Virus record (IMG/VR): IMGVR_UViG_3300006749_000018
Span: 1-50,431 of that record
Length of the DNA stretch: 50,431 nucleotides
Source of the DNA: a virus
Reading direction: 5' to 3' (one strand)
A model generated the notes under the pieces. The model had not been told where the DNA came from, did no database searches, and saw only the letters and a list, made by a program, of their open reading frames with translations. Numbering within the stretch: the first letter of the stretch is position 1; every line of letters begins with the position of its first letter. A program made the translations under genes and the position numbers. Shown here piece by piece: positions 1-50,431 of the stretch.

Positions 1-1948
1 CTACATCATGTTGTTCTGTGTGCAGGTAATATTCTGTTCCTCCAGTTAATCTTTGTGACCATCTATCACTTGATTCATCCCAGTATAGTAAAGCATTAGT
101 AGCTGTTCCTCTTTCTACTTCAATACCTGAGTCTTCACTAGGTGTACCAGTTTCATTACTATTAAGAGTAATTATATTATCTTCTATTAATACAACTTCA
201 GAGTTTTTAGTTGTTTGACTTCCTGATACAATCAAATCACCTTGAATAGTTACTGCTCCACTAAAGTGTGCAGTACCATTTACATCTAGGTTATGTGTAG
301 GAACTGATAGCTCATTTGCAGGATTAATAAGAAGTGCACCGGTACCACTATTGTTACTTCCTAATAGTTTAAATAAAGCAGCTGTTTTGTATGCACCAGA
401 TCCGTTACCTTTATTTAAAGATAAACTCATTATAGAATCTTGATTAGATGCATCATACATTCTACTATAGAACCCAGCATAACTTATGTCTGCTGTATCA
501 GCACTACCCATTGCATTTCTACCCCTAAATTCAAGAACACCTAAAGAGTCACTATCTGCAACAGCACCTGCATTTCTATAAAGCACTAAGTCAGGACCTG
601 ATCCTGCAGAAGTTGCTCTACTTTCTAATATTATATTTTCTGAAGTTGAATTAGATATAGATTTAATAACCGGAGCGTCTGTACCAGAAGCTGTACCAAC
701 AGTAAGTTGGCTTTGAATAGATACGTCATCTGGCAATCCTACTGTTATAGTATCACCTGATACGCTTGTCTCAACCTCAGCTGATGTACCTGATATAGTA
801 AGTGTATCTGTACCAAGTACTACACCATTATCTGTTCCTGAGTCAGCTGCAATATCTAATGTTGTAGATACTGATTGAGATCCTACTGCTGTTAATTGAC
901 CTTGTTTATTTACAGTAAATGTTGGTATACTACTACTACTACCATAACTACCAACTTGAGCATTTGTTAATTGATCATCAAGATCAATACTTATACTTTG
1001 AGAACTTGCTGTAGTTGTGATTCCTGTATCACCACTTATTGTTAATGATTGTGAATCTAAATCAACAGATCCTGTTCCACTATCACCTGCTATATCAAGA
1101 TCCTCTGCAGTAATAGCTTCATTAATTCTATCATCAATAGCAGCTGATGTCATCAAGCTTGTATCATTATCTGCAAATGATTCACCAGATGTTTGTACTG
1201 CTGATATAGCTACACTGTCTAATGTTAAACTACCTGTAATAGTAACACCATTCGTTGTGGTTGTAAATTTTTGTGAATTTTGATAATATATTCTTACACC
1301 TGTATCACCAGCTTGAATTAAATCACCATTAGAGTTATGTATTCTATGATTAGGCGCAAACAAGTCTAAGTTACTGCTACCTTGAATTCTTAAAGTTCCT
1401 CCAGAAGTATCATTAAAAATCCTATTACCATTTGTATAAGTTCCTCCAAATGATATTACACCAACATCTGTAGGTGTACCAGTATTTGTGGTTGTTGTTG
1501 GTAATTGTATGCTTTTCTGTACAACTATATTAGTTGTTCCCGTTGTATTACCATTAGCTAAAACTTCTGATAATGTATCTACTGTATCTACTTGTGCATC
1601 TACATATGCTTTAATTTGAGATGTTGTAGCTAAACCTGTACTATCACTTGAAACAGCTTGCGTAACAATGTCTAATACAGTATCACCTTCTAAACCATTT
1701 GTAATAGTTAACTGATTTGGTGTAGTTGTTGTAATACTTGTAATATCACCAGGAGCTAAGGCTTTCCAAAAAGTTGCATCATATGCACCGGATGCTTTTG
1801 TATATACAAATACAGTTTTAGATGCACCAGAATTATAATATACTTGACCTTGTACAGGACTTGTAGGTGCAGTACCTAAAGAGTGAATTACTGCATTCTG
1901 TAACTCATTTTGTTCTAAACTTATACTTGATAAATGTTTTATTGCCAT
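1..1948 (-). CDS. Long tail fibre / receptor-binding structural protein, 3' end outside window
   Basis: Open frame from ATG at 1948 to the left edge with no stop, 649 codons visible. The product is rich in Ser, Thr, Gly, Asp and Asn, with no membrane segment. It has repeat blocks: LDIAGDSGTGS..LTISGDTG near residue 300 and LDIAADSGTDNG..LTISGTS near residue 370. A segment near residues 600-640 (EDSGIEVERGT then LLYWDESSDRW) is typical of long fibres of marine myoviruses and podoviruses. The N-terminus (GTAPTSPVQGQVYYNS) looks like a particle-attachment or fibre module. It follows the 168-aa virion-type gene by 12 nt and is last in the structural arm. The missing C-terminus may lie at the other end of the window (49487-50431). 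Fibre identity is fairly sure; its receptor is unknown. Confidence 0.8.
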   Translation of the reverse strand, partial: MAIKHLSSISLEQNELQNAVIHSLGTAPTSPVQGQVYYNSGASKTVFVYTKASGAYDATFWKALAPGDITSITTTTPNQLTITNGLEGDTVLDIVTQAVSSDSTGLATTSQIKAYVDAQVDTVDTLSEVLANGNTTGTTNIVVQKSIQLPTTTTNTGTPTDVGVISFGGTYTNGNRIFNDTSGGTLRIQGSSNLDLFAPNHRIHNSNGDLIQAGDTGVRIYYQNSQKFTTTTNGVTITGSLTLDSVAISAVQTSGESFADNDTSLMTSAAIDDRINEAITAEDLDIAGDSGTGSVDLDSQSLTISGDTGITTTASSQSISIDLDDQLTNAQVGSYGSSSSIPTFTVNKQGQLTAVGSQSVSTTLDIAADSGTDNGVVLGTDTLTISGTSAEVETSVSGDTITVGLPDDVSIQSQLTVGTASGTDAPVIKSISNSTSENIILESRATSAGSGPDLVLYRNAGAVADSDSLGVLEFRGRNAMGSADTADISYAGFYSRMYDASNQDSIMSLSLNKGNGSGAYKTAALFKLLGSNNSGTGALLINPANELSVPTHNLDVNGTAHFSGAVTIQGDLIVSGSQTTKNSEVVLIEDNIITLNSNETGTPSEDSGIEVERGTATNALLYWDESSDRWSQRLTGGTEYYLHTEQHDV

Positions 1949-1960
1949 AACTGTTTAATT

Positions 1961-2467
1961 TTAATTTAAATAAGCTTTACCACTAAATGATGCTTCAAAT
2001 GTAATTGTCACTTGATTAGGACTATCATATGCTACACTACCAACAACTACATTATTACCTGAGTCTACTACTGTAACAGACGGGAATTTTCCTAGTCCGT
2101 GTACAATGACCCATGTATTAGAAGCTGCACTTTGATTGTGAACATATGTATCTGCATCATTAGCTGCATTAACTATTGTTTGTAAATTAACTACACAGTT
2201 GGTTTCTGTAGGTAGTGGATCTGTGCAAGGCTCATCCTTAACTGACATAACTTCAAATGGTGCAATAAATTTGCCTTCTTCATTTGTAGGATAAGCTTCT
2301 TGAGCCCTCCATTTACTATTCCAATCACATATCTCTTTTTTAATTATAGTTGATTCTAGATCTGTCAAACAACAAGGAGTTATGCCATATCTTTTTGACA
2401 TAAAATTTTTGTATGCTTGTTCAGCAAACTTTTGATGTTTTTCTATAACTTCAACTTCTGAGTACAT
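1961..2467 (-). CDS. Virion-associated protein with fibre-type C-terminal beta domain
   Basis: 168 aa. The N-terminal ~60 residues are helical and charged and contain a CC pair. The last ~55 residues (WVIVHGLGKFPSVTVVDS through GKAYLN) match a short beta domain often found at the end of phage tail and fibre proteins. The gene lies directly before the long fibre, and its ATG overlaps the stop of the preceding 40-aa zinc protein as TAATG. A role as adaptor between tail and fibre is inferred from position and from the C-terminal domain; no enzyme motif is present. Confidence 0.65.
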   Translation of the reverse strand: MYSEVEVIEKHQKFAEQAYKNFMSKRYGITPCCLTDLESTIIKKEICDWNSKWRAQEAYPTNEEGKFIAPFEVMSVKDEPCTDPLPTETNCVVNLQTIVNAANDADTYVHNQSAASNTWVIVHGLGKFPSVTVVDSGNNVVVGSVAYDSPNQVTITFEASFSGKAYLN

Positions 2468-2589
2468 TATTGTTTTTGAGTTTTATTATTATATTCAGTT
2501 AAACACATCTTGCAAACTGTGCTGCCATCTTTTGCTATTGCTTTTTGACAACCACAGGATATTGGTTTATTGCAATTTTTACAGTTCAT
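2467..2589 (-). CDS. Small zinc-finger-like protein, 40 aa
   Basis: A 40-codon frame with ATG at 2589 and TAA at 2467-2469. It begins 4 nt after the preceding gene and ends in a TAATG overlap with the next start. The product is dense in cysteine: CKNC near the N-terminus, CGC in the middle and CKMC near the C-terminus, a spacing that could bind one zinc ion. Perfect packing between two genes and the Cys pattern support a real gene. Function unknown; it may be a virion assembly or regulatory peptide. Confidence 0.6.
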   Translation of the reverse strand: MNCKNCNKPISCGCQKAIAKDGSTVCKMCLTEYNNKTQKQ

Positions 2590-2593
2590 TTTT

Positions 2594-3130
2594 CTAACAT
2601 ATTATTTTACTTAGTAATTTTTCTGCATAGTTATATAATTCCATCCCTTTTTTAGGATTAGTACAATACTCTACTTCTGCTACTGCGGCATCAATTAGAG
2701 TTTTAATATAATTCATTTGTCTTAGCAAGTCTTCCCTTTCACTGCTAGGTTCACAAGGTTTGACATCTATGTCACACAATTTATTATAGTAAGTAGTAAG
2801 AAGATTTGTTACTCTCAAATGATTATATTCTACATATACTTTGTCATTAGGAGAAACACTGTATCTGATAACATAAACGCCATCAGGTAATTTCATACGC
2901 TTTGTGCCACAATCAACTTTTTGAAGTGCAAGAACACACGCATTTAAACAAAGATCAAATTCATGATCAACTTTTATTAATACGGGAGCAGTAAACCCAG
3001 GCATTGTAATTAATAATTCACTACAATCTACATTTAATTTTTTAGTATATTGACTTGTATCTTTGACACATAAGACTTCACAATTACTAACCGTAGGTAC
3101 TTCTAAGCTTAAAATATGTTTTTCTGCCAT
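2594..3130 (-). CDS. Conserved phage structural-module protein, cysteine-rich
   Basis: 178 aa with ten cysteines. The N-terminal ~120 residues look like a beta domain (LPDGVYVIRYSVSPNDKVYVEYN), followed by a helical C-terminus containing KGMELYNYAEKLLSK. Similar proteins occur in the head-tail region of Bacteroidota phages, from family memory. Position between the connector-type genes and the fibre suggests a tail or neck component. It starts a transcription segment downstream of the hairpin terminator at 3210-3231. No catalytic motif is seen; function unproven. Confidence 0.6.
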   Translation of the reverse strand: MAEKHILSLEVPTVSNCEVLCVKDTSQYTKKLNVDCSELLITMPGFTAPVLIKVDHEFDLCLNACVLALQKVDCGTKRMKLPDGVYVIRYSVSPNDKVYVEYNHLRVTNLLTTYYNKLCDIDVKPCEPSSEREDLLRQMNYIKTLIDAAVAEVEYCTNPKKGMELYNYAEKLLSKIIC

Positions 3131-3200
3131 TATATATATGTATTTAGTCCGGAATAACTACACTACAACAATAATATACAAAATTAATCATACAATATAA

Positions 3201-3231
3201 AATAAAAAAGACAGGACTTTTAGGTCCTGCC
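3201..3231 (-). terminator. Intrinsic terminator after the 404-aa structural gene
   Basis: GACAGGAC (3210-3217) pairs with GTCCTGCC (3224-3231) around a 6-nt loop. Read on the minus strand the stem is followed by a T-rich run (A's at 3204-3209). It lies 38 nt beyond the stop of the 3269-4483 gene. Confidence 0.85.
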
Positions 3232-3268
3232 TTTCTTAAAATAATATGAAATCTACTTAAATTATATA

Positions 3269-4483
3269 TTAAGCATCTGGTGTTTCAATCTTAACCATGT
3301 TCTTCACGTCATTAGCTAAAGTTTCAACCCTAGTCATTAGGACATCCATTTTACTAATTAGATCTGAATCTGAACACTTAACAAAAATTTCATATAGATA
3401 TTGATCATTATCAAAAGTTCCTGTAGGATTATTAAATCTTGGAACACTGTGTTGAATATAATAAGATCTGTATAAAGCTGATCTATCTACAGCTGCTAAA
3501 ATCTTATCTGATCCTTCAATCTCTCTAATTCTTGCGCTATCAATTGCTCCTTGACTAAATGGATTTTGTGCATAAGCTTCAGATAACAATACTTTTCTTA
3601 GTACTGTTTCTCCAACTGTCTGCTGCATTTTACCAGGAGTTTTTGCAGATGTACCACATGAATCACATGGGTCACCTTTCATGTCAACAAATGACAACTC
3701 AACTGATAAAGGCTCTTTTCCATAGAAGTCTCTTGTATCAAATGATGCATTTCCAAATGTACTCTCAACATAAGCAGCTTCAACTTTAAGTGTAGCTGAT
3801 ACATTATCTGATACTGGATCTGTACTTGCAGTATATGCACCAGAAACTCCAGCATCTAATACTTGAGAAATAGTTTTAGTAGCATTACTACCGTTTGTGT
3901 TTATTACAACACCACCACCCGTAGCTTCTTGAATAAAAGGTTTTACAACTGGATCAGCTAATAACATTCTACCAATTGTAGCTAGAGCTACAGCTGGATC
4001 AACGTGAGTCTGACCATCTGCACAACATACTGAACCACTGTCTCCAATAGCGTATATGTTTTTATTTAAGAATCTTAGAGCAGGTGATCCTTTTATATCT
4101 ACTCTTACATATTGTGTTTCACCACATGGGGAACAATCTTTACCGATTGATACCTGAGCCGTAGCTTTTACTGGGTTAACACATGCACCTTTCCAAAGAG
4201 CGTTAATATACTTTGGATTGATACCTTTAGACTTTACAGATTCAGAGTAACCTCCATGTCCTGGATTGTTACCAATAGAGTCTGCTGTCTGATAATTTCC
4301 TTGAACTAGGTATAATAGACCGTTGTTACCAAGTGAACCATTTGCAGTTGCAATAGTTTGCCAGTCACTACTATCTACTAATCCTAATGTTCCTGCTGGT
4401 AAAGCTGAAGTCGCTGTGTTAGCGGTTGCATCAACTTCTGCAACAACAAAGCTTTTTACAAAAGCGTGATTAAAATAAGCCAT
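3269..4483 (-). CDS. Major tail/neck structural protein candidate
   Basis: 404 aa, no signal peptide or membrane segment. Starts MAYFNHAFVKSFVVAEVD, a start resembling structural proteins of Bacteroidota phages. Three Cys clusters (CSPCG, CC, CDSCG) are unusual for a cytoplasmic virion protein and may bind metal or form disulfides. The C-terminal ~40 residues (SKMDVLMTRVETLANDVKNM) look like a coiled coil. It has its own leader of about 100 nt and a strong terminator behind it, which suggests an abundant product. It follows the connector-type gene 4583-5287. It could be a tail hub, nozzle or head-fibre protein; the sequence does not decide. Confidence 0.6.
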   Translation of the reverse strand: MAYFNHAFVKSFVVAEVDATANTATSALPAGTLGLVDSSDWQTIATANGSLGNNGLLYLVQGNYQTADSIGNNPGHGGYSESVKSKGINPKYINALWKGACVNPVKATAQVSIGKDCSPCGETQYVRVDIKGSPALRFLNKNIYAIGDSGSVCCADGQTHVDPAVALATIGRMLLADPVVKPFIQEATGGGVVINTNGSNATKTISQVLDAGVSGAYTASTDPVSDNVSATLKVEAAYVESTFGNASFDTRDFYGKEPLSVELSFVDMKGDPCDSCGTSAKTPGKMQQTVGETVLRKVLLSEAYAQNPFSQGAIDSARIREIEGSDKILAAVDRSALYRSYYIQHSVPRFNNPTGTFDNDQYLYEIFVKCSDSDLISKMDVLMTRVETLANDVKNMVKIETPDA

Positions 4484-4582
4484 AATAAATTGTTTTTAAA
4501 GTTTATAAATAAAATTAATAAATGTATACCTTCTTAGGTATATAAATAATATACAAAATATTTCACTAATAACAAACTAATG

Positions 4583-5287
4583 TTAATTAGATCGTTCAGC
4601 AGATTGCATGCCTCTTTGCATCTGTATAACATTCTCTATGTCACCAGCAATGAGTGCTGCAGCTTCATCTATAATTAACTCTACAATGTCATCTCTGAAC
4701 TCACTTTCAACATTAGTTGAAGTGGTTGTTCCATCTTGTGGATTTACACATCCAGGAATTTGTATAGTAATTGGTTTTCTATAATACGTTAGTGTTGGTC
4801 TGGTAATAGAAAAATCACTTGCTCTATATATTCTAACTGTATTATTTATAAATGTTGCTATAGTTTCTGCCCATTCAAAATCCGGTTTCTTTAACGGATC
4901 TCTTAATATTAAATCAATATTTGCTTCTTCTACTAGATAGACTGTCATAGAATAAGGCTCCTTACAGCATTCTGATTTTGCTTTTGTACTGAGCCTTTTA
5001 TATTCTAAATAGTTATCTGGTAATCCATTAGCTTCAAAATAATTATCATTTTCTGAGCCTGATAGATTTGTTTCTGTTAAAAGTACACTAAGATCATCTA
5101 TACGTCTTTGAGAACCTTCATCACCTTCTTTAAACTGGTTCATACCATGAAGTTGTCTTCTTGTCCATTGTAGTGCAGCTTTATTGAAAGCTTCAATTAT
5201 CTGCCAACATTCTAGGTTATCAAAGTCATTACTAGAGAGCTTGTTTAGTCTCTGTCTAAGTTTAATTTGTATGAGATCATTAGTCAT
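4583..5287 (-). CDS. Head-tail connector (crAss-like ring/adaptor-type) protein
   Basis: 234 aa, largely helical. Features that recall the connector/ring protein family of crAss-like phages are the N-terminal LIQIKLRQRLNKLSSNDFDN, the ECWQIIEAFNKAALQWTRRQ helix, LRDPLKKPDFEW, and the C-terminal DDIVELIIDEAAALIAGDIE. The gene lies after portal, scaffold and capsid, where a connector is expected, and is 11 nt behind the 339-aa gene, so the two are probably co-transcribed. The family match is from memory of the motif pattern, without alignment. Confidence 0.6.
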   Translation of the reverse strand: MTNDLIQIKLRQRLNKLSSNDFDNLECWQIIEAFNKAALQWTRRQLHGMNQFKEGDEGSQRRIDDLSVLLTETNLSGSENDNYFEANGLPDNYLEYKRLSTKAKSECCKEPYSMTVYLVEEANIDLILRDPLKKPDFEWAETIATFINNTVRIYRASDFSITRPTLTYYRKPITIQIPGCVNPQDGTTTSTNVESEFRDDIVELIIDEAAALIAGDIENVIQMQRGMQSAERSN

Positions 5288-5298
5288 ATTTTAATTTT

Positions 5299-6318
5299 TT
5301 AAGCGTTCCAATATGGTTCAACCTTTTCTAGTAAGCTAGTAAGTGCTTCTTCATTTTCTGGATTCTTTAAAAATGCAACACATTCATCAGGTCTTTTTCC
5401 TAATTTAACACTACTATCTAAAGTCTCTATCCATCCATTAGCTTTAGTAGTTATAAATTTATAATATAGACAATCTTTAACTAGTGCTCTAATTTTAAGA
5501 TCTTCCATTTTTGACCTAGCTGCATCTATAAATGTTTGTGTTGCTCTTTTCTTATTAGACTCAGAGCCTTCACCATTTATATACATATCCATGTTCTCAT
5601 AAACAACATCATTAGAAATGCTTGTTGTATATTGAGTACTTTCTACATCTACTACTTTAGCTACGTATCTTAGTTTTGTTGGATTTTTGTCATATAATTT
5701 TTGTAGTTCTACAATAGCTCTGTTTCTTAGTTTGCTGAATTCAGTTCTAGTTGAAACAGTTTCCTCTACAGTGTCTAAATAAAATTTAGGTGCATCACCT
5801 GATGTCTTAGCATCCTTAAGAGATTTTGCTACAATTGAGAATCCCCCTGCCTTAATAGCATAAAGTTTTACTAAATCATAAGGGTCATTGTAAGGATCTA
5901 AAAATACGGGATCATTACCACATTTTATACTTATTCTTGACCAAAACTTATCATTGTCTGGTTTTAATAAAGTAAGCTTGTTCCAAAACTCTTTGTCTTC
6001 AGGATCTACAACATTAGCTGCTAGATCTTTTTCTAATTGTGAAACAACTGATCTAATTTCTTTTATTTTCTGTTCTCTTTCAGCTACAGCCAGTTTTTTA
6101 ACTTCTGGTGCAAACTCATTAAGACCAGTTACATATCTCTTAACTCCATTTATTTCTAAACAGGCTAAGCTTTCTTCATGATAAACACCATCATGTAAGG
6201 CCATTCCATAATTTTCTAATCCCATATTGCTTTTGCTAGGATTAAAGTATGGGCGTACAGCAATACTACTATTTTGTTTGGTTTGCTGATACTTTTCTAC
6301 TATTGTATAATCACTCAT
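5299..6318 (-). CDS. Conserved structural protein of the head/neck module
   Basis: 339 aa, mixed charge, mostly helical, no catalytic motif. A Lys/Glu-rich helix around residues 70-105 may be a coiled coil. The segment CGNDPVFLDPYNDPYDLVKLYAIKAGGF (about residues 133-160) looks like a conserved core. Encoded between the small 86-aa head gene and the connector-type gene, a place that in crAss-like phages holds virion proteins. An exact role is not inferable. Confidence 0.55.
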   Translation of the reverse strand: MSDYTIVEKYQQTKQNSSIAVRPYFNPSKSNMGLENYGMALHDGVYHEESLACLEINGVKRYVTGLNEFAPEVKKLAVAEREQKIKEIRSVVSQLEKDLAANVVDPEDKEFWNKLTLLKPDNDKFWSRISIKCGNDPVFLDPYNDPYDLVKLYAIKAGGFSIVAKSLKDAKTSGDAPKFYLDTVEETVSTRTEFSKLRNRAIVELQKLYDKNPTKLRYVAKVVDVESTQYTTSISNDVVYENMDMYINGEGSESNKKRATQTFIDAARSKMEDLKIRALVKDCLYYKFITTKANGWIETLDSSVKLGKRPDECVAFLKNPENEEALTSLLEKVEPYWNA

Positions 6319-6387
6319 TTTTATTGGTTTTTAAAATTAATATTCAACTCAAAAGTACATAATTATGTACATTCTTAAAATATCTAA

Positions 6388-6407
6388 TGCTGAGCCTAAG
6401 CCCAGCA
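6388..6407 (-). terminator. Hairpin, possible weak terminator after the 86-aa gene
   Basis: TGCTGAGCC and GGCCCAGCA-like arms pair with one mismatch around a short loop. On the minus strand only a broken T tract follows; a clean T6 lies on the plus side. It may attenuate rather than stop transcription toward 6318. Confidence 0.4.
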
Positions 6408-6420
6408 CAAGTTTTTTGAG

Positions 6421-6681
6421 TTACGCTGTAACTATTTTTAATGCTCCTGCAGTATGATAAATATCACCATTGACTAGACCTGCAGTTTTAGCTGCAGCAT
6501 TGTTTGCATGATTTCTTGCTAAAAGTGCAGCATTACTAACTTTAGATATAGGGCCAACAACTTTGTTGACTTCTGCTATAACCTCATTAACATGCGCATA
6601 TCTTGCTAAACCATGTTCAGCTCTTGGTGCTTTACCTAAAACAGAATCATCTACAACTTGCTTTACTTTTTTTATTGCCAT
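6421..6681 (-). CDS. Small capsid-module protein
   Basis: 86 aa, basic N-terminus (MAIKKVKQVVDD), a central helix with VNEVIAEVNKVVGPISKVSN, and a C-terminal beta motif GLVNGDIYHTAGALKIV that also appears at the end of other small proteins in Bacteroidota phage head modules. It is separated from the major capsid gene by a strong terminator and from the next gene by a hairpin, so it may be expressed at its own level. Possible head decoration or minor capsid protein; the role is inferred from position only. Confidence 0.55.
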   Translation of the reverse strand: MAIKKVKQVVDDSVLGKAPRAEHGLARYAHVNEVIAEVNKVVGPISKVSNAALLARNHANNAAAKTAGLVNGDIYHTAGALKIVTA

Positions 6682-6707
6682 GATATAATCTTTTTTACAG
6701 GTTAAAC

Positions 6708-6737
6708 AAAAAAAAGGAGGAGGGTTTAATCTCCTCC
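6708..6737 (-). terminator. Strong intrinsic terminator after the major capsid gene
   Basis: GGAGGAG (6716-6722) pairs with CTCCTCC (6731-6737) around an 8-nt loop. On the minus strand it is followed by eight T (A's at 6708-6715). It lies 14 nt past the capsid stop and partly insulates downstream genes from capsid-level transcription. Confidence 0.9.
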
Positions 6738-6750
6738 CTTTTAATTAATA

Positions 6751-8367
6751 TTAGAATGATCCTCCTGTAATTGGATTTCTCATTACAATTTTTAGAACTT
6801 TACTTGGATCTTTCACCCAGATAGCCGGCATGGTTTGAGTCATCATAACTCTATAACCATTAAAGTTACCAGTTGAAGCAAAACCTTGGTTTCTTCCCAT
6901 GTAGTCCATAGTACCATTTTGGTAGAACCACTTAAGTTGATTATCCCAAGATAACTTCAATAAGTGAATGTTATCATTTCCGTTCTCTGTTACATCAAAA
7001 ATAATGAAGCTGTAAGAACTTAATGGACGTCCGTCAATTAATGGGTTCTCAACATCATTAGTATGTAAGTTATCAAATGCTGGATTCAATACAAATTTAA
7101 CGTTAGCTAAGAATGGAATAGTAAAGCTTGTGTAAGCAAAACCAAAGTCTAGATCCATTCCAGAACCTTTAACAGCTCCAATATCAGAAGCATTTTGTAC
7201 TAAACCAGAACCATATACTTCATCAGCAATAGCTTTGTTGATCAACTGCATTCCACCAATACCTGTTTGTACAACAAGTGATCTTTGTGGATCTGGGCCT
7301 TTGAATTCAACTTTACCTTGGTAGAAGTTATATAATTCAGATTTGAACATATCAAGAGTGAAGGAAGATTTGTTATAAACTCTTTTAAATGAGTTATCTA
7401 ACTGAGACCATAGACCAACTGATAATCTAATATCATCTGGACCATCTTGTCTAATTCTACCACCTTTACCCCACATTAGGTAAGTTTCAATGTCATTAGC
7501 AACTTTGCTTAAGTGCGCAGCTTCTAGATTTGTAATGAAAGATCTAGTCAATTGACCGCTTTCAAATGCATCTCTAGCACCTGATTTACCCATGCTTGCT
7601 ACTAACTCTTCAATAGAGCTAACTGACATATTATCACCTGCACCAAAATTTCTCCAAATTTCAGTTACAGGAACTGTTCCGTCTGCATTCAATCCTCCTT
7701 TGATCATAAGATCAGCTCTAGAAGAAATTGAATAGTGTACGTGAGCTTCAGCTCCTCCTACAAAGTTGTAGAATTCTCTGAACCCTGAGCCAGCTTCAAT
7801 ATCACTGAATCTTTCACCATACTCTCCTCTTGCAGAACCTTTTCTAAAGAATTTAGTTCCTGAAGCTAAGTATTTGTTGTCTAAGATAGCAGCGCTATTA
7901 TTGTTGACTAATTGTACTGTGTAGATGAAACCATCACCTGCAGGGATAATATCATCTGCTGTGATGTAAAGTTCTAATCCGTTATACTTGTCATAAGTGA
8001 TAATATCACCATGTCCAAATGCACGTTTAGATAATTTTACTTTAAAGGTAGTTCCATCAATACCTTTAGAAGCGTTTGAAGACTCAATGTCTGCCACTAT
8101 AAATGGTAGATCTTGAGCTACTGGAGTTTGCCATTTGTACTCGCCTCTAGCGTTGTCCACAAGAATTGTATTCTTTCCACCAAATGAAGCCATTTGATAT
8201 AGGGGCATTTCAACTTTTTGAGTCATTGCCCATAAATCAACTGGACCTAGATCCTGAGGTTCTGCTGAACCTAGCATCGCTGTCAAGTGATAAGAATCAA
8301 TGTGAGAACTTGCTTTGTAGCTTGTATCCCTTAGGAAAATTCCATTGTTTAAAACTGGAGTTGCCAT
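6751..8367 (-). CDS. Major capsid protein, HK97-fold crAss-like
   Basis: 538 aa, within the size range of crAss-like major capsid proteins. Evidence is position (terminase, portal, scaffold, capsid order), absence of enzyme motifs, a start MATPVLNNGIFLRDTSYK, and a C-terminus VMMTQTMPAIWVKDPSKV then LKIVMRNPITGGSF that resembles capsid proteins of Bacteroidota phages. It forms the icosahedral shell with the portal and scaffold encoded upstream. It is followed at once by the strongest terminator of the window, as expected for the most abundant virion protein. No separate protease domain is seen in it or beside it. Confidence 0.82.
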   Translation of the reverse strand: MATPVLNNGIFLRDTSYKASSHIDSYHLTAMLGSAEPQDLGPVDLWAMTQKVEMPLYQMASFGGKNTILVDNARGEYKWQTPVAQDLPFIVADIESSNASKGIDGTTFKVKLSKRAFGHGDIITYDKYNGLELYITADDIIPAGDGFIYTVQLVNNNSAAILDNKYLASGTKFFRKGSARGEYGERFSDIEAGSGFREFYNFVGGAEAHVHYSISSRADLMIKGGLNADGTVPVTEIWRNFGAGDNMSVSSIEELVASMGKSGARDAFESGQLTRSFITNLEAAHLSKVANDIETYLMWGKGGRIRQDGPDDIRLSVGLWSQLDNSFKRVYNKSSFTLDMFKSELYNFYQGKVEFKGPDPQRSLVVQTGIGGMQLINKAIADEVYGSGLVQNASDIGAVKGSGMDLDFGFAYTSFTIPFLANVKFVLNPAFDNLHTNDVENPLIDGRPLSSYSFIIFDVTENGNDNIHLLKLSWDNQLKWFYQNGTMDYMGRNQGFASTGNFNGYRVMMTQTMPAIWVKDPSKVLKIVMRNPITGGSF

Positions 8368-8424
8368 AATTGATTGTAGTTTTTAATAGTTAATAATTAA
8401 TGTTAAATGTAAATATAAAAATTC

Positions 8425-9717
8425 TTAAAATCTTTTAAATATGTTTTGTTGTCTTTTTAATTTCTTGCTTCCTCTCTTTACTGTAGTGTCTTCTTTTTGT
8501 TCTACTCCTAAAGAGGCTCCACCGCTATTTACTTGTTCAGTCTTTAATTTTCTGACTGTTTTCTCAATTGTTTTCTGAGCTCCTTTTTCCATAATCTTAC
8601 TTTTGTAACCATCTGGATCTTGTAATAACCAAAGGGCTTCAGATATAAGACTATAATTAGGCTCAACAAATTGATACTTTTCAAGTAAGTGTCCTAACAG
8701 GTTAGTGTTACGTCCACTTACAGAAGGATAATTAGGTTGTACAAGTCCATTATATAACATTGACTGAGTCTTCTTGTCTATTTTTATATCACTCAAAGCT
8801 CCGTCTTTTAATGTATCATATACATTTTGCATATAATCTTTAGATGCTTGTTCTTGTTGTTTCTTTTTCATCTCCTGTTCCTGGAGTTTTTTGGAAACAA
8901 CTTTTTCTTGCATCTTCTGTAACTTAGGTTGAAACTTAAGAGCTTGTTGCTCTAGCTTTCCTAAGTCTTTCCAAACTTCTACTTCCTCTGCTATCTCTTC
9001 TGCTGTACCATATCCGGTTGCAGAAAGGTATTCATGGATTACTCTTTCTTGTCCTCTCTCAGACTTTACATCTATAGTACTAGTTTCTTCAACTTGTGCT
9101 AGTGTCTGAAATAAACCTTTAAGATCTTTACCACCATCAAATACATATCTTGCAGCAATCTTTAATTCATCTGGCAAACTTTCAAAGAACTTAGCGGGAG
9201 TTTCTTTTCTAACTTGGTTTGCCTTTTCTTCCATGTTAGCGTCAATTAACTCTTCCCAATCTTTTGCTGAATAATCAGCTAGAGGTTTGTCATCATCAAA
9301 AGGAACAATCTTGTCAGATTTAATTAGCTTGTCAAATACATCAGCTATTCCTTCTATTTTCTTTCTACCTCTTTTTTTAGTTTCTGTTTCTTCTTCATCT
9401 GTTTCTTCCAAAGAATCTAAAACATCATCTAAAGTTGCAGCTGGTTCCTCTTCCTTTTTTTCTGCTTTTGGTTCCTCTTTAGCTTCTTCAGCTTTAGGTT
9501 CTTCAGCAGCTGGCTCCTCAGCTACAGGCTCTTCAGCCTTTTCTTCTTTTTTATCTAAAAAATCTAAGTCAGCCTTGTCTTTTTTAGAAAAGATATTTTT
9601 TGGTTTTGCTTCTGGAGTTACTATTGCATCAGCATCTGGTGCTGCGGCAAATAACTCATCTAAATTTATATCCACTTTTTCAACAGTAGTGTCCTGTGTT
9701 TTATTCTCTTGTGCCAT
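8425..9717 (-). CDS. Capsid scaffolding protein candidate
   Basis: 430 aa. Residues ~35-115 are a very acidic Ala/Glu/Pro/Lys low-complexity stretch (repeats of AEEP and KAEE). The middle is helical, residues ~255-310 are a Gln/Lys/Glu coiled coil, and the tail is strongly basic (RGSKKLKRQQNIFKRF). A soluble, coiled protein with a basic C-terminus placed right before the major capsid gene is the usual pattern of a scaffold. A 138-nt AT-rich leader (9718-9855) separates it from the portal gene and could carry a promoter, though no clear -33/-7 pair was found. A maturation protease activity is not visible. Confidence 0.65.
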   Translation of the reverse strand: MAQENKTQDTTVEKVDINLDELFAAAPDADAIVTPEAKPKNIFSKKDKADLDFLDKKEEKAEEPVAEEPAAEEPKAEEAKEEPKAEKKEEEPAATLDDVLDSLEETDEEETETKKRGRKKIEGIADVFDKLIKSDKIVPFDDDKPLADYSAKDWEELIDANMEEKANQVRKETPAKFFESLPDELKIAARYVFDGGKDLKGLFQTLAQVEETSTIDVKSERGQERVIHEYLSATGYGTAEEIAEEVEVWKDLGKLEQQALKFQPKLQKMQEKVVSKKLQEQEMKKKQQEQASKDYMQNVYDTLKDGALSDIKIDKKTQSMLYNGLVQPNYPSVSGRNTNLLGHLLEKYQFVEPNYSLISEALWLLQDPDGYKSKIMEKGAQKTIEKTVRKLKTEQVNSGGASLGVEQKEDTTVKRGSKKLKRQQNIFKRF

Positions 9718-9855
9718 AATTGTTGGTTTTAATTAATAATATTATTATGTACATATACAATATAAGAATTAATATTGACATGTAAACTTATAATATTTTA
9801 TTATTTATAACATTTTGTGCAATATATAGCTAACGTTAAAAATCTTTTTTACAAA

Positions 9856-12591
9856 TTAACTTTCTTTGTCATATTTGTTTTTATTCTCTCTTGCTATTTG
9901 TAGATTTTTATTAGCAATATCTCGCTGTGTAGCTAGCTTTTCTCTGTCTATTTGTAGTTTGGCTTGAGCTTGAGCATTCTTCTGAGCGTTCTGCTCTCTT
10001 TTCATGTTCATTTGCTCTCTGTATTGTGAAGTTTGTTGAATATCTTTTAAGGCATCTTGATAGTCTGACTGCTTATTTTCATTTAGGTCCATCATAGATC
10101 CATAACCTGCAGCTCTTATTTCAGCAACTGTAATATTATTTTGTCTTTCTTTATCCGCTTCATTAGACTGATATTCAAGTTTCAACTGATTCTCTTCAGC
10201 TTGAGCTTTCAATTGCTCTTCTTGCATCTGTCTTTGCTGTTGCATTTCTTGTTGTTTCATAGCCTGAGTTTTTTGCTCAGAGTCTTTAAGAATATCAGTT
10301 ACTTCTGCAATTGAATCTGCTTTTAATATATTACCTAAATCATAAATGCTTGCACCCGTAGTATTGTTAGTTAGTGCCATTTGTTTTAACTGCTCTAATA
10401 CTTGTCTATGATTTGTTCTTGTAGTAGCAAAAATATTAAAGTCTCTCATTAATAAATCTGTGCCATTAATTGTAAAATTAACTTTTTCAGCTGCCGTAGA
10501 AATATATTGCAACCTTAAACTTGGAGTGTTGCTGTAGTAGTACTGAGCCAGATCAGTTCTCATTTTGTGTACTCTTGGCATAAGATTATCTGAATGATTT
10601 ATAAAGTAAGTCTCAGTTTGTGCAAATGACTGCTGTAATGCTTGTGTAACACCAGTAGCTGTTTGTTGTGCTACAGGTCCTCCAAGTCTTTGCGGGTTGA
10701 TTCCTATTGCCTCAAAAGCTTGAGACTTAAAATAATTTGCTAGTTGTATCCTTGACATTAATCTATTAGTTTGCTCCATGTTTAGAGTTTGATAATGATT
10801 AAAGTTAGTTGCATTTTCTGTATTTGTTATTGATGTATCAAGAGGTAGCATCTGAAAATCTTTCATTGCTACAAATGCCTTAGCATAATTATTTTTGCCC
10901 CAATCTTCTCCCATACCATGACGTGGTAAAGCATTTTGATCAAACATAATAATTGTACCTAGTTCATCAACAAGTATATCTGCTATTTGATTATTTACCA
11001 TATTGTAACCAACTTGGTAAGCTTTCATTAAATCTACTAAGGATGTAGATCTAGTATTTCTATCAGAAAATACTCTACCTTCAACAGGTAGTTTACAACC
11101 ATATAAAGTTTTATCTCCTTTAAATTGGAAAGGTATTCTTCCTGGTTTTACTTTATCAATCCCTAAATAAATAGGATCAACATTATTACCCATTTCAGAA
11201 CGCCATCCTGTAGGAGAATTTGGACCTATTTTTACACCACCCCATACTTCATTAATCCAAATGTAATCTACATGTTCTCCTTCTAATAAATTTTCTTTTG
11301 TTTTATTTTTGATTAACGTAGTATCATATACAGGCTTCATTGAAACTTTAAATGTTTCATCTACTAGTTCTTGCATAACAGTTCCATCTTTCTTTATGCA
11401 AGTAAGATGACCAACTTTTCTTTGTGTTTTCCAGTAAACTGTGGTTACACGCATAAGATCAGCTTCACCCCATTGCATAACATCTTCCCCTTCATTTAGA
11501 ATTGCACTTACTATATCACCGCCTCTAGCTGGATCATCTGACCAATTGCTTATATATCTTCTAAAGTTTAAACTTGGAGCGTTTGTATTCCAAGCATGTG
11601 ATCTACTTGCATCATAATATGAACCGTCATTCTGATATCCATTAACTTGATACATAGAAGATCTAGCAGGATATATTTTGTTTAAAGACTTTAATTGTTT
11701 TTCATTCATCAAATATCCATACTTATCAATAACATCTGACACAGTCATAAGATCCATCTTACCTGCATAGTTTGAATCAGATATATATCTTGTCTCTGGA
11801 GACTTTTGATAAAAAGTTAAAACAGGATTCCATAATTCTACATCATAATCATCTTCTAGCATTCTAAAATGCCAAAACTCTCTATCAGCAATAAGCATAT
11901 CTCTAAAAGCTCTTTCTTCAAGTTCTTGCATTTTAAATCTTTCAATGTCTACATTCATTTGATGAGTAGCCCATTCTTCAACCATACTTCTATAAGACTT
12001 ACTAAAAAAATCTTCTATTTCAGGTAGTGATTTAATCTTTTGTGGATCCATCATTTCCTTTGCTTCTTCAGAACCAGGATTAAGACCCATCTCTAACATC
12101 TTCATCAATTGTTTTTTTTGTGCGTCCGCAAGTAAGTTCTGTTCTACCAAGGCTCTTTTTGATTCTAACATCTCATTGTATGATGTATCATCTACAGCCC
12201 TAAACTGAACTTTTGAAAATCTTTTTGAAAACTCTCCACTAAGTACATTAACTACATTTGGGATAATAGGATAAAACTTTAATTCAAGTGCTGACTCATC
12301 TTCTTTAGTTAAGACATCCATAAGATCTTTATGGTCATTGTCTTCTTCAATGATATAATCTTTTTTGTCTATAATACCTTTGGCAAGTTTATAGTTTTTT
12401 AATAGCTTTCTTGCATTTCTACGCAGGAATTCCATTCCTTGTAACTCAAGCCAATCTAAATTCCAAGCTGACCAGTCATCATTCTTTTTGTTAGCCGGTA
12501 AAAACTGGATTGGTTGTGTTAAGGATGAAGATACATGACCTCCCTCTTTTTTGGCTCCTGCCTTGAGTTGCATTGCATTAAATACTCTCAT
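9856..12591 (-). CDS. Portal protein, crAss-like
   Basis: 911 aa, larger than most phage portals but similar in size to those of crAss-like phages. The order terminase, portal, scaffold, capsid supports the call. Residues ~30-110 contain the helical portal start (LDWLELQGMEFLRRNARK and PNVVNVLSGEFSKR). The middle contains the clip/stem-like region with QVGYNMVNNQIADIL and GINPQRLGGPVAQQTATG near residues 560-680. From ~755 to the end there is a long Gln/Glu/Lys coiled coil (barrel or crown extension). The start lies 1 nt after the terminase stop. It forms the dodecameric DNA gate and binds the terminase during packaging. Confidence 0.85.
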   Translation of the reverse strand: MRVFNAMQLKAGAKKEGGHVSSSLTQPIQFLPANKKNDDWSAWNLDWLELQGMEFLRRNARKLLKNYKLAKGIIDKKDYIIEEDNDHKDLMDVLTKEDESALELKFYPIIPNVVNVLSGEFSKRFSKVQFRAVDDTSYNEMLESKRALVEQNLLADAQKKQLMKMLEMGLNPGSEEAKEMMDPQKIKSLPEIEDFFSKSYRSMVEEWATHQMNVDIERFKMQELEERAFRDMLIADREFWHFRMLEDDYDVELWNPVLTFYQKSPETRYISDSNYAGKMDLMTVSDVIDKYGYLMNEKQLKSLNKIYPARSSMYQVNGYQNDGSYYDASRSHAWNTNAPSLNFRRYISNWSDDPARGGDIVSAILNEGEDVMQWGEADLMRVTTVYWKTQRKVGHLTCIKKDGTVMQELVDETFKVSMKPVYDTTLIKNKTKENLLEGEHVDYIWINEVWGGVKIGPNSPTGWRSEMGNNVDPIYLGIDKVKPGRIPFQFKGDKTLYGCKLPVEGRVFSDRNTRSTSLVDLMKAYQVGYNMVNNQIADILVDELGTIIMFDQNALPRHGMGEDWGKNNYAKAFVAMKDFQMLPLDTSITNTENATNFNHYQTLNMEQTNRLMSRIQLANYFKSQAFEAIGINPQRLGGPVAQQTATGVTQALQQSFAQTETYFINHSDNLMPRVHKMRTDLAQYYYSNTPSLRLQYISTAAEKVNFTINGTDLLMRDFNIFATTRTNHRQVLEQLKQMALTNNTTGASIYDLGNILKADSIAEVTDILKDSEQKTQAMKQQEMQQQRQMQEEQLKAQAEENQLKLEYQSNEADKERQNNITVAEIRAAGYGSMMDLNENKQSDYQDALKDIQQTSQYREQMNMKREQNAQKNAQAQAKLQIDREKLATQRDIANKNLQIARENKNKYDKES

Positions 12592-12592
12592 G

Positions 12593-14776
12593 CTATCTTA
12601 TATTTTTAAATCCTGATCTTTTTTTGGTTCTTCCTATGCCTTTATTGCGTCCCAAATTTCTAAACGCACTATACTTTAATTTATACAAATTTTCTTGATT
12701 ATCCAAGGATTTTGATGTTGATTCACGCCTTTTAAGGTATCCTCTATTAGATTGTTGCACTTTTGCAAAAGCTATTAGTGCAGAGAAGGCTACAAGTCTA
12801 TCTACGTTAAGTCCAGGATAATAAGCTAACATTTCCTTTAATAACATAGGATCTGGTATTCTTTCAACACCAAGCGTTTGACTAATAACAGAACCATTTA
12901 TATCAGTTTCCTCATCAATCTGTTCTCTTATAAATTCTATTGCGTATGATATTAAATGATTTTTAAAAAGTGTTCCTGTATTCTTCCATCCATATTCTTG
13001 ATATACTGTTCTGTTTGAACCAAGATCTTTTAAAAATAAAATTTGTTGTTTTGGCACTAACCATTTTTGTTTTCTTTTGGCAATCATATGCTGTATAAAT
13101 AATGATATATTATTTTCTACAACAGTCCATGCTTTATACCACTCAATGATTTTTTCTAACTGCTCATGAGTTTTGTTTATATCATCATACCTACCACACC
13201 AAGCAGCAACAATTTTATCTTTTTCTATAATAGTTTCTATACCGTCCGGTGTCTCTCTTCTTATCTCAACAGGATTTTTATAAACAAATATACTACACAA
13301 AGAATCTGATGTAGTTGTTTTACCTTCTGATACCGGGTCAACAGAAGCATAATACATTCCAAAATCAGGATTTTTAATGGGTCTTTCCCATACAACTAGT
13401 ACCCCTTCTTTGTTAGTAGCTTTTTTATCTACAGGAAACTTACTAATAGGTAATCTGTTACTTCTTTTAGCTACTATACCTTCTTGTTCCCATTCTAATT
13501 CTATATGCTCATAACTGTAATCTTTGTCAATTATTTTTCTCATTTGCTTTTGTAGTATACCTTGAGGAAATATAGATTGTTTTCTGTAGGCAAAAGCTTC
13601 TGCTATATTCATAGGCTTCTGAGAAATCCTTAGTTGAAACTGCTCAGGAGATAATTCTGACTTCCATCTTTTTCTTTCAACATTAATGGATTCAAGTGCT
13701 TCTTCTATTTTACTATTTCCAAAATCATCAATGTAAGGAGGCATTGACCACTGTTCTGGTATAAACAGACCTGCTAGCCCTGAAGTGCCGTCAGCGTCCA
13801 TTAAATTAGTTTCTACAGCGTATATATCATTTACTGTAGGATTAAGAATCATTTCTTTGAGCGGATTGCATTGTTCCAGATCACCAACTGAACCAGCAGC
13901 TATAAACATACCAGTTGTCATCATACCTGAAGACATAGCAGGTCTAAGATATTCATAAGTATCCATCATCTTTGGAGCAATACCTGCTTCTTCATGAAAA
14001 AAGTAAGTTGTAGGTCCACCAACTCCAGTAGTTGCATTCTTTTCAAATGATGCTCCTTGAATTTTAGATTTTAAACCACGGGCTGTTTTTCTATTGTTTA
14101 CACGGACTTCAATCTTTTGTTCCCATAGTAAAACTTTTTCTGGTGTTGATGGTCTATACCAAGCTGTGTGTTCATTAAGAAATGTTTTGTACTCATCTAA
14201 AAACTTCCAAGAACCTTTATCATTTATGTAATCTTTTAGTGATGCACCTATCTTACACACAGATCCCTCTTCAAACCAATAAGTATTTATAACCTTGGCC
14301 ATATGAAAATATGATGATGCTATCTGACGTTTCTTTAATATTGCACAGTGTTTATTATTAAGCTCTGCTAATATCTCATATAAAGCCATATGGTACTGAG
14401 CATCTCTTACTTTTGCAAAACCATATTTTTTTTCTTCTTTATCATATATAGGCAAAAAATTAAGCCACATATAATAATCTCTAGTTACAAACCAAGTCTT
14501 TTTATTTACTGTGTATATTACACCATTTCTGCATTTGTTTTTTTGATCATCCCAATATGCCATAAAGTCTTTAGACCTAAAAGGAGAACCACAATAGAAA
14601 CCATCTTCATTAAATCTGCGTGCTTCTGCATTAAACAAAAAAGCAGTTTCATTAAAATCATATTTGCCTGGTTCAGAAAAAATAGATAATACAAATTTGG
14701 CTAAGTCTTCTTCAGACTTAAATTCAGTGGTAGTCCACTCTCCATCTTTGTATGTTGGGATAGATTTACTCATCAA
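12593..14776 (-). CDS. terL: Terminase large subunit (packaging ATPase and nuclease)
   Basis: 727 aa. The ATPase domain lies in the N-terminal half. The position of the Walker A loop is taken by a degenerate KKRQIASSYFHMAK (about 148-161) without a GKT/GKS. Walker B is TYFFHEEAG (258-265, catalytic Glu pair). The RNase H-like nuclease starts at YYASVDPVSEG with Asp480, and the C-terminal PDPMLLKEM-LNVDRLVAFSALIAF segment supplies the last acidic residues. It cuts concatemers and pumps DNA through the portal. It overlaps the GroES gene by 11 nt. No small terminase subunit was recognised nearby; the 172-aa gene at 15059-15577 is a candidate by position only. Confidence 0.88.
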   Translation of the reverse strand: MMSKSIPTYKDGEWTTTEFKSEEDLAKFVLSIFSEPGKYDFNETAFLFNAEARRFNEDGFYCGSPFRSKDFMAYWDDQKNKCRNGVIYTVNKKTWFVTRDYYMWLNFLPIYDKEEKKYGFAKVRDAQYHMALYEILAELNNKHCAILKKRQIASSYFHMAKVINTYWFEEGSVCKIGASLKDYINDKGSWKFLDEYKTFLNEHTAWYRPSTPEKVLLWEQKIEVRVNNRKTARGLKSKIQGASFEKNATTGVGGPTTYFFHEEAGIAPKMMDTYEYLRPAMSSGMMTTGMFIAAGSVGDLEQCNPLKEMILNPTVNDIYAVETNLMDADGTSGLAGLFIPEQWSMPPYIDDFGNSKIEEALESINVERKRWKSELSPEQFQLRISQKPMNIAEAFAYRKQSIFPQGILQKQMRKIIDKDYSYEHIELEWEQEGIVAKRSNRLPISKFPVDKKATNKEGVLVVWERPIKNPDFGMYYASVDPVSEGKTTTSDSLCSIFVYKNPVEIRRETPDGIETIIEKDKIVAAWCGRYDDINKTHEQLEKIIEWYKAWTVVENNISLFIQHMIAKRKQKWLVPKQQILFLKDLGSNRTVYQEYGWKNTGTLFKNHLISYAIEFIREQIDEETDINGSVISQTLGVERIPDPMLLKEMLAYYPGLNVDRLVAFSALIAFAKVQQSNRGYLKRRESTSKSLDNQENLYKLKYSAFRNLGRNKGIGRTKKRSGFKNIR

Positions 14777-15044
14777 CTAAAACAGCAAATATATCACCTG
14801 CTGCTATTAGTAAGTGATCTTCTCCTTCATGTTTCATTTTGGTAGGTAATGCATAGTCTGCATATTGTATACAATCACCTACTTTTACCTCATCAACTTC
14901 TTTACCTACTGCAATAACATGACCTTTTAGTTCATCTTGTCTTTGACTTTCTGGTATCATAATGCTTGTTCCTGCAAAGTATGCATCTGCATCTTTCTTT
15001 TTGATAAGTACTCTTTTACCTACTGGTATTACTTTGGTTTTCAT
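14766..15044 (-). CDS. groES: GroES-like co-chaperonin (Cpn10)
   Basis: 92 aa, the usual Cpn10 length. It has the N-terminal strand VIPVGKRVLIKKK, a flexible loop around residues 19-34 (YFAGTSIMIPESQ) in the position of the GroEL-binding mobile loop, GHVIAVGKEV and VKVGDCIQYADYA, and the terminal LLIAAGDIFAVL. It should cap the host GroEL ring, as T4 gp31 does, to fold the phage capsid protein. It overlaps terL by 11 nt in the head operon, which fits a capsid-folding role. No GroEL is encoded in the window. Confidence 0.88.
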   Translation of the reverse strand: MKTKVIPVGKRVLIKKKDADAYFAGTSIMIPESQRQDELKGHVIAVGKEVDEVKVGDCIQYADYALPTKMKHEGEDHLLIAAGDIFAVLVDE

Positions 15045-15058
15045 AATTTAAATTTAAT

Positions 15059-15577
15059 TTACATTTGATCATAAGCAAGACCTTGTCCACCGCGGACAGA
15101 ACTTTCTTGCTCAGATTTCATATCAGTAAATGCTCCCTTGTATGATTGTCTAATTTGTTCAAACTTTGAAGCAGCATTTACCATTGAGTTAATATTACCA
15201 TCTCTTCCATGCTCTATCTGTGTAACTTCCATGTACTTAGCAAGTCTATCAAGCATAGATTTGATACCCACGTATGCTCTATACGTTGGTGTTTCATATA
15301 ATTTTTTACACATATCTAATGCGTATCTAATTTTAGAATCTTCTGTAGACTCTTCTAATTCTATTTCTTCAATTATTATATCTTCTTTTTCATGCTCAGG
15401 TAAATTAAAAAAAGGATTTAAATCTGGATTAGGGCATGACATATAAAACAAGTATTGATATACTTGCATATATGTTTCAGGATAAGTTTTCATTATTTCT
15501 TTTAAAAACTTTATTGTATAGCAATGTTCTGTAGGTACTGCTTTGCCATTTTGTATATCAAATATTCTAACAATCAT
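15059..15577 (-). CDS. Conserved hypothetical protein upstream of groES-terL
   Basis: 172 aa, no known motif recognised. The N-terminus (MIVRIFDIQNGKAVPTEHCYTIKFLKEIM) is followed by an acidic central stretch (DIIIEEIELEESTED) and a helical C-terminus (RYALDMCKKLYETPTYRAYVG). The C-terminal tail is polar (EQESSVRGGQGLAYDQM). It lies 14 nt from groES in the packaging and folding operon, so it may be a packaging cofactor such as a small terminase subunit, but nothing in the sequence proves it. Confidence 0.5.
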   Translation of the reverse strand: MIVRIFDIQNGKAVPTEHCYTIKFLKEIMKTYPETYMQVYQYLFYMSCPNPDLNPFFNLPEHEKEDIIIEEIELEESTEDSKIRYALDMCKKLYETPTYRAYVGIKSMLDRLAKYMEVTQIEHGRDGNINSMVNAASKFEQIRQSYKGAFTDMKSEQESSVRGGQGLAYDQM

Positions 15578-15716
15578 AATATAAAATTAAAGAGACATCC
15601 ATTATTCCTAAATATAAAACATGCTCAATAGAACATGAGTCTTCATTTATATAGTTTCTATATCCAAGTAAAAACCCTGGTACTATACCCATATTAATTT
15701 CCCAACGTTGTAACAT
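15567..15716 (-). CDS. Small conserved phage protein, 49 aa
   Basis: ATG at 15716, TAG at 15567-15569. The start overlaps the stop of the 208-aa gene (TAATG) and the end overlaps the next start by 11 nt, so it fills the gap exactly. The product has WEINMGIVPGFLLGYRNY, a central acidic EDSCSIEH and HVLYLGIMDVSLILYY. This resembles small uncharacterised proteins of other marine phages, from memory. The hydrophobic stretches are short and better fit a compact beta fold than membrane insertion. Function unknown. Confidence 0.6.
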   Translation of the reverse strand: MLQRWEINMGIVPGFLLGYRNYINEDSCSIEHVLYLGIMDVSLILYYDC

Positions 15717-16342
15717 TATTCATATATTTTGTCAAGATCAATACACACAAGTGGCCAACCAGTTTGAACATATCCATTAATTACCCTAATTGAATGAGTT
15801 GGCGCAGTTCCTGTTAGTGTAACACCATAATAACCATCACTCAATAATGTAGTACCATCATTTAAAAATACTTTATTACCTGCTGCTGGTAAACTATTTG
15901 CTGTACCATTATGTTTATAAGTTTGGTTCGTAATAGAACTACATGCTCCATTAAAAACTGTAACAGTACTAGACGTGTATGCTACTGTACCTGTATTACC
16001 AGTGCCTGTATTACCTCCTTGGTTACCATTACCTTGTCCGCCCCCTTGGTCAACTGTATCACCACTACCTACTGTAACAGGTGAATATGCATTTTCATTC
16101 ATAAGTGCTACAAGTTGAGCGTAAGGTTGTTTAACTACAACAAAACCAGCACCATCTTTCAAAAAAACTTCATTAACATCTTTAACCCATGTTTTTGTTT
16201 GAATGTCCCAGTGTGGTCTTACCATTGAAATAAGTTCTGAATGAACAGTCATTTCTTGTGGATAGTCACATACTACTTTAGGATGTCCATTATTATCTAT
16301 TTGGACATAAGGTATTACAGTCATTAATGTTATTTTAGGCAT
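15716..16342 (-). CDS. Hypothetical two-domain protein with Gly/Asn/Thr linker
   Basis: 208 aa. The N-terminal ~85 residues are a mixed domain. A Gly/Asn/Gln/Thr-rich linker spans about residues 96-118. A C-terminal domain of ~85 residues (TVTVFNGACSS through GWPLVCIDLDKIYE) looks like a small beta domain. This pattern, a domain and flexible linker followed by a surface-type beta domain, suits a minor virion or fibre-associated protein. It lies among non-structural minus genes, so this is only inferred. Its start overlaps the nuclease gene by 8 nt. Confidence 0.5.
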   Translation of the reverse strand: MPKITLMTVIPYVQIDNNGHPKVVCDYPQEMTVHSELISMVRPHWDIQTKTWVKDVNEVFLKDGAGFVVVKQPYAQLVALMNENAYSPVTVGSGDTVDQGGGQGNGNQGGNTGTGNTGTVAYTSSTVTVFNGACSSITNQTYKHNGTANSLPAAGNKVFLNDGTTLLSDGYYGVTLTGTAPTHSIRVINGYVQTGWPLVCIDLDKIYE

Positions 16343-17153
16343 TTTTATTTTCTTTAAGCCATTTAATAAGTTGAACTACTTCATCCTTAAGATATGGCAA
16401 GTTATACATTTTTATGTCTTCTATTACTGGTTCCCCATCTACGTGTTCATTGATAGGATAACCATTAGAATCTGTTCCAACTTGTTTAAATTTAACATGT
16501 TGAATTTTAAGATTTCCAACCTTTAGTTTAGGGTTGTGCTTTTTAATAATATACGCATAAATACTCAATTGTAAGTTATAATGATTCAAATTACAATCAT
16601 CTAAATGACTTACTGGATTATACATCTTGCTGGTTATACCCTCCCAATTAGTAAATCCTTTTTCTTTTATCTCTTTATTTGTTTTGTAATCAGTGATGTT
16701 TATATACCCATTTACAATCTCTACTAAATCAGCCTGCCCACATAAACCTGCTGACTTTAGATATACTAATAACTCAGGATAAATACCACTAACTAGCTTT
16801 TGATCTAGTGCTATTTTAGCACCTTCCTCATTAAACTCAGCTCTAAATATTGGTAGTGTAGAACCATATCTTTTTATATTATCAAACTGTATCATGTCTG
16901 CTTCTCTTTGATCATGATAAAAATTACCTAGTTTTATTGCTCTGTCTGTTTCATTTTTCCAAGCTTGTAGTATTTCTTTTTCTGTCATACCAAACCACTT
17001 AGAACGTTTATTCTTAGAAGATTTTTTAGCTTGTGCTTTTGCATCAAACTTAGGTTTAAACATACCTATAAAACCAGTAACGCTAGTCCAATTTATTTTA
17101 TCTTGATCAGTGCTTTCATAAAGGTGACCTTCTTCTTTGAATACAATTGCCAT
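16335..17153 (-). CDS. PD-(D/E)XK family nuclease
   Basis: 272 aa. The motifs fit the PD-(D/E)XK (Cas4/RecB-like) fold: GNFYHDQRE near residues 76-84 (the GxxxH-type motif), CGQADLVEIVNG near 138-149 with the catalytic Asp, INITDYKTNKE near 151-161 (D-x-K motif), and LNHYNLQLSIYAYII near 189-203 (QxxxY motif). It probably cleaves or processes DNA ends, in phage recombination or host DNA breakdown. It is encoded in the late arm rather than with the replication genes; a second member of the fold is at 41387-42373. Confidence 0.75.
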   Translation of the reverse strand: MAIVFKEEGHLYESTDQDKINWTSVTGFIGMFKPKFDAKAQAKKSSKNKRSKWFGMTEKEILQAWKNETDRAIKLGNFYHDQREADMIQFDNIKRYGSTLPIFRAEFNEEGAKIALDQKLVSGIYPELLVYLKSAGLCGQADLVEIVNGYINITDYKTNKEIKEKGFTNWEGITSKMYNPVSHLDDCNLNHYNLQLSIYAYIIKKHNPKLKVGNLKIQHVKFKQVGTDSNGYPINEHVDGEPVIEDIKMYNLPYLKDEVVQLIKWLKENKNA

Positions 17154-17233
17154 CTTAGTAACTTATTGATGTATACCACATGCCATTTTGAGCATTTATG
17201 TTATACGTTGTTTTATTTTCTTTATATATATAA

Positions 17234-17542
17234 TTAATCATTATCTATTAATTTTTGTTCTTCTAATTCTGTAAGTAATGCTTCCCATTTTCCTGCTGGA
17301 CATTCTGATGACATAGATCTTGACTTCCATTTCATAGAACAACCACACAAAGAACAACAAGGCTGTGTGCCTGGCGCCATACATTTACTTCCTTCTGTAT
17401 CAAACTCTTTACAGGACTCACATATTTTAATTCTAGATGCAGCAATTTTTTCTACATACTCAGTTCTAAAAATATCATTTTTAATACCATCATAAATTTG
17501 ATCTATGTTTTTAAGTGCATTAATGTATTTACTTATTGGCAT
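17234..17542 (-). CDS. Zinc-ribbon-like protein
   Basis: 102 aa. Residues ~35-85 hold eight cysteines in pairs: CESC, then C, then CCSLCGC and ECPAGKW, suggesting two bound zinc ions. The N-terminus is a helix. Proteins with the SxECPxGKW ending are frequent in marine phages and have no assigned function. Overlaps the HU/IHF-like gene by 14 nt, so the two are coupled. May act in DNA binding or as a small transcription factor; unproven. Confidence 0.65.
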   Translation of the reverse strand: MPISKYINALKNIDQIYDGIKNDIFRTEYVEKIAASRIKICESCKEFDTEGSKCMAPGTQPCCSLCGCSMKWKSRSMSSECPAGKWEALLTELEEQKLIDND

Positions 17543-17897
17543 TCTTATTCTTTTTAAACTGTTTTTTGTTTTCTATATTGTCATCTATAATTCTCAAAGC
17601 AGATTGCATCTCTTCAAGTTTTTTATTTATTGCATATGTTTTTTCATATCCTTCATAAGTTCTTTTTCTCAAATTACCAAGCATACTTTTATTTCTTTTA
17701 ATAGCTTTTTGCAACTTGCCTTTTCTAATAAAAAAAGTACCTAGACCATCAACCAGAATTCTGGGATACTCTAGTGTAGATAAAGATTTTCTAACTTTTG
17801 CATAATAAAAAGATATAAAATCTTCTACAACTTTAGGATGGACACCAACCTCTTTAGCTATTTCTTCCTTAAACTTTTTGTGGCTCTTTGGTCTCAC
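17529..17897 (-). CDS. HU/IHF-like DNA-binding protein
   Basis: 122 aa. The N-terminal two-helix part includes KFKEEIAKEVGVHPKVVEDFISFYYAKVRKSL, followed by the beta-arm start RILVDGLGTFFIRKGKLQKAI (residues ~45-65), close to the HU/IHF G-x-G-x-F pattern. The C-terminal ~45 residues are basic and helical and replace the usual HU end. crAss-like phages carry similar IHF-like proteins. It may bend or compact phage DNA or help transcription of the late arm. It overlaps the next upstream gene by 29 nt and the zinc-ribbon gene by 14 nt. Confidence 0.7.
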   Translation of the reverse strand: MRPKSHKKFKEEIAKEVGVHPKVVEDFISFYYAKVRKSLSTLEYPRILVDGLGTFFIRKGKLQKAIKRNKSMLGNLRKRTYEGYEKTYAINKKLEEMQSALRIIDDNIENKKQFKKNKNANK

Positions 17898-18249
17898 GTC
17901 CTAAAATTTTATAATCTAACAAAACAATTCCTTCAACTTGAATATTCATGTCACTATTTAGGTTTATTGTTTTCTTATTTACTCCATTTTTAATAATCAA
18001 TCCTTTTTTTTCTGCTTTAGTTATTGCATTTCTTGCAGATTGATTGCTTTTGAAAATATCATTATCAGTCAAGTATATACAAAATTTTGTAAGTTCTACT
18101 CCAGCTTTCTTTGCTAGCTTAGTTAAAAGTTTTAAATCTGTATTACTTATATGTATATCATTAAAAAAACAGTGTGACAATATTTGATATGCTACTGTAT
18201 CCTCTATTGTCACTTGCTTTTTAAACTCTACTTTATTTACTATTGCCAT
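17869..18249 (-). CDS. Putative winged-helix protein
   Basis: 126 aa. Residues ~35-95 look like a winged helix-turn-helix: ISNTDLKLLTKLAKKAG, then SNQSARNAITKAEKKGLIIKNG, where the second helix would read DNA and IIKNGVNKKTINL forms the wing. No enzyme motif. It is translated just before the HU/IHF-like protein and overlaps it, so the two may act together on DNA or late transcription. The domain call is from pattern only. Confidence 0.5.
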   Translation of the reverse strand: MAIVNKVEFKKQVTIEDTVAYQILSHCFFNDIHISNTDLKLLTKLAKKAGVELTKFCIYLTDNDIFKSNQSARNAITKAEKKGLIIKNGVNKKTINLNSDMNIQVEGIVLLDYKILGRETKEPQKV

Positions 18250-18250
18250 T

Positions 18251-19168
18251 TTACAAACTTAGTATAATATCAATTAATCTTTCATCTGGGTAACAATCTG
18301 TTTTATCTCTTCTTACGTTAGTATGAGTTAATAAACCTTTTACTTTACCATAGTAAGCATCTTCTTGAAAATCAAATGCTTTTACAGGTCCATATTTTTG
18401 TATCCATTGTTTAAGACCTAATCTAACATCAATACCATCTCTTTCAGCAATATACTTTATCCACTTTTCAACTTCTTCCATTTGTCTATCAGTATAAGAA
18501 TGATATTGAGTATAGCCTCTAAAAGGTTCTTTAAGTGTATAAATCTGGTCTTCTTTAACTCTTGTATTAACATAAGTCTTTCCATCTTTTAAGTATCCAA
18601 ATGCACATATCTCAATACCAGTAGAATGTCTATTCATATGACCACTACCTGTTTTGCCTAAGTGCCATCCATAACCTCCAATAGGAAAAGCCTGTACCAT
18701 TACTCCATCATAACTATCATTACCTGTAGTAGAGCACTTACCTCCTAGTACAAATTCTGTAGCAACTCTACCTCTAGTATCTCTTCCCCAATGATCAACA
18801 ACCTTAAAAGGATTCTGTCTACCAGCCGTATGATGTAAAAAAGCATATTCATTTACTACAGGACCTTCAAGATATTCTCCTTTTGGTAAGTAGTATCTGT
18901 GTATAGTTTGACTAAATTTAGTTTCCCATACTGCAGATTGATTATCAGTATCTTCATCTATAGCTTCTTCTTGGTATGTAGCCCCTACAAGAAGACGCTC
19001 CCAAGTAGATGCACCTACTATACCATCTGGTTTAAGATCATAAGCTAACTGAAATCTAATAACTGCTTTTTCTGTTGCTGGACCAAACACACCATCTTGT
19101 GTTAATTTTAAAATAGTTTGTAATTTGTGTATTTCTGGTCCTTTATCACCCTTCTTGATTAGTTTCAT
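18251..19168 (-). CDS. Endolysin: PG-binding domain plus N-acetylmuramoyl-L-alanine amidase
   Basis: 305 aa from the ATG at 19168; a longer frame to 19258 exists, but this start gives the usual domain border and only a 23-nt overlap with the upstream gene. Residues ~1-60 are a peptidoglycan-binding repeat (KKGDKGPEIHKLQTIL, DGVFGPATEKAVIRFQ, DGIVGASTWERLL). The rest is an Amidase_2-type zinc amidase: FLHHTAG (first zinc His), TEFVLGG, GYGWHLGKTGSG, STGIEICAFG, and THTNVRRDKTDCYPDE with the last His and Cys/Asp ligand. It cleaves the glycan-peptide bond for host lysis. No signal peptide, so it needs a holin, which is not identified with certainty. Confidence 0.82.
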   Translation of the reverse strand: MKLIKKGDKGPEIHKLQTILKLTQDGVFGPATEKAVIRFQLAYDLKPDGIVGASTWERLLVGATYQEEAIDEDTDNQSAVWETKFSQTIHRYYLPKGEYLEGPVVNEYAFLHHTAGRQNPFKVVDHWGRDTRGRVATEFVLGGKCSTTGNDSYDGVMVQAFPIGGYGWHLGKTGSGHMNRHSTGIEICAFGYLKDGKTYVNTRVKEDQIYTLKEPFRGYTQYHSYTDRQMEEVEKWIKYIAERDGIDVRLGLKQWIQKYGPVKAFDFQEDAYYGKVKGLLTHTNVRRDKTDCYPDERLIDIILSL

Positions 19169-19403
19169 CACTTTGGTTTTGGTTATTAGCTTCTTGTTTT
19201 GCAAATGATTGCGCCAAGAACATAGATGCTTGTAATCTTTTAGCTCTTTGTTCTTCAATGTCAGTTAAAAGAGTTTCATACTCTAACTGAACTTTTAAGT
19301 GCTTACTTCCGTCTTTGTAGAAATTTGTAAGCTCTTGTCTTCTTTCTTTGACCTCTTCAGGAGTCAATTGCTCCTCTGGAGCAGTATTCATATCTATTGC
19401 CAT
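19146..19403 (-). CDS. Small hydrophilic helical protein upstream of endolysin
   Basis: 85 aa, acidic, mostly helical (PEEVKERRQELTNFYKDG and YETLLTDIEEQRAKRLQASM), ending in a Gln/Asn/Glu-rich tail. No membrane segment, so it is not a holin. It overlaps the endolysin start by 23 nt. The minus strand carries a perfect Bacteroidota-type -7 element TATCTTTG at 19434-19441, 31 nt before the ATG, but no matching TTG at -33 was seen. Function unknown. Confidence 0.55.
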   Translation of the reverse strand: MAIDMNTAPEEQLTPEEVKERRQELTNFYKDGSKHLKVQLEYETLLTDIEEQRAKRLQASMFLAQSFAKQEANNQNQSDETNQEG

Positions 19404-19476
19404 ATTATTGGTTTTAAGTTAAACAATATATAACAAAGATATAAATAAAGTTTAAATAATAAAAGTTTAAAGTGAA

Positions 19477-19656
19477 TTATCTTGTTGTAAACGTGTGTAA
19501 TGAGAATAAAATAAGGCCTGAGAGTAATATTCCTAAGATTGCTTCATCATTCTGTGTTACTTGTGTTCTATCTTTTCTATCCCAAGATGGTTTTGCTGGT
19601 CCACAGCTGCTAGATAGTAAAAAGAATAGTATTGTAATGATTATAGTCTTTTTCAT
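19477..19656 (-). CDS. Small lipoprotein with C-terminal hydrophobic segment; spanin candidate
   Basis: 59 aa. ATG at 19656 overlaps the stop of the nuclease gene as ATGA; TAA at 19477-19479. Signal peptide MKKTIIITILFFLLSSSC with lipobox SSSC (Cys18), a polar middle of about 20 residues, then a second hydrophobic stretch AILGILLSGLILFSL (about 39-53) close to the C-terminus. A lipoprotein with a C-terminal membrane segment beside an endolysin gene is the layout of unimolecular spanins, but the linker here is very short. It could also be a lipid-anchored entry-exclusion peptide. Confidence 0.6.
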   Translation of the reverse strand: MKKTIIITILFFLLSSSCGPAKPSWDRKDRTQVTQNDEAILGILLSGLILFSLHTFTTR

Positions 19657-20042
19657 GATTTGAATGTTTGTTTTTTACCTCCGTTATAAATATAAGCATG
19701 CCCTTCATCTACTAACATTTGATTCAAGCACATTTCCTTTCCTTCTATGTCTTTGACATATATTTCACCTAATACACGTCCATACTTACCTGTACCGTGT
19801 GATTTAAGCCTACATAATCCAGAATCACAGCTAACGTCTAAAAGTATTTCTTTCGTGCGTGCTTTGGCGGCTAAACCTTTTTTCTTTTCAGCTTTATCAC
19901 GAGTTCTAGATTCCCACGTATCTACGCCTTTCAATCTTATTCTACGTTTTATCCACGTATCAAACCCCAGGTCAATCATAGCATCAAAGGTATCCCCGTC
20001 TACTACCCTCACTAATTTAGCCCTATATACGTATTTATCCAT
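19653..20042 (-). CDS. Staphylococcal-nuclease-like (TNase) protein
   Basis: 129 aa. Typical SNase-fold order: AKLVRVVDGDTFDAMIDLG (VxDGDTF loop, residues ~9-27, Ca-binding Asp), RRIRLKGVDTWE (catalytic Arg and R-L-xGxDxxE motif, ~34-45), AKARTKEILL, GKYGRVLGEIYV (second catalytic Arg in YGRxLG), and LVDEGHAYIY. All main active-site residues appear present, so it is probably an active Ca-dependent nuclease. No signal peptide, so it acts in the cytoplasm, perhaps on host DNA or RNA. Its start overlaps the 56-aa gene (TAATG). Confidence 0.82.
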   Translation of the reverse strand: MDKYVYRAKLVRVVDGDTFDAMIDLGFDTWIKRRIRLKGVDTWESRTRDKAEKKKGLAAKARTKEILLDVSCDSGLCRLKSHGTGKYGRVLGEIYVKDIEGKEMCLNQMLVDEGHAYIYNGGKKQTFKS

Positions 20043-20212
20043 TATATTTCTTTTTCTGATACTAAGGTCATTGTAGTATTAGCTCTATTTCTTAGATATT
20101 GATCTATTGTCCACTCAGCAGTTCTATCTGTTTCTACTGTTACATGTGATATAGTTTCATGCTGAGGTCCTGATTCAACAACTTTAAATATTTGTTTGGT
20201 TTTAATATCCAT
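20042..20212 (-). CDS. Small hypothetical protein, 56 aa
   Basis: ATG at 20212, TAA at 20042-20044. Both ends form TAATG overlaps with neighbours, which strongly supports translation. The product is polar with no Cys or membrane segment (MDIKTKQIFKVVESGPQHET then TAEWTIDQYLRNRA). No family recognised. It lies in a coupled chain of small genes at the start of the minus arm. Confidence 0.6.
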   Translation of the reverse strand: MDIKTKQIFKVVESGPQHETISHVTVETDRTAEWTIDQYLRNRANTTMTLVSEKEI

Positions 20213-20466
20213 TAGACTTTGTTTTTATTAAGGCATTCTATTACGCATTTAAGATCTTTGTAATCATAAAATGTTACTTCGGCTTCAGGAATTTCTACGG
20301 ACCACATCTTTTTTTCTTGTCCGTTTCCACTATCATTAGATACAAAACATACGTTTCCTACGTTATACGTATAGTAATGTATATCTACGTCTAGATTACT
20401 TTCTTCTTTTGAAACGATACATTTCTCAAAACCTAATTTTATTATACTATTTTCTGTCATAGCCAC
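20212..20466 (-). CDS. Hypothetical protein, 84 aa
   Basis: Acidic, beta-rich small protein (LDVDIHYYTYNVGNVCFVSN, WSVEIPEAEVTFYDYKDLKC). No known motif. The stop overlaps the next ATG and the start overlaps the previous gene by 10 nt. Likely an accessory gene expressed from the start of the minus arm. Confidence 0.55.
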   Translation of the reverse strand: MAMTENSIIKLGFEKCIVSKEESNLDVDIHYYTYNVGNVCFVSNDSGNGQEKKMWSVEIPEAEVTFYDYKDLKCVIECLNKNKV

Positions 20467-20807
20467 TCTTCTAGTTTTTCATGAATTGACTCAGGATATT
20501 TAGTGTTCAGCATATCTTTTAGTACTGCACATTTTTCATACTCTTCAGTCTCTATAAAGTAGAGGATCATATTCTCATACTCTTCTTTAGTAGGGCCCAC
20601 ACTAGTATTATGAGCTAGTACGAAGCCAAACTCACTCTCACTGGCCTCTAATACATAGTCCATACTAACTTTATTAGTCAAGAACATAAAAGAATTATTA
20701 TACGCAAAAGAAAGCATTTCATCTTCTTTCTGCATTTCTTCTACAGTCTTCCCGTAGCCGTAATCTTCTTGTTCTTCCATACCATCCATAGTATTACCCT
20801 TATACAT
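20457..20807 (-). CDS. Hypothetical acidic protein, first gene of the minus arm
   Basis: 116 aa, very acidic with four Met in the first 30 residues, so the true start could be 20807 or one of the next in-frame ATG codons (for example the Met before DGMEEQED). The C-terminal part (TKEEYENMILYFIETEEYEKCAVLKDML) resembles the helical UVR/EF-type helix pair seen in small phage proteins. It begins just left of the divergent pivot, so its transcript probably starts in 20808-20870. Confidence 0.5.
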   Translation of the reverse strand: MYKGNTMDGMEEQEDYGYGKTVEEMQKEDEMLSFAYNNSFMFLTNKVSMDYVLEASESEFGFVLAHNTSVGPTKEEYENMILYFIETEEYEKCAVLKDMLNTKYPESIHEKLEEWL

Positions 20808-20953
20808 CCAATATACAAAAATTTTTCCCCACCTAAAAAAAATGTGATGTATTTAGCATTGGCAAGAGGTCCTATTGTTTTGCTCCCCAACTAAATTTTG
20901 GTAGGGGTCTACCCCCTATCATTAATTAATGTTTAACCTAATAATTTTACACT
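20808..20953. promoter_or_regulatory. Divergent intergenic control region between the two arms
   Basis: 146 nt separating the minus (late-type) and plus (early-type) arms. It holds one copy of the phage motif for the plus strand (20871-20900) followed by a GC hairpin TAGGGG-TCTA-CCCCCTA (20902-20918, one bulge). The minus-side promoter was not identified. It is the natural place for arm switching and could include an origin, but no iterated repeats were seen. Confidence 0.6.
20871..20912 (+). promoter_or_regulatory. Phage promoter-like motif, copy D
   Basis: CCTATTGTTTTGCTCCCC followed by AACTAAATTTTGG. It aligns with copies at 23069, 31838 and 35715 in the order CCTAt-T-rich-CTCCC-AnCT-ATTTG. 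It lies 71 nt (CTCCC to ATG) before the 97-aa gene, which has its own terminator. Confidence 0.6.
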
Positions 20954-21247
20954 ATGTACTATTTTAAAATTACTGAGAGCAACAAGGCTCTCATCACAAC
21001 AGACTCACCACTAGGTGGAGTAGAAACTATCACTAAGAAAGTTGGTGGTAGAGAAATGCAAGTCAGACAGCAAGCAGGGAATGGTAATGTCCGCTTTGGA
21101 TTTACTGCTATAAACCCTGAAGACGGAATGGCTTTAAGAGCAGAACTAAAGGTAGGAGATGAAATCCAATCATTAGAACTGACTGAGAAAAAGGTAGTGA
21201 ACCAATCAACAGGAGAAGAATTTGACAACCTGTACTGGGCACACTAA
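20954..21247 (+). CDS. Hypothetical protein, first and monocistronic gene of the plus arm
   Basis: 97 aa, no Cys, beta-rich (MYYFKITESNKALITTDS, KVGDEIQSLELTEKKVVN). No family recognised. It has its own promoter motif in front and an intrinsic terminator 4 nt behind, so it forms a separate transcript. This layout suggests strong early expression of one small product, such as a host-takeover or DNA-binding protein, but there is no direct evidence. Normal codon use for the window. Confidence 0.65.
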   Translation: MYYFKITESNKALITTDSPLGGVETITKKVGGREMQVRQQAGNGNVRFGFTAINPEDGMALRAELKVGDEIQSLELTEKKVVNQSTGEEFDNLYWAH

Positions 21248-21250
21248 AAG

Positions 21251-21275
21251 AAAGGGGAACTACATGTTCCCTTTT
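21251..21275 (+). terminator. Intrinsic terminator after the first plus-arm gene
   Basis: GGGAAC (21255-21260) pairs with GTTCCC (21266-21271) around TACAT, extended by A/T pairs, then five T (21272-21276). It ends the monocistronic unit. Confidence 0.88.
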
Positions 21276-21607
21276 TCACTTATCTAGTTCCAATGTTGGC
21301 TTTTGCAACTATTTTGCTATCAAAACAAATTAATTGTGTGTGTTACGCAGTTAAAGTGAGGCAATATATCCACAAAATACCACCTTTTACCACTAGAATA
21401 AAATAAATGCACAGTATATATATAATATAGCTAACGTAAGAGCACAAACATTAAATTGGGTTTGGTTCGGAGATTGACAATTGAGATGCAAATCATGAGT
21501 CCACGTTATATCACACTCTTATGTTAGCTTATATATAGTATTGTCTCTCTCTTATATGAAGAGTACAGTACCCGCAATATTGTTTAACCCATAATTCACT
21601 TACAGTT
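21276..21607 (+). other. Structured non-coding region
   Basis: 332 nt without a credible gene between the first terminator and the 93-aa gene. It contains the long inverted repeat at 21425-21537 and a small hairpin CTCTT-ATATG-AAGAG further right (near 21550-21565). No tRNA cloverleaf could be drawn. It may hold a phage non-coding RNA, a leader with structured 5' end, or an origin. No copy of the CTCCC motif was found here. Confidence 0.5.
21425..21537 (+). repeat. Long stem-loop: 14-bp inverted repeat with 73-nt loop
   Basis: AGCTAACGTAAGAG (21429-21442) pairs with CTCTTATGTTAGCT (21516-21529) with a single G.T pair, and the stem continues into A/T tracts (ATATATA type) on both outer sides. 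The loop holds GGTTTGGTTCGGAGATTGAC and ATTGAGATGCAAATCATGAG. The pairing is better than expected by chance at this length and spacing. Confidence 0.65.
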
Positions 21608-21889
21608 ATGAAAATAAAATATATAAAACCAGGTGCTTTTGTTAAGCACAATAATGAGATTGGTGTTACATTAGTAGCATCAAACAATGATGCCGTAGTC
21701 AACTTCTTTGATGAGTATGGTGATCATAGAATAGTTCAAGCTCAAGATGTAGAATACCCAGAAGATGTGGAGTTACAGAATGAGTTATTGTTAAACCGTG
21801 GACTTAGAGAGTTAGCCTTGAATAATAATCTAATACAGATTGATACTTGGGGTGATGATTATCTAAGTCTTGTAATGTCATTTGCCTAA
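21608..21889 (+). CDS. Hypothetical protein, 93 aa
   Basis: Starts MKIKYIKPGAFVKHNNEIGV, a small beta-barrel-like N-terminus (KOW/SH3-like in appearance) followed by an acidic helical C-terminus (NELLLNRGLRELALNNN). Soluble, no Cys, no motif strong enough for a family. It starts the envelope cluster and ends 1 nt before the next ATG. The leader upstream includes the stem-loop region. Confidence 0.55.
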   Translation: MKIKYIKPGAFVKHNNEIGVTLVASNNDAVVNFFDEYGDHRIVQAQDVEYPEDVELQNELLLNRGLRELALNNNLIQIDTWGDDYLSLVMSFA

Positions 21890-21890
21890 T

Positions 21891-22046
21891 ATGAGAAAAT
21901 TAATGTACGTTGTAGTGGCTCTATTCGTTTTAGGGCCAGTACTAACATCTTGTAGCTCATCCAGAGGAATGTGTAAAAGTAAAAAGAAATACTATAAAGC
22001 ACAGAAATGCTGGAATGCTAAGAAGCAAAAGTATACAAGATGCTAA
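21891..22046 (+). CDS. Small lipoprotein, 51 aa
   Basis: ATG at 21891, TAA at 22044-22046. Signal peptide MRKLMYVVVALFVLGPVLTSC with lipobox LTSC (Cys21), then a short basic mature part with three more Cys (GMCKSKKKYYKAQKCWNAKK..C). A mature chain of about 30 residues is too short for an enzyme. Probably a lipid-anchored peptide in the host envelope; a role in superinfection exclusion is a guess. It is overlapped by the next tiny gene. Confidence 0.65.
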   Translation: MRKLMYVVVALFVLGPVLTSCSSSRGMCKSKKKYYKAQKCWNAKKQKYTRC

Positions 22047-22111
22047 GCTTAATCATAGGTATAGCCTACTTACTATTAGTAGGCTTATACCTTTACTTAC
22101 ACACTAAATAA
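22040..22111 (+). CDS. Tiny membrane peptide, 23 aa
   Basis: ATG at 22040 overlaps the end of the lipoprotein gene and TAA is at 22109-22111, 1 nt before the next ATG. The product is nearly all one transmembrane helix (LSLIIGIAYLLLVGLYLYL) with a HTK tail. Too short to prove, but the exact fit between genes argues for it. Confidence 0.45.
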   Translation: MLSLIIGIAYLLLVGLYLYLHTK

Positions 22112-22112
22112 T

Positions 22113-22559
22113 ATGAAATATTTATATATCATTGCTTTATCGTTGAGTTTTATTTCTTGTAACTCTGATGATGACATAGCAATACTTGAGTCAGAAGTAT
22201 TTATATATACTATTGACCCTAACAAGGAACAGTATGAAGGAGACATGAGTGATTACCAGTATCTGTATTTAGCACATACAAGTGATAAATCATGTGAAAC
22301 TTTAGCTGATTGGACTACTTATAACTATACATCTAATGGACCATTGTCATATGAAGACTATTTAATCTATTATTTTCTACCTCCTTACTCTATAGGATAT
22401 GGTAGTAAACCGGATTATAAAATATTCAGTAACAATATCTATGATATAGAAGTAGATTCAACGGAGATCAGTTGCAATAATAATATTGGTGAGTCATTAC
22501 TCATTACTAATATGAGCACGCTGATTGAGAATGGAGACCTTATTATTAACTTAAATTAA
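22113..22559 (+). CDS. Surface-type lipoprotein with acidic export signal
   Basis: 148 aa. Signal peptide MKYLYIIALSLSFISC with lipobox FISC (Cys16), directly followed by NSDDD. In Bacteroidota an acidic run right after the lipid-bearing Cys is the lipoprotein export signal that sends lipoproteins to the cell surface. The mature part is acidic and Tyr/Ser/Asn-rich, with two further Cys. It is no known enzyme. Encoded with other envelope peptides early in the plus arm, it is a good candidate for blocking a receptor against superinfecting phages; this role is inference. Confidence 0.7.
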   Translation: MKYLYIIALSLSFISCNSDDDIAILESEVFIYTIDPNKEQYEGDMSDYQYLYLAHTSDKSCETLADWTTYNYTSNGPLSYEDYLIYYFLPPYSIGYGSKPDYKIFSNNIYDIEVDSTEISCNNNIGESLLITNMSTLIENGDLIINLN

Positions 22560-22564
22560 AAAAT

Positions 22565-22885
22565 ATGGATAGTCCTTTTATTAAGAGGTTACTCAAGTTT
22601 ATACTTGTGGTACTTCAACCTTTGTGTGCTGTTTGGTTAATCCAAGTAGCAATCATTGATTACAGCTGGTTACCTGCACTATGTGTAGCACCAGTAATGT
22701 TTCTATCATCAATAGTGCATTTAGCATTACTTGATAGAATTAAAATCTTACCTAGCATAAAATTTACCAAGAAATCACAGATTGGCTTTTCAATAGGCTT
22801 ATCATCTAATGGATCTCTTGCAATCTTAGTTCCTTTCTTATACTTAGTAATAAGCTATAATGAAGATACGGCCCTTGAATTATGA
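22565..22885 (+). CDS. Membrane protein with three to four helices
   Basis: 106 aa. Hydrophobic stretches at about residues 10-28 (LLKFILVVLQPLCAVWLIQV), 32-54 (SWLPALCVAPVMFLSSIVHL) and 75-98 (IGFSIGLSSNGSLAILVPFL). No charged residue pattern of a transporter is seen. Five nt behind the surface lipoprotein gene, so the two are probably made together. Could be a holin-like or exclusion membrane protein; undecided. Confidence 0.6.
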   Translation: MDSPFIKRLLKFILVVLQPLCAVWLIQVAIIDYSWLPALCVAPVMFLSSIVHLALLDRIKILPSIKFTKKSQIGFSIGLSSNGSLAILVPFLYLVISYNEDTALEL

Positions 22886-22909
22886 CACCAGTGTCGTACT
22901 AATAATAAC

Positions 22910-22926
22910 ATAGTATTATATACTAT
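22910..22926 (+). promoter_or_regulatory. AT-rich hairpin in the leader before the DUF4846 gene
   Basis: ATAGTAT-TAT-ATACTAT, a 7-bp perfect inverted repeat, flanked by a looser outer ACTAAT/ATTAGT pair. No T tract, so not a clear terminator. May be an operator or a chance AT palindrome. Confidence 0.3.
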
Positions 22927-23068
22927 AATAACATTAGTATTAAGGCTAAAGAATAATTGGTTAGGTAAGTGATAACCATTGTGTGAGATGGAGCAGTTAC
23001 TTATAGTTAGTTTTTGTTTAGTATAATTTTAATTTTTCATGGATACTGCTCCTGACCACACATATTTA

Positions 23069-23110
23069 CCTAATTATTTTTCTCCCAAGCGGAGATTTGC
23101 TAACATTTTA
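23069..23110 (+). promoter_or_regulatory. Phage promoter-like motif, copy A
   Basis: CCTAATTATTTTTCTCCC then AAGCGGAGATTTGCTAACA. It sits inside the longest frame of the next gene, which supports the later ATG at 23123 as the true start, 41 nt after CTCCC. Confidence 0.65.
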
Positions 23111-23122
23111 ACACTTATAACA

Positions 23123-23905
23123 ATGAAAAATATAATTTATTTACTGTGCTTGATGATAAGTATACCTGTATCAGCACAAATTGCAAAATGTCAATCAAGT
23201 AAGACTATAAAATGCTTGTATAAAAAGCCTAAGCAGGCTAAGAAGTATGAAAGATTTCAAGATGCGTTCTCAGAATGGATAGCAGATCATCCATTAAAGA
23301 GAGATGACGTATTAAAATATCATACAGGAGCAATAAAGTATATTGCACCTAATGATGTATATGATGCTGTATTTGATTATGAGATTGGCCCTTTAGATTT
23401 ACATCAGTGTGCAGATGCAGCTATGTATCTATGGGCATCGTATAACTACAGTAATGGGCCTGAATTCTATGAAAGACTAGTATTTAATGGTGCAGATGGT
23501 ACTGAATATAACTATCTAGGCTATTTAGAAACATCAGGTAAAGAAGATAACTGCAAAACATTCAGAAGATGGCTTGATCTTGTGTGGACTTATGCTAATA
23601 CATGGTCTATATCAGAATATAACCTTGTTTCTGTACCTATTTGGGATATCCAACCAGGTGATGTGTTAATTGTAGGTGGTTTTCCTGGGCATGCAGTAAG
23701 CGTTGTGGATGTGTTGTTAGACTCTGAGACAGGACATAAGTATTTTATGTTAGCTCAGAGCTTTATGCCTGCTCAGGAGAATCATATACTTAAAAATCCT
23801 GCAACAGGAGATGTGTGGTATCAAATAGAAGCATATATGACACATGTTAGAACACCACAATATACGTTTCACATAAATGATTTAAAAAGATGGCGCAACA
23901 GATAG
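23123..23905 (+). CDS. Secreted DUF4846-family protein
   Basis: 260 aa from ATG 23123; the frame is open to 23039, but only the later start gives a signal peptide at the N-terminus (MKNIIYLLCLMISIPVSAQ) and it leaves the promoter motif upstream. The mature part follows the DUF4846 pattern of Bacteroidota: FDYEIGPLDLHQCADAAMYLWASY, then LDLVWTYANT, GDVLIVGGFPGHAVSVVD, YFMLAQSFMPAQENHILKN and a WY...TP ending. The Cys in QCADA and the His in GHAV resemble a papain/NlpC-type Cys-His pair, so an enzyme acting in the periplasm or on the surface is possible. It overlaps the next gene by 16 nt. Confidence 0.75.
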   Translation: MKNIIYLLCLMISIPVSAQIAKCQSSKTIKCLYKKPKQAKKYERFQDAFSEWIADHPLKRDDVLKYHTGAIKYIAPNDVYDAVFDYEIGPLDLHQCADAAMYLWASYNYSNGPEFYERLVFNGADGTEYNYLGYLETSGKEDNCKTFRRWLDLVWTYANTWSISEYNLVSVPIWDIQPGDVLIVGGFPGHAVSVVDVLLDSETGHKYFMLAQSFMPAQENHILKNPATGDVWYQIEAYMTHVRTPQYTFHINDLKRWRNR

Positions 23906-24372
23906 AAGTACCAATACCCTTTGACACTGCATACAAGCTCATTAGAAGTGGGCTTGTAGAGCATGTCAACAGAGATGCAGTAGCAGAATGCTTAATGGAG
24001 ACTATGGATAAAGAAAGTATAGCAATAGTTATTATGCTACTGCAAGAATCTGAACCATATGTACCTTTACTACCAGGTGATTATGTAAAATTTCACCGTA
24101 AATCAGCATACTTTGCAGATAAATATGACACTGATGTCCTTTTAGACATGGGATTGATGGTTGATGATTATATGTTTGGTAGAATACCATATAAAGATGA
24201 TTATGGTAATACACCTAAAAGATTTAGTCCAAGACAGAGTGTAGAATTACTTGTTTATAATAACAAAAAAGAGTATGACACTGAAAATATGAGACTAGAT
24301 ACACATAATCTTACATATGTTGCAGAAGATGACATTCCTTATCTGAAAAACAAACGTGCACAAGATATATAA
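23890..24372 (+). CDS. Hypothetical protein, 160 aa
   Basis: Soluble, mildly acidic. N-terminal helices (VPIPFDTAYKLIRSGLVEHV, ESIAIVIMLLQESE) followed by a beta part with LPGDYVKFHRKSAYFADKYD. No family recognised. It overlaps both neighbours (16 nt with DUF4846, 17 nt with the HTH gene) and so belongs to one translation-coupled unit. Confidence 0.55.
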   Translation: MAQQIEVPIPFDTAYKLIRSGLVEHVNRDAVAECLMETMDKESIAIVIMLLQESEPYVPLLPGDYVKFHRKSAYFADKYDTDVLLDMGLMVDDYMFGRIPYKDDYGNTPKRFSPRQSVELLVYNNKKEYDTENMRLDTHNLTYVAEDDIPYLKNKRAQDI

Positions 24373-24610
24373 GAGATTTGGTATAGTTAACTGGGAAGTT
24401 ATGTCTAATCCTTCTATTAAACCACAAGAAAAAGCATTGTATTCTATATTATGCGTCTATTGTGGAGATAAAAGAGAGTGTTTCCCATCTATATCAACAC
24501 TTGCAGATATAATGGACTTGAGTCAGCGTCAAGTAAATAGATTAATAAAAAATCTTAAGATTCATGGCATTATTGCAAGAAAAGGACGTAAAATCCTTTT
24601 ATTAGATTAG
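24356..24610 (+). CDS. Helix-turn-helix protein (HTH_36-like)
   Basis: 84 aa. Pattern of the winged-helix family used by DnaD/replication initiators: IKPQEKALYSILCVYCGD, then CFPSISTLADIMDLSQRQVNRLIKNLKIHGII (recognition helix near QRQVNRLIKNL). It consists of the DNA-binding domain only, without the extra C-terminal domain of RepA or DnaD. It could regulate the plus arm or help open an origin. It lies just before a 113-nt leader with a hairpin, a possible target. Confidence 0.75.
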   Translation: MHKIYKRFGIVNWEVMSNPSIKPQEKALYSILCVYCGDKRECFPSISTLADIMDLSQRQVNRLIKNLKIHGIIARKGRKILLLD

Positions 24611-24613
24611 TGC

Positions 24614-24634
24614 GTTAGCTATTATTATGCTAAC
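24614..24634 (+). promoter_or_regulatory. Hairpin in the gap after the HTH gene
   Basis: GTTAGC (24614-24619) and GCTAAC (24629-24634) around a 9-nt AT loop. No T tract follows. Possible operator or weak pause site in the 113-nt gap 24611-24723. Confidence 0.35.
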
Positions 24635-24723
24635 TATTTACCAATTGAGCCGGTAATATACACTATTAAACCAGTAAGACTGTATAATTTTTGTTACTTT
24701 TGATTTGACTCAGATGTAATAAG

Positions 24724-24999
24724 ATGATACTACAACTCCCAAATGGCAGAATTATAGAATGTTCGGTAGAACAGTACTTATCTATGTCAGATCAGGAGAT
24801 AAAAGACCTTAATGGTATTGGCTCAGCATATACAAAAGAAGTAGGTAACCCATTTTATGGTTTGTATGCTAATACAACGTTAGCACGCAAAGAAGCTATG
24901 GAAGATATGAAGTCAGAAAGGGAATATGAACCCAGACTAGATGAAGTATCTGATGTAGATAAAATGAATGATGACTACTTTCACTCAGATGATATCTGA
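24724..24999 (+). CDS. Hypothetical acidic protein, 91 aa
   Basis: Begins MILQLPNGRIIECSVEQYLSM, a short beta hairpin and helix seen at the start of small phage proteins, and ends in a highly acidic tail (DEVSDVDKMNDDYFHSDD). No motif. Monocistronic-looking with 113 nt before and 34 nt after. Confidence 0.55.
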   Translation: MILQLPNGRIIECSVEQYLSMSDQEIKDLNGIGSAYTKEVGNPFYGLYANTTLARKEAMEDMKSEREYEPRLDEVSDVDKMNDDYFHSDDI

Positions 25000-25033
25000 T
25001 TAATCAATTTTTTCACCTTTTAATATTTTAATT

Positions 25034-25627
25034 ATGTCAACAGTCAAAATTATGGCTGATGAACTAGGCAATGTAATTCGCCAGTCATCAAACAATCCTG
25101 AGTTTGGATACATCAGACTCACACAAAAAAGAAGAGTTATTAAACCTAATAACTTTGTAGACGTCAAAAATCTATCAACATTAATCCACGGTAAACTAGA
25201 AGATCTGGAAGCTACAGGCCTACAGCATACAAAAGAGATATCCGGTAAGATATATGTTATAGAACAAGTAACACCATTCAGTGAAGAAAACCCTGATAGG
25301 GATCTTAAATACGCTGGTACAACAGGAGTTATATGTGCAACCCAAGATGGGGAACCTATTTATAGGAAAACATTCTATACAGAAGACCAGAATGTATCTG
25401 ACACATTAATTGCTCATGCTAATGGTGATGCTATTAGAGAAGCTAACGGTACCTCAGCTAAGATTATGAAGGAAGTAAATGAAAAGCAAGTGGATTTAGA
25501 AGATTCAATTGCTGAAGTTGAAGGAGAAACAGAGGTAACAGATACACTTGTATCTGAAACAGAGGTAGTTGCTGAAACTCCTGTAGAAATTACAGAGGAT
25601 GAGGGCATTGAGTCCTTTGATCTGTAG
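25034..25627 (+). CDS. Hypothetical protein with acidic tail
   Basis: 197 aa. A basic, beta-rich body (GYIRLTQKRRVIKPNNFVDVKN; TPFSEENPDRDLKYAG) followed from residue ~145 by a Glu/Val/Thr-rich acidic tail with repeats of ETEV and ending in IESFDL. A basic domain with an acidic tail is common in nucleic-acid-binding phage proteins. Function unknown; the tail may be disordered. Confidence 0.55.
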   Translation: MSTVKIMADELGNVIRQSSNNPEFGYIRLTQKRRVIKPNNFVDVKNLSTLIHGKLEDLEATGLQHTKEISGKIYVIEQVTPFSEENPDRDLKYAGTTGVICATQDGEPIYRKTFYTEDQNVSDTLIAHANGDAIREANGTSAKIMKEVNEKQVDLEDSIAEVEGETEVTDTLVSETEVVAETPVEITEDEGIESFDL

Positions 25628-25639
25628 TATCTACTCATT

Positions 25640-25705
25640 ATAAATACAAAAATCATTTGTGCTAGCACTTATGCTTGATCATACGGTTTGGAGCCCGGTA
25701 TTTAT
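25640..25705 (+). other. Possible stem-loop in the gap before the 172-aa gene
   Basis: ATAAATAC (25640-25647) pairs with GTATTTAT (25698-25705) and encloses the palindrome GTGCTAGCAC (25659-25668) and a GATC-centred arm. The gap 25628-25742 holds nothing else recognisable. May be regulatory; could be chance. Confidence 0.35.
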
Positions 25706-25742
25706 ATTTATCACTTATGTATAACCCTATAATAATAATAAT

Positions 25743-26261
25743 ATGTTTAATCCACAACAAATACAATCACTGAAACAACATCAAATAGAACAGTCAATTA
25801 TAGATACAGAAAAAAGACTAAACTATTATGGTATACTATCAGAATACCAGTTACATCCTAAAGATTTAGTTCAAAACTTGAGCTATCGTAAACTTAATCC
25901 ATATCAACACTTTTTGTTTAAACGTGTACTACATGGTTTAAACATGTATAATGCTGAAGATAAGGCTAAGTTACATTGGGATAAGAAAAGAAGGATAACA
26001 AGAGTATGGAAACGTGCTCAAAAGGAAATAAATAATTGGAAACAAATTATTTGTAATAAGAAAGTAAATGCTTATTTTAGAGAGACATTTACAGGGCCTA
26101 CTGCTGAGTATATTATATCTATACCACCAGAGGAAACATTAGAAAATTTTACTAATACTATGACACTAAGAGATCTTGGAATTACATATGAAGACGTAAT
26201 ACTTAGATTTATGCAGAAAGGATTATTACCAAGAACATTCTTAACGTTGAAAGCAGCATGA
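25743..26261 (+). CDS. Hypothetical basic protein, 172 aa
   Basis: Lys/Arg-rich, helical (KRRITRVWKRAQKEINNWKQ). Contains LSYRKLNPYQHFLFKRVLHG and ends PRTFLTLKAA. No known motif; a basic surface suggests nucleic acid binding. Its stop overlaps the ATG of the HNH-like gene (ATGA). Confidence 0.55.
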   Translation: MFNPQQIQSLKQHQIEQSIIDTEKRLNYYGILSEYQLHPKDLVQNLSYRKLNPYQHFLFKRVLHGLNMYNAEDKAKLHWDKKRRITRVWKRAQKEINNWKQIICNKKVNAYFRETFTGPTAEYIISIPPEETLENFTNTMTLRDLGITYEDVILRFMQKGLLPRTFLTLKAA

Positions 26262-26683
26262 AAATTAAGAAGAAACTATGCTATAGTTGTGATACTGAGC
26301 AAGTTATATGGAAGAATCATGAAGGTAATAAGTATTGTAAAATCTGTTGGTTTAAAATTAAACAAGAAGATAATTTTAAATCAGATTACTATAGAAAATA
26401 TAGTAAACCTAGACAAAAGATTAAATCTATGTCTAATAAGATGCAGAAAACTGAGAGGGCTTACAGCGTATTACGCAAAGCCTTCTTAGAACAGCATCCT
26501 GTATGCAAAGCCAGCTTAGTTAAATGCACGGTTAAAGCTACAGATGTGCATCATATGAAGGGAAGGGGTAAATATCATCTTGATACTACTACATGGCTTG
26601 CAGTGTGCAGACCATGTCATATGTTTATAGAAGAGAACCCTGATCTTGCTAATGAATTTGGATTTTCAAAATCAAAACTATGA
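26258..26683 (+). CDS. HNH-type endonuclease-like protein with N-terminal zinc finger
   Basis: 141 aa. The N-terminal CYSCDTE...CKIC pair (residues ~8-31) is a zinc finger. The C-terminal part has the HNH/zinc fold: FLEQHPVCKA, C, TDVHHMKGRGKYHLD, TTWLAVCRPCHMFIEENP (about 80-130), with the DVHH motif and CRPCH. The usual Asn/His of the third motif is within CHMFIEEN. Such small HNH proteins are common in Bacteroidota phages; the role may be DNA packaging or recombination, or a homing-type nuclease without target data. Confidence 0.7.
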   Translation: MKIKKKLCYSCDTEQVIWKNHEGNKYCKICWFKIKQEDNFKSDYYRKYSKPRQKIKSMSNKMQKTERAYSVLRKAFLEQHPVCKASLVKCTVKATDVHHMKGRGKYHLDTTTWLAVCRPCHMFIEENPDLANEFGFSKSKL

Positions 26684-26787
26684 ATAATAATAAAAAAGAC
26701 TGGAACTGGTTTGCAATAATAACCTGGTCTATAATACTTTTATTTACATATACACTATGGAAGTACATAATAAAACTGTTCCTGTGA
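26680..26787 (+). CDS. Small membrane protein, 35 aa
   Basis: ATG at 26680 overlaps the HNH stop as ATGA; TGA at 26785-26787, overlapping the helicase start by 31 nt. Polar start MNNNKKDWNW, then one membrane helix (FAIITWSIILLFTYTLW) and a basic/hydrophobic end. The ATGA coupling supports it. Unknown function. Confidence 0.45.
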   Translation: MNNNKKDWNWFAIITWSIILLFTYTLWKYIIKLFL

Positions 26788-27884
26788 ATAAAGATAGGGA
26801 TGTTATACAAAAAGATGCATTGTCTATAGCAGTGCAGCATAAAAGATGTGGTCTTGGGATATCAATGGGTGTAGGTAAAACACGTATTGCTATAGAGCAC
26901 CTCAAAAGAAATTATCATCCCCTTATACAAGTACTTGTAGTAGTGCCTAAGAATACAGTTAAGCAATCATGGATTGATGAACTTAAAAAAATGAAGGCTT
27001 TACATCTAAGAGGACATATTATATTTAGTACATATCTCTCTTTAAATAAACAAAATCCAAATGAATATGATATTGTTTATTTAGATGAGTGTCATAGCCT
27101 ATTAGAATCACATAAAAGTTTCTTAGATGCTTTTAACGGTAAGATACTTGGCCTTACAGGTACACCGCCAAGAGTAAAAACAAGTGAGAAAGGACGTATG
27201 GTAGCAAAGTATTGTCCTATTAAATACACTTTTTCAGTTGATGATGCAACTGATTCAAAGATCTTAAATGATTACCAAATCATTGTACACCAACTTGAGT
27301 TGTCTGACTTAAAAACATTAAAGAAGAAAACTAAAGATGGTAGGCAATGGTATACTTCAGAGAAGAAAGACTACGCATATGTAGTACAAAGAGTAGTGGC
27401 AGCTCAGACTCAGAAACAAATGCAGTTTGCATCTATAATGAGAATGAGAGCACTGATGGATTACAGTACAAAAGAAACCTATGTAAAGGACCTACTTAGG
27501 AAAGTAAAAACAAAGTGTATTGTATTTGCAAATACTATGGATCAGGCTGATAGAGTCTGCAGGCATAGTTATCATTCAAAAAATCCAAACTCTGAAGATA
27601 ATCTTCAATTATTTAGTGATGGACGGATAGATAAACTATCTTGTGTATTACAACTTAATGAGGGTGTTACTATTCCAGGCCTAAAGCAAGGCATTATTAT
27701 GCATGCATATGGTAATGAAAGGAAGACAGCACAAAGAATTGGTAGATTATTAAGGTTAAATCCATCAAATACTGCAGTGTGTCACATATTGTGTTATAAA
27801 AATACACAAGATGAGACTTGGGTAGCCAAAGCACTAAAGGATTTTGATGAAAATAAAATCAAATATTATAATCCAACAATATAA
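26757..27884 (+). CDS. Superfamily 2 DNA/RNA helicase
   Basis: 375 aa, compact. Motif I GISMGVGKT (34-42), motif Ia-like VLVVVPKN, motif II DECH (110-113), motif III GLTGTP (~132-137), and in the second RecA domain CIVFANTMDQADRV, LNEGVTIPG and motif VI QRIGRLLRLNPS (~335-346). DECH-box helicases of this size in phages act in replication fork remodelling or recombination, as UvsW does. It precedes a zinc-ribbon gene by 3 nt. No nuclease domain is attached. Confidence 0.85.
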   Translation: MEVHNKTVPVNKDRDVIQKDALSIAVQHKRCGLGISMGVGKTRIAIEHLKRNYHPLIQVLVVVPKNTVKQSWIDELKKMKALHLRGHIIFSTYLSLNKQNPNEYDIVYLDECHSLLESHKSFLDAFNGKILGLTGTPPRVKTSEKGRMVAKYCPIKYTFSVDDATDSKILNDYQIIVHQLELSDLKTLKKKTKDGRQWYTSEKKDYAYVVQRVVAAQTQKQMQFASIMRMRALMDYSTKETYVKDLLRKVKTKCIVFANTMDQADRVCRHSYHSKNPNSEDNLQLFSDGRIDKLSCVLQLNEGVTIPGLKQGIIMHAYGNERKTAQRIGRLLRLNPSNTAVCHILCYKNTQDETWVAKALKDFDENKIKYYNPTI

Positions 27885-27887
27885 TTT

Positions 27888-28124
27888 ATGGGAAAAATGA
27901 AAGAAATTTTCATGGAAATGGTTGAACATGAATATAATGGGTCACATGATGCATTTATTCAAGACATGGCCAAACAAACTTGTGAGGAGTTTGTTCCGTG
28001 GAATCAAGATACATGTTTAAATTGTAACAACACAACTATGGAACGTAATGAAACTGAGGCAAGATGCTTAGCATGTGGTCATGAGTTTATTTATGTTGAC
28101 GGTGAAGTTTTAAGATTTAAGTAA
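27888..28124 (+). CDS. Zinc-ribbon protein
   Basis: 78 aa. C-terminal half has CLNC (about residue 43) and CLACGHEF (about 62), a standard four-Cys zinc ribbon. The N-terminal half is acidic and helical. It lies 3 nt behind the helicase and ends in TAATG with the next gene, so it may assist the helicase or act in transcription. No family name possible. Confidence 0.65.
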   Translation: MGKMKEIFMEMVEHEYNGSHDAFIQDMAKQTCEEFVPWNQDTCLNCNNTTMERNETEARCLACGHEFIYVDGEVLRFK

Positions 28125-28468
28125 TGAACAAGATAATACTAATAATAGCATTTCATATTTCAGTTACGGCAACTATATATCATGCAGTTCCTGCACAGAC
28201 AGATAGCACACCGTTTATTACGGCATCTAACAAGGTTATTAATAAAGATAATCCTGGTAAACATAGATGGATTGCAGTATCCAGAGACTTAGAAGCATTA
28301 GGATTTACATTTGGAGCACGTGTATGTGTAGAGAATGCAGGGCCAATGAACGGGTATTGGATAGTGCAAGACAGAATGAACAAAAGATGGTCTTATAGAA
28401 TAGACTTCTTAGTTGATGAGTCTATGAAAGGTGGCAAATGGGAGAATGTTAAAATATATTTAGAATAA
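28124..28468 (+). CDS. Secreted 3D/DPBB-domain protein
   Basis: 114 aa. Signal-like N-terminus (MNKIILIIAFHISVTATIY). The mature part resembles the 3D double-psi beta-barrel domain: ATIYHAVPAQTDSTPFITAS, RWIAVSRDLEALGFTFGARVCVE, MNGYWIVQDRMNKRWSYRID. The catalytic-type Asp in SRD and VQDRM are kept. Such domains bind or cut peptidoglycan (MltA, RlpA family). It could thin the cell wall or help lysis. Fits with the other envelope genes but sits among replication genes. Confidence 0.7.
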   Translation: MNKIILIIAFHISVTATIYHAVPAQTDSTPFITASNKVINKDNPGKHRWIAVSRDLEALGFTFGARVCVENAGPMNGYWIVQDRMNKRWSYRIDFLVDESMKGGKWENVKIYLE

Positions 28469-28469
28469 T

Positions 28470-28751
28470 ATGCAAAAGAGAATACATACCGTAGAGATAA
28501 CAGAAAAATTTTGGGTTGACGTTTATTACAACTATGAACCAGGAGAACCAGAAGTACATACATATGCTAATGGTGATCCTGGTCATCCTGGTAGTGCATC
28601 AACTGTAGAAATTGTACAGATCAGAGCATTATGCAAAGATAGAAATGGTAATAGTGTTGACGTAGACATATTACCTTATCTAGAATTGTTTGATGATTTA
28701 GATCCATGGATGCTAGAAGATAAAATACTAAAAGAACATAATGAAGAATAA
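28470..28751 (+). CDS. Hypothetical acidic protein, 93 aa
   Basis: Small soluble protein, acidic with beta strands (RIHTVEITEKFWVDVYYNYE; NGDPGHPGSASTVEIVQI) and an acidic end. A similar fold-type is seen in many phages, but no name is attached. Overlaps the next gene by 11 nt. Confidence 0.5.
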   Translation: MQKRIHTVEITEKFWVDVYYNYEPGEPEVHTYANGDPGHPGSASTVEIVQIRALCKDRNGNSVDVDILPYLELFDDLDPWMLEDKILKEHNEE

Positions 28752-29124
28752 CCTACATGCAAGACTAGTGGTAAACAATGGTAAGCTTGACTTTCCTAGT
28801 AAGCCACAAGAAACTAGATTTAATGCATTTCTAAAAGAGATACCTGATGGTACACCAATAGATATATTTATGGGTGTAAGTACGGATAAGGGTAGCAATG
28901 CTCAGCTTGCTAGAGTACATGCTATGATCCGTGAGCTTGCACAATATATAGGATATACTTTTGAAGAAGTAAAACTACAAACAAAAAGAAAAGCAGGATT
29001 ATGCTTTGTTAGAGATAAGCAGGAGTATTGCAAAAGTTTTGCAGAGTGTGATAGGGACGAACTAAATTTAGTAATTCAAGCTCTTGTAGAAATGGGAGAC
29101 TTCAATGGAATGCAGTTAAGATAA
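28741..29124 (+). CDS. Hypothetical protein; weak NinB-like resemblance
   Basis: 127 aa. LARVHAMIRELAQYIGYTFEEVKL and KSFAECDRDELNLVIQALVEMG recall NinB-type recombination proteins, whose helices lie at similar places, but the match is weak. It lies directly before the uracil-DNA glycosylase region. Its stop (29122-29124) touches the stop of the opposite-strand gene at 29125, so the two genes converge with no gap. Confidence 0.5.
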   Translation: MKNNLHARLVVNNGKLDFPSKPQETRFNAFLKEIPDGTPIDIFMGVSTDKGSNAQLARVHAMIRELAQYIGYTFEEVKLQTKRKAGLCFVRDKQEYCKSFAECDRDELNLVIQALVEMGDFNGMQLR

Positions 29125-29544
29125 TTATTTATCTTTCTTTGCTGCTTCTTGTTTAGCCTGTATATCTGCAAAGAACTCTTTATATAAATCAGTTTGTGTA
29201 GCAGTATCATTTTCAAGTATACTCTTTGTAAGTTTACCTAATAAGTCTGTATCCATTTCAACATCAGACTCTTGATAAAGACCCTGGTCATTAGCATATG
29301 CAGCAAAAGTTTGTAGTAAAGAATAAATGATCCATGTGTGGTATTCATACCATTTAAGATCTAATTTCTTTTCATCTAACTCACCGCTAAGCATTCTTTT
29401 GAACTTGTTTAGTGTGGCTGATACATCTTCTGACTTAGGATACACTTGATCAATATAGTATAACATTATTGATTGCAGTGCAGGAATATAATCTGAATGA
29501 ACAGTAATACCTGTGATTGATTTTTTTTCTAATTGTTTTGCCAT
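29125..29544 (-). CDS. Hypothetical protein, the only minus-strand gene inside the plus arm
   Basis: 139 aa, helical, acidic. Contains IPALQSIMLYYIDQVYPKSE, KWYEYHTWIIYSLLQTFAAY and a basic end (KQEAAKKDK). No family recognised. Stop abuts the stop of the plus gene to the left; its start is only 22 nt from the start of the UDG gene, so those genes diverge and the UDG promoter, if any, must lie inside this gene or upstream. Clean coding sequence without breaks; the reversed orientation suggests separate insertion or a separate expression time. Confidence 0.65.
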   Translation of the reverse strand: MAKQLEKKSITGITVHSDYIPALQSIMLYYIDQVYPKSEDVSATLNKFKRMLSGELDEKKLDLKWYEYHTWIIYSLLQTFAAYANDQGLYQESDVEMDTDLLGKLTKSILENDTATQTDLYKEFFADIQAKQEAAKKDK

Positions 29545-29566
29545 GAGGTAAAAATATTTAAAATTT

Positions 29567-30253
29567 ATGAATGAACCAAATATATTATATATAATTAATA
29601 AAATAAAAGAAAAAGTGAGTAGCTCAGATTGGGCACCTCACTTACAACCGTGGCTTGATTCAGCTGATCACTACAATGTCGTAAAAGCCTTAAAATCAGC
29701 TAATGAATCAGGAGTAAGATTTACTCCAAGGTATGGTGATGCTTATAATGCATTCCTACATTGCCCGGTTAAACAACTGAAGGTTGTGATGATAGGGCAA
29801 GACCCCTATCCTCAGCCTGACGTTGCTGATGGAATAGCATTTAGCTGTAGCAAGAAGGGTAAACCTGAAGCTAGTTTACGCTATATATTTAAAGCGCTAG
29901 ATACACCGGATGCAAATCCAGATCTAAAGAGATGGGCTGAACAAGGCGTGCTACTACTTAATACGGCTATGACAGTAGAGGTAGGTAATATTGGTTCTCA
30001 TTATGAAATGTGGAAACCTTTTACATCTTCTCTCCTTACAGAGATTAGCAACATGGACCCACAGATTTGTGTTGTTGGTCTGGGTAAAAAAGCACAAGAA
30101 TGGTTAGGTTACTTTCCCTTCGCACATAAAATAGAAGTGTCTCACCCAGCTAGTGCTGCCTATCGTAAAGGTGGAACGTGGGACCATCAGAACGTATTCA
30201 ATCGTATAAATGAATACTTAACTTGGCAAGGAAAAGACTTGATTAAGTGGTAA
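29567..30253 (+). CDS. ung: Uracil-DNA glycosylase, family 1
   Basis: 228 aa, normal length. Motifs: VVMIGQDPYPQPDVADGIAFS around residues 73-93 (GQDPY with the water-activating Asp; the usual next His is Pro), GVLLLNTAMTV (~121-131) and KIEVSHPASAAYR (~186-198, catalytic His). It removes uracil from DNA. It precedes the helicase/loader genes and follows the convergent 29125-29544 gene. Presence of a phage UDG argues against uracil in the phage DNA and fits repair of deaminated cytosine. Confidence 0.88.
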   Translation: MNEPNILYIINKIKEKVSSSDWAPHLQPWLDSADHYNVVKALKSANESGVRFTPRYGDAYNAFLHCPVKQLKVVMIGQDPYPQPDVADGIAFSCSKKGKPEASLRYIFKALDTPDANPDLKRWAEQGVLLLNTAMTVEVGNIGSHYEMWKPFTSSLLTEISNMDPQICVVGLGKKAQEWLGYFPFAHKIEVSHPASAAYRKGGTWDHQNVFNRINEYLTWQGKDLIKW

Positions 30254-30269
30254 GCTTTTCGTATATTTG
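30239..30269 (+). promoter_or_regulatory. Bacteroidota-type promoter candidate before the loader/helicase pair
   Basis: TTG (30239-30241), 20 nt spacer, TATATTTG (30262-30269), which is an exact TAnnTTTG. The ATG follows at 30290. It overlaps the end of the UDG gene. This fits the -33/-7 rule of Bacteroidota housekeeping promoters. Confidence 0.5.
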
Positions 30270-30289
30270 ATAACCTTTAAAACCAATAT

Positions 30290-30880
30290 ATGTGGGACTT
30301 TTTTCAGATAATTACTAAGTCTGGTATGACTCCAAATGAGTGTCTTTCACTCTTTGCAGTACATATGAAGATTACACCTCACTATGGTAATAATATCAAT
30401 AGTTTAATAAACAAAGGATTAATTGAATTTGATGATAAAAAACAGCATTATGTAATTACAAATGATGCTAAAGATATTATGACCAAGTTAGACAACTATT
30501 TTCTTAAAGCAAAAAAGAAAACGGATATACAACTTTTGGGAAAAGACTTTGTAACATTAATTAATAATTACAGAGAGATATTCCCAGCTAAGAAATTACC
30601 TAGCGGTAAACCTGCAAGAAATAATGTAAAAGCTTTAGGCACAGCATTCAGATGGTTCTTTGAAACCTATAGTTATGATTGGGCCACTATATATAAAGCT
30701 ACTAAGATGTATGTAAATGAATACAGAGACAAAGATTATTTATATATGCAGACAAGTCAATATTTTATTAGTAAACAAGATAAACACAAGGTAAAACATT
30801 CTACTCTTGCTGATTATTGTGATATGATACTAGAAGGTATTGACACAGAAGATGAACATTTTAAAGAAAAAGTAGTATAA
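30290..30880 (+). CDS. Putative replicative helicase loader / helix-turn-helix protein
   Basis: 196 aa. Helical N-terminus (TPNECLSLFAVHMKITPHYG then SLINKGLIEFDDKKQHYVIT) looks like a winged helix, followed by a central helical region and a C-terminal part with RWFFETYSYDWATIYKATKM. It is joined by TAATG to the DnaB-like helicase gene. A gene directly before the helicase that has a wHTH-like head is a common place for a loader or primosome protein. Inferred from context; no AAA+ domain present. Confidence 0.5.
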   Translation: MWDFFQIITKSGMTPNECLSLFAVHMKITPHYGNNINSLINKGLIEFDDKKQHYVITNDAKDIMTKLDNYFLKAKKKTDIQLLGKDFVTLINNYREIFPAKKLPSGKPARNNVKALGTAFRWFFETYSYDWATIYKATKMYVNEYRDKDYLYMQTSQYFISKQDKHKVKHSTLADYCDMILEGIDTEDEHFKEKVV

Positions 30881-31836
30881 TGGCAAAAGCAAAAGAAGCT
30901 TGGGTAGGGCAATACGCTGCCTTCAATGAAGCACTTAAGTATATGTACCGTAGACAAACCGGTGAGGAAAAGTCTATATATACTCCTTGGCCTAAGTTTA
31001 ATGATGCTACAACTGATGGATTAGAATGGAATACTCTTACAGTTATAGGTGGTAGACCTGGTTCAGGTAAAACACTTATTAAAGATCAGATAGTAAGAGA
31101 ATCATTTGTATTAAATCCAGCAGATGACTTTAGAGTATTAGAGTTTCAGTTTGAGATGGTTGGTAGAACCTCAGCAATTAGAGAGTTCTCATCAATCACA
31201 GGTAAAACATATAAAGAATTATGTAGTGCCGGTAGTAAACTAAAGACAGATATTCTAAATAAATGTCATGCTTATGCTAAAGAAAGGGTCAAGCACCCTG
31301 TAGATATAGTAAGTAAACCTTTGACTGTAAATCAAATGCGTGATCAGATAGATATGTATATGAATTTACATAAGGGTGCTAAAACTATAATAACACTAGA
31401 TCATACCATGCTTGTTAAAAGAGCACCTTATCAGAATAGTAGCTTAGATATGCTATTTGAGTTAGGTGAATTCTTTACACAGACAAAGCGTGAGTATCCA
31501 TGTTTGTTTGTTGTTATCTCACAATTAAATAGAAACATTGATAACCCTGACAGGGCTGTTGATGGTAAGTATGGTAACTATGTACTTGAGTCAGACATAT
31601 TTGGCTCAGATGCAATGTTACAACATGCTGATACATTAATTGGTATAAATAGACCAGCAAAACAAAAGATTAGATTCTATGGGCCAGATAGGTATATCAT
31701 AGAAGATGATAGAACTCTTGTATTACATTTCTTGAAAGCAAGAAACGGTGATGCTAGAATGAGTTTCTTCAAGGCTAAATTTGAACAAATGGAAATAGCT
31801 GAGATGAAAACACCTGAACAACAGCAACGGAGATAA
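30880..31836 (+). CDS. DnaB-like replicative helicase (RecA/SF4 core)
   Basis: 318 aa. Walker A GGRPGSGKT (57-65), a conserved EFQFEM after it, Walker B TIITLDHTM (about 167-175), and VVISQLNRNIDNPDRA (about 203-218) with the H4-type SQL(N)R. The C-terminal part contains LHFLKARNGDARMSFF, the arginine-finger region (KxRxG) of DnaB. The N-terminal collar domain of cellular DnaB is missing, as in T7-type helicases without the primase half. It unwinds the fork together with the primase at 33875 and polymerase at 43453. Confidence 0.85.
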   Translation: MAKAKEAWVGQYAAFNEALKYMYRRQTGEEKSIYTPWPKFNDATTDGLEWNTLTVIGGRPGSGKTLIKDQIVRESFVLNPADDFRVLEFQFEMVGRTSAIREFSSITGKTYKELCSAGSKLKTDILNKCHAYAKERVKHPVDIVSKPLTVNQMRDQIDMYMNLHKGAKTIITLDHTMLVKRAPYQNSSLDMLFELGEFFTQTKREYPCLFVVISQLNRNIDNPDRAVDGKYGNYVLESDIFGSDAMLQHADTLIGINRPAKQKIRFYGPDRYIIEDDRTLVLHFLKARNGDARMSFFKAKFEQMEIAEMKTPEQQQRR

Positions 31837-31837
31837 A

Positions 31838-31880
31838 CCTATTTATTTTTCTCCCCAGCTGCTAGTTGCACGTTTAAAAA
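31838..31880 (+). promoter_or_regulatory. Phage promoter-like motif, copy B
   Basis: CCTATTTATTTTTCTCCCC then AGCTGCTAGTTGCACG. The start codon of the 176-aa gene is 37 nt after CTCCC. It begins just behind the helicase stop and heads the operon with the Sak4-like and SSB-like genes. Confidence 0.65.
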
Positions 31881-31887
31881 TTATTAA

Positions 31888-32418
31888 ATGATAAGTACTA
31901 AAAATAAAAGTTATATGTCACCAGATGAAAGAAAAGCAAAAGTTAAAAAGTTGCGTGAGACACACCAAGCGTGGTTTAATGACAACAAGTTAACTGATGC
32001 ACTATACATACCTAAGATGGCTTACAGGCCACCTGGTAAGGATGAACTGCATGTCAGCTTCTTTCCTAGTGAACTAGAGAAAGATGAAGACGTGTACACT
32101 GAATTTGTAAGTATTGATTATGAATCAGAAGACCCAAAAAGGACTTTATATCTACATAAACGTAATTCACATTGGCGTGAAGAATATGAATTAGTAGAGA
32201 GTAAGTCTGGTTATCAAAGACATTTGATACCGGTCAGTGAATTAGTAGTGATTAGAGATATCACAGACAATGCAGCAAAAGTTATAGAAGACTTTGCTAA
32301 CTTGCCTGATCCTGATAATAAAAAAGATCCTACTGTTAAAGATGTGCTTGGAGAGATTAATGCTTCTTTACAAGCTATAAATAAAACAATGTATCACATA
32401 TTAAATAAAATGAATTAA
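31888..32418 (+). CDS. Hypothetical protein preceding the Sak4/SSB pair
   Basis: 176 aa. Basic N-terminus (SPDERKAKVKKLRETHQAWF), beta-rich middle with ELHVSFFPSELEKDEDV, and a helical C-terminal end (LGEINASLQAINKTMYHILN). No motif. Zero gap to the Sak4-like gene (stop then ATG), so it is likely part of the recombination or DNA-binding set. Confidence 0.55.
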   Translation: MISTKNKSYMSPDERKAKVKKLRETHQAWFNDNKLTDALYIPKMAYRPPGKDELHVSFFPSELEKDEDVYTEFVSIDYESEDPKRTLYLHKRNSHWREEYELVESKSGYQRHLIPVSELVVIRDITDNAAKVIEDFANLPDPDNKKDPTVKDVLGEINASLQAINKTMYHILNKMN

Positions 32419-33102
32419 ATGGCACAATCTGTATTAATTATTGCTGACTCAGGCACAGGTAAATCAACAAGTATGAGACACCTAGATCCTAAGTCAACTG
32501 TTATAATCAACATTGCTAATAAGCCTTTACCTTTTAAGGGCTGGAAGAGCAAGTATACTGTAATGAACAAAGATAATCCAAAGGGTAATCTTGTAGCTGT
32601 TTCATCTGCTGCTGGTATAGGCAAAGCAATGAAACATGTAAATGATAATATGCCTCACATCAAGACATTAGTTGTTGATGACTGGCAATATATGAGTTCT
32701 TTTGAATACTTTGATAGAGCAAATGAGAAAGGCTATGATAAGTTCACTCAAATAGCGGCTAACCTTGCACAAATAGCAAAGATGCCTAAAGATATGAGAG
32801 ATGACCTTACTATATATTTCTTAACTCACTCAGAAGATTCAACTGATATTAATGGTAACCGTAGAGTTAAAGCAAAAACTGTTGGTAAAATGATAGATAA
32901 TGCATTAACTTTGGAAGGTCTCTTTAGTATTGTCCTATTTGGGAAAGTAGTAAAGGATGACAAGGGTGTATATCATTATGGGTTTGACACCCAAAACAAT
33001 GGAGAAAACACATGTAAATCTCCAATGGGTATGTTTGAAGATTCATTCATACCAAATGATCTTGCATACGTGAATAAATGCATAGATGAGTATAATAATT
33101 AA
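32419..33102 (+). CDS. Sak4-like RecA-fold ATPase
   Basis: 227 aa. Walker A ADSGTGKST (9-17), Walker B TLVVDDWQYM (about 82-91) and LTIYFLTHSED (about 133-143, sensor His/Ser). This size and pattern fit the short RecA-like Sak4 recombinases, which work with SSB proteins in single-strand annealing. The next gene encodes an SSB-like protein, the usual partner. It probably drives recombination-dependent replication or repair. Confidence 0.8.
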   Translation: MAQSVLIIADSGTGKSTSMRHLDPKSTVIINIANKPLPFKGWKSKYTVMNKDNPKGNLVAVSSAAGIGKAMKHVNDNMPHIKTLVVDDWQYMSSFEYFDRANEKGYDKFTQIAANLAQIAKMPKDMRDDLTIYFLTHSEDSTDINGNRRVKAKTVGKMIDNALTLEGLFSIVLFGKVVKDDKGVYHYGFDTQNNGENTCKSPMGMFEDSFIPNDLAYVNKCIDEYNN

Positions 33103-33124
33103 TTAATTAAAATTTAAAGAAAGT

Positions 33125-33802
33125 ATGTTAAGTACAAAAGACATGTCCGCTGGAAGCGGCAGAGTAAAACCAGTAATGGGTTCAGGTAACAATGTTATCA
33201 GAATCAACAGTGTAACATTTGATGTTACTCCATATGATGCAGATGCATATAATATTGTATTACATGTAGAAGGTAAACCAGAAGAAGGAGAATTCCAAGG
33301 TTTCTTGAAAGATGTAGCTAATCCAGAAGGCCCAAGATATGAAGGTCAAGTTGGTAGAATTAGATTTGCTCCATATCCATACAAGGATACTACATTACCA
33401 AGTGGTGTAGAAATATCTAGAGATAATGAAGTACTTAAAGCTATGATTTATCTTAGTGAAGTACTAAATAAAAGAGATGCTTTAGATAAGATTGAGGCAA
33501 ATACCATAGAAGACTTTATGGTTGAGTGCAATAAGTTATTCTCTAACAGTGAGTTCTTTAATGCTTGTATTGGCGGTAGAGAGTGGGAAAACAAAGACGG
33601 TTATGTAAACCTAGATCTGTTCTTACCACGTATGTCAAAAGATGGGATACCATTAGAAGCTCTAAATAAAGAGAACAGCAGACTACTAACATTCAATGAA
33701 AAGGATCACTTGAGAAGAATTCAAAAGAAAGAAAGTTCTTCTACAGGTAGTTTTGAGCCAGCAAAGACAACAGTAAATGCTGGTGATGACTTTGATTTGT
33801 AA
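33125..33802 (+). CDS. Single-stranded-DNA-binding protein candidate
   Basis: 225 aa. Beta-rich N-terminal core and an acidic, Ser/Thr-rich linker leading to a C-terminal NAGDDFDL tip, the type of tail by which SSB proteins recruit partners. It sits just after the Sak4-like ATPase and before the primase, and is followed by a terminator, so the operon is 31888-33802. A functional SSB would coat the unwound strand; the family was not aligned. Confidence 0.65.
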   Translation: MLSTKDMSAGSGRVKPVMGSGNNVIRINSVTFDVTPYDADAYNIVLHVEGKPEEGEFQGFLKDVANPEGPRYEGQVGRIRFAPYPYKDTTLPSGVEISRDNEVLKAMIYLSEVLNKRDALDKIEANTIEDFMVECNKLFSNSEFFNACIGGREWENKDGYVNLDLFLPRMSKDGIPLEALNKENSRLLTFNEKDHLRRIQKKESSSTGSFEPAKTTVNAGDDFDL

Positions 33803-33816
33803 ATATTAATAATGAT

Positions 33817-33855
33817 AAGGGGTGGTTTTCGTGGTTGACTTCCACCCTTTTGATT
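33817..33855 (+). terminator. Terminator after the Sak4/SSB operon
   Basis: AAGGGGTGG (33817-33825) pairs with CCACCCTTT (33842-33850) with one bulged G and a 16-nt loop, then a T-rich run (TTTTGATTTATTTATT). It ends the unit headed by promoter copy B. Confidence 0.7.
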
Positions 33856-33874
33856 TATTTATTATATTTATAGA

Positions 33875-34852
33875 ATGCTAAATACAAAAAACTTAGTATC
33901 AAGAGAATCAAATGTACCTAGTTATTGGGTATTCCAACACTATCTAACACTATCAGAAACACTTACGGGTCAAGACATTAAAATTAAATCTGTATTTAAT
34001 CCTACTGAGAGAACACCATCAATGTGTATCTTTGTAGACAAATCTATAATGCAGTATAAATTTAAATGCTTTTCTACTGGTAAGTATGGAAGTAAGATAG
34101 ATCTTGTGAAAGAATTGTTTAGTATAGATTATTCACAAGCAGTAACCCGGATAGTAGAAGACTATAATAAATATGCTAAGACAAACGGATCTGGTAAAAC
34201 AGATTTTAAAATAGCTGCAAAATGGAAAGTTGACTTTATAAAAGAAAGAAGTTGGTTTGACATTGACGCTGAATATTGGCTAGCATATAATATTGGCAGT
34301 AGTTTATTAAAGGAATATAACGTTAGACCTATAGACTACTACAATATGGTCAAAGAAGATGATGGTGAAATCAAATCATTACAAATTAAAGGTAAACACA
34401 TGTATGGTTACTTTGATAAAGAAGGTAATATCTATAAGATATATCAACCTCTATCAAAAAGGCATAAGTTTCATAAGGTTAAACCCTATTTACAAGGATA
34501 TGACCAATTGAAATTCAATCAGCCTTATTTAGTTATATGTTCATCACTTAAAGATGCAATGTGTCTTAAGAGCTTTGGGTTCAAACTTGAAGTAATTGCA
34601 CCTGACAGTGAGAATACAATAATAAAACCGTATATTGTTGAAAATTTAAAGAAGAAGTATAAGAAAGTAATAACATTGTTTGACAATGATGAAGCAGGCA
34701 AAAAAGCTATAGATAAGTATAAAGAGATGTATAACTTAGATGGCTGCTCACTGAATAATTGTAAAGATATTTCAGATGCTGTAAAGCAACACTCTGCACA
34801 AACAATTGCACATTCTCTTAGATCTCTTTTAATAACAACCTTAAAACAATAG
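33875..34852 (+). CDS. DnaG-type DNA primase
   Basis: 325 aa. It has TOPRIM motifs: YLVICSSLKDAMCLKS (about 216-231; in phage primases this takes the place of the Glu motif) and VITLFDNDEAGKKAIDKY (about 265-282, the DxD-type motif). The N-terminal part contains FNPTERTPSMCIF and YKFKCFSTGKYGSK, the CHC2-type region in degenerate form. No zinc-binding Cys4 set is complete. It makes RNA primers with the DnaB-like helicase. Two nt separate it from the RusA-like gene. Confidence 0.8.
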   Translation: MLNTKNLVSRESNVPSYWVFQHYLTLSETLTGQDIKIKSVFNPTERTPSMCIFVDKSIMQYKFKCFSTGKYGSKIDLVKELFSIDYSQAVTRIVEDYNKYAKTNGSGKTDFKIAAKWKVDFIKERSWFDIDAEYWLAYNIGSSLLKEYNVRPIDYYNMVKEDDGEIKSLQIKGKHMYGYFDKEGNIYKIYQPLSKRHKFHKVKPYLQGYDQLKFNQPYLVICSSLKDAMCLKSFGFKLEVIAPDSENTIIKPYIVENLKKKYKKVITLFDNDEAGKKAIDKYKEMYNLDGCSLNNCKDISDAVKQHSAQTIAHSLRSLLITTLKQ

Positions 34853-34854
34853 TT

Positions 34855-35325
34855 ATGAAGTGGTTTATACCAGGTAATGTACCAAGTAGTAAGAACGGAA
34901 GAAGATGGACAGGCAAATATTTTATTGCAAGTAAGACTGTAATGAATTATAGAAAGAAAACAAAACAGTATTTTGAACAATATGGTCCTTTGTTTGCAAA
35001 GGAACTTGAAAAATACAAACTCCCTGTCAAAATAGCTTTCACTTTTATTAGAGGTACAAGACACAAGTTTGATTATATAAATCCTGCACAAACAATACAG
35101 GATGATATGGTTAAGCACGGATGGATTGAAGATGATGATATGAATCATATAGTACCAGTGTTCCCTGAATACAGGTATGACAAAGTAAATCCAGGTGTAT
35201 TTATAGAAATCTTAAAAGAAGAAGAAGAAAATGTACAATCAAAAGGACATAGAAAAGACAAACATATTAAAGACAGCACTACTTCAAAAGCTAAAAGATC
35301 AAGGAATAGCAGAAATACAAATTAA
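34855..35325 (+). CDS. RusA-like Holliday junction resolvase
   Basis: 156 aa. N-terminal FIPGNVPSSKNGRRW (residues ~4-18), TFIRGTRHKFDYINPAQ (~61-77) and DDMVKHGWIEDDDMN (~81-95), the acidic motif with several Asp, followed by VFPEYRYDK. It fits the RusA/endodeoxyribonuclease pattern. It would cut recombination or packaging intermediates. The C-terminal ~35 residues are basic and run out of frame over the start of the next gene (95 nt), so this tail may be an overprinting by-product. Confidence 0.75.
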   Translation: MKWFIPGNVPSSKNGRRWTGKYFIASKTVMNYRKKTKQYFEQYGPLFAKELEKYKLPVKIAFTFIRGTRHKFDYINPAQTIQDDMVKHGWIEDDDMNHIVPVFPEYRYDKVNPGVFIEILKEEEENVQSKGHRKDKHIKDSTTSKAKRSRNSRNTN

Positions 35326-35704
35326 TTTCTCTGGTTCTGGTGACAGTGGGGATATAGATGAAGTAGAATATATAGACATGAATGGACTTAGTTCATGGCA
35401 ACAAGGGTATCAAGGCCCTGAGAATCCAAATGAAACTGAAGATCAAATAAGAGACCTATTCTATGATAAGGTAGATTATGAAGCGTGTAAGCACGGTGAC
35501 TGGGTAAATAATGAAGGAGGTTATGGTAACTTGACTATAAATACAGATACCGGTTCATTTGAGCTTCAGTATTATCAAAGAACTGTAGAGTCTTATACAA
35601 GTGAAGGTGACTCAGTGTTTGATAAATTTGACAACAGTTTTGATGATATACCATTACAATATAAAGTAAGGATGGGTCAGCTGCCTGGTACATACCAGCA
35701 GTAG
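35231..35704 (+). CDS. DUF6878-like protein
   Basis: 157 aa from ATG at 35231. Its core QINFSGSGDSGDIDEVEY (about 29-46) and YDKVDYEACKHGDWVNNEGG (~76-95) match the pattern remembered for DUF6878. The N-terminus overlaps the RusA-like gene by 95 nt in another frame; no later ATG keeps the GSGDSGD core, so the overlap is real unless a non-ATG start is used. Function unknown. Confidence 0.6.
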   Translation: MYNQKDIEKTNILKTALLQKLKDQGIAEIQINFSGSGDSGDIDEVEYIDMNGLSSWQQGYQGPENPNETEDQIRDLFYDKVDYEACKHGDWVNNEGGYGNLTINTDTGSFELQYYQRTVESYTSEGDSVFDKFDNSFDDIPLQYKVRMGQLPGTYQQ

Positions 35705-35714
35705 ATTTTTTTGT

Positions 35715-35756
35715 CCTATTTATATTTCTCCCTAGCTGAAATTTGATAATTTATTT
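35715..35756 (+). promoter_or_regulatory. Phage promoter-like motif, copy C
   Basis: CCTATTTATATTTCTCCC then TAGCTGAAATTTGATAATT. The gene start is 30 nt after CTCCC. It heads the VWA/MoxR operon. Confidence 0.65.
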
Positions 35757-35758
35757 AT

Positions 35759-36106
35759 ATGGCACACCCGCTACTACACAGCAAGAGTTCTTGCAGGAAG
35801 TGGGGTGGACAAACTAGTGACTATGAACCAATACATAATTGGTTTGATGACACTAAAAGATGGTTGGGTCACTCTAATCACCGTATGTTCCGCCACCACT
35901 CTGAAGGGATCTTTGAAGCAGAACAAATATTTGGAAAAAGTTTTATCAACTCAGATGGTAAAACAGTATATACAAGATATGTTGGAGAACAACATGTAAA
36001 AGAAGATTGCAATGGTTATATACCATCTGCAAAAGAATGGATGACATGTATAATGGGCAATGTCAGACCTAAATGGATGAGAAAAGCCCAACTAATTAAT
36101 GATTAA
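35759..36106 (+). CDS. DUF6915-like protein
   Basis: 115 aa. Contains HPLLHSKSSCRKWGG, EPIHNWFDDTK, NHRMFRHHSEGIFEAEQIFG and GEQHVKEDC, the His-rich pattern remembered for DUF6915 (several His/Glu that may bind metal). It starts an operon after promoter copy C and is joined by TAATG to the next gene. The reaction, if any, is unknown. Confidence 0.7.
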   Translation: MAHPLLHSKSSCRKWGGQTSDYEPIHNWFDDTKRWLGHSNHRMFRHHSEGIFEAEQIFGKSFINSDGKTVYTRYVGEQHVKEDCNGYIPSAKEWMTCIMGNVRPKWMRKAQLIND

Positions 36107-36456
36107 TGGAAAAAGAAGATTTTAAGAATATACAAGCACTATTGAATGGTGCACCTGATGATTATGAGATTGCATTATCTAATATTAAAAATATGAAACC
36201 TCATGAAATCTTTATACTATTACTTGGCAAAGACCTTGTAAGTGAGAAACGCGCTAATTTTATTAAAGAGTTTCCTGCAATAAATTGGCCTGAAGGTAAA
36301 GACTTTACTTATAGGGCTTTATATAAAAGATGTAAGAATATGCCACCTAAAGTACAGGAGGTTTTTACAGATATAATATCTAGACAAATATACAATGGAT
36401 ATTTGTGTGAGACATTTGAATTTGTAGAAGAACTAAAAATAGAGATAAAATGGTAA
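36106..36456 (+). CDS. Hypothetical helical protein, 116 aa
   Basis: Charged, helical; contains DYEIALSNIKNMKPHEIFILLL and FVEELKIEIKW at the end. No motif. It overlaps the VWA protein start by 7 nt and is coupled to the DUF6915-like gene, so it may belong to the VWA/MoxR module. Confidence 0.5.
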   Translation: MEKEDFKNIQALLNGAPDDYEIALSNIKNMKPHEIFILLLGKDLVSEKRANFIKEFPAINWPEGKDFTYRALYKRCKNMPPKVQEVFTDIISRQIYNGYLCETFEFVEELKIEIKW

Positions 36457-37601
36457 GAGAATATTTATCTAAAGCAATTAAGACACTAATACTTGAGGAG
36501 CCCTTTTACGGGCTCTTTATTGTTGGTCTCAATAAAACATATAGAACAGACATACCTACAGCAGGTGTAAGTCAAAATGGTATAGGAGTACAACTAGTAG
36601 TAAATCCAGAGTACCTTGAGAATCTTAATGAAGATCAAAGGAAAGGATTACTTAAACATGAAGTTCTTCATATATCATTTGGTCACTTGCTTACAAGGAA
36701 TCTCTATAGTGATAAGCAATTATTTAATATTGCTGCAGATATAGAGATTAACCAATATATTACAGAACGTTGTTTGCCAGAAGGAGGATTAACATTAAAT
36801 AGTTTTCCTGAACTTAATTTGCCGGCTAAAGCAGGTACTGATAAGTACTATGAATTATTACAGCAAGCTAAGAAAGATAATACATCTCCATCTCTTGATA
36901 ATTTATTAGGTCAAATGGATGGTAATAGTCAGTATTGTCATAATACATGGGATGAGTTTGATAATCTACCTGAGTCAGAAAAGAAACTGATTAAGAAACA
37001 AGTAGAGCATCAGATAAAAGAAGTGGCACAACAAACAGAAAAGAGAAGAGGAAACATACCAGGAGAATTGGCAGAGTTAATACGTAAATTATTAAATATT
37101 ACTCCACCTAAATTCAATTGGAAAGCTTATCTAAAAAGATTTGTAGGTAACTCTAGTGTAATATATACTAAGAAGCTTAGAAGGAAGTATAACAAAAGGT
37201 ATAGTGAAAACCCAGGTTTGAAGATTAAAACTAAAAACCACGTATGTGTTGGTGTAGATACTTCTGGCTCAGTATCAACTAATGAGTTGATAGAATTTAT
37301 GAATGAAATAAACCACATGCATAAGACGGGTCATAAAATTACAGTGGTACAGTGTGATACACAGATCACATCTATTGAAGACTTTAATCCTAAAAAGGAT
37401 TGGGGTATTAAAGGTAGAGGAGGGACAGACTTCCAACCGGTGATTGATCACTACAACCAAAGTAATTATACAGCACTAATATATCTAACAGATGGTGAAG
37501 CTTATACTCCACAAAACTGTCCTAAGAACGCATTATGGGTTCATAGTAGTCAATGTAGAATAAATGAAGAGTTACCAGGATTAAAAATACAATTAAATTA
37601 A
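36450..37601 (+). CDS. HExxH metallopeptidase-like / VWA domain protein
   Basis: 383 aa. N-terminal zincin-like domain: LLKHEVLHISFGH with HEVLH (His70, Glu71, His74) and a downstream IAADIEINQYI, as in DUF2201-type proteins. The C-terminal VWA-like part holds VGVDTSGSVSTNEL (MIDAS DxSGS, ~266-279) and RGGTDFQPVIDHY, LIYLTDG. Partner of the AAA+ protein encoded 6 nt later, the common MoxR-VWA pair, which remodels or inserts metal in target proteins. The phage target is unknown. Confidence 0.8.
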   Translation: MVREYLSKAIKTLILEEPFYGLFIVGLNKTYRTDIPTAGVSQNGIGVQLVVNPEYLENLNEDQRKGLLKHEVLHISFGHLLTRNLYSDKQLFNIAADIEINQYITERCLPEGGLTLNSFPELNLPAKAGTDKYYELLQQAKKDNTSPSLDNLLGQMDGNSQYCHNTWDEFDNLPESEKKLIKKQVEHQIKEVAQQTEKRRGNIPGELAELIRKLLNITPPKFNWKAYLKRFVGNSSVIYTKKLRRKYNKRYSENPGLKIKTKNHVCVGVDTSGSVSTNELIEFMNEINHMHKTGHKITVVQCDTQITSIEDFNPKKDWGIKGRGGTDFQPVIDHYNQSNYTALIYLTDGEAYTPQNCPKNALWVHSSQCRINEELPGLKIQLN

Positions 37602-37607
37602 AATAAA

Positions 37608-38888
37608 ATGGCAGAAGTAAATTTAAATATAGATGAATTAAAAGGGTTTGTTAATCACATGATAACAAACAATAGACATATAAGAAAAGAAGGTAAGAAT
37701 CCTGTCTCAGTAGAAATACTTGGTGAATCAGGTATTGGTAAAACTTCTACGGTTATAGAGCTTGCTCAGGATAATAACCTAGACTTTGTAAAATTGAATC
37801 TATCACAGATAGAAGAGATAGGTGACCTTGTAGGATTTCCTGTACGTCAGTTTCAAATGTACAAAGAAAAGCAAATACCTGTAAAGAGCAATAGTTCTGA
37901 TTTACAAATGGTAACAGCAACACAAAGAGCTGGAGGCGCTAGTCTTGCTAACTTAAGTACTACAAACACAGTTACAAAAAAAGTTGGTATGTGGGTAGAT
38001 GAGTTAGCTGTGCAAGAATATCTTAAGCAAGGTTATATGATGACAGGCAAAAATAGAATGTCTTACTGTGCACCTGAGTGGATTGCTGATAAGAAGAAAG
38101 GTGGTATACTATTGCTAGATGACTGGAACCGTGCTGATATGAGGTTTATACAAGCTGTAATGGAGTTGGTTGACAGACAACAATATATATCATGGACATT
38201 ACCTGAGGACTGGCATATTATATTGACAGCAAATCCAGATAATGGTGATTACATGGTAAATAGTGTTGACCCAGCACAAAAGACTAGATATATTACAGCT
38301 AATCTTAAGTATGATATAAATGTATGGGCTAGATGGGCAGAAGAAGCAGGTATAGATACAAGATGTATTAACTTCTTGTTGCTACATCCTGAACTTGTGA
38401 CACAAGAAACTAATGCAAGATCTATTACAACGTTCTTTAATGCAATATCAAGCTTTGAAAAGTTTGAGGATAACTTAACATTGATACAGTTGATTGGAGA
38501 AGGTAGTGTAGGAGACGCATTTGCTTCAATGTTTACAACATTTATTAATAATAAGCTAGATAAACTTGTGACACCAATGGATCTGTTAACTCATGATAAT
38601 GAAGAATATATTCTTGGAGAGTTAAAAGGCTGTATTGGTAATGGAGACACATATCGTGCTGATATTGCGTCTACATTAGCAACAAGATTTGCAAACTATG
38701 CTGTAGTATATTCTAAAGATAATACTATAAATGATAAAGTAACAAATAGAATTGAGTCACTTGTAACAAAAGATTACTTTACTAATGACTTAAAATATCT
38801 AATTGTTAGAACCATCTATAATGGTAATAAGCAAAAGTTTAGTAAGCTTATGATGAAACCTGAAGTAATTAAAATGACAATGAAATAA
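37608..38888 (+). CDS. MoxR-type AAA+ ATPase
   Basis: 426 aa. Walker A GESGIGKT (39-46), Walker B GGILLLDDWNRAD (~164-176), sensor-1 region ILTANPDN (~205-212) and QKTRYITANL (~219-228), all as in MoxR/CbbQ-like ATPases. The C-terminal third is helical. Encoded 6 nt after its presumed VWA partner and 2 nt before two long hypothetical proteins. Likely forms a hexameric chaperone-like motor. Confidence 0.82.
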   Translation: MAEVNLNIDELKGFVNHMITNNRHIRKEGKNPVSVEILGESGIGKTSTVIELAQDNNLDFVKLNLSQIEEIGDLVGFPVRQFQMYKEKQIPVKSNSSDLQMVTATQRAGGASLANLSTTNTVTKKVGMWVDELAVQEYLKQGYMMTGKNRMSYCAPEWIADKKKGGILLLDDWNRADMRFIQAVMELVDRQQYISWTLPEDWHIILTANPDNGDYMVNSVDPAQKTRYITANLKYDINVWARWAEEAGIDTRCINFLLLHPELVTQETNARSITTFFNAISSFEKFEDNLTLIQLIGEGSVGDAFASMFTTFINNKLDKLVTPMDLLTHDNEEYILGELKGCIGNGDTYRADIASTLATRFANYAVVYSKDNTINDKVTNRIESLVTKDYFTNDLKYLIVRTIYNGNKQKFSKLMMKPEVIKMTMK

Positions 38889-38890
38889 TT

Positions 38891-39910
38891 ATGAGTAAAT
38901 ACATTTTTAAAACTGTTCCTAAAAATGTATTAGATCATCACAACTTAGCAGACACTAGTAAATTACACTATGTGTCTGCTTATGGTGATCTAATGCCTGT
39001 TTATTTGGCACAGGATCCAACACTAAGAGATACGCTTGTAGAGAAACTTAAAAAATCTAATACAAGTACACTTGTTGGACAGGGATACAAGAAAGCTTTT
39101 ATAATACCAGACTGTCCTGCAAAACTAGACAGAATGAAAATGGCATTAAAAGAGCATAAAATAACTATAACAAATGATATAGATATTGCAGATGTAATTG
39201 TGACACACAACAACTTGTCAGATAGTTATGAAAGCAGTGCAAATATTAATAGTAAAAAACTATTTGCTGCTTTATGGAACTATAATGCATACCATATACC
39301 CGGTACAGAAAAAAGCTTGGTTTATCAAACAGATAAAGATCAAGATAAGTATGGTGGTACTTGGTCATGGGATGATGAGGATACAGATAGTATATATGAA
39401 ATGGATTACTTCACAGGGCTTGGATTAGAATTATCTAAGAAATATGATGAGGCATTTCCATTTGTAGACATAGAAACTGTTCTAGAAGAATCATCAACAA
39501 GGCAAACTCTTACAAAAGAATTGCTAGACTTGTTAATATCACAACACCGTGCAGGTGGTGATGATAGAGAATTAGCATTAAAGCTATTACCAACAGTAGA
39601 TTGTAATAAAAACCATCATTTTCTGTGGGAACTATCTCAACAGATTGGTCATGATATATACTATGAAAGAAGAAACAAAGACCTAGGTTACTGGGTAAGA
39701 CATAGTAAAGTCAATGACTATATGGATATGAGTGCAGAACAAATGATTATTTGGTTAAAAGAAAATGATTTACTAACTTCAAACTCATTCAGATACTTAG
39801 AACCCATTGTAAGAAAAGAGATACAAATTCACAATAGAGAATTATATGTCTTTAAATGTATGGTAAAACCTGAGTTTTCTGAATACTTAAAATTAAATAC
39901 AAATGAATAA
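38891..39910 (+). CDS. Hypothetical protein, paralog-like pair member 1
   Basis: 339 aa, soluble. An alpha/beta-like segment near 80-110 (CPAKLDRMKMALKEH..TNDIDIADVIVTHN) and a helical segment near 205-245 (LLDLLISQHRAGGDDRELAL). The next gene has matching segments in the same order, so the two look like tandem paralogs. No enzyme motif. Fixed behind the MoxR/VWA genes; it may be a substrate or adaptor of that ATPase. Confidence 0.6.
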   Translation: MSKYIFKTVPKNVLDHHNLADTSKLHYVSAYGDLMPVYLAQDPTLRDTLVEKLKKSNTSTLVGQGYKKAFIIPDCPAKLDRMKMALKEHKITITNDIDIADVIVTHNNLSDSYESSANINSKKLFAALWNYNAYHIPGTEKSLVYQTDKDQDKYGGTWSWDDEDTDSIYEMDYFTGLGLELSKKYDEAFPFVDIETVLEESSTRQTLTKELLDLLISQHRAGGDDRELALKLLPTVDCNKNHHFLWELSQQIGHDIYYERRNKDLGYWVRHSKVNDYMDMSAEQMIIWLKENDLLTSNSFRYLEPIVRKEIQIHNRELYVFKCMVKPEFSEYLKLNTNE

Positions 39911-41114
39911 AGCATATGAATTAAAAATTAATAAAGTATCTGATCGTGTACAAATAAAAGGATCAGTTAATAATATTGGCTATTGGATTGGAGAAAAGGT
40001 ATCATGGAAAGATCCTGTTCACAGTATAGTAAAACTGGATATTGCAAGTGAGCCAGATATGATTGAAATCCAAAATGCTAAACTATATAGATATCCAAAA
40101 CTTTCATTACCAAGAGTCAAAGTAGAAACTTTGAAAGAAAAGTATGATGTTAAAGTAGTTAGAGACAGTAATAAAGCAGATTATAGTATTGTATCTAACA
40201 AGATGATAGAAGATTTACTAACAGTAAGTTGGCGTTCATACTATAATAAAGAACTACTTGGTTTATTTATTAAGTGTCTTGATGTATTCAAAGATAAAGA
40301 TATGTATTCAAATCAGTTTTATGATAATATAAAGTCCTTCTATGAAAACATTGAGGATAATGATAGAATAGATATTAACGTTAGCCTAGGATGGAATAAT
40401 GATAATACTCATTTAGAAACATTTTCTCAAGCTTGGGATAAAGCATATCAACAATACTACAAAGGAATAGAAAGAACATATCACTCTGATGTAATATTAG
40501 CAAATGAAAATGTAAGTGCATTTCAAAATTTACAAAAAGAAAAGCTAGTATTAGATAAGTGTATTAATAGAATATGTAATGAAGATGCTCATGTAATAAC
40601 TGAAGATGAAGTTATTACTACAATGCAGATGATAAATTCTGGAGATGAAACATCTCGTTCATTAGCTGTTGAGATGCTTGCAAATTGTAATGTTGAGGAG
40701 TGCTTTGATAAAGTTGCTTACATGTGGACATTTGGTTATGATACAATTAGGTATGCTACAAACTGGAATACTGTAAATGTGAAAGCATTGAAAGAACGTA
40801 TGCTAGATGTTACACCTCAGCAGAGTCAGATACATCAAATATACATGTATGAACATTTAATAAGGGCTCTTATAAAAGAACAATCTTTTACAGAATGGGC
40901 TTGGAATAAATTACAAGAGGATATATACAATAATGTTATTAAGAGTTATGGTTTGTCTAATAAGAACAAAGATCATGATAACGTTATAGATATAAATATT
41001 GCTGATATAAAACTATCAGATAAATATTCAAGCTGTATTGTAAAAGAAGAATCAGGTAAAGAAATCTTAGATGAGATTACTCAGCCTGATGGATTTGATG
41101 ATTTACCATTTTAA
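39903..41114 (+). CDS. Hypothetical protein, paralog-like pair member 2 with SSB-like tip
   Basis: 403 aa. It has segments similar to the gene before: LPRVKVETLKEKYDV..DSNKADYSIVSN (~73-103) and VITTMQMINSGDETSRSLAV (~235-254). The C-terminus ends in QPDGFDDLPF, very like the SSB C-terminal tip (acidic run then PF). That tip normally docks replication and repair partners. Overlaps the first paralog by 8 nt. No catalytic motif; function unknown. Confidence 0.6.
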   Translation: MNKAYELKINKVSDRVQIKGSVNNIGYWIGEKVSWKDPVHSIVKLDIASEPDMIEIQNAKLYRYPKLSLPRVKVETLKEKYDVKVVRDSNKADYSIVSNKMIEDLLTVSWRSYYNKELLGLFIKCLDVFKDKDMYSNQFYDNIKSFYENIEDNDRIDINVSLGWNNDNTHLETFSQAWDKAYQQYYKGIERTYHSDVILANENVSAFQNLQKEKLVLDKCINRICNEDAHVITEDEVITTMQMINSGDETSRSLAVEMLANCNVEECFDKVAYMWTFGYDTIRYATNWNTVNVKALKERMLDVTPQQSQIHQIYMYEHLIRALIKEQSFTEWAWNKLQEDIYNNVIKSYGLSNKNKDHDNVIDINIADIKLSDKYSSCIVKEESGKEILDEITQPDGFDDLPF

Positions 41115-41116
41115 TT

Positions 41117-41278
41117 ATGGGAGATCTAGGACATTTTGGAACTAACGCTAGAGAGCTTGAGCGCAAGAGTATCATAGATGAAATTCTTAAGCTTAAGGCT
41201 CTACCGTATAGTTCAAAGAGAAAACTTGAAATACAGAAACTTCAACAAAAATTAAATAATTATGACCGAAGAGGATAA
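41117..41278 (+). CDS. Small basic helical protein, 53 aa
   Basis: ATG at 41117, TAA at 41276-41278. Lys/Arg/Leu-rich (RKSIIDEILKLKALPYSSKR), a probable helical hairpin. It overlaps the next gene by 17 nt. No family. Confidence 0.5.
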   Translation: MGDLGHFGTNARELERKSIIDEILKLKALPYSSKRKLEIQKLQQKLNNYDRRG

Positions 41279-41390
41279 AAAATACAGACAGGGTAGAAGA
41301 AAAGAGCAAGTAGAAGGCCATGCTAAAGCAGCAATGCTTGGTATAGTAGGTATAGTATTAATATTGTTTATTATAGGATTATCACAATGA
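41262..41390 (+). CDS. Small membrane protein, 42 aa
   Basis: ATG at 41262, TGA at 41388-41390, ATGA overlap with the nuclease gene. Charged N-terminus (MTEEDKKYRQGRRKEQVEGH), then one membrane helix (AAMLGIVGIVLILFIIGL). Size and one-helix form are compatible with a small pinholin, but it lies far from the endolysin. Confidence 0.5.
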   Translation: MTEEDKKYRQGRRKEQVEGHAKAAMLGIVGIVLILFIIGLSQ

Positions 41391-42373
41391 TAGTAGATAA
41401 ACAAAAAGAAGAAGAGTTTTTTAGTAAAGACTTTAACTTCAGTTATTCATCACTGAATAGACTGCTATTTTCTCCATCTTTGTTCTACAAAGACTATATA
41501 TTAAAAGAAAAAGAAATTAGGTTAGATAAGCATCTTGTAGAGGGTAGTGTAATACACTGCCTTCTATTTGAAGCTGATAAACTAAAAGAAAAGTTCAAGA
41601 TTGTACCTGGTAAAACACCATCAGATAGTGTAAAGAAAGTATTATATAATATGCTACAATACACAGATGCTGTATCACTAGATAAAGTTGAGGACTTTGT
41701 TATACTTGATTCTCTTAAAGAGATTAACCTTTATCAGAGTCTCAAAAAAGATGAGCAGAGAATTGCTAAAATAAGAACATCAGATAACTCAGACTATTGG
41801 GCATTCATGATGAATGATATCAAAAATATTATTGATCTTGACACGCTTAATAAATGTAAAGATAGAGTTGAGCTACTAAATAACAATGAAGAAGTTAAAA
41901 CAGCATTGGCTCAAAAACAATCAGACTTTGAACTAGATCCCATTACAACTCATGCAGAAGCATATTTGAAATGTGAACTTGCAAATTATGATTTTGGATT
42001 ACATGGGTACATTGACTTTTATGAAGTAAATGATGACACAAAAGAAGTAACTATATATGATTTAAAAACTACATCAAAAAGTATCACGGATTTTAAAGAT
42101 ACTGTAGAGTATTATAACTATTGGTTACAGGCGGCTGTATATAGCAAGCTTGTGTTTGAAAATTTACCAGAAGAAAAGAAAGATTATACTATTAGATTTA
42201 GATTTATTGTAATAGATAGTTATGATCAAGTGTATATTTTTAATGTATCTATTGAGTCTATGTCAAGCTGGATGGATGACTTATTTAATGCTTTAGAAGC
42301 TGCAAAACACCATTTTGACACCAAAAACTTTAATTTACCTTATGAATTCTTAATAAGAAGGGTTAATTTATAG
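41387..42373 (+). CDS. PD-(D/E)XK exonuclease-like protein (RecE/Cas4 type)
   Basis: 328 aa. FSYSSLNRLLFSPSLFY near the start, then GSVIH (53-57), GLHGYIDFYEV (~204-214, Asp), VTIYDLKTTSKS (~221-232, D-x-K), NYWLQAAVYSKLV (~243-255, QxxxY). This is the RecE C-terminal/PDDEXK arrangement. With the Sak4-like annealing ATPase and SSB it would form a recombination set. Follows a tiny membrane gene by ATGA overlap. Confidence 0.78.
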   Translation: MIVDKQKEEEFFSKDFNFSYSSLNRLLFSPSLFYKDYILKEKEIRLDKHLVEGSVIHCLLFEADKLKEKFKIVPGKTPSDSVKKVLYNMLQYTDAVSLDKVEDFVILDSLKEINLYQSLKKDEQRIAKIRTSDNSDYWAFMMNDIKNIIDLDTLNKCKDRVELLNNNEEVKTALAQKQSDFELDPITTHAEAYLKCELANYDFGLHGYIDFYEVNDDTKEVTIYDLKTTSKSITDFKDTVEYYNYWLQAAVYSKLVFENLPEEKKDYTIRFRFIVIDSYDQVYIFNVSIESMSSWMDDLFNALEAAKHHFDTKNFNLPYEFLIRRVNL

Positions 42374-42374
42374 T

Positions 42375-42956
42375 ATGAAGAGTGTTTATACAGAGTATTT
42401 TCAAAAAAGTAAGGTCTTTCTATACCCATTACTACGTTTAAAGAAAGGAATTGACTATGTTCCTGCAGAAACGTACTGTTTTTGGGATGAAATATATGAC
42501 CATACTGACTATAAATTTATTTGTCTATATAAAACTAAATATAATACTAGCTTTCAAGACTTTCAAATAAAACATTTACCATTATTAAATAATAAAATGG
42601 AACATTATGATTTGGGAGAAGAACAAATTATAATATTTGACATGAAAGACTTTAGACATGACTATGATAAATTTATAGAAGGGAGATACTCTGCATTCGG
42701 TGTAGACAGTAAGATAGCTATCCTTGATTACTTTGGTGGTCAAGGAAAGATATCATCATATGTTCAATCTTTTTTAAGCCCTGATGAAGATTTACATAAA
42801 TTATATTCTGAATTTTTTAATGTTGACTTTGAGCTTATACAAGAAGTACACGAGTTATGTAGTGCTCCTGATAAAATAAAAGAAACACTTTATTATTCAT
42901 ATCCTATGAAAATAGATTTGCATAATTTCAAAAATTCATTATCTTTGGGAAAATAA
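42375..42956 (+). CDS. Hypothetical protein, 193 aa
   Basis: Starts MKSVYTEYFQKSKVFLYPLL, a beginning shared by uncharacterised marine phage proteins. Aromatic-rich, acidic (YCFWDEIYDHTDYKFICLYK). No catalytic motif. Next to the nuclease (1 nt gap) and before the 138-aa gene in the same transcript. Confidence 0.5.
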   Translation: MKSVYTEYFQKSKVFLYPLLRLKKGIDYVPAETYCFWDEIYDHTDYKFICLYKTKYNTSFQDFQIKHLPLLNNKMEHYDLGEEQIIIFDMKDFRHDYDKFIEGRYSAFGVDSKIAILDYFGGQGKISSYVQSFLSPDEDLHKLYSEFFNVDFELIQEVHELCSAPDKIKETLYYSYPMKIDLHNFKNSLSLGK

Positions 42957-42962
42957 TCAAAT

Positions 42963-43379
42963 ATGAGTATAGGTAAAAACATGATGCTTGTTAACTCTTC
43001 TTTTAGAGGAGCTAAGAGTTTTAATTTAATTCCTGTGAGCAAAGAAGCTCCGTATATTGAAGCCATGTTTGACCCATCATCTGGTATTCTAGCATGTATT
43101 GGTGTGAATAATAAACAATCATTCCATATGGTGCCAAGATTAAATGATGAAGGTCAACCAATGAGGCTTAAGGTTCCTAATAAAGCAACCGGTAAAACTG
43201 TTAAAGAACAAAGAGTAAGTCAACAAACCTATTCTGAGTACTATGTAGCTGAAAAAAATGATATTGAAAATTTCATAAACATTTTTGCAATCAATGCAGA
43301 TACATTTGATTATAAACAGTTTATTGATGTTGATATTAAAAAAACGGAAACATCTAAAATTATATTACCAGGACAGTAG
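42963..43379 (+). CDS. Conserved hypothetical protein, 138 aa
   Basis: Beta-rich small protein (GILACIGVNNKQSFHMVPRL; SEYYVAEKNDIENFINIFAI). No motif. Last gene of the operon that is closed by the terminator at 43411-43435; the next gene is the DNA polymerase. Confidence 0.55.
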   Translation: MSIGKNMMLVNSSFRGAKSFNLIPVSKEAPYIEAMFDPSSGILACIGVNNKQSFHMVPRLNDEGQPMRLKVPNKATGKTVKEQRVSQQTYSEYYVAEKNDIENFINIFAINADTFDYKQFIDVDIKKTETSKIILPGQ

Positions 43380-43410
43380 TGGGTCCAATTACTACTATCC
43401 TTAAAAAAAG

Positions 43411-43435
43411 AAGCCTATTGACGTAGGCTTTTTTT
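43411..43435 (+). terminator. Intrinsic terminator before the DNA polymerase gene
   Basis: AAGCCTA (43411-43417) pairs with TAGGCTT (43424-43430) around a 6-nt loop, followed by seven T (43429-43435). A clean rho-independent structure. Confidence 0.92.
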
Positions 43436-43452
43436 GGCTATAACAATTACAT

Positions 43453-45450
43453 ATGCATATGAAACATTGGGTAATGGACTATGAAACCCTATCAAACTGC
43501 TTTGTTGCAGTATTTAAACACTATAAAACTGAAGAGCAAAAGGTGTTTGTAATACATGAACTGAGAGATGATAGAGATGCTTTCATTGAGTTCTTAATAC
43601 AAAATATAAATAATAGAGAGTGGCACATTTCATTCAATGGCCTTGCCTTTGATGCACAGGTCACTCATTATATAATAGATAATCATAAGGATTGGAGACA
43701 CGGAACTGCTGATGAAGTTGCAAGAGCCATATATAGATATGCACAAAAAACTATAACTGCTGCAAACAACAAACAGTTTTCAGAATATCCAATATGGAAA
43801 ATGGTTATAGGACAGATAGATATATTTAAAATGCATCACTGGGATAATCCTGCTAAGCGCTCTAGCTTGAAGTGGATTCAGTACAGTATGGATTGGCAAA
43901 ATATTCTTGATATGCCTTTGTCTCATGAGACAGAAATAGAGACGCAAGAACAACTTGACACTATAATAGAATACTGTATAAATGATGTTGAGTCAACTAA
44001 AGAAATCTTTAATAGATCTAAATCTTTAGTAAGTTTACGTAAAACATTGACAAAAGAGTATGGTATTAATCTATTTAGCGCATCAGAACCAAGAATAAGT
44101 AAAGAACTATTTGGTTATTACTTATCTAGACTATTAAATATACCTAAAGGTGAATTAAAAAAGATGAGAACTTATAGAGAAACTATAAAGTTCAAAGATA
44201 TAATATTGCCTTATGTTAATTTTAAGTCTGCTGAGTTTAATGTTCTATTAGATAGATTTAAACATGTTGAACTAGACCCATCTAACTTAAGAGGTGGTTT
44301 CAAGTACAACATAAACTATAAAGGGGTCAACACACACTTTGGTTTAGGTGGTGCACATGGTGCACGTCAACCTGGGGTGTATGAATCAGATGAAGAACAT
44401 ATAATTATGTCTTCAGATGTTACATCATTCTACCCGAATCTTGTAATCAAGAACAAATGGTCACCAGGACACTTCCCTGCGGATGAGTTTTGTGACCAGT
44501 ATGAATGGTTCTTCAAAGAAAGAAAGAAGATACCTAAGAGTAATCCTATGAACTATGTTTATAAGATTATATTAAACTCAACATTTGGCTTGAGTAATGA
44601 TATAAACAGTTTCTTTTATGATCCTGAGCTTTGTATGAAGATTACAGTAAATGGTCAACTAACGTTGATGATGCTGTATGAAATGATTATGGAAGCTATA
44701 CCTGGGTCAATATCATTACTACAGAATACAGATGGTATAGAGATTAGAATACCAAGAGAACAAAAACAAAAGTATCTTGAGGTATGTGCAGAATGGGAAG
44801 AGATAACAAATCTACAACTTGAGCATGATGAGTATCAAAAGTTAGTACTTGGTGATGTAAATAATTACATTGGGTTAAACAGCTTTATACAAGTACCTAT
44901 TGATACATATAGAAGCATTAAACAAAAGAGTCCACATTATCTATTTAAAGTAGATAAAGATAAATTCTACTATGCTCCTACAAAGCTCAAGGGTAGATTT
45001 GATTTTCACAACTTAATGTTGCATAAAAATAAATCTAAACTTATTATACCAAAAGCTATCTACTATTACTTTATATATGATATGTTACCAGAAGAATACT
45101 TGAATCAAAATAAAAACATCCTTGACTACTGCATAGGTGGTAAGTCAAAAGGTGATTGGCAACAAGTTTCTAGAACAATAGTTAATGGTGAATTTCATGA
45201 AGAAAAGTTACAGAAGATAAATAGATATTATATATCAAAGACCGGTGTCAAGATTATAAAAGTAAATAAGAATGACAATAGAGAAATACAATTAGAGTCC
45301 GGTAAATGGTTACAAACTATCTATAATAAGATGGAAATAGAACCTAAATGGGAAAATTATAATATCAATAAATCTTATTATCTATCTGCTATAGAGCAAG
45401 AGATAAATAATATTCTTAAGGTATCAACAAGCCAGTTGGAATTATTTTAA
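43453..45450 (+). CDS. Family B DNA polymerase
   Basis: 665 aa, small for PolB. The 3'-5' exonuclease motifs are MDYET (Asp9, Glu11), FNGLAFDAQ (61-69) and YCINDVEST (174-182, YxxxD). The polymerase motifs are A SSDVTSFYPNL (320-330, DxxSxYP), B KIILNSTFG (371-379, Kx3NSxxG) and C NTDGIEI (425-431, in place of YxDTD). The longer ATG at 43453 gives MHMKHW; the later Met is also possible (43459). It replicates the phage genome with the helicase and primase. No terminal-protein domain is seen. Confidence 0.88.
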   Translation: MHMKHWVMDYETLSNCFVAVFKHYKTEEQKVFVIHELRDDRDAFIEFLIQNINNREWHISFNGLAFDAQVTHYIIDNHKDWRHGTADEVARAIYRYAQKTITAANNKQFSEYPIWKMVIGQIDIFKMHHWDNPAKRSSLKWIQYSMDWQNILDMPLSHETEIETQEQLDTIIEYCINDVESTKEIFNRSKSLVSLRKTLTKEYGINLFSASEPRISKELFGYYLSRLLNIPKGELKKMRTYRETIKFKDIILPYVNFKSAEFNVLLDRFKHVELDPSNLRGGFKYNINYKGVNTHFGLGGAHGARQPGVYESDEEHIIMSSDVTSFYPNLVIKNKWSPGHFPADEFCDQYEWFFKERKKIPKSNPMNYVYKIILNSTFGLSNDINSFFYDPELCMKITVNGQLTLMMLYEMIMEAIPGSISLLQNTDGIEIRIPREQKQKYLEVCAEWEEITNLQLEHDEYQKLVLGDVNNYIGLNSFIQVPIDTYRSIKQKSPHYLFKVDKDKFYYAPTKLKGRFDFHNLMLHKNKSKLIIPKAIYYYFIYDMLPEEYLNQNKNILDYCIGGKSKGDWQQVSRTIVNGEFHEEKLQKINRYYISKTGVKIIKVNKNDNREIQLESGKWLQTIYNKMEIEPKWENYNINKSYYLSAIEQEINNILKVSTSQLELF

Positions 45451-45452
45451 TT

Positions 45453-45650
45453 ATGAGTAAATACAAAGGACAGAAGTTCTTTAATGTTTGGTACATTCCG
45501 CATGATAAAATGTGGAGTGAACCAAACCCATCACTGTATAAAAAGTGGATGGGCGTTTGGGCACCCAATAAAAAGTCAGCTACAAAACAAGCTGAGGAAG
45601 ACGGGTTTGTCAAATGGATTGAAGAAGAAAAACTAAATATTGAAAAATGA
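45453..45650 (+). CDS. Small hypothetical protein, 65 aa
   Basis: Lys/Trp-rich (KGQKFFNVWYIPHDKMW; KKWMGVWAPNKKSATKQAEE). No motif. Lies 2 nt after the polymerase and overlaps the radical SAM gene by 4 nt, so it is probably co-translated. Confidence 0.55.
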   Translation: MSKYKGQKFFNVWYIPHDKMWSEPNPSLYKKWMGVWAPNKKSATKQAEEDGFVKWIEEEKLNIEK

Positions 45651-46480
45651 TTAAGGTTCAAACAACAAAAACTCTAACCACAAAACCTAATAACAATAGT
45701 GCAAATTGCATAGCCCCTAATGTAATCTACGGATGCATGGGTGGCTGTGTGAACACTTATTGTTATATGGCTAGATATAACGGTAAAAGAGTATACGTAA
45801 ATAAAAACGTTGATCAAATATTCAAGTCTGTTGTTGAATGGGAAAAGACATTTGTAAAAGTCCCAGACCAACAAGACCCTATATATACAATGGTAGATGT
45901 TGCTTGTAACACAGATTTAGTTCTGATGCAAAGACATATGCCAGAGCCTTTACATGATTATCTTAAGCGCTATGATGATCATCCTCAACTTAATAGTACA
46001 ATGGCTACAAAGTATCCTAATCTCCTTAAACTGGATGTTAATCACTTTAATAAGAAACCCAGAGTAAGGGTAAGTCTTATGCCTCAGATATATTCTGATA
46101 TACTTGAACCAAAGATGCAGAAAATATCAGGTAGAATAGTAGATATAGACCGGTTAAAAGACTTAGGATGGGAAGTCCACTGTAATTATAGTCCATTAAT
46201 ATTCTATCCAGGATGGAAAGAAGAGTACAATACACTATTTCGTGTAGTAAAAGAGATTGCTGGAGTTAATAAGTGTGAGGTAATAGCATTAACTAATCAC
46301 AGAAACCAAATGGCTAAGGCTACACCAGAAGCTCAAGAACTAATGAGAAGATCTTCTGAAATAAAAAATCACTCAGGTGTTATGAGGTATCCAATACAAC
46401 ATAAAACCAGATTGTTATCAGAATTTAAGGAGATTTACAAAAAATATTTTCCATTAAACACAATAAGATATATATTTTAG
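45647..46480 (+). CDS. Spore-photoproduct-lyase-like radical SAM protein
   Basis: 277 aa. The Fe-S motif region is VIYGCMGGCVNTYCYMAR with Cys30, Cys34 and Cys39, so the spacing is C-x3-C-x4-C instead of the usual C-x3-C-x2-C. The C-terminal part has GWEVHCNYSPLIFYPGW and ends WNTIRYIF-like (PLNTIRYIF), which recalls SPL-like proteins. It might repair DNA lesions or modify nucleotides; the exact reaction is unknown. Located after the polymerase in the plus arm. Confidence 0.7.
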   Translation: MIKVQTTKTLTTKPNNNSANCIAPNVIYGCMGGCVNTYCYMARYNGKRVYVNKNVDQIFKSVVEWEKTFVKVPDQQDPIYTMVDVACNTDLVLMQRHMPEPLHDYLKRYDDHPQLNSTMATKYPNLLKLDVNHFNKKPRVRVSLMPQIYSDILEPKMQKISGRIVDIDRLKDLGWEVHCNYSPLIFYPGWKEEYNTLFRVVKEIAGVNKCEVIALTNHRNQMAKATPEAQELMRRSSEIKNHSGVMRYPIQHKTRLLSEFKEIYKKYFPLNTIRYIF

Positions 46481-46481
46481 T

Positions 46482-46511
46482 TTGTTGGCTCAGTATTTTT
46501 TATTATATTTA
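46482..46511 (+). promoter_or_regulatory. Bacteroidota-type promoter candidate before the DUF932-like gene
   Basis: TTG (46482-46484), 19 nt spacer, TATATTTA (46504-46511), a near match to TAnnTTTG. The ATG is at 46533. It lies in the 52-nt gap after the radical SAM gene. Confidence 0.45.
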
Positions 46512-46532
46512 CACTTTAAAAGTTTATAAATT

Positions 46533-47423
46533 ATGGGATACACAAAACCAAAAGAGACTACCAGACAATATCTGGAGTCACAACCTTTACCAACACATGG
46601 TAAAAGCTATACAGTCATACCCCACGCTAGGGTAATTGACACAACACTTAAACTGTTGAATGACAGTGGATTTAGTGTAACAAAAGAGATGTACAGAGCT
46701 AATATGAATGCAAATGTAGCACAGGGTATATACCACATTACTCCTCTAGCTACATCAGATGAAAAGGTCAGTAAAGAAACTGAACTAGGGATGATGTTTG
46801 CTTGGACTAACTCATATGATAAGTCTACAAGATTTCAGTGCTCTATTGGAGGATACGTTATGGTATGCTACAATGGTACATGTAGTGGAGATCTTGCAAA
46901 CTTTGCACGTAAACACACAGGTTCAGCAGACATTGATATAAATACTCAGATATCAAGCCAGATAAAAAGAGCTGAGTTAATATTTAGAAAGATTATAGAT
47001 GACAGAGACTTCTTAAGAAATACAGATATGTCTATGGAAGCACAAGCAAAAATGCTTGGTATGCTTTACTGTGATTTAGAACTTCTAGATAATACACAAA
47101 TGAGTATTGCTAAGTCTGAGATGGATAAGCCCTCTTTTAATTACAACTGTAATCCTGAGACGGCATGGACTTTCTATAATCATGTTACACATGCATTAAA
47201 AAAGAGTCATCCACGTACATGGTTAAAAGATACACAGAGATTTCATGATTACATTACCTCTTTACTTAAAGGTAATAATATAAACACTGAAAAAACTCCA
47301 GTATTATACAATCCTAACAATAAGATATCAGAAATGCAAATAGATGATACTGATTGGTTAGAGATACCAAATACTGTAGATGTAGATATTGTGCAGAACA
47401 GAGTGGAAAACATGCTTAGATGA
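46533..47423 (+). CDS. DUF932-like phage protein
   Basis: 296 aa. IPHARVIDTTLKLLNDSGFSV, GMMFAWTNSYDKSTRFQCSIGGYVMVCYNGTCSG and the helical TAWTFYNHVTHALKKSHP resemble the DUF932 (phage/plasmid-like TIGR03299) pattern. Family proteins are frequent in phages and plasmids but lack a known reaction. Ends by ATGA overlap with a tiny membrane gene. Confidence 0.65.
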   Translation: MGYTKPKETTRQYLESQPLPTHGKSYTVIPHARVIDTTLKLLNDSGFSVTKEMYRANMNANVAQGIYHITPLATSDEKVSKETELGMMFAWTNSYDKSTRFQCSIGGYVMVCYNGTCSGDLANFARKHTGSADIDINTQISSQIKRAELIFRKIIDDRDFLRNTDMSMEAQAKMLGMLYCDLELLDNTQMSIAKSEMDKPSFNYNCNPETAWTFYNHVTHALKKSHPRTWLKDTQRFHDYITSLLKGNNINTEKTPVLYNPNNKISEMQIDDTDWLEIPNTVDVDIVQNRVENMLR

Positions 47424-47521
47424 CATGGGAAATTGTAATTAGCGTTATAATTTTATATGTTTGTTTAAGCTTGGTCTTTTCAGACAAGTGGCACAAGTAT
47501 TAGAGTTTGAAGGGGTGTAAC
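47420..47521 (+). CDS. Tiny membrane peptide, 33 aa
   Basis: ATG at 47420 overlaps the previous stop as ATGA; TAA at 47519-47521. One membrane helix (WEIVISVIILYVLFKLGLF) and a short polar end. The stop codon lies at the edge of the terminator stem 47511-47568, so ribosomes reaching the stop would touch the hairpin. Function unknown. Confidence 0.45.
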
Positions 47522-47568
47522 CAGCTGGAGTAAGTCATAATTGATTATAATTAGTCCAACACCCCTTT
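47511..47568 (+). terminator. Long hairpin, probable terminator or attenuator
   Basis: AAGGGGTGT (47511-47519) pairs with ACACCCCTT (47560-47568), 9 bp, with a 40-nt loop holding the palindrome CCAGCTGG and an AT stem TAATT/AATTA. Followed by TT, then ACTCTTTAATTT. Stable, but the loop is long for a simple terminator. Confidence 0.6.
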
Positions 47569-47590
47569 TACTCTTTAATTTAAATAGCTT

Positions 47591-47791
47591 ATGAAATATT
47601 TATTACTTATTGTGTTTGCAGGTATTTTTACTTGTGGGCCCAAATATGACATTAATAAAGACCCCGAGGTCTTAGATTGGTATATAGATGATAATGATAC
47701 CATTATATATAGAAAAGAAGATTCTATTAGAGATGCCCGTGATAGATGGGAGTATCATAGAAGTCTTGCACATGATAGTTTATGGGAATGA
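47591..47791 (+). CDS. Small lipoprotein-like protein, 66 aa
   Basis: Starts MKYLLLIVFAGIFTCGP. A hydrophobic signal with Cys15 in a weak lipobox (IFTC), then a short acidic/basic mature part with many Asp and Arg (YDINKDPEVLDWYID, RDARDRWEYHR). Similar in form to the lipoprotein at 19477 (both read CGP after the signal). Probably lipid-anchored in the host envelope. Overlaps the next gene by 4 nt. Confidence 0.55.
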   Translation: MKYLLLIVFAGIFTCGPKYDINKDPEVLDWYIDDNDTIIYRKEDSIRDARDRWEYHRSLAHDSLWE

Positions 47792-47967
47792 AAAAAATAA
47801 AAGAATATTTATATGGCTTAGCCATGCAATCACCATTGCGTAAATGGGCCTTGTCTTTGACAGGCTGGAAGTGGTGGTTTTATCAGATAGTAGTTTGTGG
47901 TATCATATTCCTAATAATGGAATGGTTACTTAATAAAATTGGAATGACAATGTTACCTTGGAAATAA
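47788..47967 (+). CDS. Small membrane protein, 59 aa
   Basis: Start chosen at 47788 (ATGA overlap with the lipoprotein stop); an in-frame ATG lies two codons earlier. Basic N-terminus (MKKIKEYLYGL), then one membrane helix (WWFYQIVVCGIIFLIMEWLL). Its Trp/Lys cluster (LTGWKWW) is unusual. A holin-like function is possible but the endolysin is far away. Confidence 0.55.
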   Translation: MKKIKEYLYGLAMQSPLRKWALSLTGWKWWFYQIVVCGIIFLIMEWLLNKIGMTMLPWK

Positions 47968-47968
47968 T

Positions 47969-48319
47969 ATGAATGCAAAACAAAGAAAAGAACGCCCTGT
48001 ATATACAGGAGTGTTAAAGTATTTCCCTGATGCAATAATGGAGGTTGCTAAAGTTTCCTTAGCTGGGAACCAACAGCACCATCCAGATAAACCTTTGCAT
48101 TGGGACAGAGCTAAAAGCACAGATGAACTTGATGCACTAGCTCGCCACCTTATAGATGCAGGTAAAATTGATGATGATGGTCAACGTCACTCAGCCAAAG
48201 TTGCCTGGAGAGCTCTAGCTAATCTACAGAAAGAGATTGAGGCTGAGAGAGATCAAACAAAAAAAGATTACAAGATTCAGCCAGGAGATGCTGGAACTGA
48301 AAGTGCTTATATAATATAA
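47969..48319 (+). CDS. dATP/dGTP diphosphohydrolase, MazZ-type (DUF5664)
   Basis: 116 aa. Strong pattern of the family: YTGVLKYFPDAIMEVAKVSL, GNQQHHPDKPLHWDRAKSTD, ELDALARHLIDAG, RHSAKVAWRALANLQKE. The conserved Glu/His/Asp residues in these helices bind metal and nucleotide. In phages with 2-aminoadenine DNA this enzyme removes dATP or converts dGTP; no PurZ, the other required enzyme, is in the window. Last plus-strand gene, followed by the convergent terminator. Confidence 0.75.
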   Translation: MNAKQRKERPVYTGVLKYFPDAIMEVAKVSLAGNQQHHPDKPLHWDRAKSTDELDALARHLIDAGKIDDDGQRHSAKVAWRALANLQKEIEAERDQTKKDYKIQPGDAGTESAYII

Positions 48320-48344
48320 TAAAAAAGGGCCCATGAAGGCCCTT
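48319..48344. terminator. Convergent hairpin terminator between the arms
   Basis: AAGGGCC (48325-48331) pairs with GGCCCTT (48338-48344) around CATGAA. On the minus strand it is followed by six T (A's at 48319-48324), so it best stops minus transcripts; the hairpin may also stop the plus ones. Confidence 0.85.
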
Positions 48345-48382
48345 CTTACAAGAGTATTAGTTATTCCGTTAATTTCTACTCT

Positions 48383-48445
48383 CTATCCCCAAGCTGGTGG
48401 AACCGGTGCCGGTTCTCCATCTCTTCTTGAATGTTTATTATTCAT
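48383..48445 (-). CDS. Possible 20-residue peptide after the fibre gene
   Basis: ATG at 48445, TAG at 48383-48385, 11 nt behind the fibre stop. Product rich in Arg, Pro and Gly (RRDGEPAPVPPAWG). Contains an inverted repeat ACCGGCACCGGT. Very short; may be chance. Confidence 0.3.
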   Translation of the reverse strand: MNNKHSRRDGEPAPVPPAWG

Positions 48446-48456
48446 AGTTATTTATT

Positions 48457-49467
48457 TTAGAATGTTGATAATGCGGCTCTTTTCCATGTATTAGTTGCAG
48501 TGCACACATAAATATGTCCTGCATCTATTCTTATTTGACCTGGAGTCCCTGCTGCAGTTGCACTAGATGGCGCTGCATTTAATGCATTAAGATTAAACTC
48601 TTTAGCATTAACGGATCCTGCAGTGTCTAAAGGTAAATCTGCTTCATTATGTATAAACTGTGCTGTCCCTGTTGCTGTTCCATTATACTTATGATAGATA
48701 CCTTTGTAATTTACCAATGTCTCACTATCCTTTTTATAGTTAAGGTATATCTGATATGCATCATTTATTGTAGCTGCTGCATTAAGATCTATCTCGTAGT
48801 ATCCAGAATAAACATTATTAATATTATTGTCTGCATTACCTATATTAATAGTGTTATGGTGAGCAATTATGAAAGCAGTAGTATCCGTACCTGTTCCTTT
48901 TATAGAGACTTGATTACTATGACCGTATAGACTACTTACTTGTTTATTACCAACACCGTCCATCTCTGCAATATTGATCTGGCCAATAACAAAGTAGGCA
49001 TTACCACTTCCCTTAAATTCACTCTTAACCTGTTGTGCAACAAGTTGAGGAAATCCACCTGAGTATGCAGTTTCAACTTCTAAACTAGCCATTCGTAAGT
49101 ACTGATTCGTACCACTTGCCTGAGAACCGTGAAACTGAACTTTCTCGTTAAGTGCTATCTGGATACTGTTATCACTCGTTCTCTTTGCAAACGTAACTAA
49201 TGACGTATTCTCTACTGGATTAAACTGTGCTGTTGAATCACCTATAACTCGTAATCTATTAAAGTCTGAAGCTGTCTCTAGTACATTTGCAACTGCACTC
49301 GCTAGATCTGTAACTCTAACTAACTTTGCTTCTGGATTGTGTACAGGAGTTCCTGGTCTGTTTCCTTTATCAATACCAATCGGTATATAATCTTTAGCTT
49401 TTGGTACGCCACCAGTAACAAACTGATTTTTGTTAAACATGCTGGCTAAATCTTGAAATATATTCAT
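48457..49467 (-). CDS. Tail fibre / fibre-tip protein
   Basis: 336 aa, no Cys in the first three quarters, Asn/Gly/Ala-rich beta-type sequence. N-terminal helix (NIFQDLASMFNKNQFVTGG), a middle with NNINNVYSGYYEIDL and repeated short strands, and a C-terminal AAGTPGQIRIDAGHIYVCTA then WKRAAL, the common end of phage fibre proteins. Probably a receptor-binding or secondary fibre. It lies 19 nt after the stop of the long fibre fragment. Confidence 0.72.
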   Translation of the reverse strand: MNIFQDLASMFNKNQFVTGGVPKAKDYIPIGIDKGNRPGTPVHNPEAKLVRVTDLASAVANVLETASDFNRLRVIGDSTAQFNPVENTSLVTFAKRTSDNSIQIALNEKVQFHGSQASGTNQYLRMASLEVETAYSGGFPQLVAQQVKSEFKGSGNAYFVIGQINIAEMDGVGNKQVSSLYGHSNQVSIKGTGTDTTAFIIAHHNTINIGNADNNINNVYSGYYEIDLNAAATINDAYQIYLNYKKDSETLVNYKGIYHKYNGTATGTAQFIHNEADLPLDTAGSVNAKEFNLNALNAAPSSATAAGTPGQIRIDAGHIYVCTATNTWKRAALSTF

Positions 49468-49486
49468 TTTATTATTTTTAAATTGT

Positions 49487-50431
49487 TTATCCTGCTGATA
49501 CTTTTAATGTACCATTATCATTCCATAGTACTCCTTTTGAGACAGGGTCACTTGTAGGTAAGTCCTGCATTACTACTCTTCCGTCAGTAACTTTTAAGTT
49601 TGAAAATCTACCTTGACTTTCTATTTCATCTTGAAAGAATAACTCATATTTTCCTGATACTTGCGCTGAAGAATTTCCTGAGAATACATAATCACATCCT
49701 GCTGTATATGTCTGTCCACTATTTTGAAACTTTGCAAATGTTGTGTCTTTACCTGCCCAAAGTAAGTTAAATGGAGGTCTGCCCATTGTACTTGAAGTTA
49801 AAGTAGTATCTCTAAAATATACATATACTGTTGATGGTAATACTACATCATCCATGGCAGCATTTGGTGCACTATTTCGTGCATCAATAACTCTTAACCC
49901 TAAAGTACCATTTCCTGGTGATGATCCATTACCGTCTATCTTTATACTTACTGGTAGTCTAAGAGACTTTAAAGTTCCTATGTCAGTTGTATATATTTGC
50001 AAATTGGTGCTAAGAAAACTTGAGCCACTATAATTAGCTTTATTTATATCAGCTGTACTTGGTTCTACATTTACTCTAAGACCTGATCCTTGGCTACCTG
50101 GTATGCCCAAACCTGCATCATAACCTGAATCTACTGCTGGAGAATATTGCTCAGCATATAAATTCCAAGGTAATCCACCTTTAGTTCCTGCTGCAGCACT
50201 TTGCCTTTTAAAGAAAATATCTTGTGGACCATTATATGTTTGATTAATATCAGGTGATCCTGTTGTCTTGTTAGTAATATGAATTGATATGTTATATCTA
50301 TTACCTGTGTCACTACTATCTGAACCAAAATAATCTATTGTACTATGCATGCATGATTCTGTACTTTCTAAAGTAGGACCAATTTTCATAAATCCATTTT
50401 CTACAAAGACTTGATCAGCAGCCCAGCCATC
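49487..50431 (-). CDS. Tail fibre protein, 5' part outside window
   Basis: Open at the right edge; 314 codons visible, and the first in-window Met is at 50389, preceded by open frame (DGWAADQVFVENGF). Beta-rich, Gly/Ser/Asn/Thr-rich. Ends QDLPTSDPVSKGVLWNDNGT then LKVSAG, the typical C-terminus of phage fibre and baseplate-associated proteins. It may be the missing C-terminal part of the fibre open at position 1 if the genome is circular; the two frames differ by 2 nt if simply joined, so a small gap or overlap at the ends is required. Confidence 0.75.
   Translation of the reverse strand, partial: DGWAADQVFVENGFMKIGPTLESTESCMHSTIDYFGSDSSDTGNRYNISIHITNKTTGSPDINQTYNGPQDIFFKRQSAAAGTKGGLPWNLYAEQYSPAVDSGYDAGLGIPGSQGSGLRVNVEPSTADINKANYSGSSFLSTNLQIYTTDIGTLKSLRLPVSIKIDGNGSSPGNGTLGLRVIDARNSAPNAAMDDVVLPSTVYVYFRDTTLTSSTMGRPPFNLLWAGKDTTFAKFQNSGQTYTAGCDYVFSGNSSAQVSGKYELFFQDEIESQGRFSNLKVTDGRVVMQDLPTSDPVSKGVLWNDNGTLKVSAG

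Follow-up and report, generated by a model that had tools for sequence, protein, structure and literature searches.

The locus considered here raises two questions, namely whether a motif recurring ahead of genes in a phage genome constitutes a promoter class of its own and, if so, which RNA polymerase reads it. The window, i.e., the whole stretch of DNA analysed, is a virus record of 50,431 bases and corresponds to about half of the ~110-kb genome of a marine crAss-like phage. Its helicase and terminase match those of crAss-like phages at 25-35% identity, and the CrAss_Ring_1 and CrAss_Ring_2 domains are present in proteins of the window and of its near-twin G001. The latter is a near-identical contig of 109,954 bp (99.9% identity over 48,976 bp), which extends the window, and a further genome of 114,106 bp, G002, is colinear with the window and ~80% identical to it. 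More distant relatives were gathered by a helicase scan, from which 80 of ~600 were brought in. Regarding the genome layout, structural genes run leftward and replication genes rightward, and giant leftward ORFs lie beyond the window's end. Two adjoining fibre-like structural genes on the minus strand of G001 (48032-50197 and 47002-48012) have a 131-bp stretch in common at 75% identity, which suggests an old duplication. In crAss-like phages, early genes are reportedly transcribed by a giant RNA polymerase that the phage injects. A motif that is conserved, confined to one strand and provided with an invariant base as its predicted start would offer a short test template for the purified enzyme; it would also mark early and middle operons across a large family of marine phages not yet cultured.

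Four copies ahead of rightward genes

An earlier note on this DNA had described plus-strand copies of the motif at 20871, 23069, 31838 and 35715, and all four are confirmed. Site A (20871-20900), located where the leftward structural module and the rightward module diverge, exhibits a form shorter by 1 nt, i.e., CCTATTGTTTTGCTCCC (short-gap form CCTATTGTTTTGCTCCCCAACTAAATTTTG; core TGCTCCCCAACTAAATTTTG at 20881-20900; invariant G at 20900), which is kept in the divergent region of relatives. Downstream lies the first gene of the rightward module (20954-21247, plus strand), encoding a protein of 97 aa with no match in Pfam or PHROG; genes like it also come first after site A in relatives. It is followed by a non-coding stretch of 360 nt (21248-21607), part of which is conserved in G002. 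Site B (23069-23099; CCTAATTATTTTTCTCCCAAGCGGAGATTTG; invariant G at 23099) precedes the plus-strand gene of a DUF4846 protein (23123-23905), the start of which was shifted from the first ATG at 23039. Site C (31838-31868; CCTATTTATTTTTCTCCCCAGCTGCTAGTTG; invariant G at 31868) is located between the gene of a DnaB-like helicase and the next gene, encoding a 176-aa protein (31888-32418, plus strand) and itself followed by an AAA ATPase gene. Site D (35715-35745; CCTATTTATATTTCTCCCTAGCTGAAATTTG; invariant G at 35745) precedes the gene of a DUF6915 protein (35759-36106, plus strand).

From the motif start to the ATG, the distance is 83 nt at site A, 54 nt at B, 50 nt at C and 44 nt at D, i.e., 44-83 nt rather than the 30-71 nt originally given. 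Tandem genes flank sites C and D, which follow the preceding stop at 1 and 10 nt, respectively, so that a clear operon head is found only at A and perhaps B, instead of at three copies as had been claimed. Scanning the window for CCTATTTATTTTTCTCCC with up to three mismatches returns three of the four copies and no other match, with 0.02 expected.

Conservation and shape of the motif

The matrix scan proposed in the earlier note was run with a 31-nt matrix over both strands of the two ~110-kb genomes, G001 and G002: the three strong sites score 39-47 bits, everything else, including the variant at 20871, scores 15.2 bits or less, and shuffled sequence reaches up to 15.4. With the refined pattern TKCTCCCnAvC[TG]-N7-G, exactly four sites are found in each of G001 and G002, at the same orthologous places and all rightward, with no match on the minus strand and none for the reversed pattern (0.05 or fewer expected). 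Such repeated placement on one strand before genes, far above chance, is what a promoter class would produce, and it agrees with the original judgement that a chance origin is unlikely; equally good matches that fall within genes or on the minus strand, which were to count against the proposal, occur in neither full-length relative. Conservation of the motif against diverged flanks is likewise observed. At sites B-D, 20-21 of the 22 nt of the core are identical between G001 and G002, versus 10-11 of the 40 nt upstream, which is the chance level; at site A, where the core is kept entirely (21 of 21), the flank is also conserved (38 of 40 upstream), and the site is kept family-wide.

In the wider family, 31 distinct instances give the consensus TKCTCCCnAvCTR, followed by six variable AT-rich bases, the last mostly a pyrimidine, and by a G. 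The instances are related, so that their counts are not independent, and the leading T and K (positions -2 and -1 of the pattern) deserve less weight since they were partly imposed by the search. The final G, placed 17 nt past the beginning of CTCCC, lay outside the search pattern and is present in 30 of the 31. The CCTAwTTATwTTT half, by comparison, is specific to the subclade of this phage; its CCTA part is missing from relatives that retain the middle block. As for the ATTTG end, regarded in the earlier note as part of the motif and as resembling a -7 element, relatives keep only YG of it, and it was rejected as what defines the 3' end. As a search handle, the upstream half of site A, GCATnnnnnAGAGGnnCTA, proved too loose.

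The strand bias extends to the relatives. Over 963 kb of helicase loci, CTCCCnArC[TG] has 26 matches, all on the gene strand (plus) and none on the minus strand. A set of 20 long relatives yields 18 matches to CTCCCnArCTR, spread over nine records, mostly as one or two copies per record and as four in G008, always on the strand of the rightward module, with a single match in total for the reversed pattern. Only four of the 11 long relatives devoid of an exact match contain the divergent region, as judged from coordinates; three of these carry a site A variant in place, and the fourth stretch, L167, ended short of site A. The helicase locus of that same record, L065, does hold a site-A-like instance. 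Nearly all long relatives with a readable divergent region carry the site A element there. A second copy of the motif is found ~520 nt past site A in some relatives (240 nt in G008).

Two further motif scans of viral contigs returned 75 and 47 stretches, with 96 of 127 matches outside ORFs according to our own ORF calling. For matches with a nearby start, the distance from the G to the ATG clusters at ~54-64 nt, which corresponds to site A, and at 36-38 nt, which corresponds to the second copy downstream of it. Matches inside long ORFs of unrelated-looking contigs, one of 64% G+C, look like chance. Around the helicase of gut crAss-like relatives, no copy of the motif was found in the ~17 kb examined. 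Site C is confined to the subclade, L041 and the L097/L099 group carrying variants of it; in most other relatives, the helicase stop runs straight into the next gene without site C, which points to a discrete gain of this site.

Candidate polymerases for a proposed phage-specific promoter class

Considering orthologous conservation, strand bias, placement before genes and the conservation of host-type promoters elsewhere in the genome, there is good support for the motif as a candidate promoter class that is specific to the phage and differs from the host TAnnTTTG type, and it very probably works as a promoter. Two other classes coexist with it in the same genomes, which argues for a separate class. 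On the one hand, TTTGTATATTA-like elements are found 12-103 nt before leftward genes at about nine intergenic places, mostly conserved in G002. In the window, they precede leftward structural genes on the minus strand at 3172-3182, 4547-4557 and 20809-20819; in G001, such promoter-like elements are on the minus strand at 1727, 3102, 19364, 53619, 53684, 86689, 102191 and 103117. The element at 20809-20819, TTTGTATATTG, is of a late, promoter-like type and faces leftward, away from site A; relatives, too, have TTTGTATATTA-like elements pointing leftward from site A. On the other hand, TAnnTTTG host-type sites are conserved between G001 and G002 before several genes. In Bacteroidetes, primary-sigma promoters have TAnnTTTG at -7 and TTTG or TTG 17-23 nt upstream. 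None of the four motif sites appears in the TAnnTTTG scan, in line with the poor fit to the TTG/TAnnTTTG pattern remarked upon earlier, and a promoter of this host type was rejected, the misfit at the four sites standing against the conservation of TAnnTTTG elsewhere in the genome. Unlike in Bacteroidetes primary-sigma promoters, the conserved bases of the motif lie between the would-be -33 and -7 elements. A sigma-54 promoter was also rejected: such promoters have -24/-12 elements of the TGGC/TTGC type, and CTCCCnAvCTR-N6-G contains no GG/GC pair at the corresponding spacing.

As regards the polymerase, it had been argued that no phage RNA polymerase is encoded and that the host RNA polymerase, assisted by a phage factor, would be used. 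This argument fails, as it rested on a truncated window: the window is a fragment, the polymerase lies in the missing half and was missed for this reason, although the phage-specific promoter class proposed along with it stands on conservation, strand and placement. In G001, an ORF of 2480 aa on the minus strand (65373-72815) contains GADFDIDK, matches genes annotated as RNAP subunits in crAss phages and shows 42% identity over 64 aa (E 2e-10) to gp66 of phi14:2 (PDB 6vr4). A promoter for a crAss-type virion polymerase requires that such a polymerase be encoded by the phage, as is found here. Homologues were detected in 11 of 19 long relatives by genome search, and a viral-contig scan with an RNAP fragment matched only two genomes. 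Whereas the ORF has 2480 aa in G001, its counterpart in G002 and other relatives is contained in one longer ORF of ~4300-5058 aa, the corresponding ORF being found in G002, G007-G011, G013, G015-G017, G019 and G026. A T7-type RNA polymerase gave no match in G001 and G002, in a search whose control gave no response either.

In phi14:2, the early operon is reportedly transcribed by the virion polymerase, and crAss001 is thought to behave alike (PMC8375218). The present phage resembles both in its CrAss_Ring_1 and CrAss_Ring_2 domains, its terminase and helicase matches and a comparable gene order, with a divergent head, leftward giant genes and a DFDID polymerase homologue (PhicrAss001 gp47/49/50). 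Site A, at the divergent head, is placed comparably to the early operons of phi14:2 and crAss001, as judged by position alone. Given that the polymerase is encoded and that site A heads the rightward module in a comparable way, the motif is most plausibly read by the crAss-type polymerase of the phage itself, with a probability of about 0.5. In such a scheme, TKCTCCCnAvCTR would cover approximately -19 to -7, the six AT-rich variable bases -6 to -1, and the invariant G would be at, or next to, the start, the G itself being the presumed +1. The motif would be read by the two-barrel RNA polymerase, probably by the copy that is injected along with the DNA; site A would initiate early transcription at the divergent head of the rightward module, and sites B, C and D would be extra copies of the subclade, through which the segments of DUF4846, the replication ATPase and DUF6915 would come under common control. 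The leftward structural genes would depend on the TTTGTATATTA class and some genes on host-type TAnnTTTG promoters. More tentatively, at somewhat less than even odds, TKCTCCCnAvCTR-N6-(+1)G could represent the first promoter sequence for a crAss-like giant virion RNA polymerase, present across the marine family and acquired at further places as a discrete unit.

Phi14:2 and crAss001 possess the polymerase but not the motif, so that specificity would need to have diverged; the same motif would be expected in both only if it had not. Pairwise searches of these two genomes for a repeated motif before genes gave nothing clearly above shuffles beyond two pairs in phi14:2, one ribosome-site-like and one coding-like, with best scores of 20.1-20.2, slightly past five shuffles. 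A limited literature search, outside of which the 2021 structure paper fell, found no published promoter sequence for a crAss-type polymerase. For the virion RNA polymerase (vRNAP) of the Thermus phage P23-45, a motif upstream of transcription starts is kept only in relatives bearing this polymerase (PMC10770324). The two cases are alike in that a short conserved motif lies upstream of early starts, predicted ones in the present phage, across relatives with a virion polymerase. They differ in that the P23-45 motif is AT-rich and unrelated, with starts mapped by cappable-seq and polymerase occupancy by ChIP-seq (PMC10770324), whereas the present proposal is drawn from sequence. The analogy with T7-type RNA polymerase promoters is limited to the working layout. 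These promoters combine a contiguous specificity block at about -17 to -7, an AT-rich melting stretch and an initiating G.

The main rival, which we consider rather unlikely, is that the host RNA polymerase is redirected by a phage factor, i.e., an alternative sigma, an appropriator or an activator, binding CTCCCnAvCTR in place of a -33 contact, much as MotA of T4 acts at middle promoters. The subclade form is compatible with it, as the span from CCTA to the final YG is 30-31 nt, presumably close to the Bacteroidetes -33/-7 geometry; on the contrary, the -7 half has shrunk to YG, relatives retain the middle block but not CCTA, and the conserved core has a length of only 20 nt. Since TAnnTTTG promoters occur and are conserved, the host polymerase probably serves other genes, and small helix-turn-helix proteins are encoded, with HTH_36 at 24356-24610 and a weak HTH_45 at 30290-30880; no sigma70 region 2 domain was found, however, in a search whose control worked. 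The replication genes of crAss001 are its middle genes, and its middle and late genes are attributed to the host polymerase (PMC8375218). Sites C and D stand among replication genes, and at these two sites the crAss001 precedent leaves room for the host polymerase with a phage factor.

Flanking and leader sequences

A block TGTGTTTgGCAT...AAGAGG upstream of site A (window ~20840-20870) is kept family-wide and was not seen at sites B, C and D. This extra conservation suggests more than a bare promoter and, together with the low number of copies, would suit an operator, bound by a phage repressor or activator at promoters of another kind and not itself read by a polymerase. This reading is nonetheless improbable, considering that the motif is not palindromic, that its orientation and its distance to the invariant G are fixed, and that sites B-D have no other evident promoter-like element, their upstream 40 nt being at random identity between genomes.

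In L005, L006, L007 and L011, a short AACCC...GGGTT hairpin lies directly 5' of the site C motif and is perhaps a terminator insulating the promoter; a hairpin upstream of the motif is not common to all copies. An element acting at the RNA level, within the 5' leader or between genes, i.e., translation control, a processing site or a terminator, would fit this hairpin, terminator-like with its T-rich stretch in several relatives, and the start of the motif 44-83 nt before start codons, but is very improbable, since a terminating or processing role makes little sense at site A, where no rightward gene precedes the motif in the divergent region, and a shared RNA fold was rejected, RNAalifold finding no common structure in the site A leader alignment and Rfam no match in the window.

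The leader of site A does contain, at 20900-20920 on the plus strand, the hairpin GGTAGGGGTCTACCCCCTATC, at the predicted 5' end of the transcript in a single-sequence fold. According to our own reading of such folds, with the main helix taken for the window and L037, 10 of 13 sequences have the hairpin starting no more than 2 nt from the invariant G, as would be expected at a transcript 5' end.
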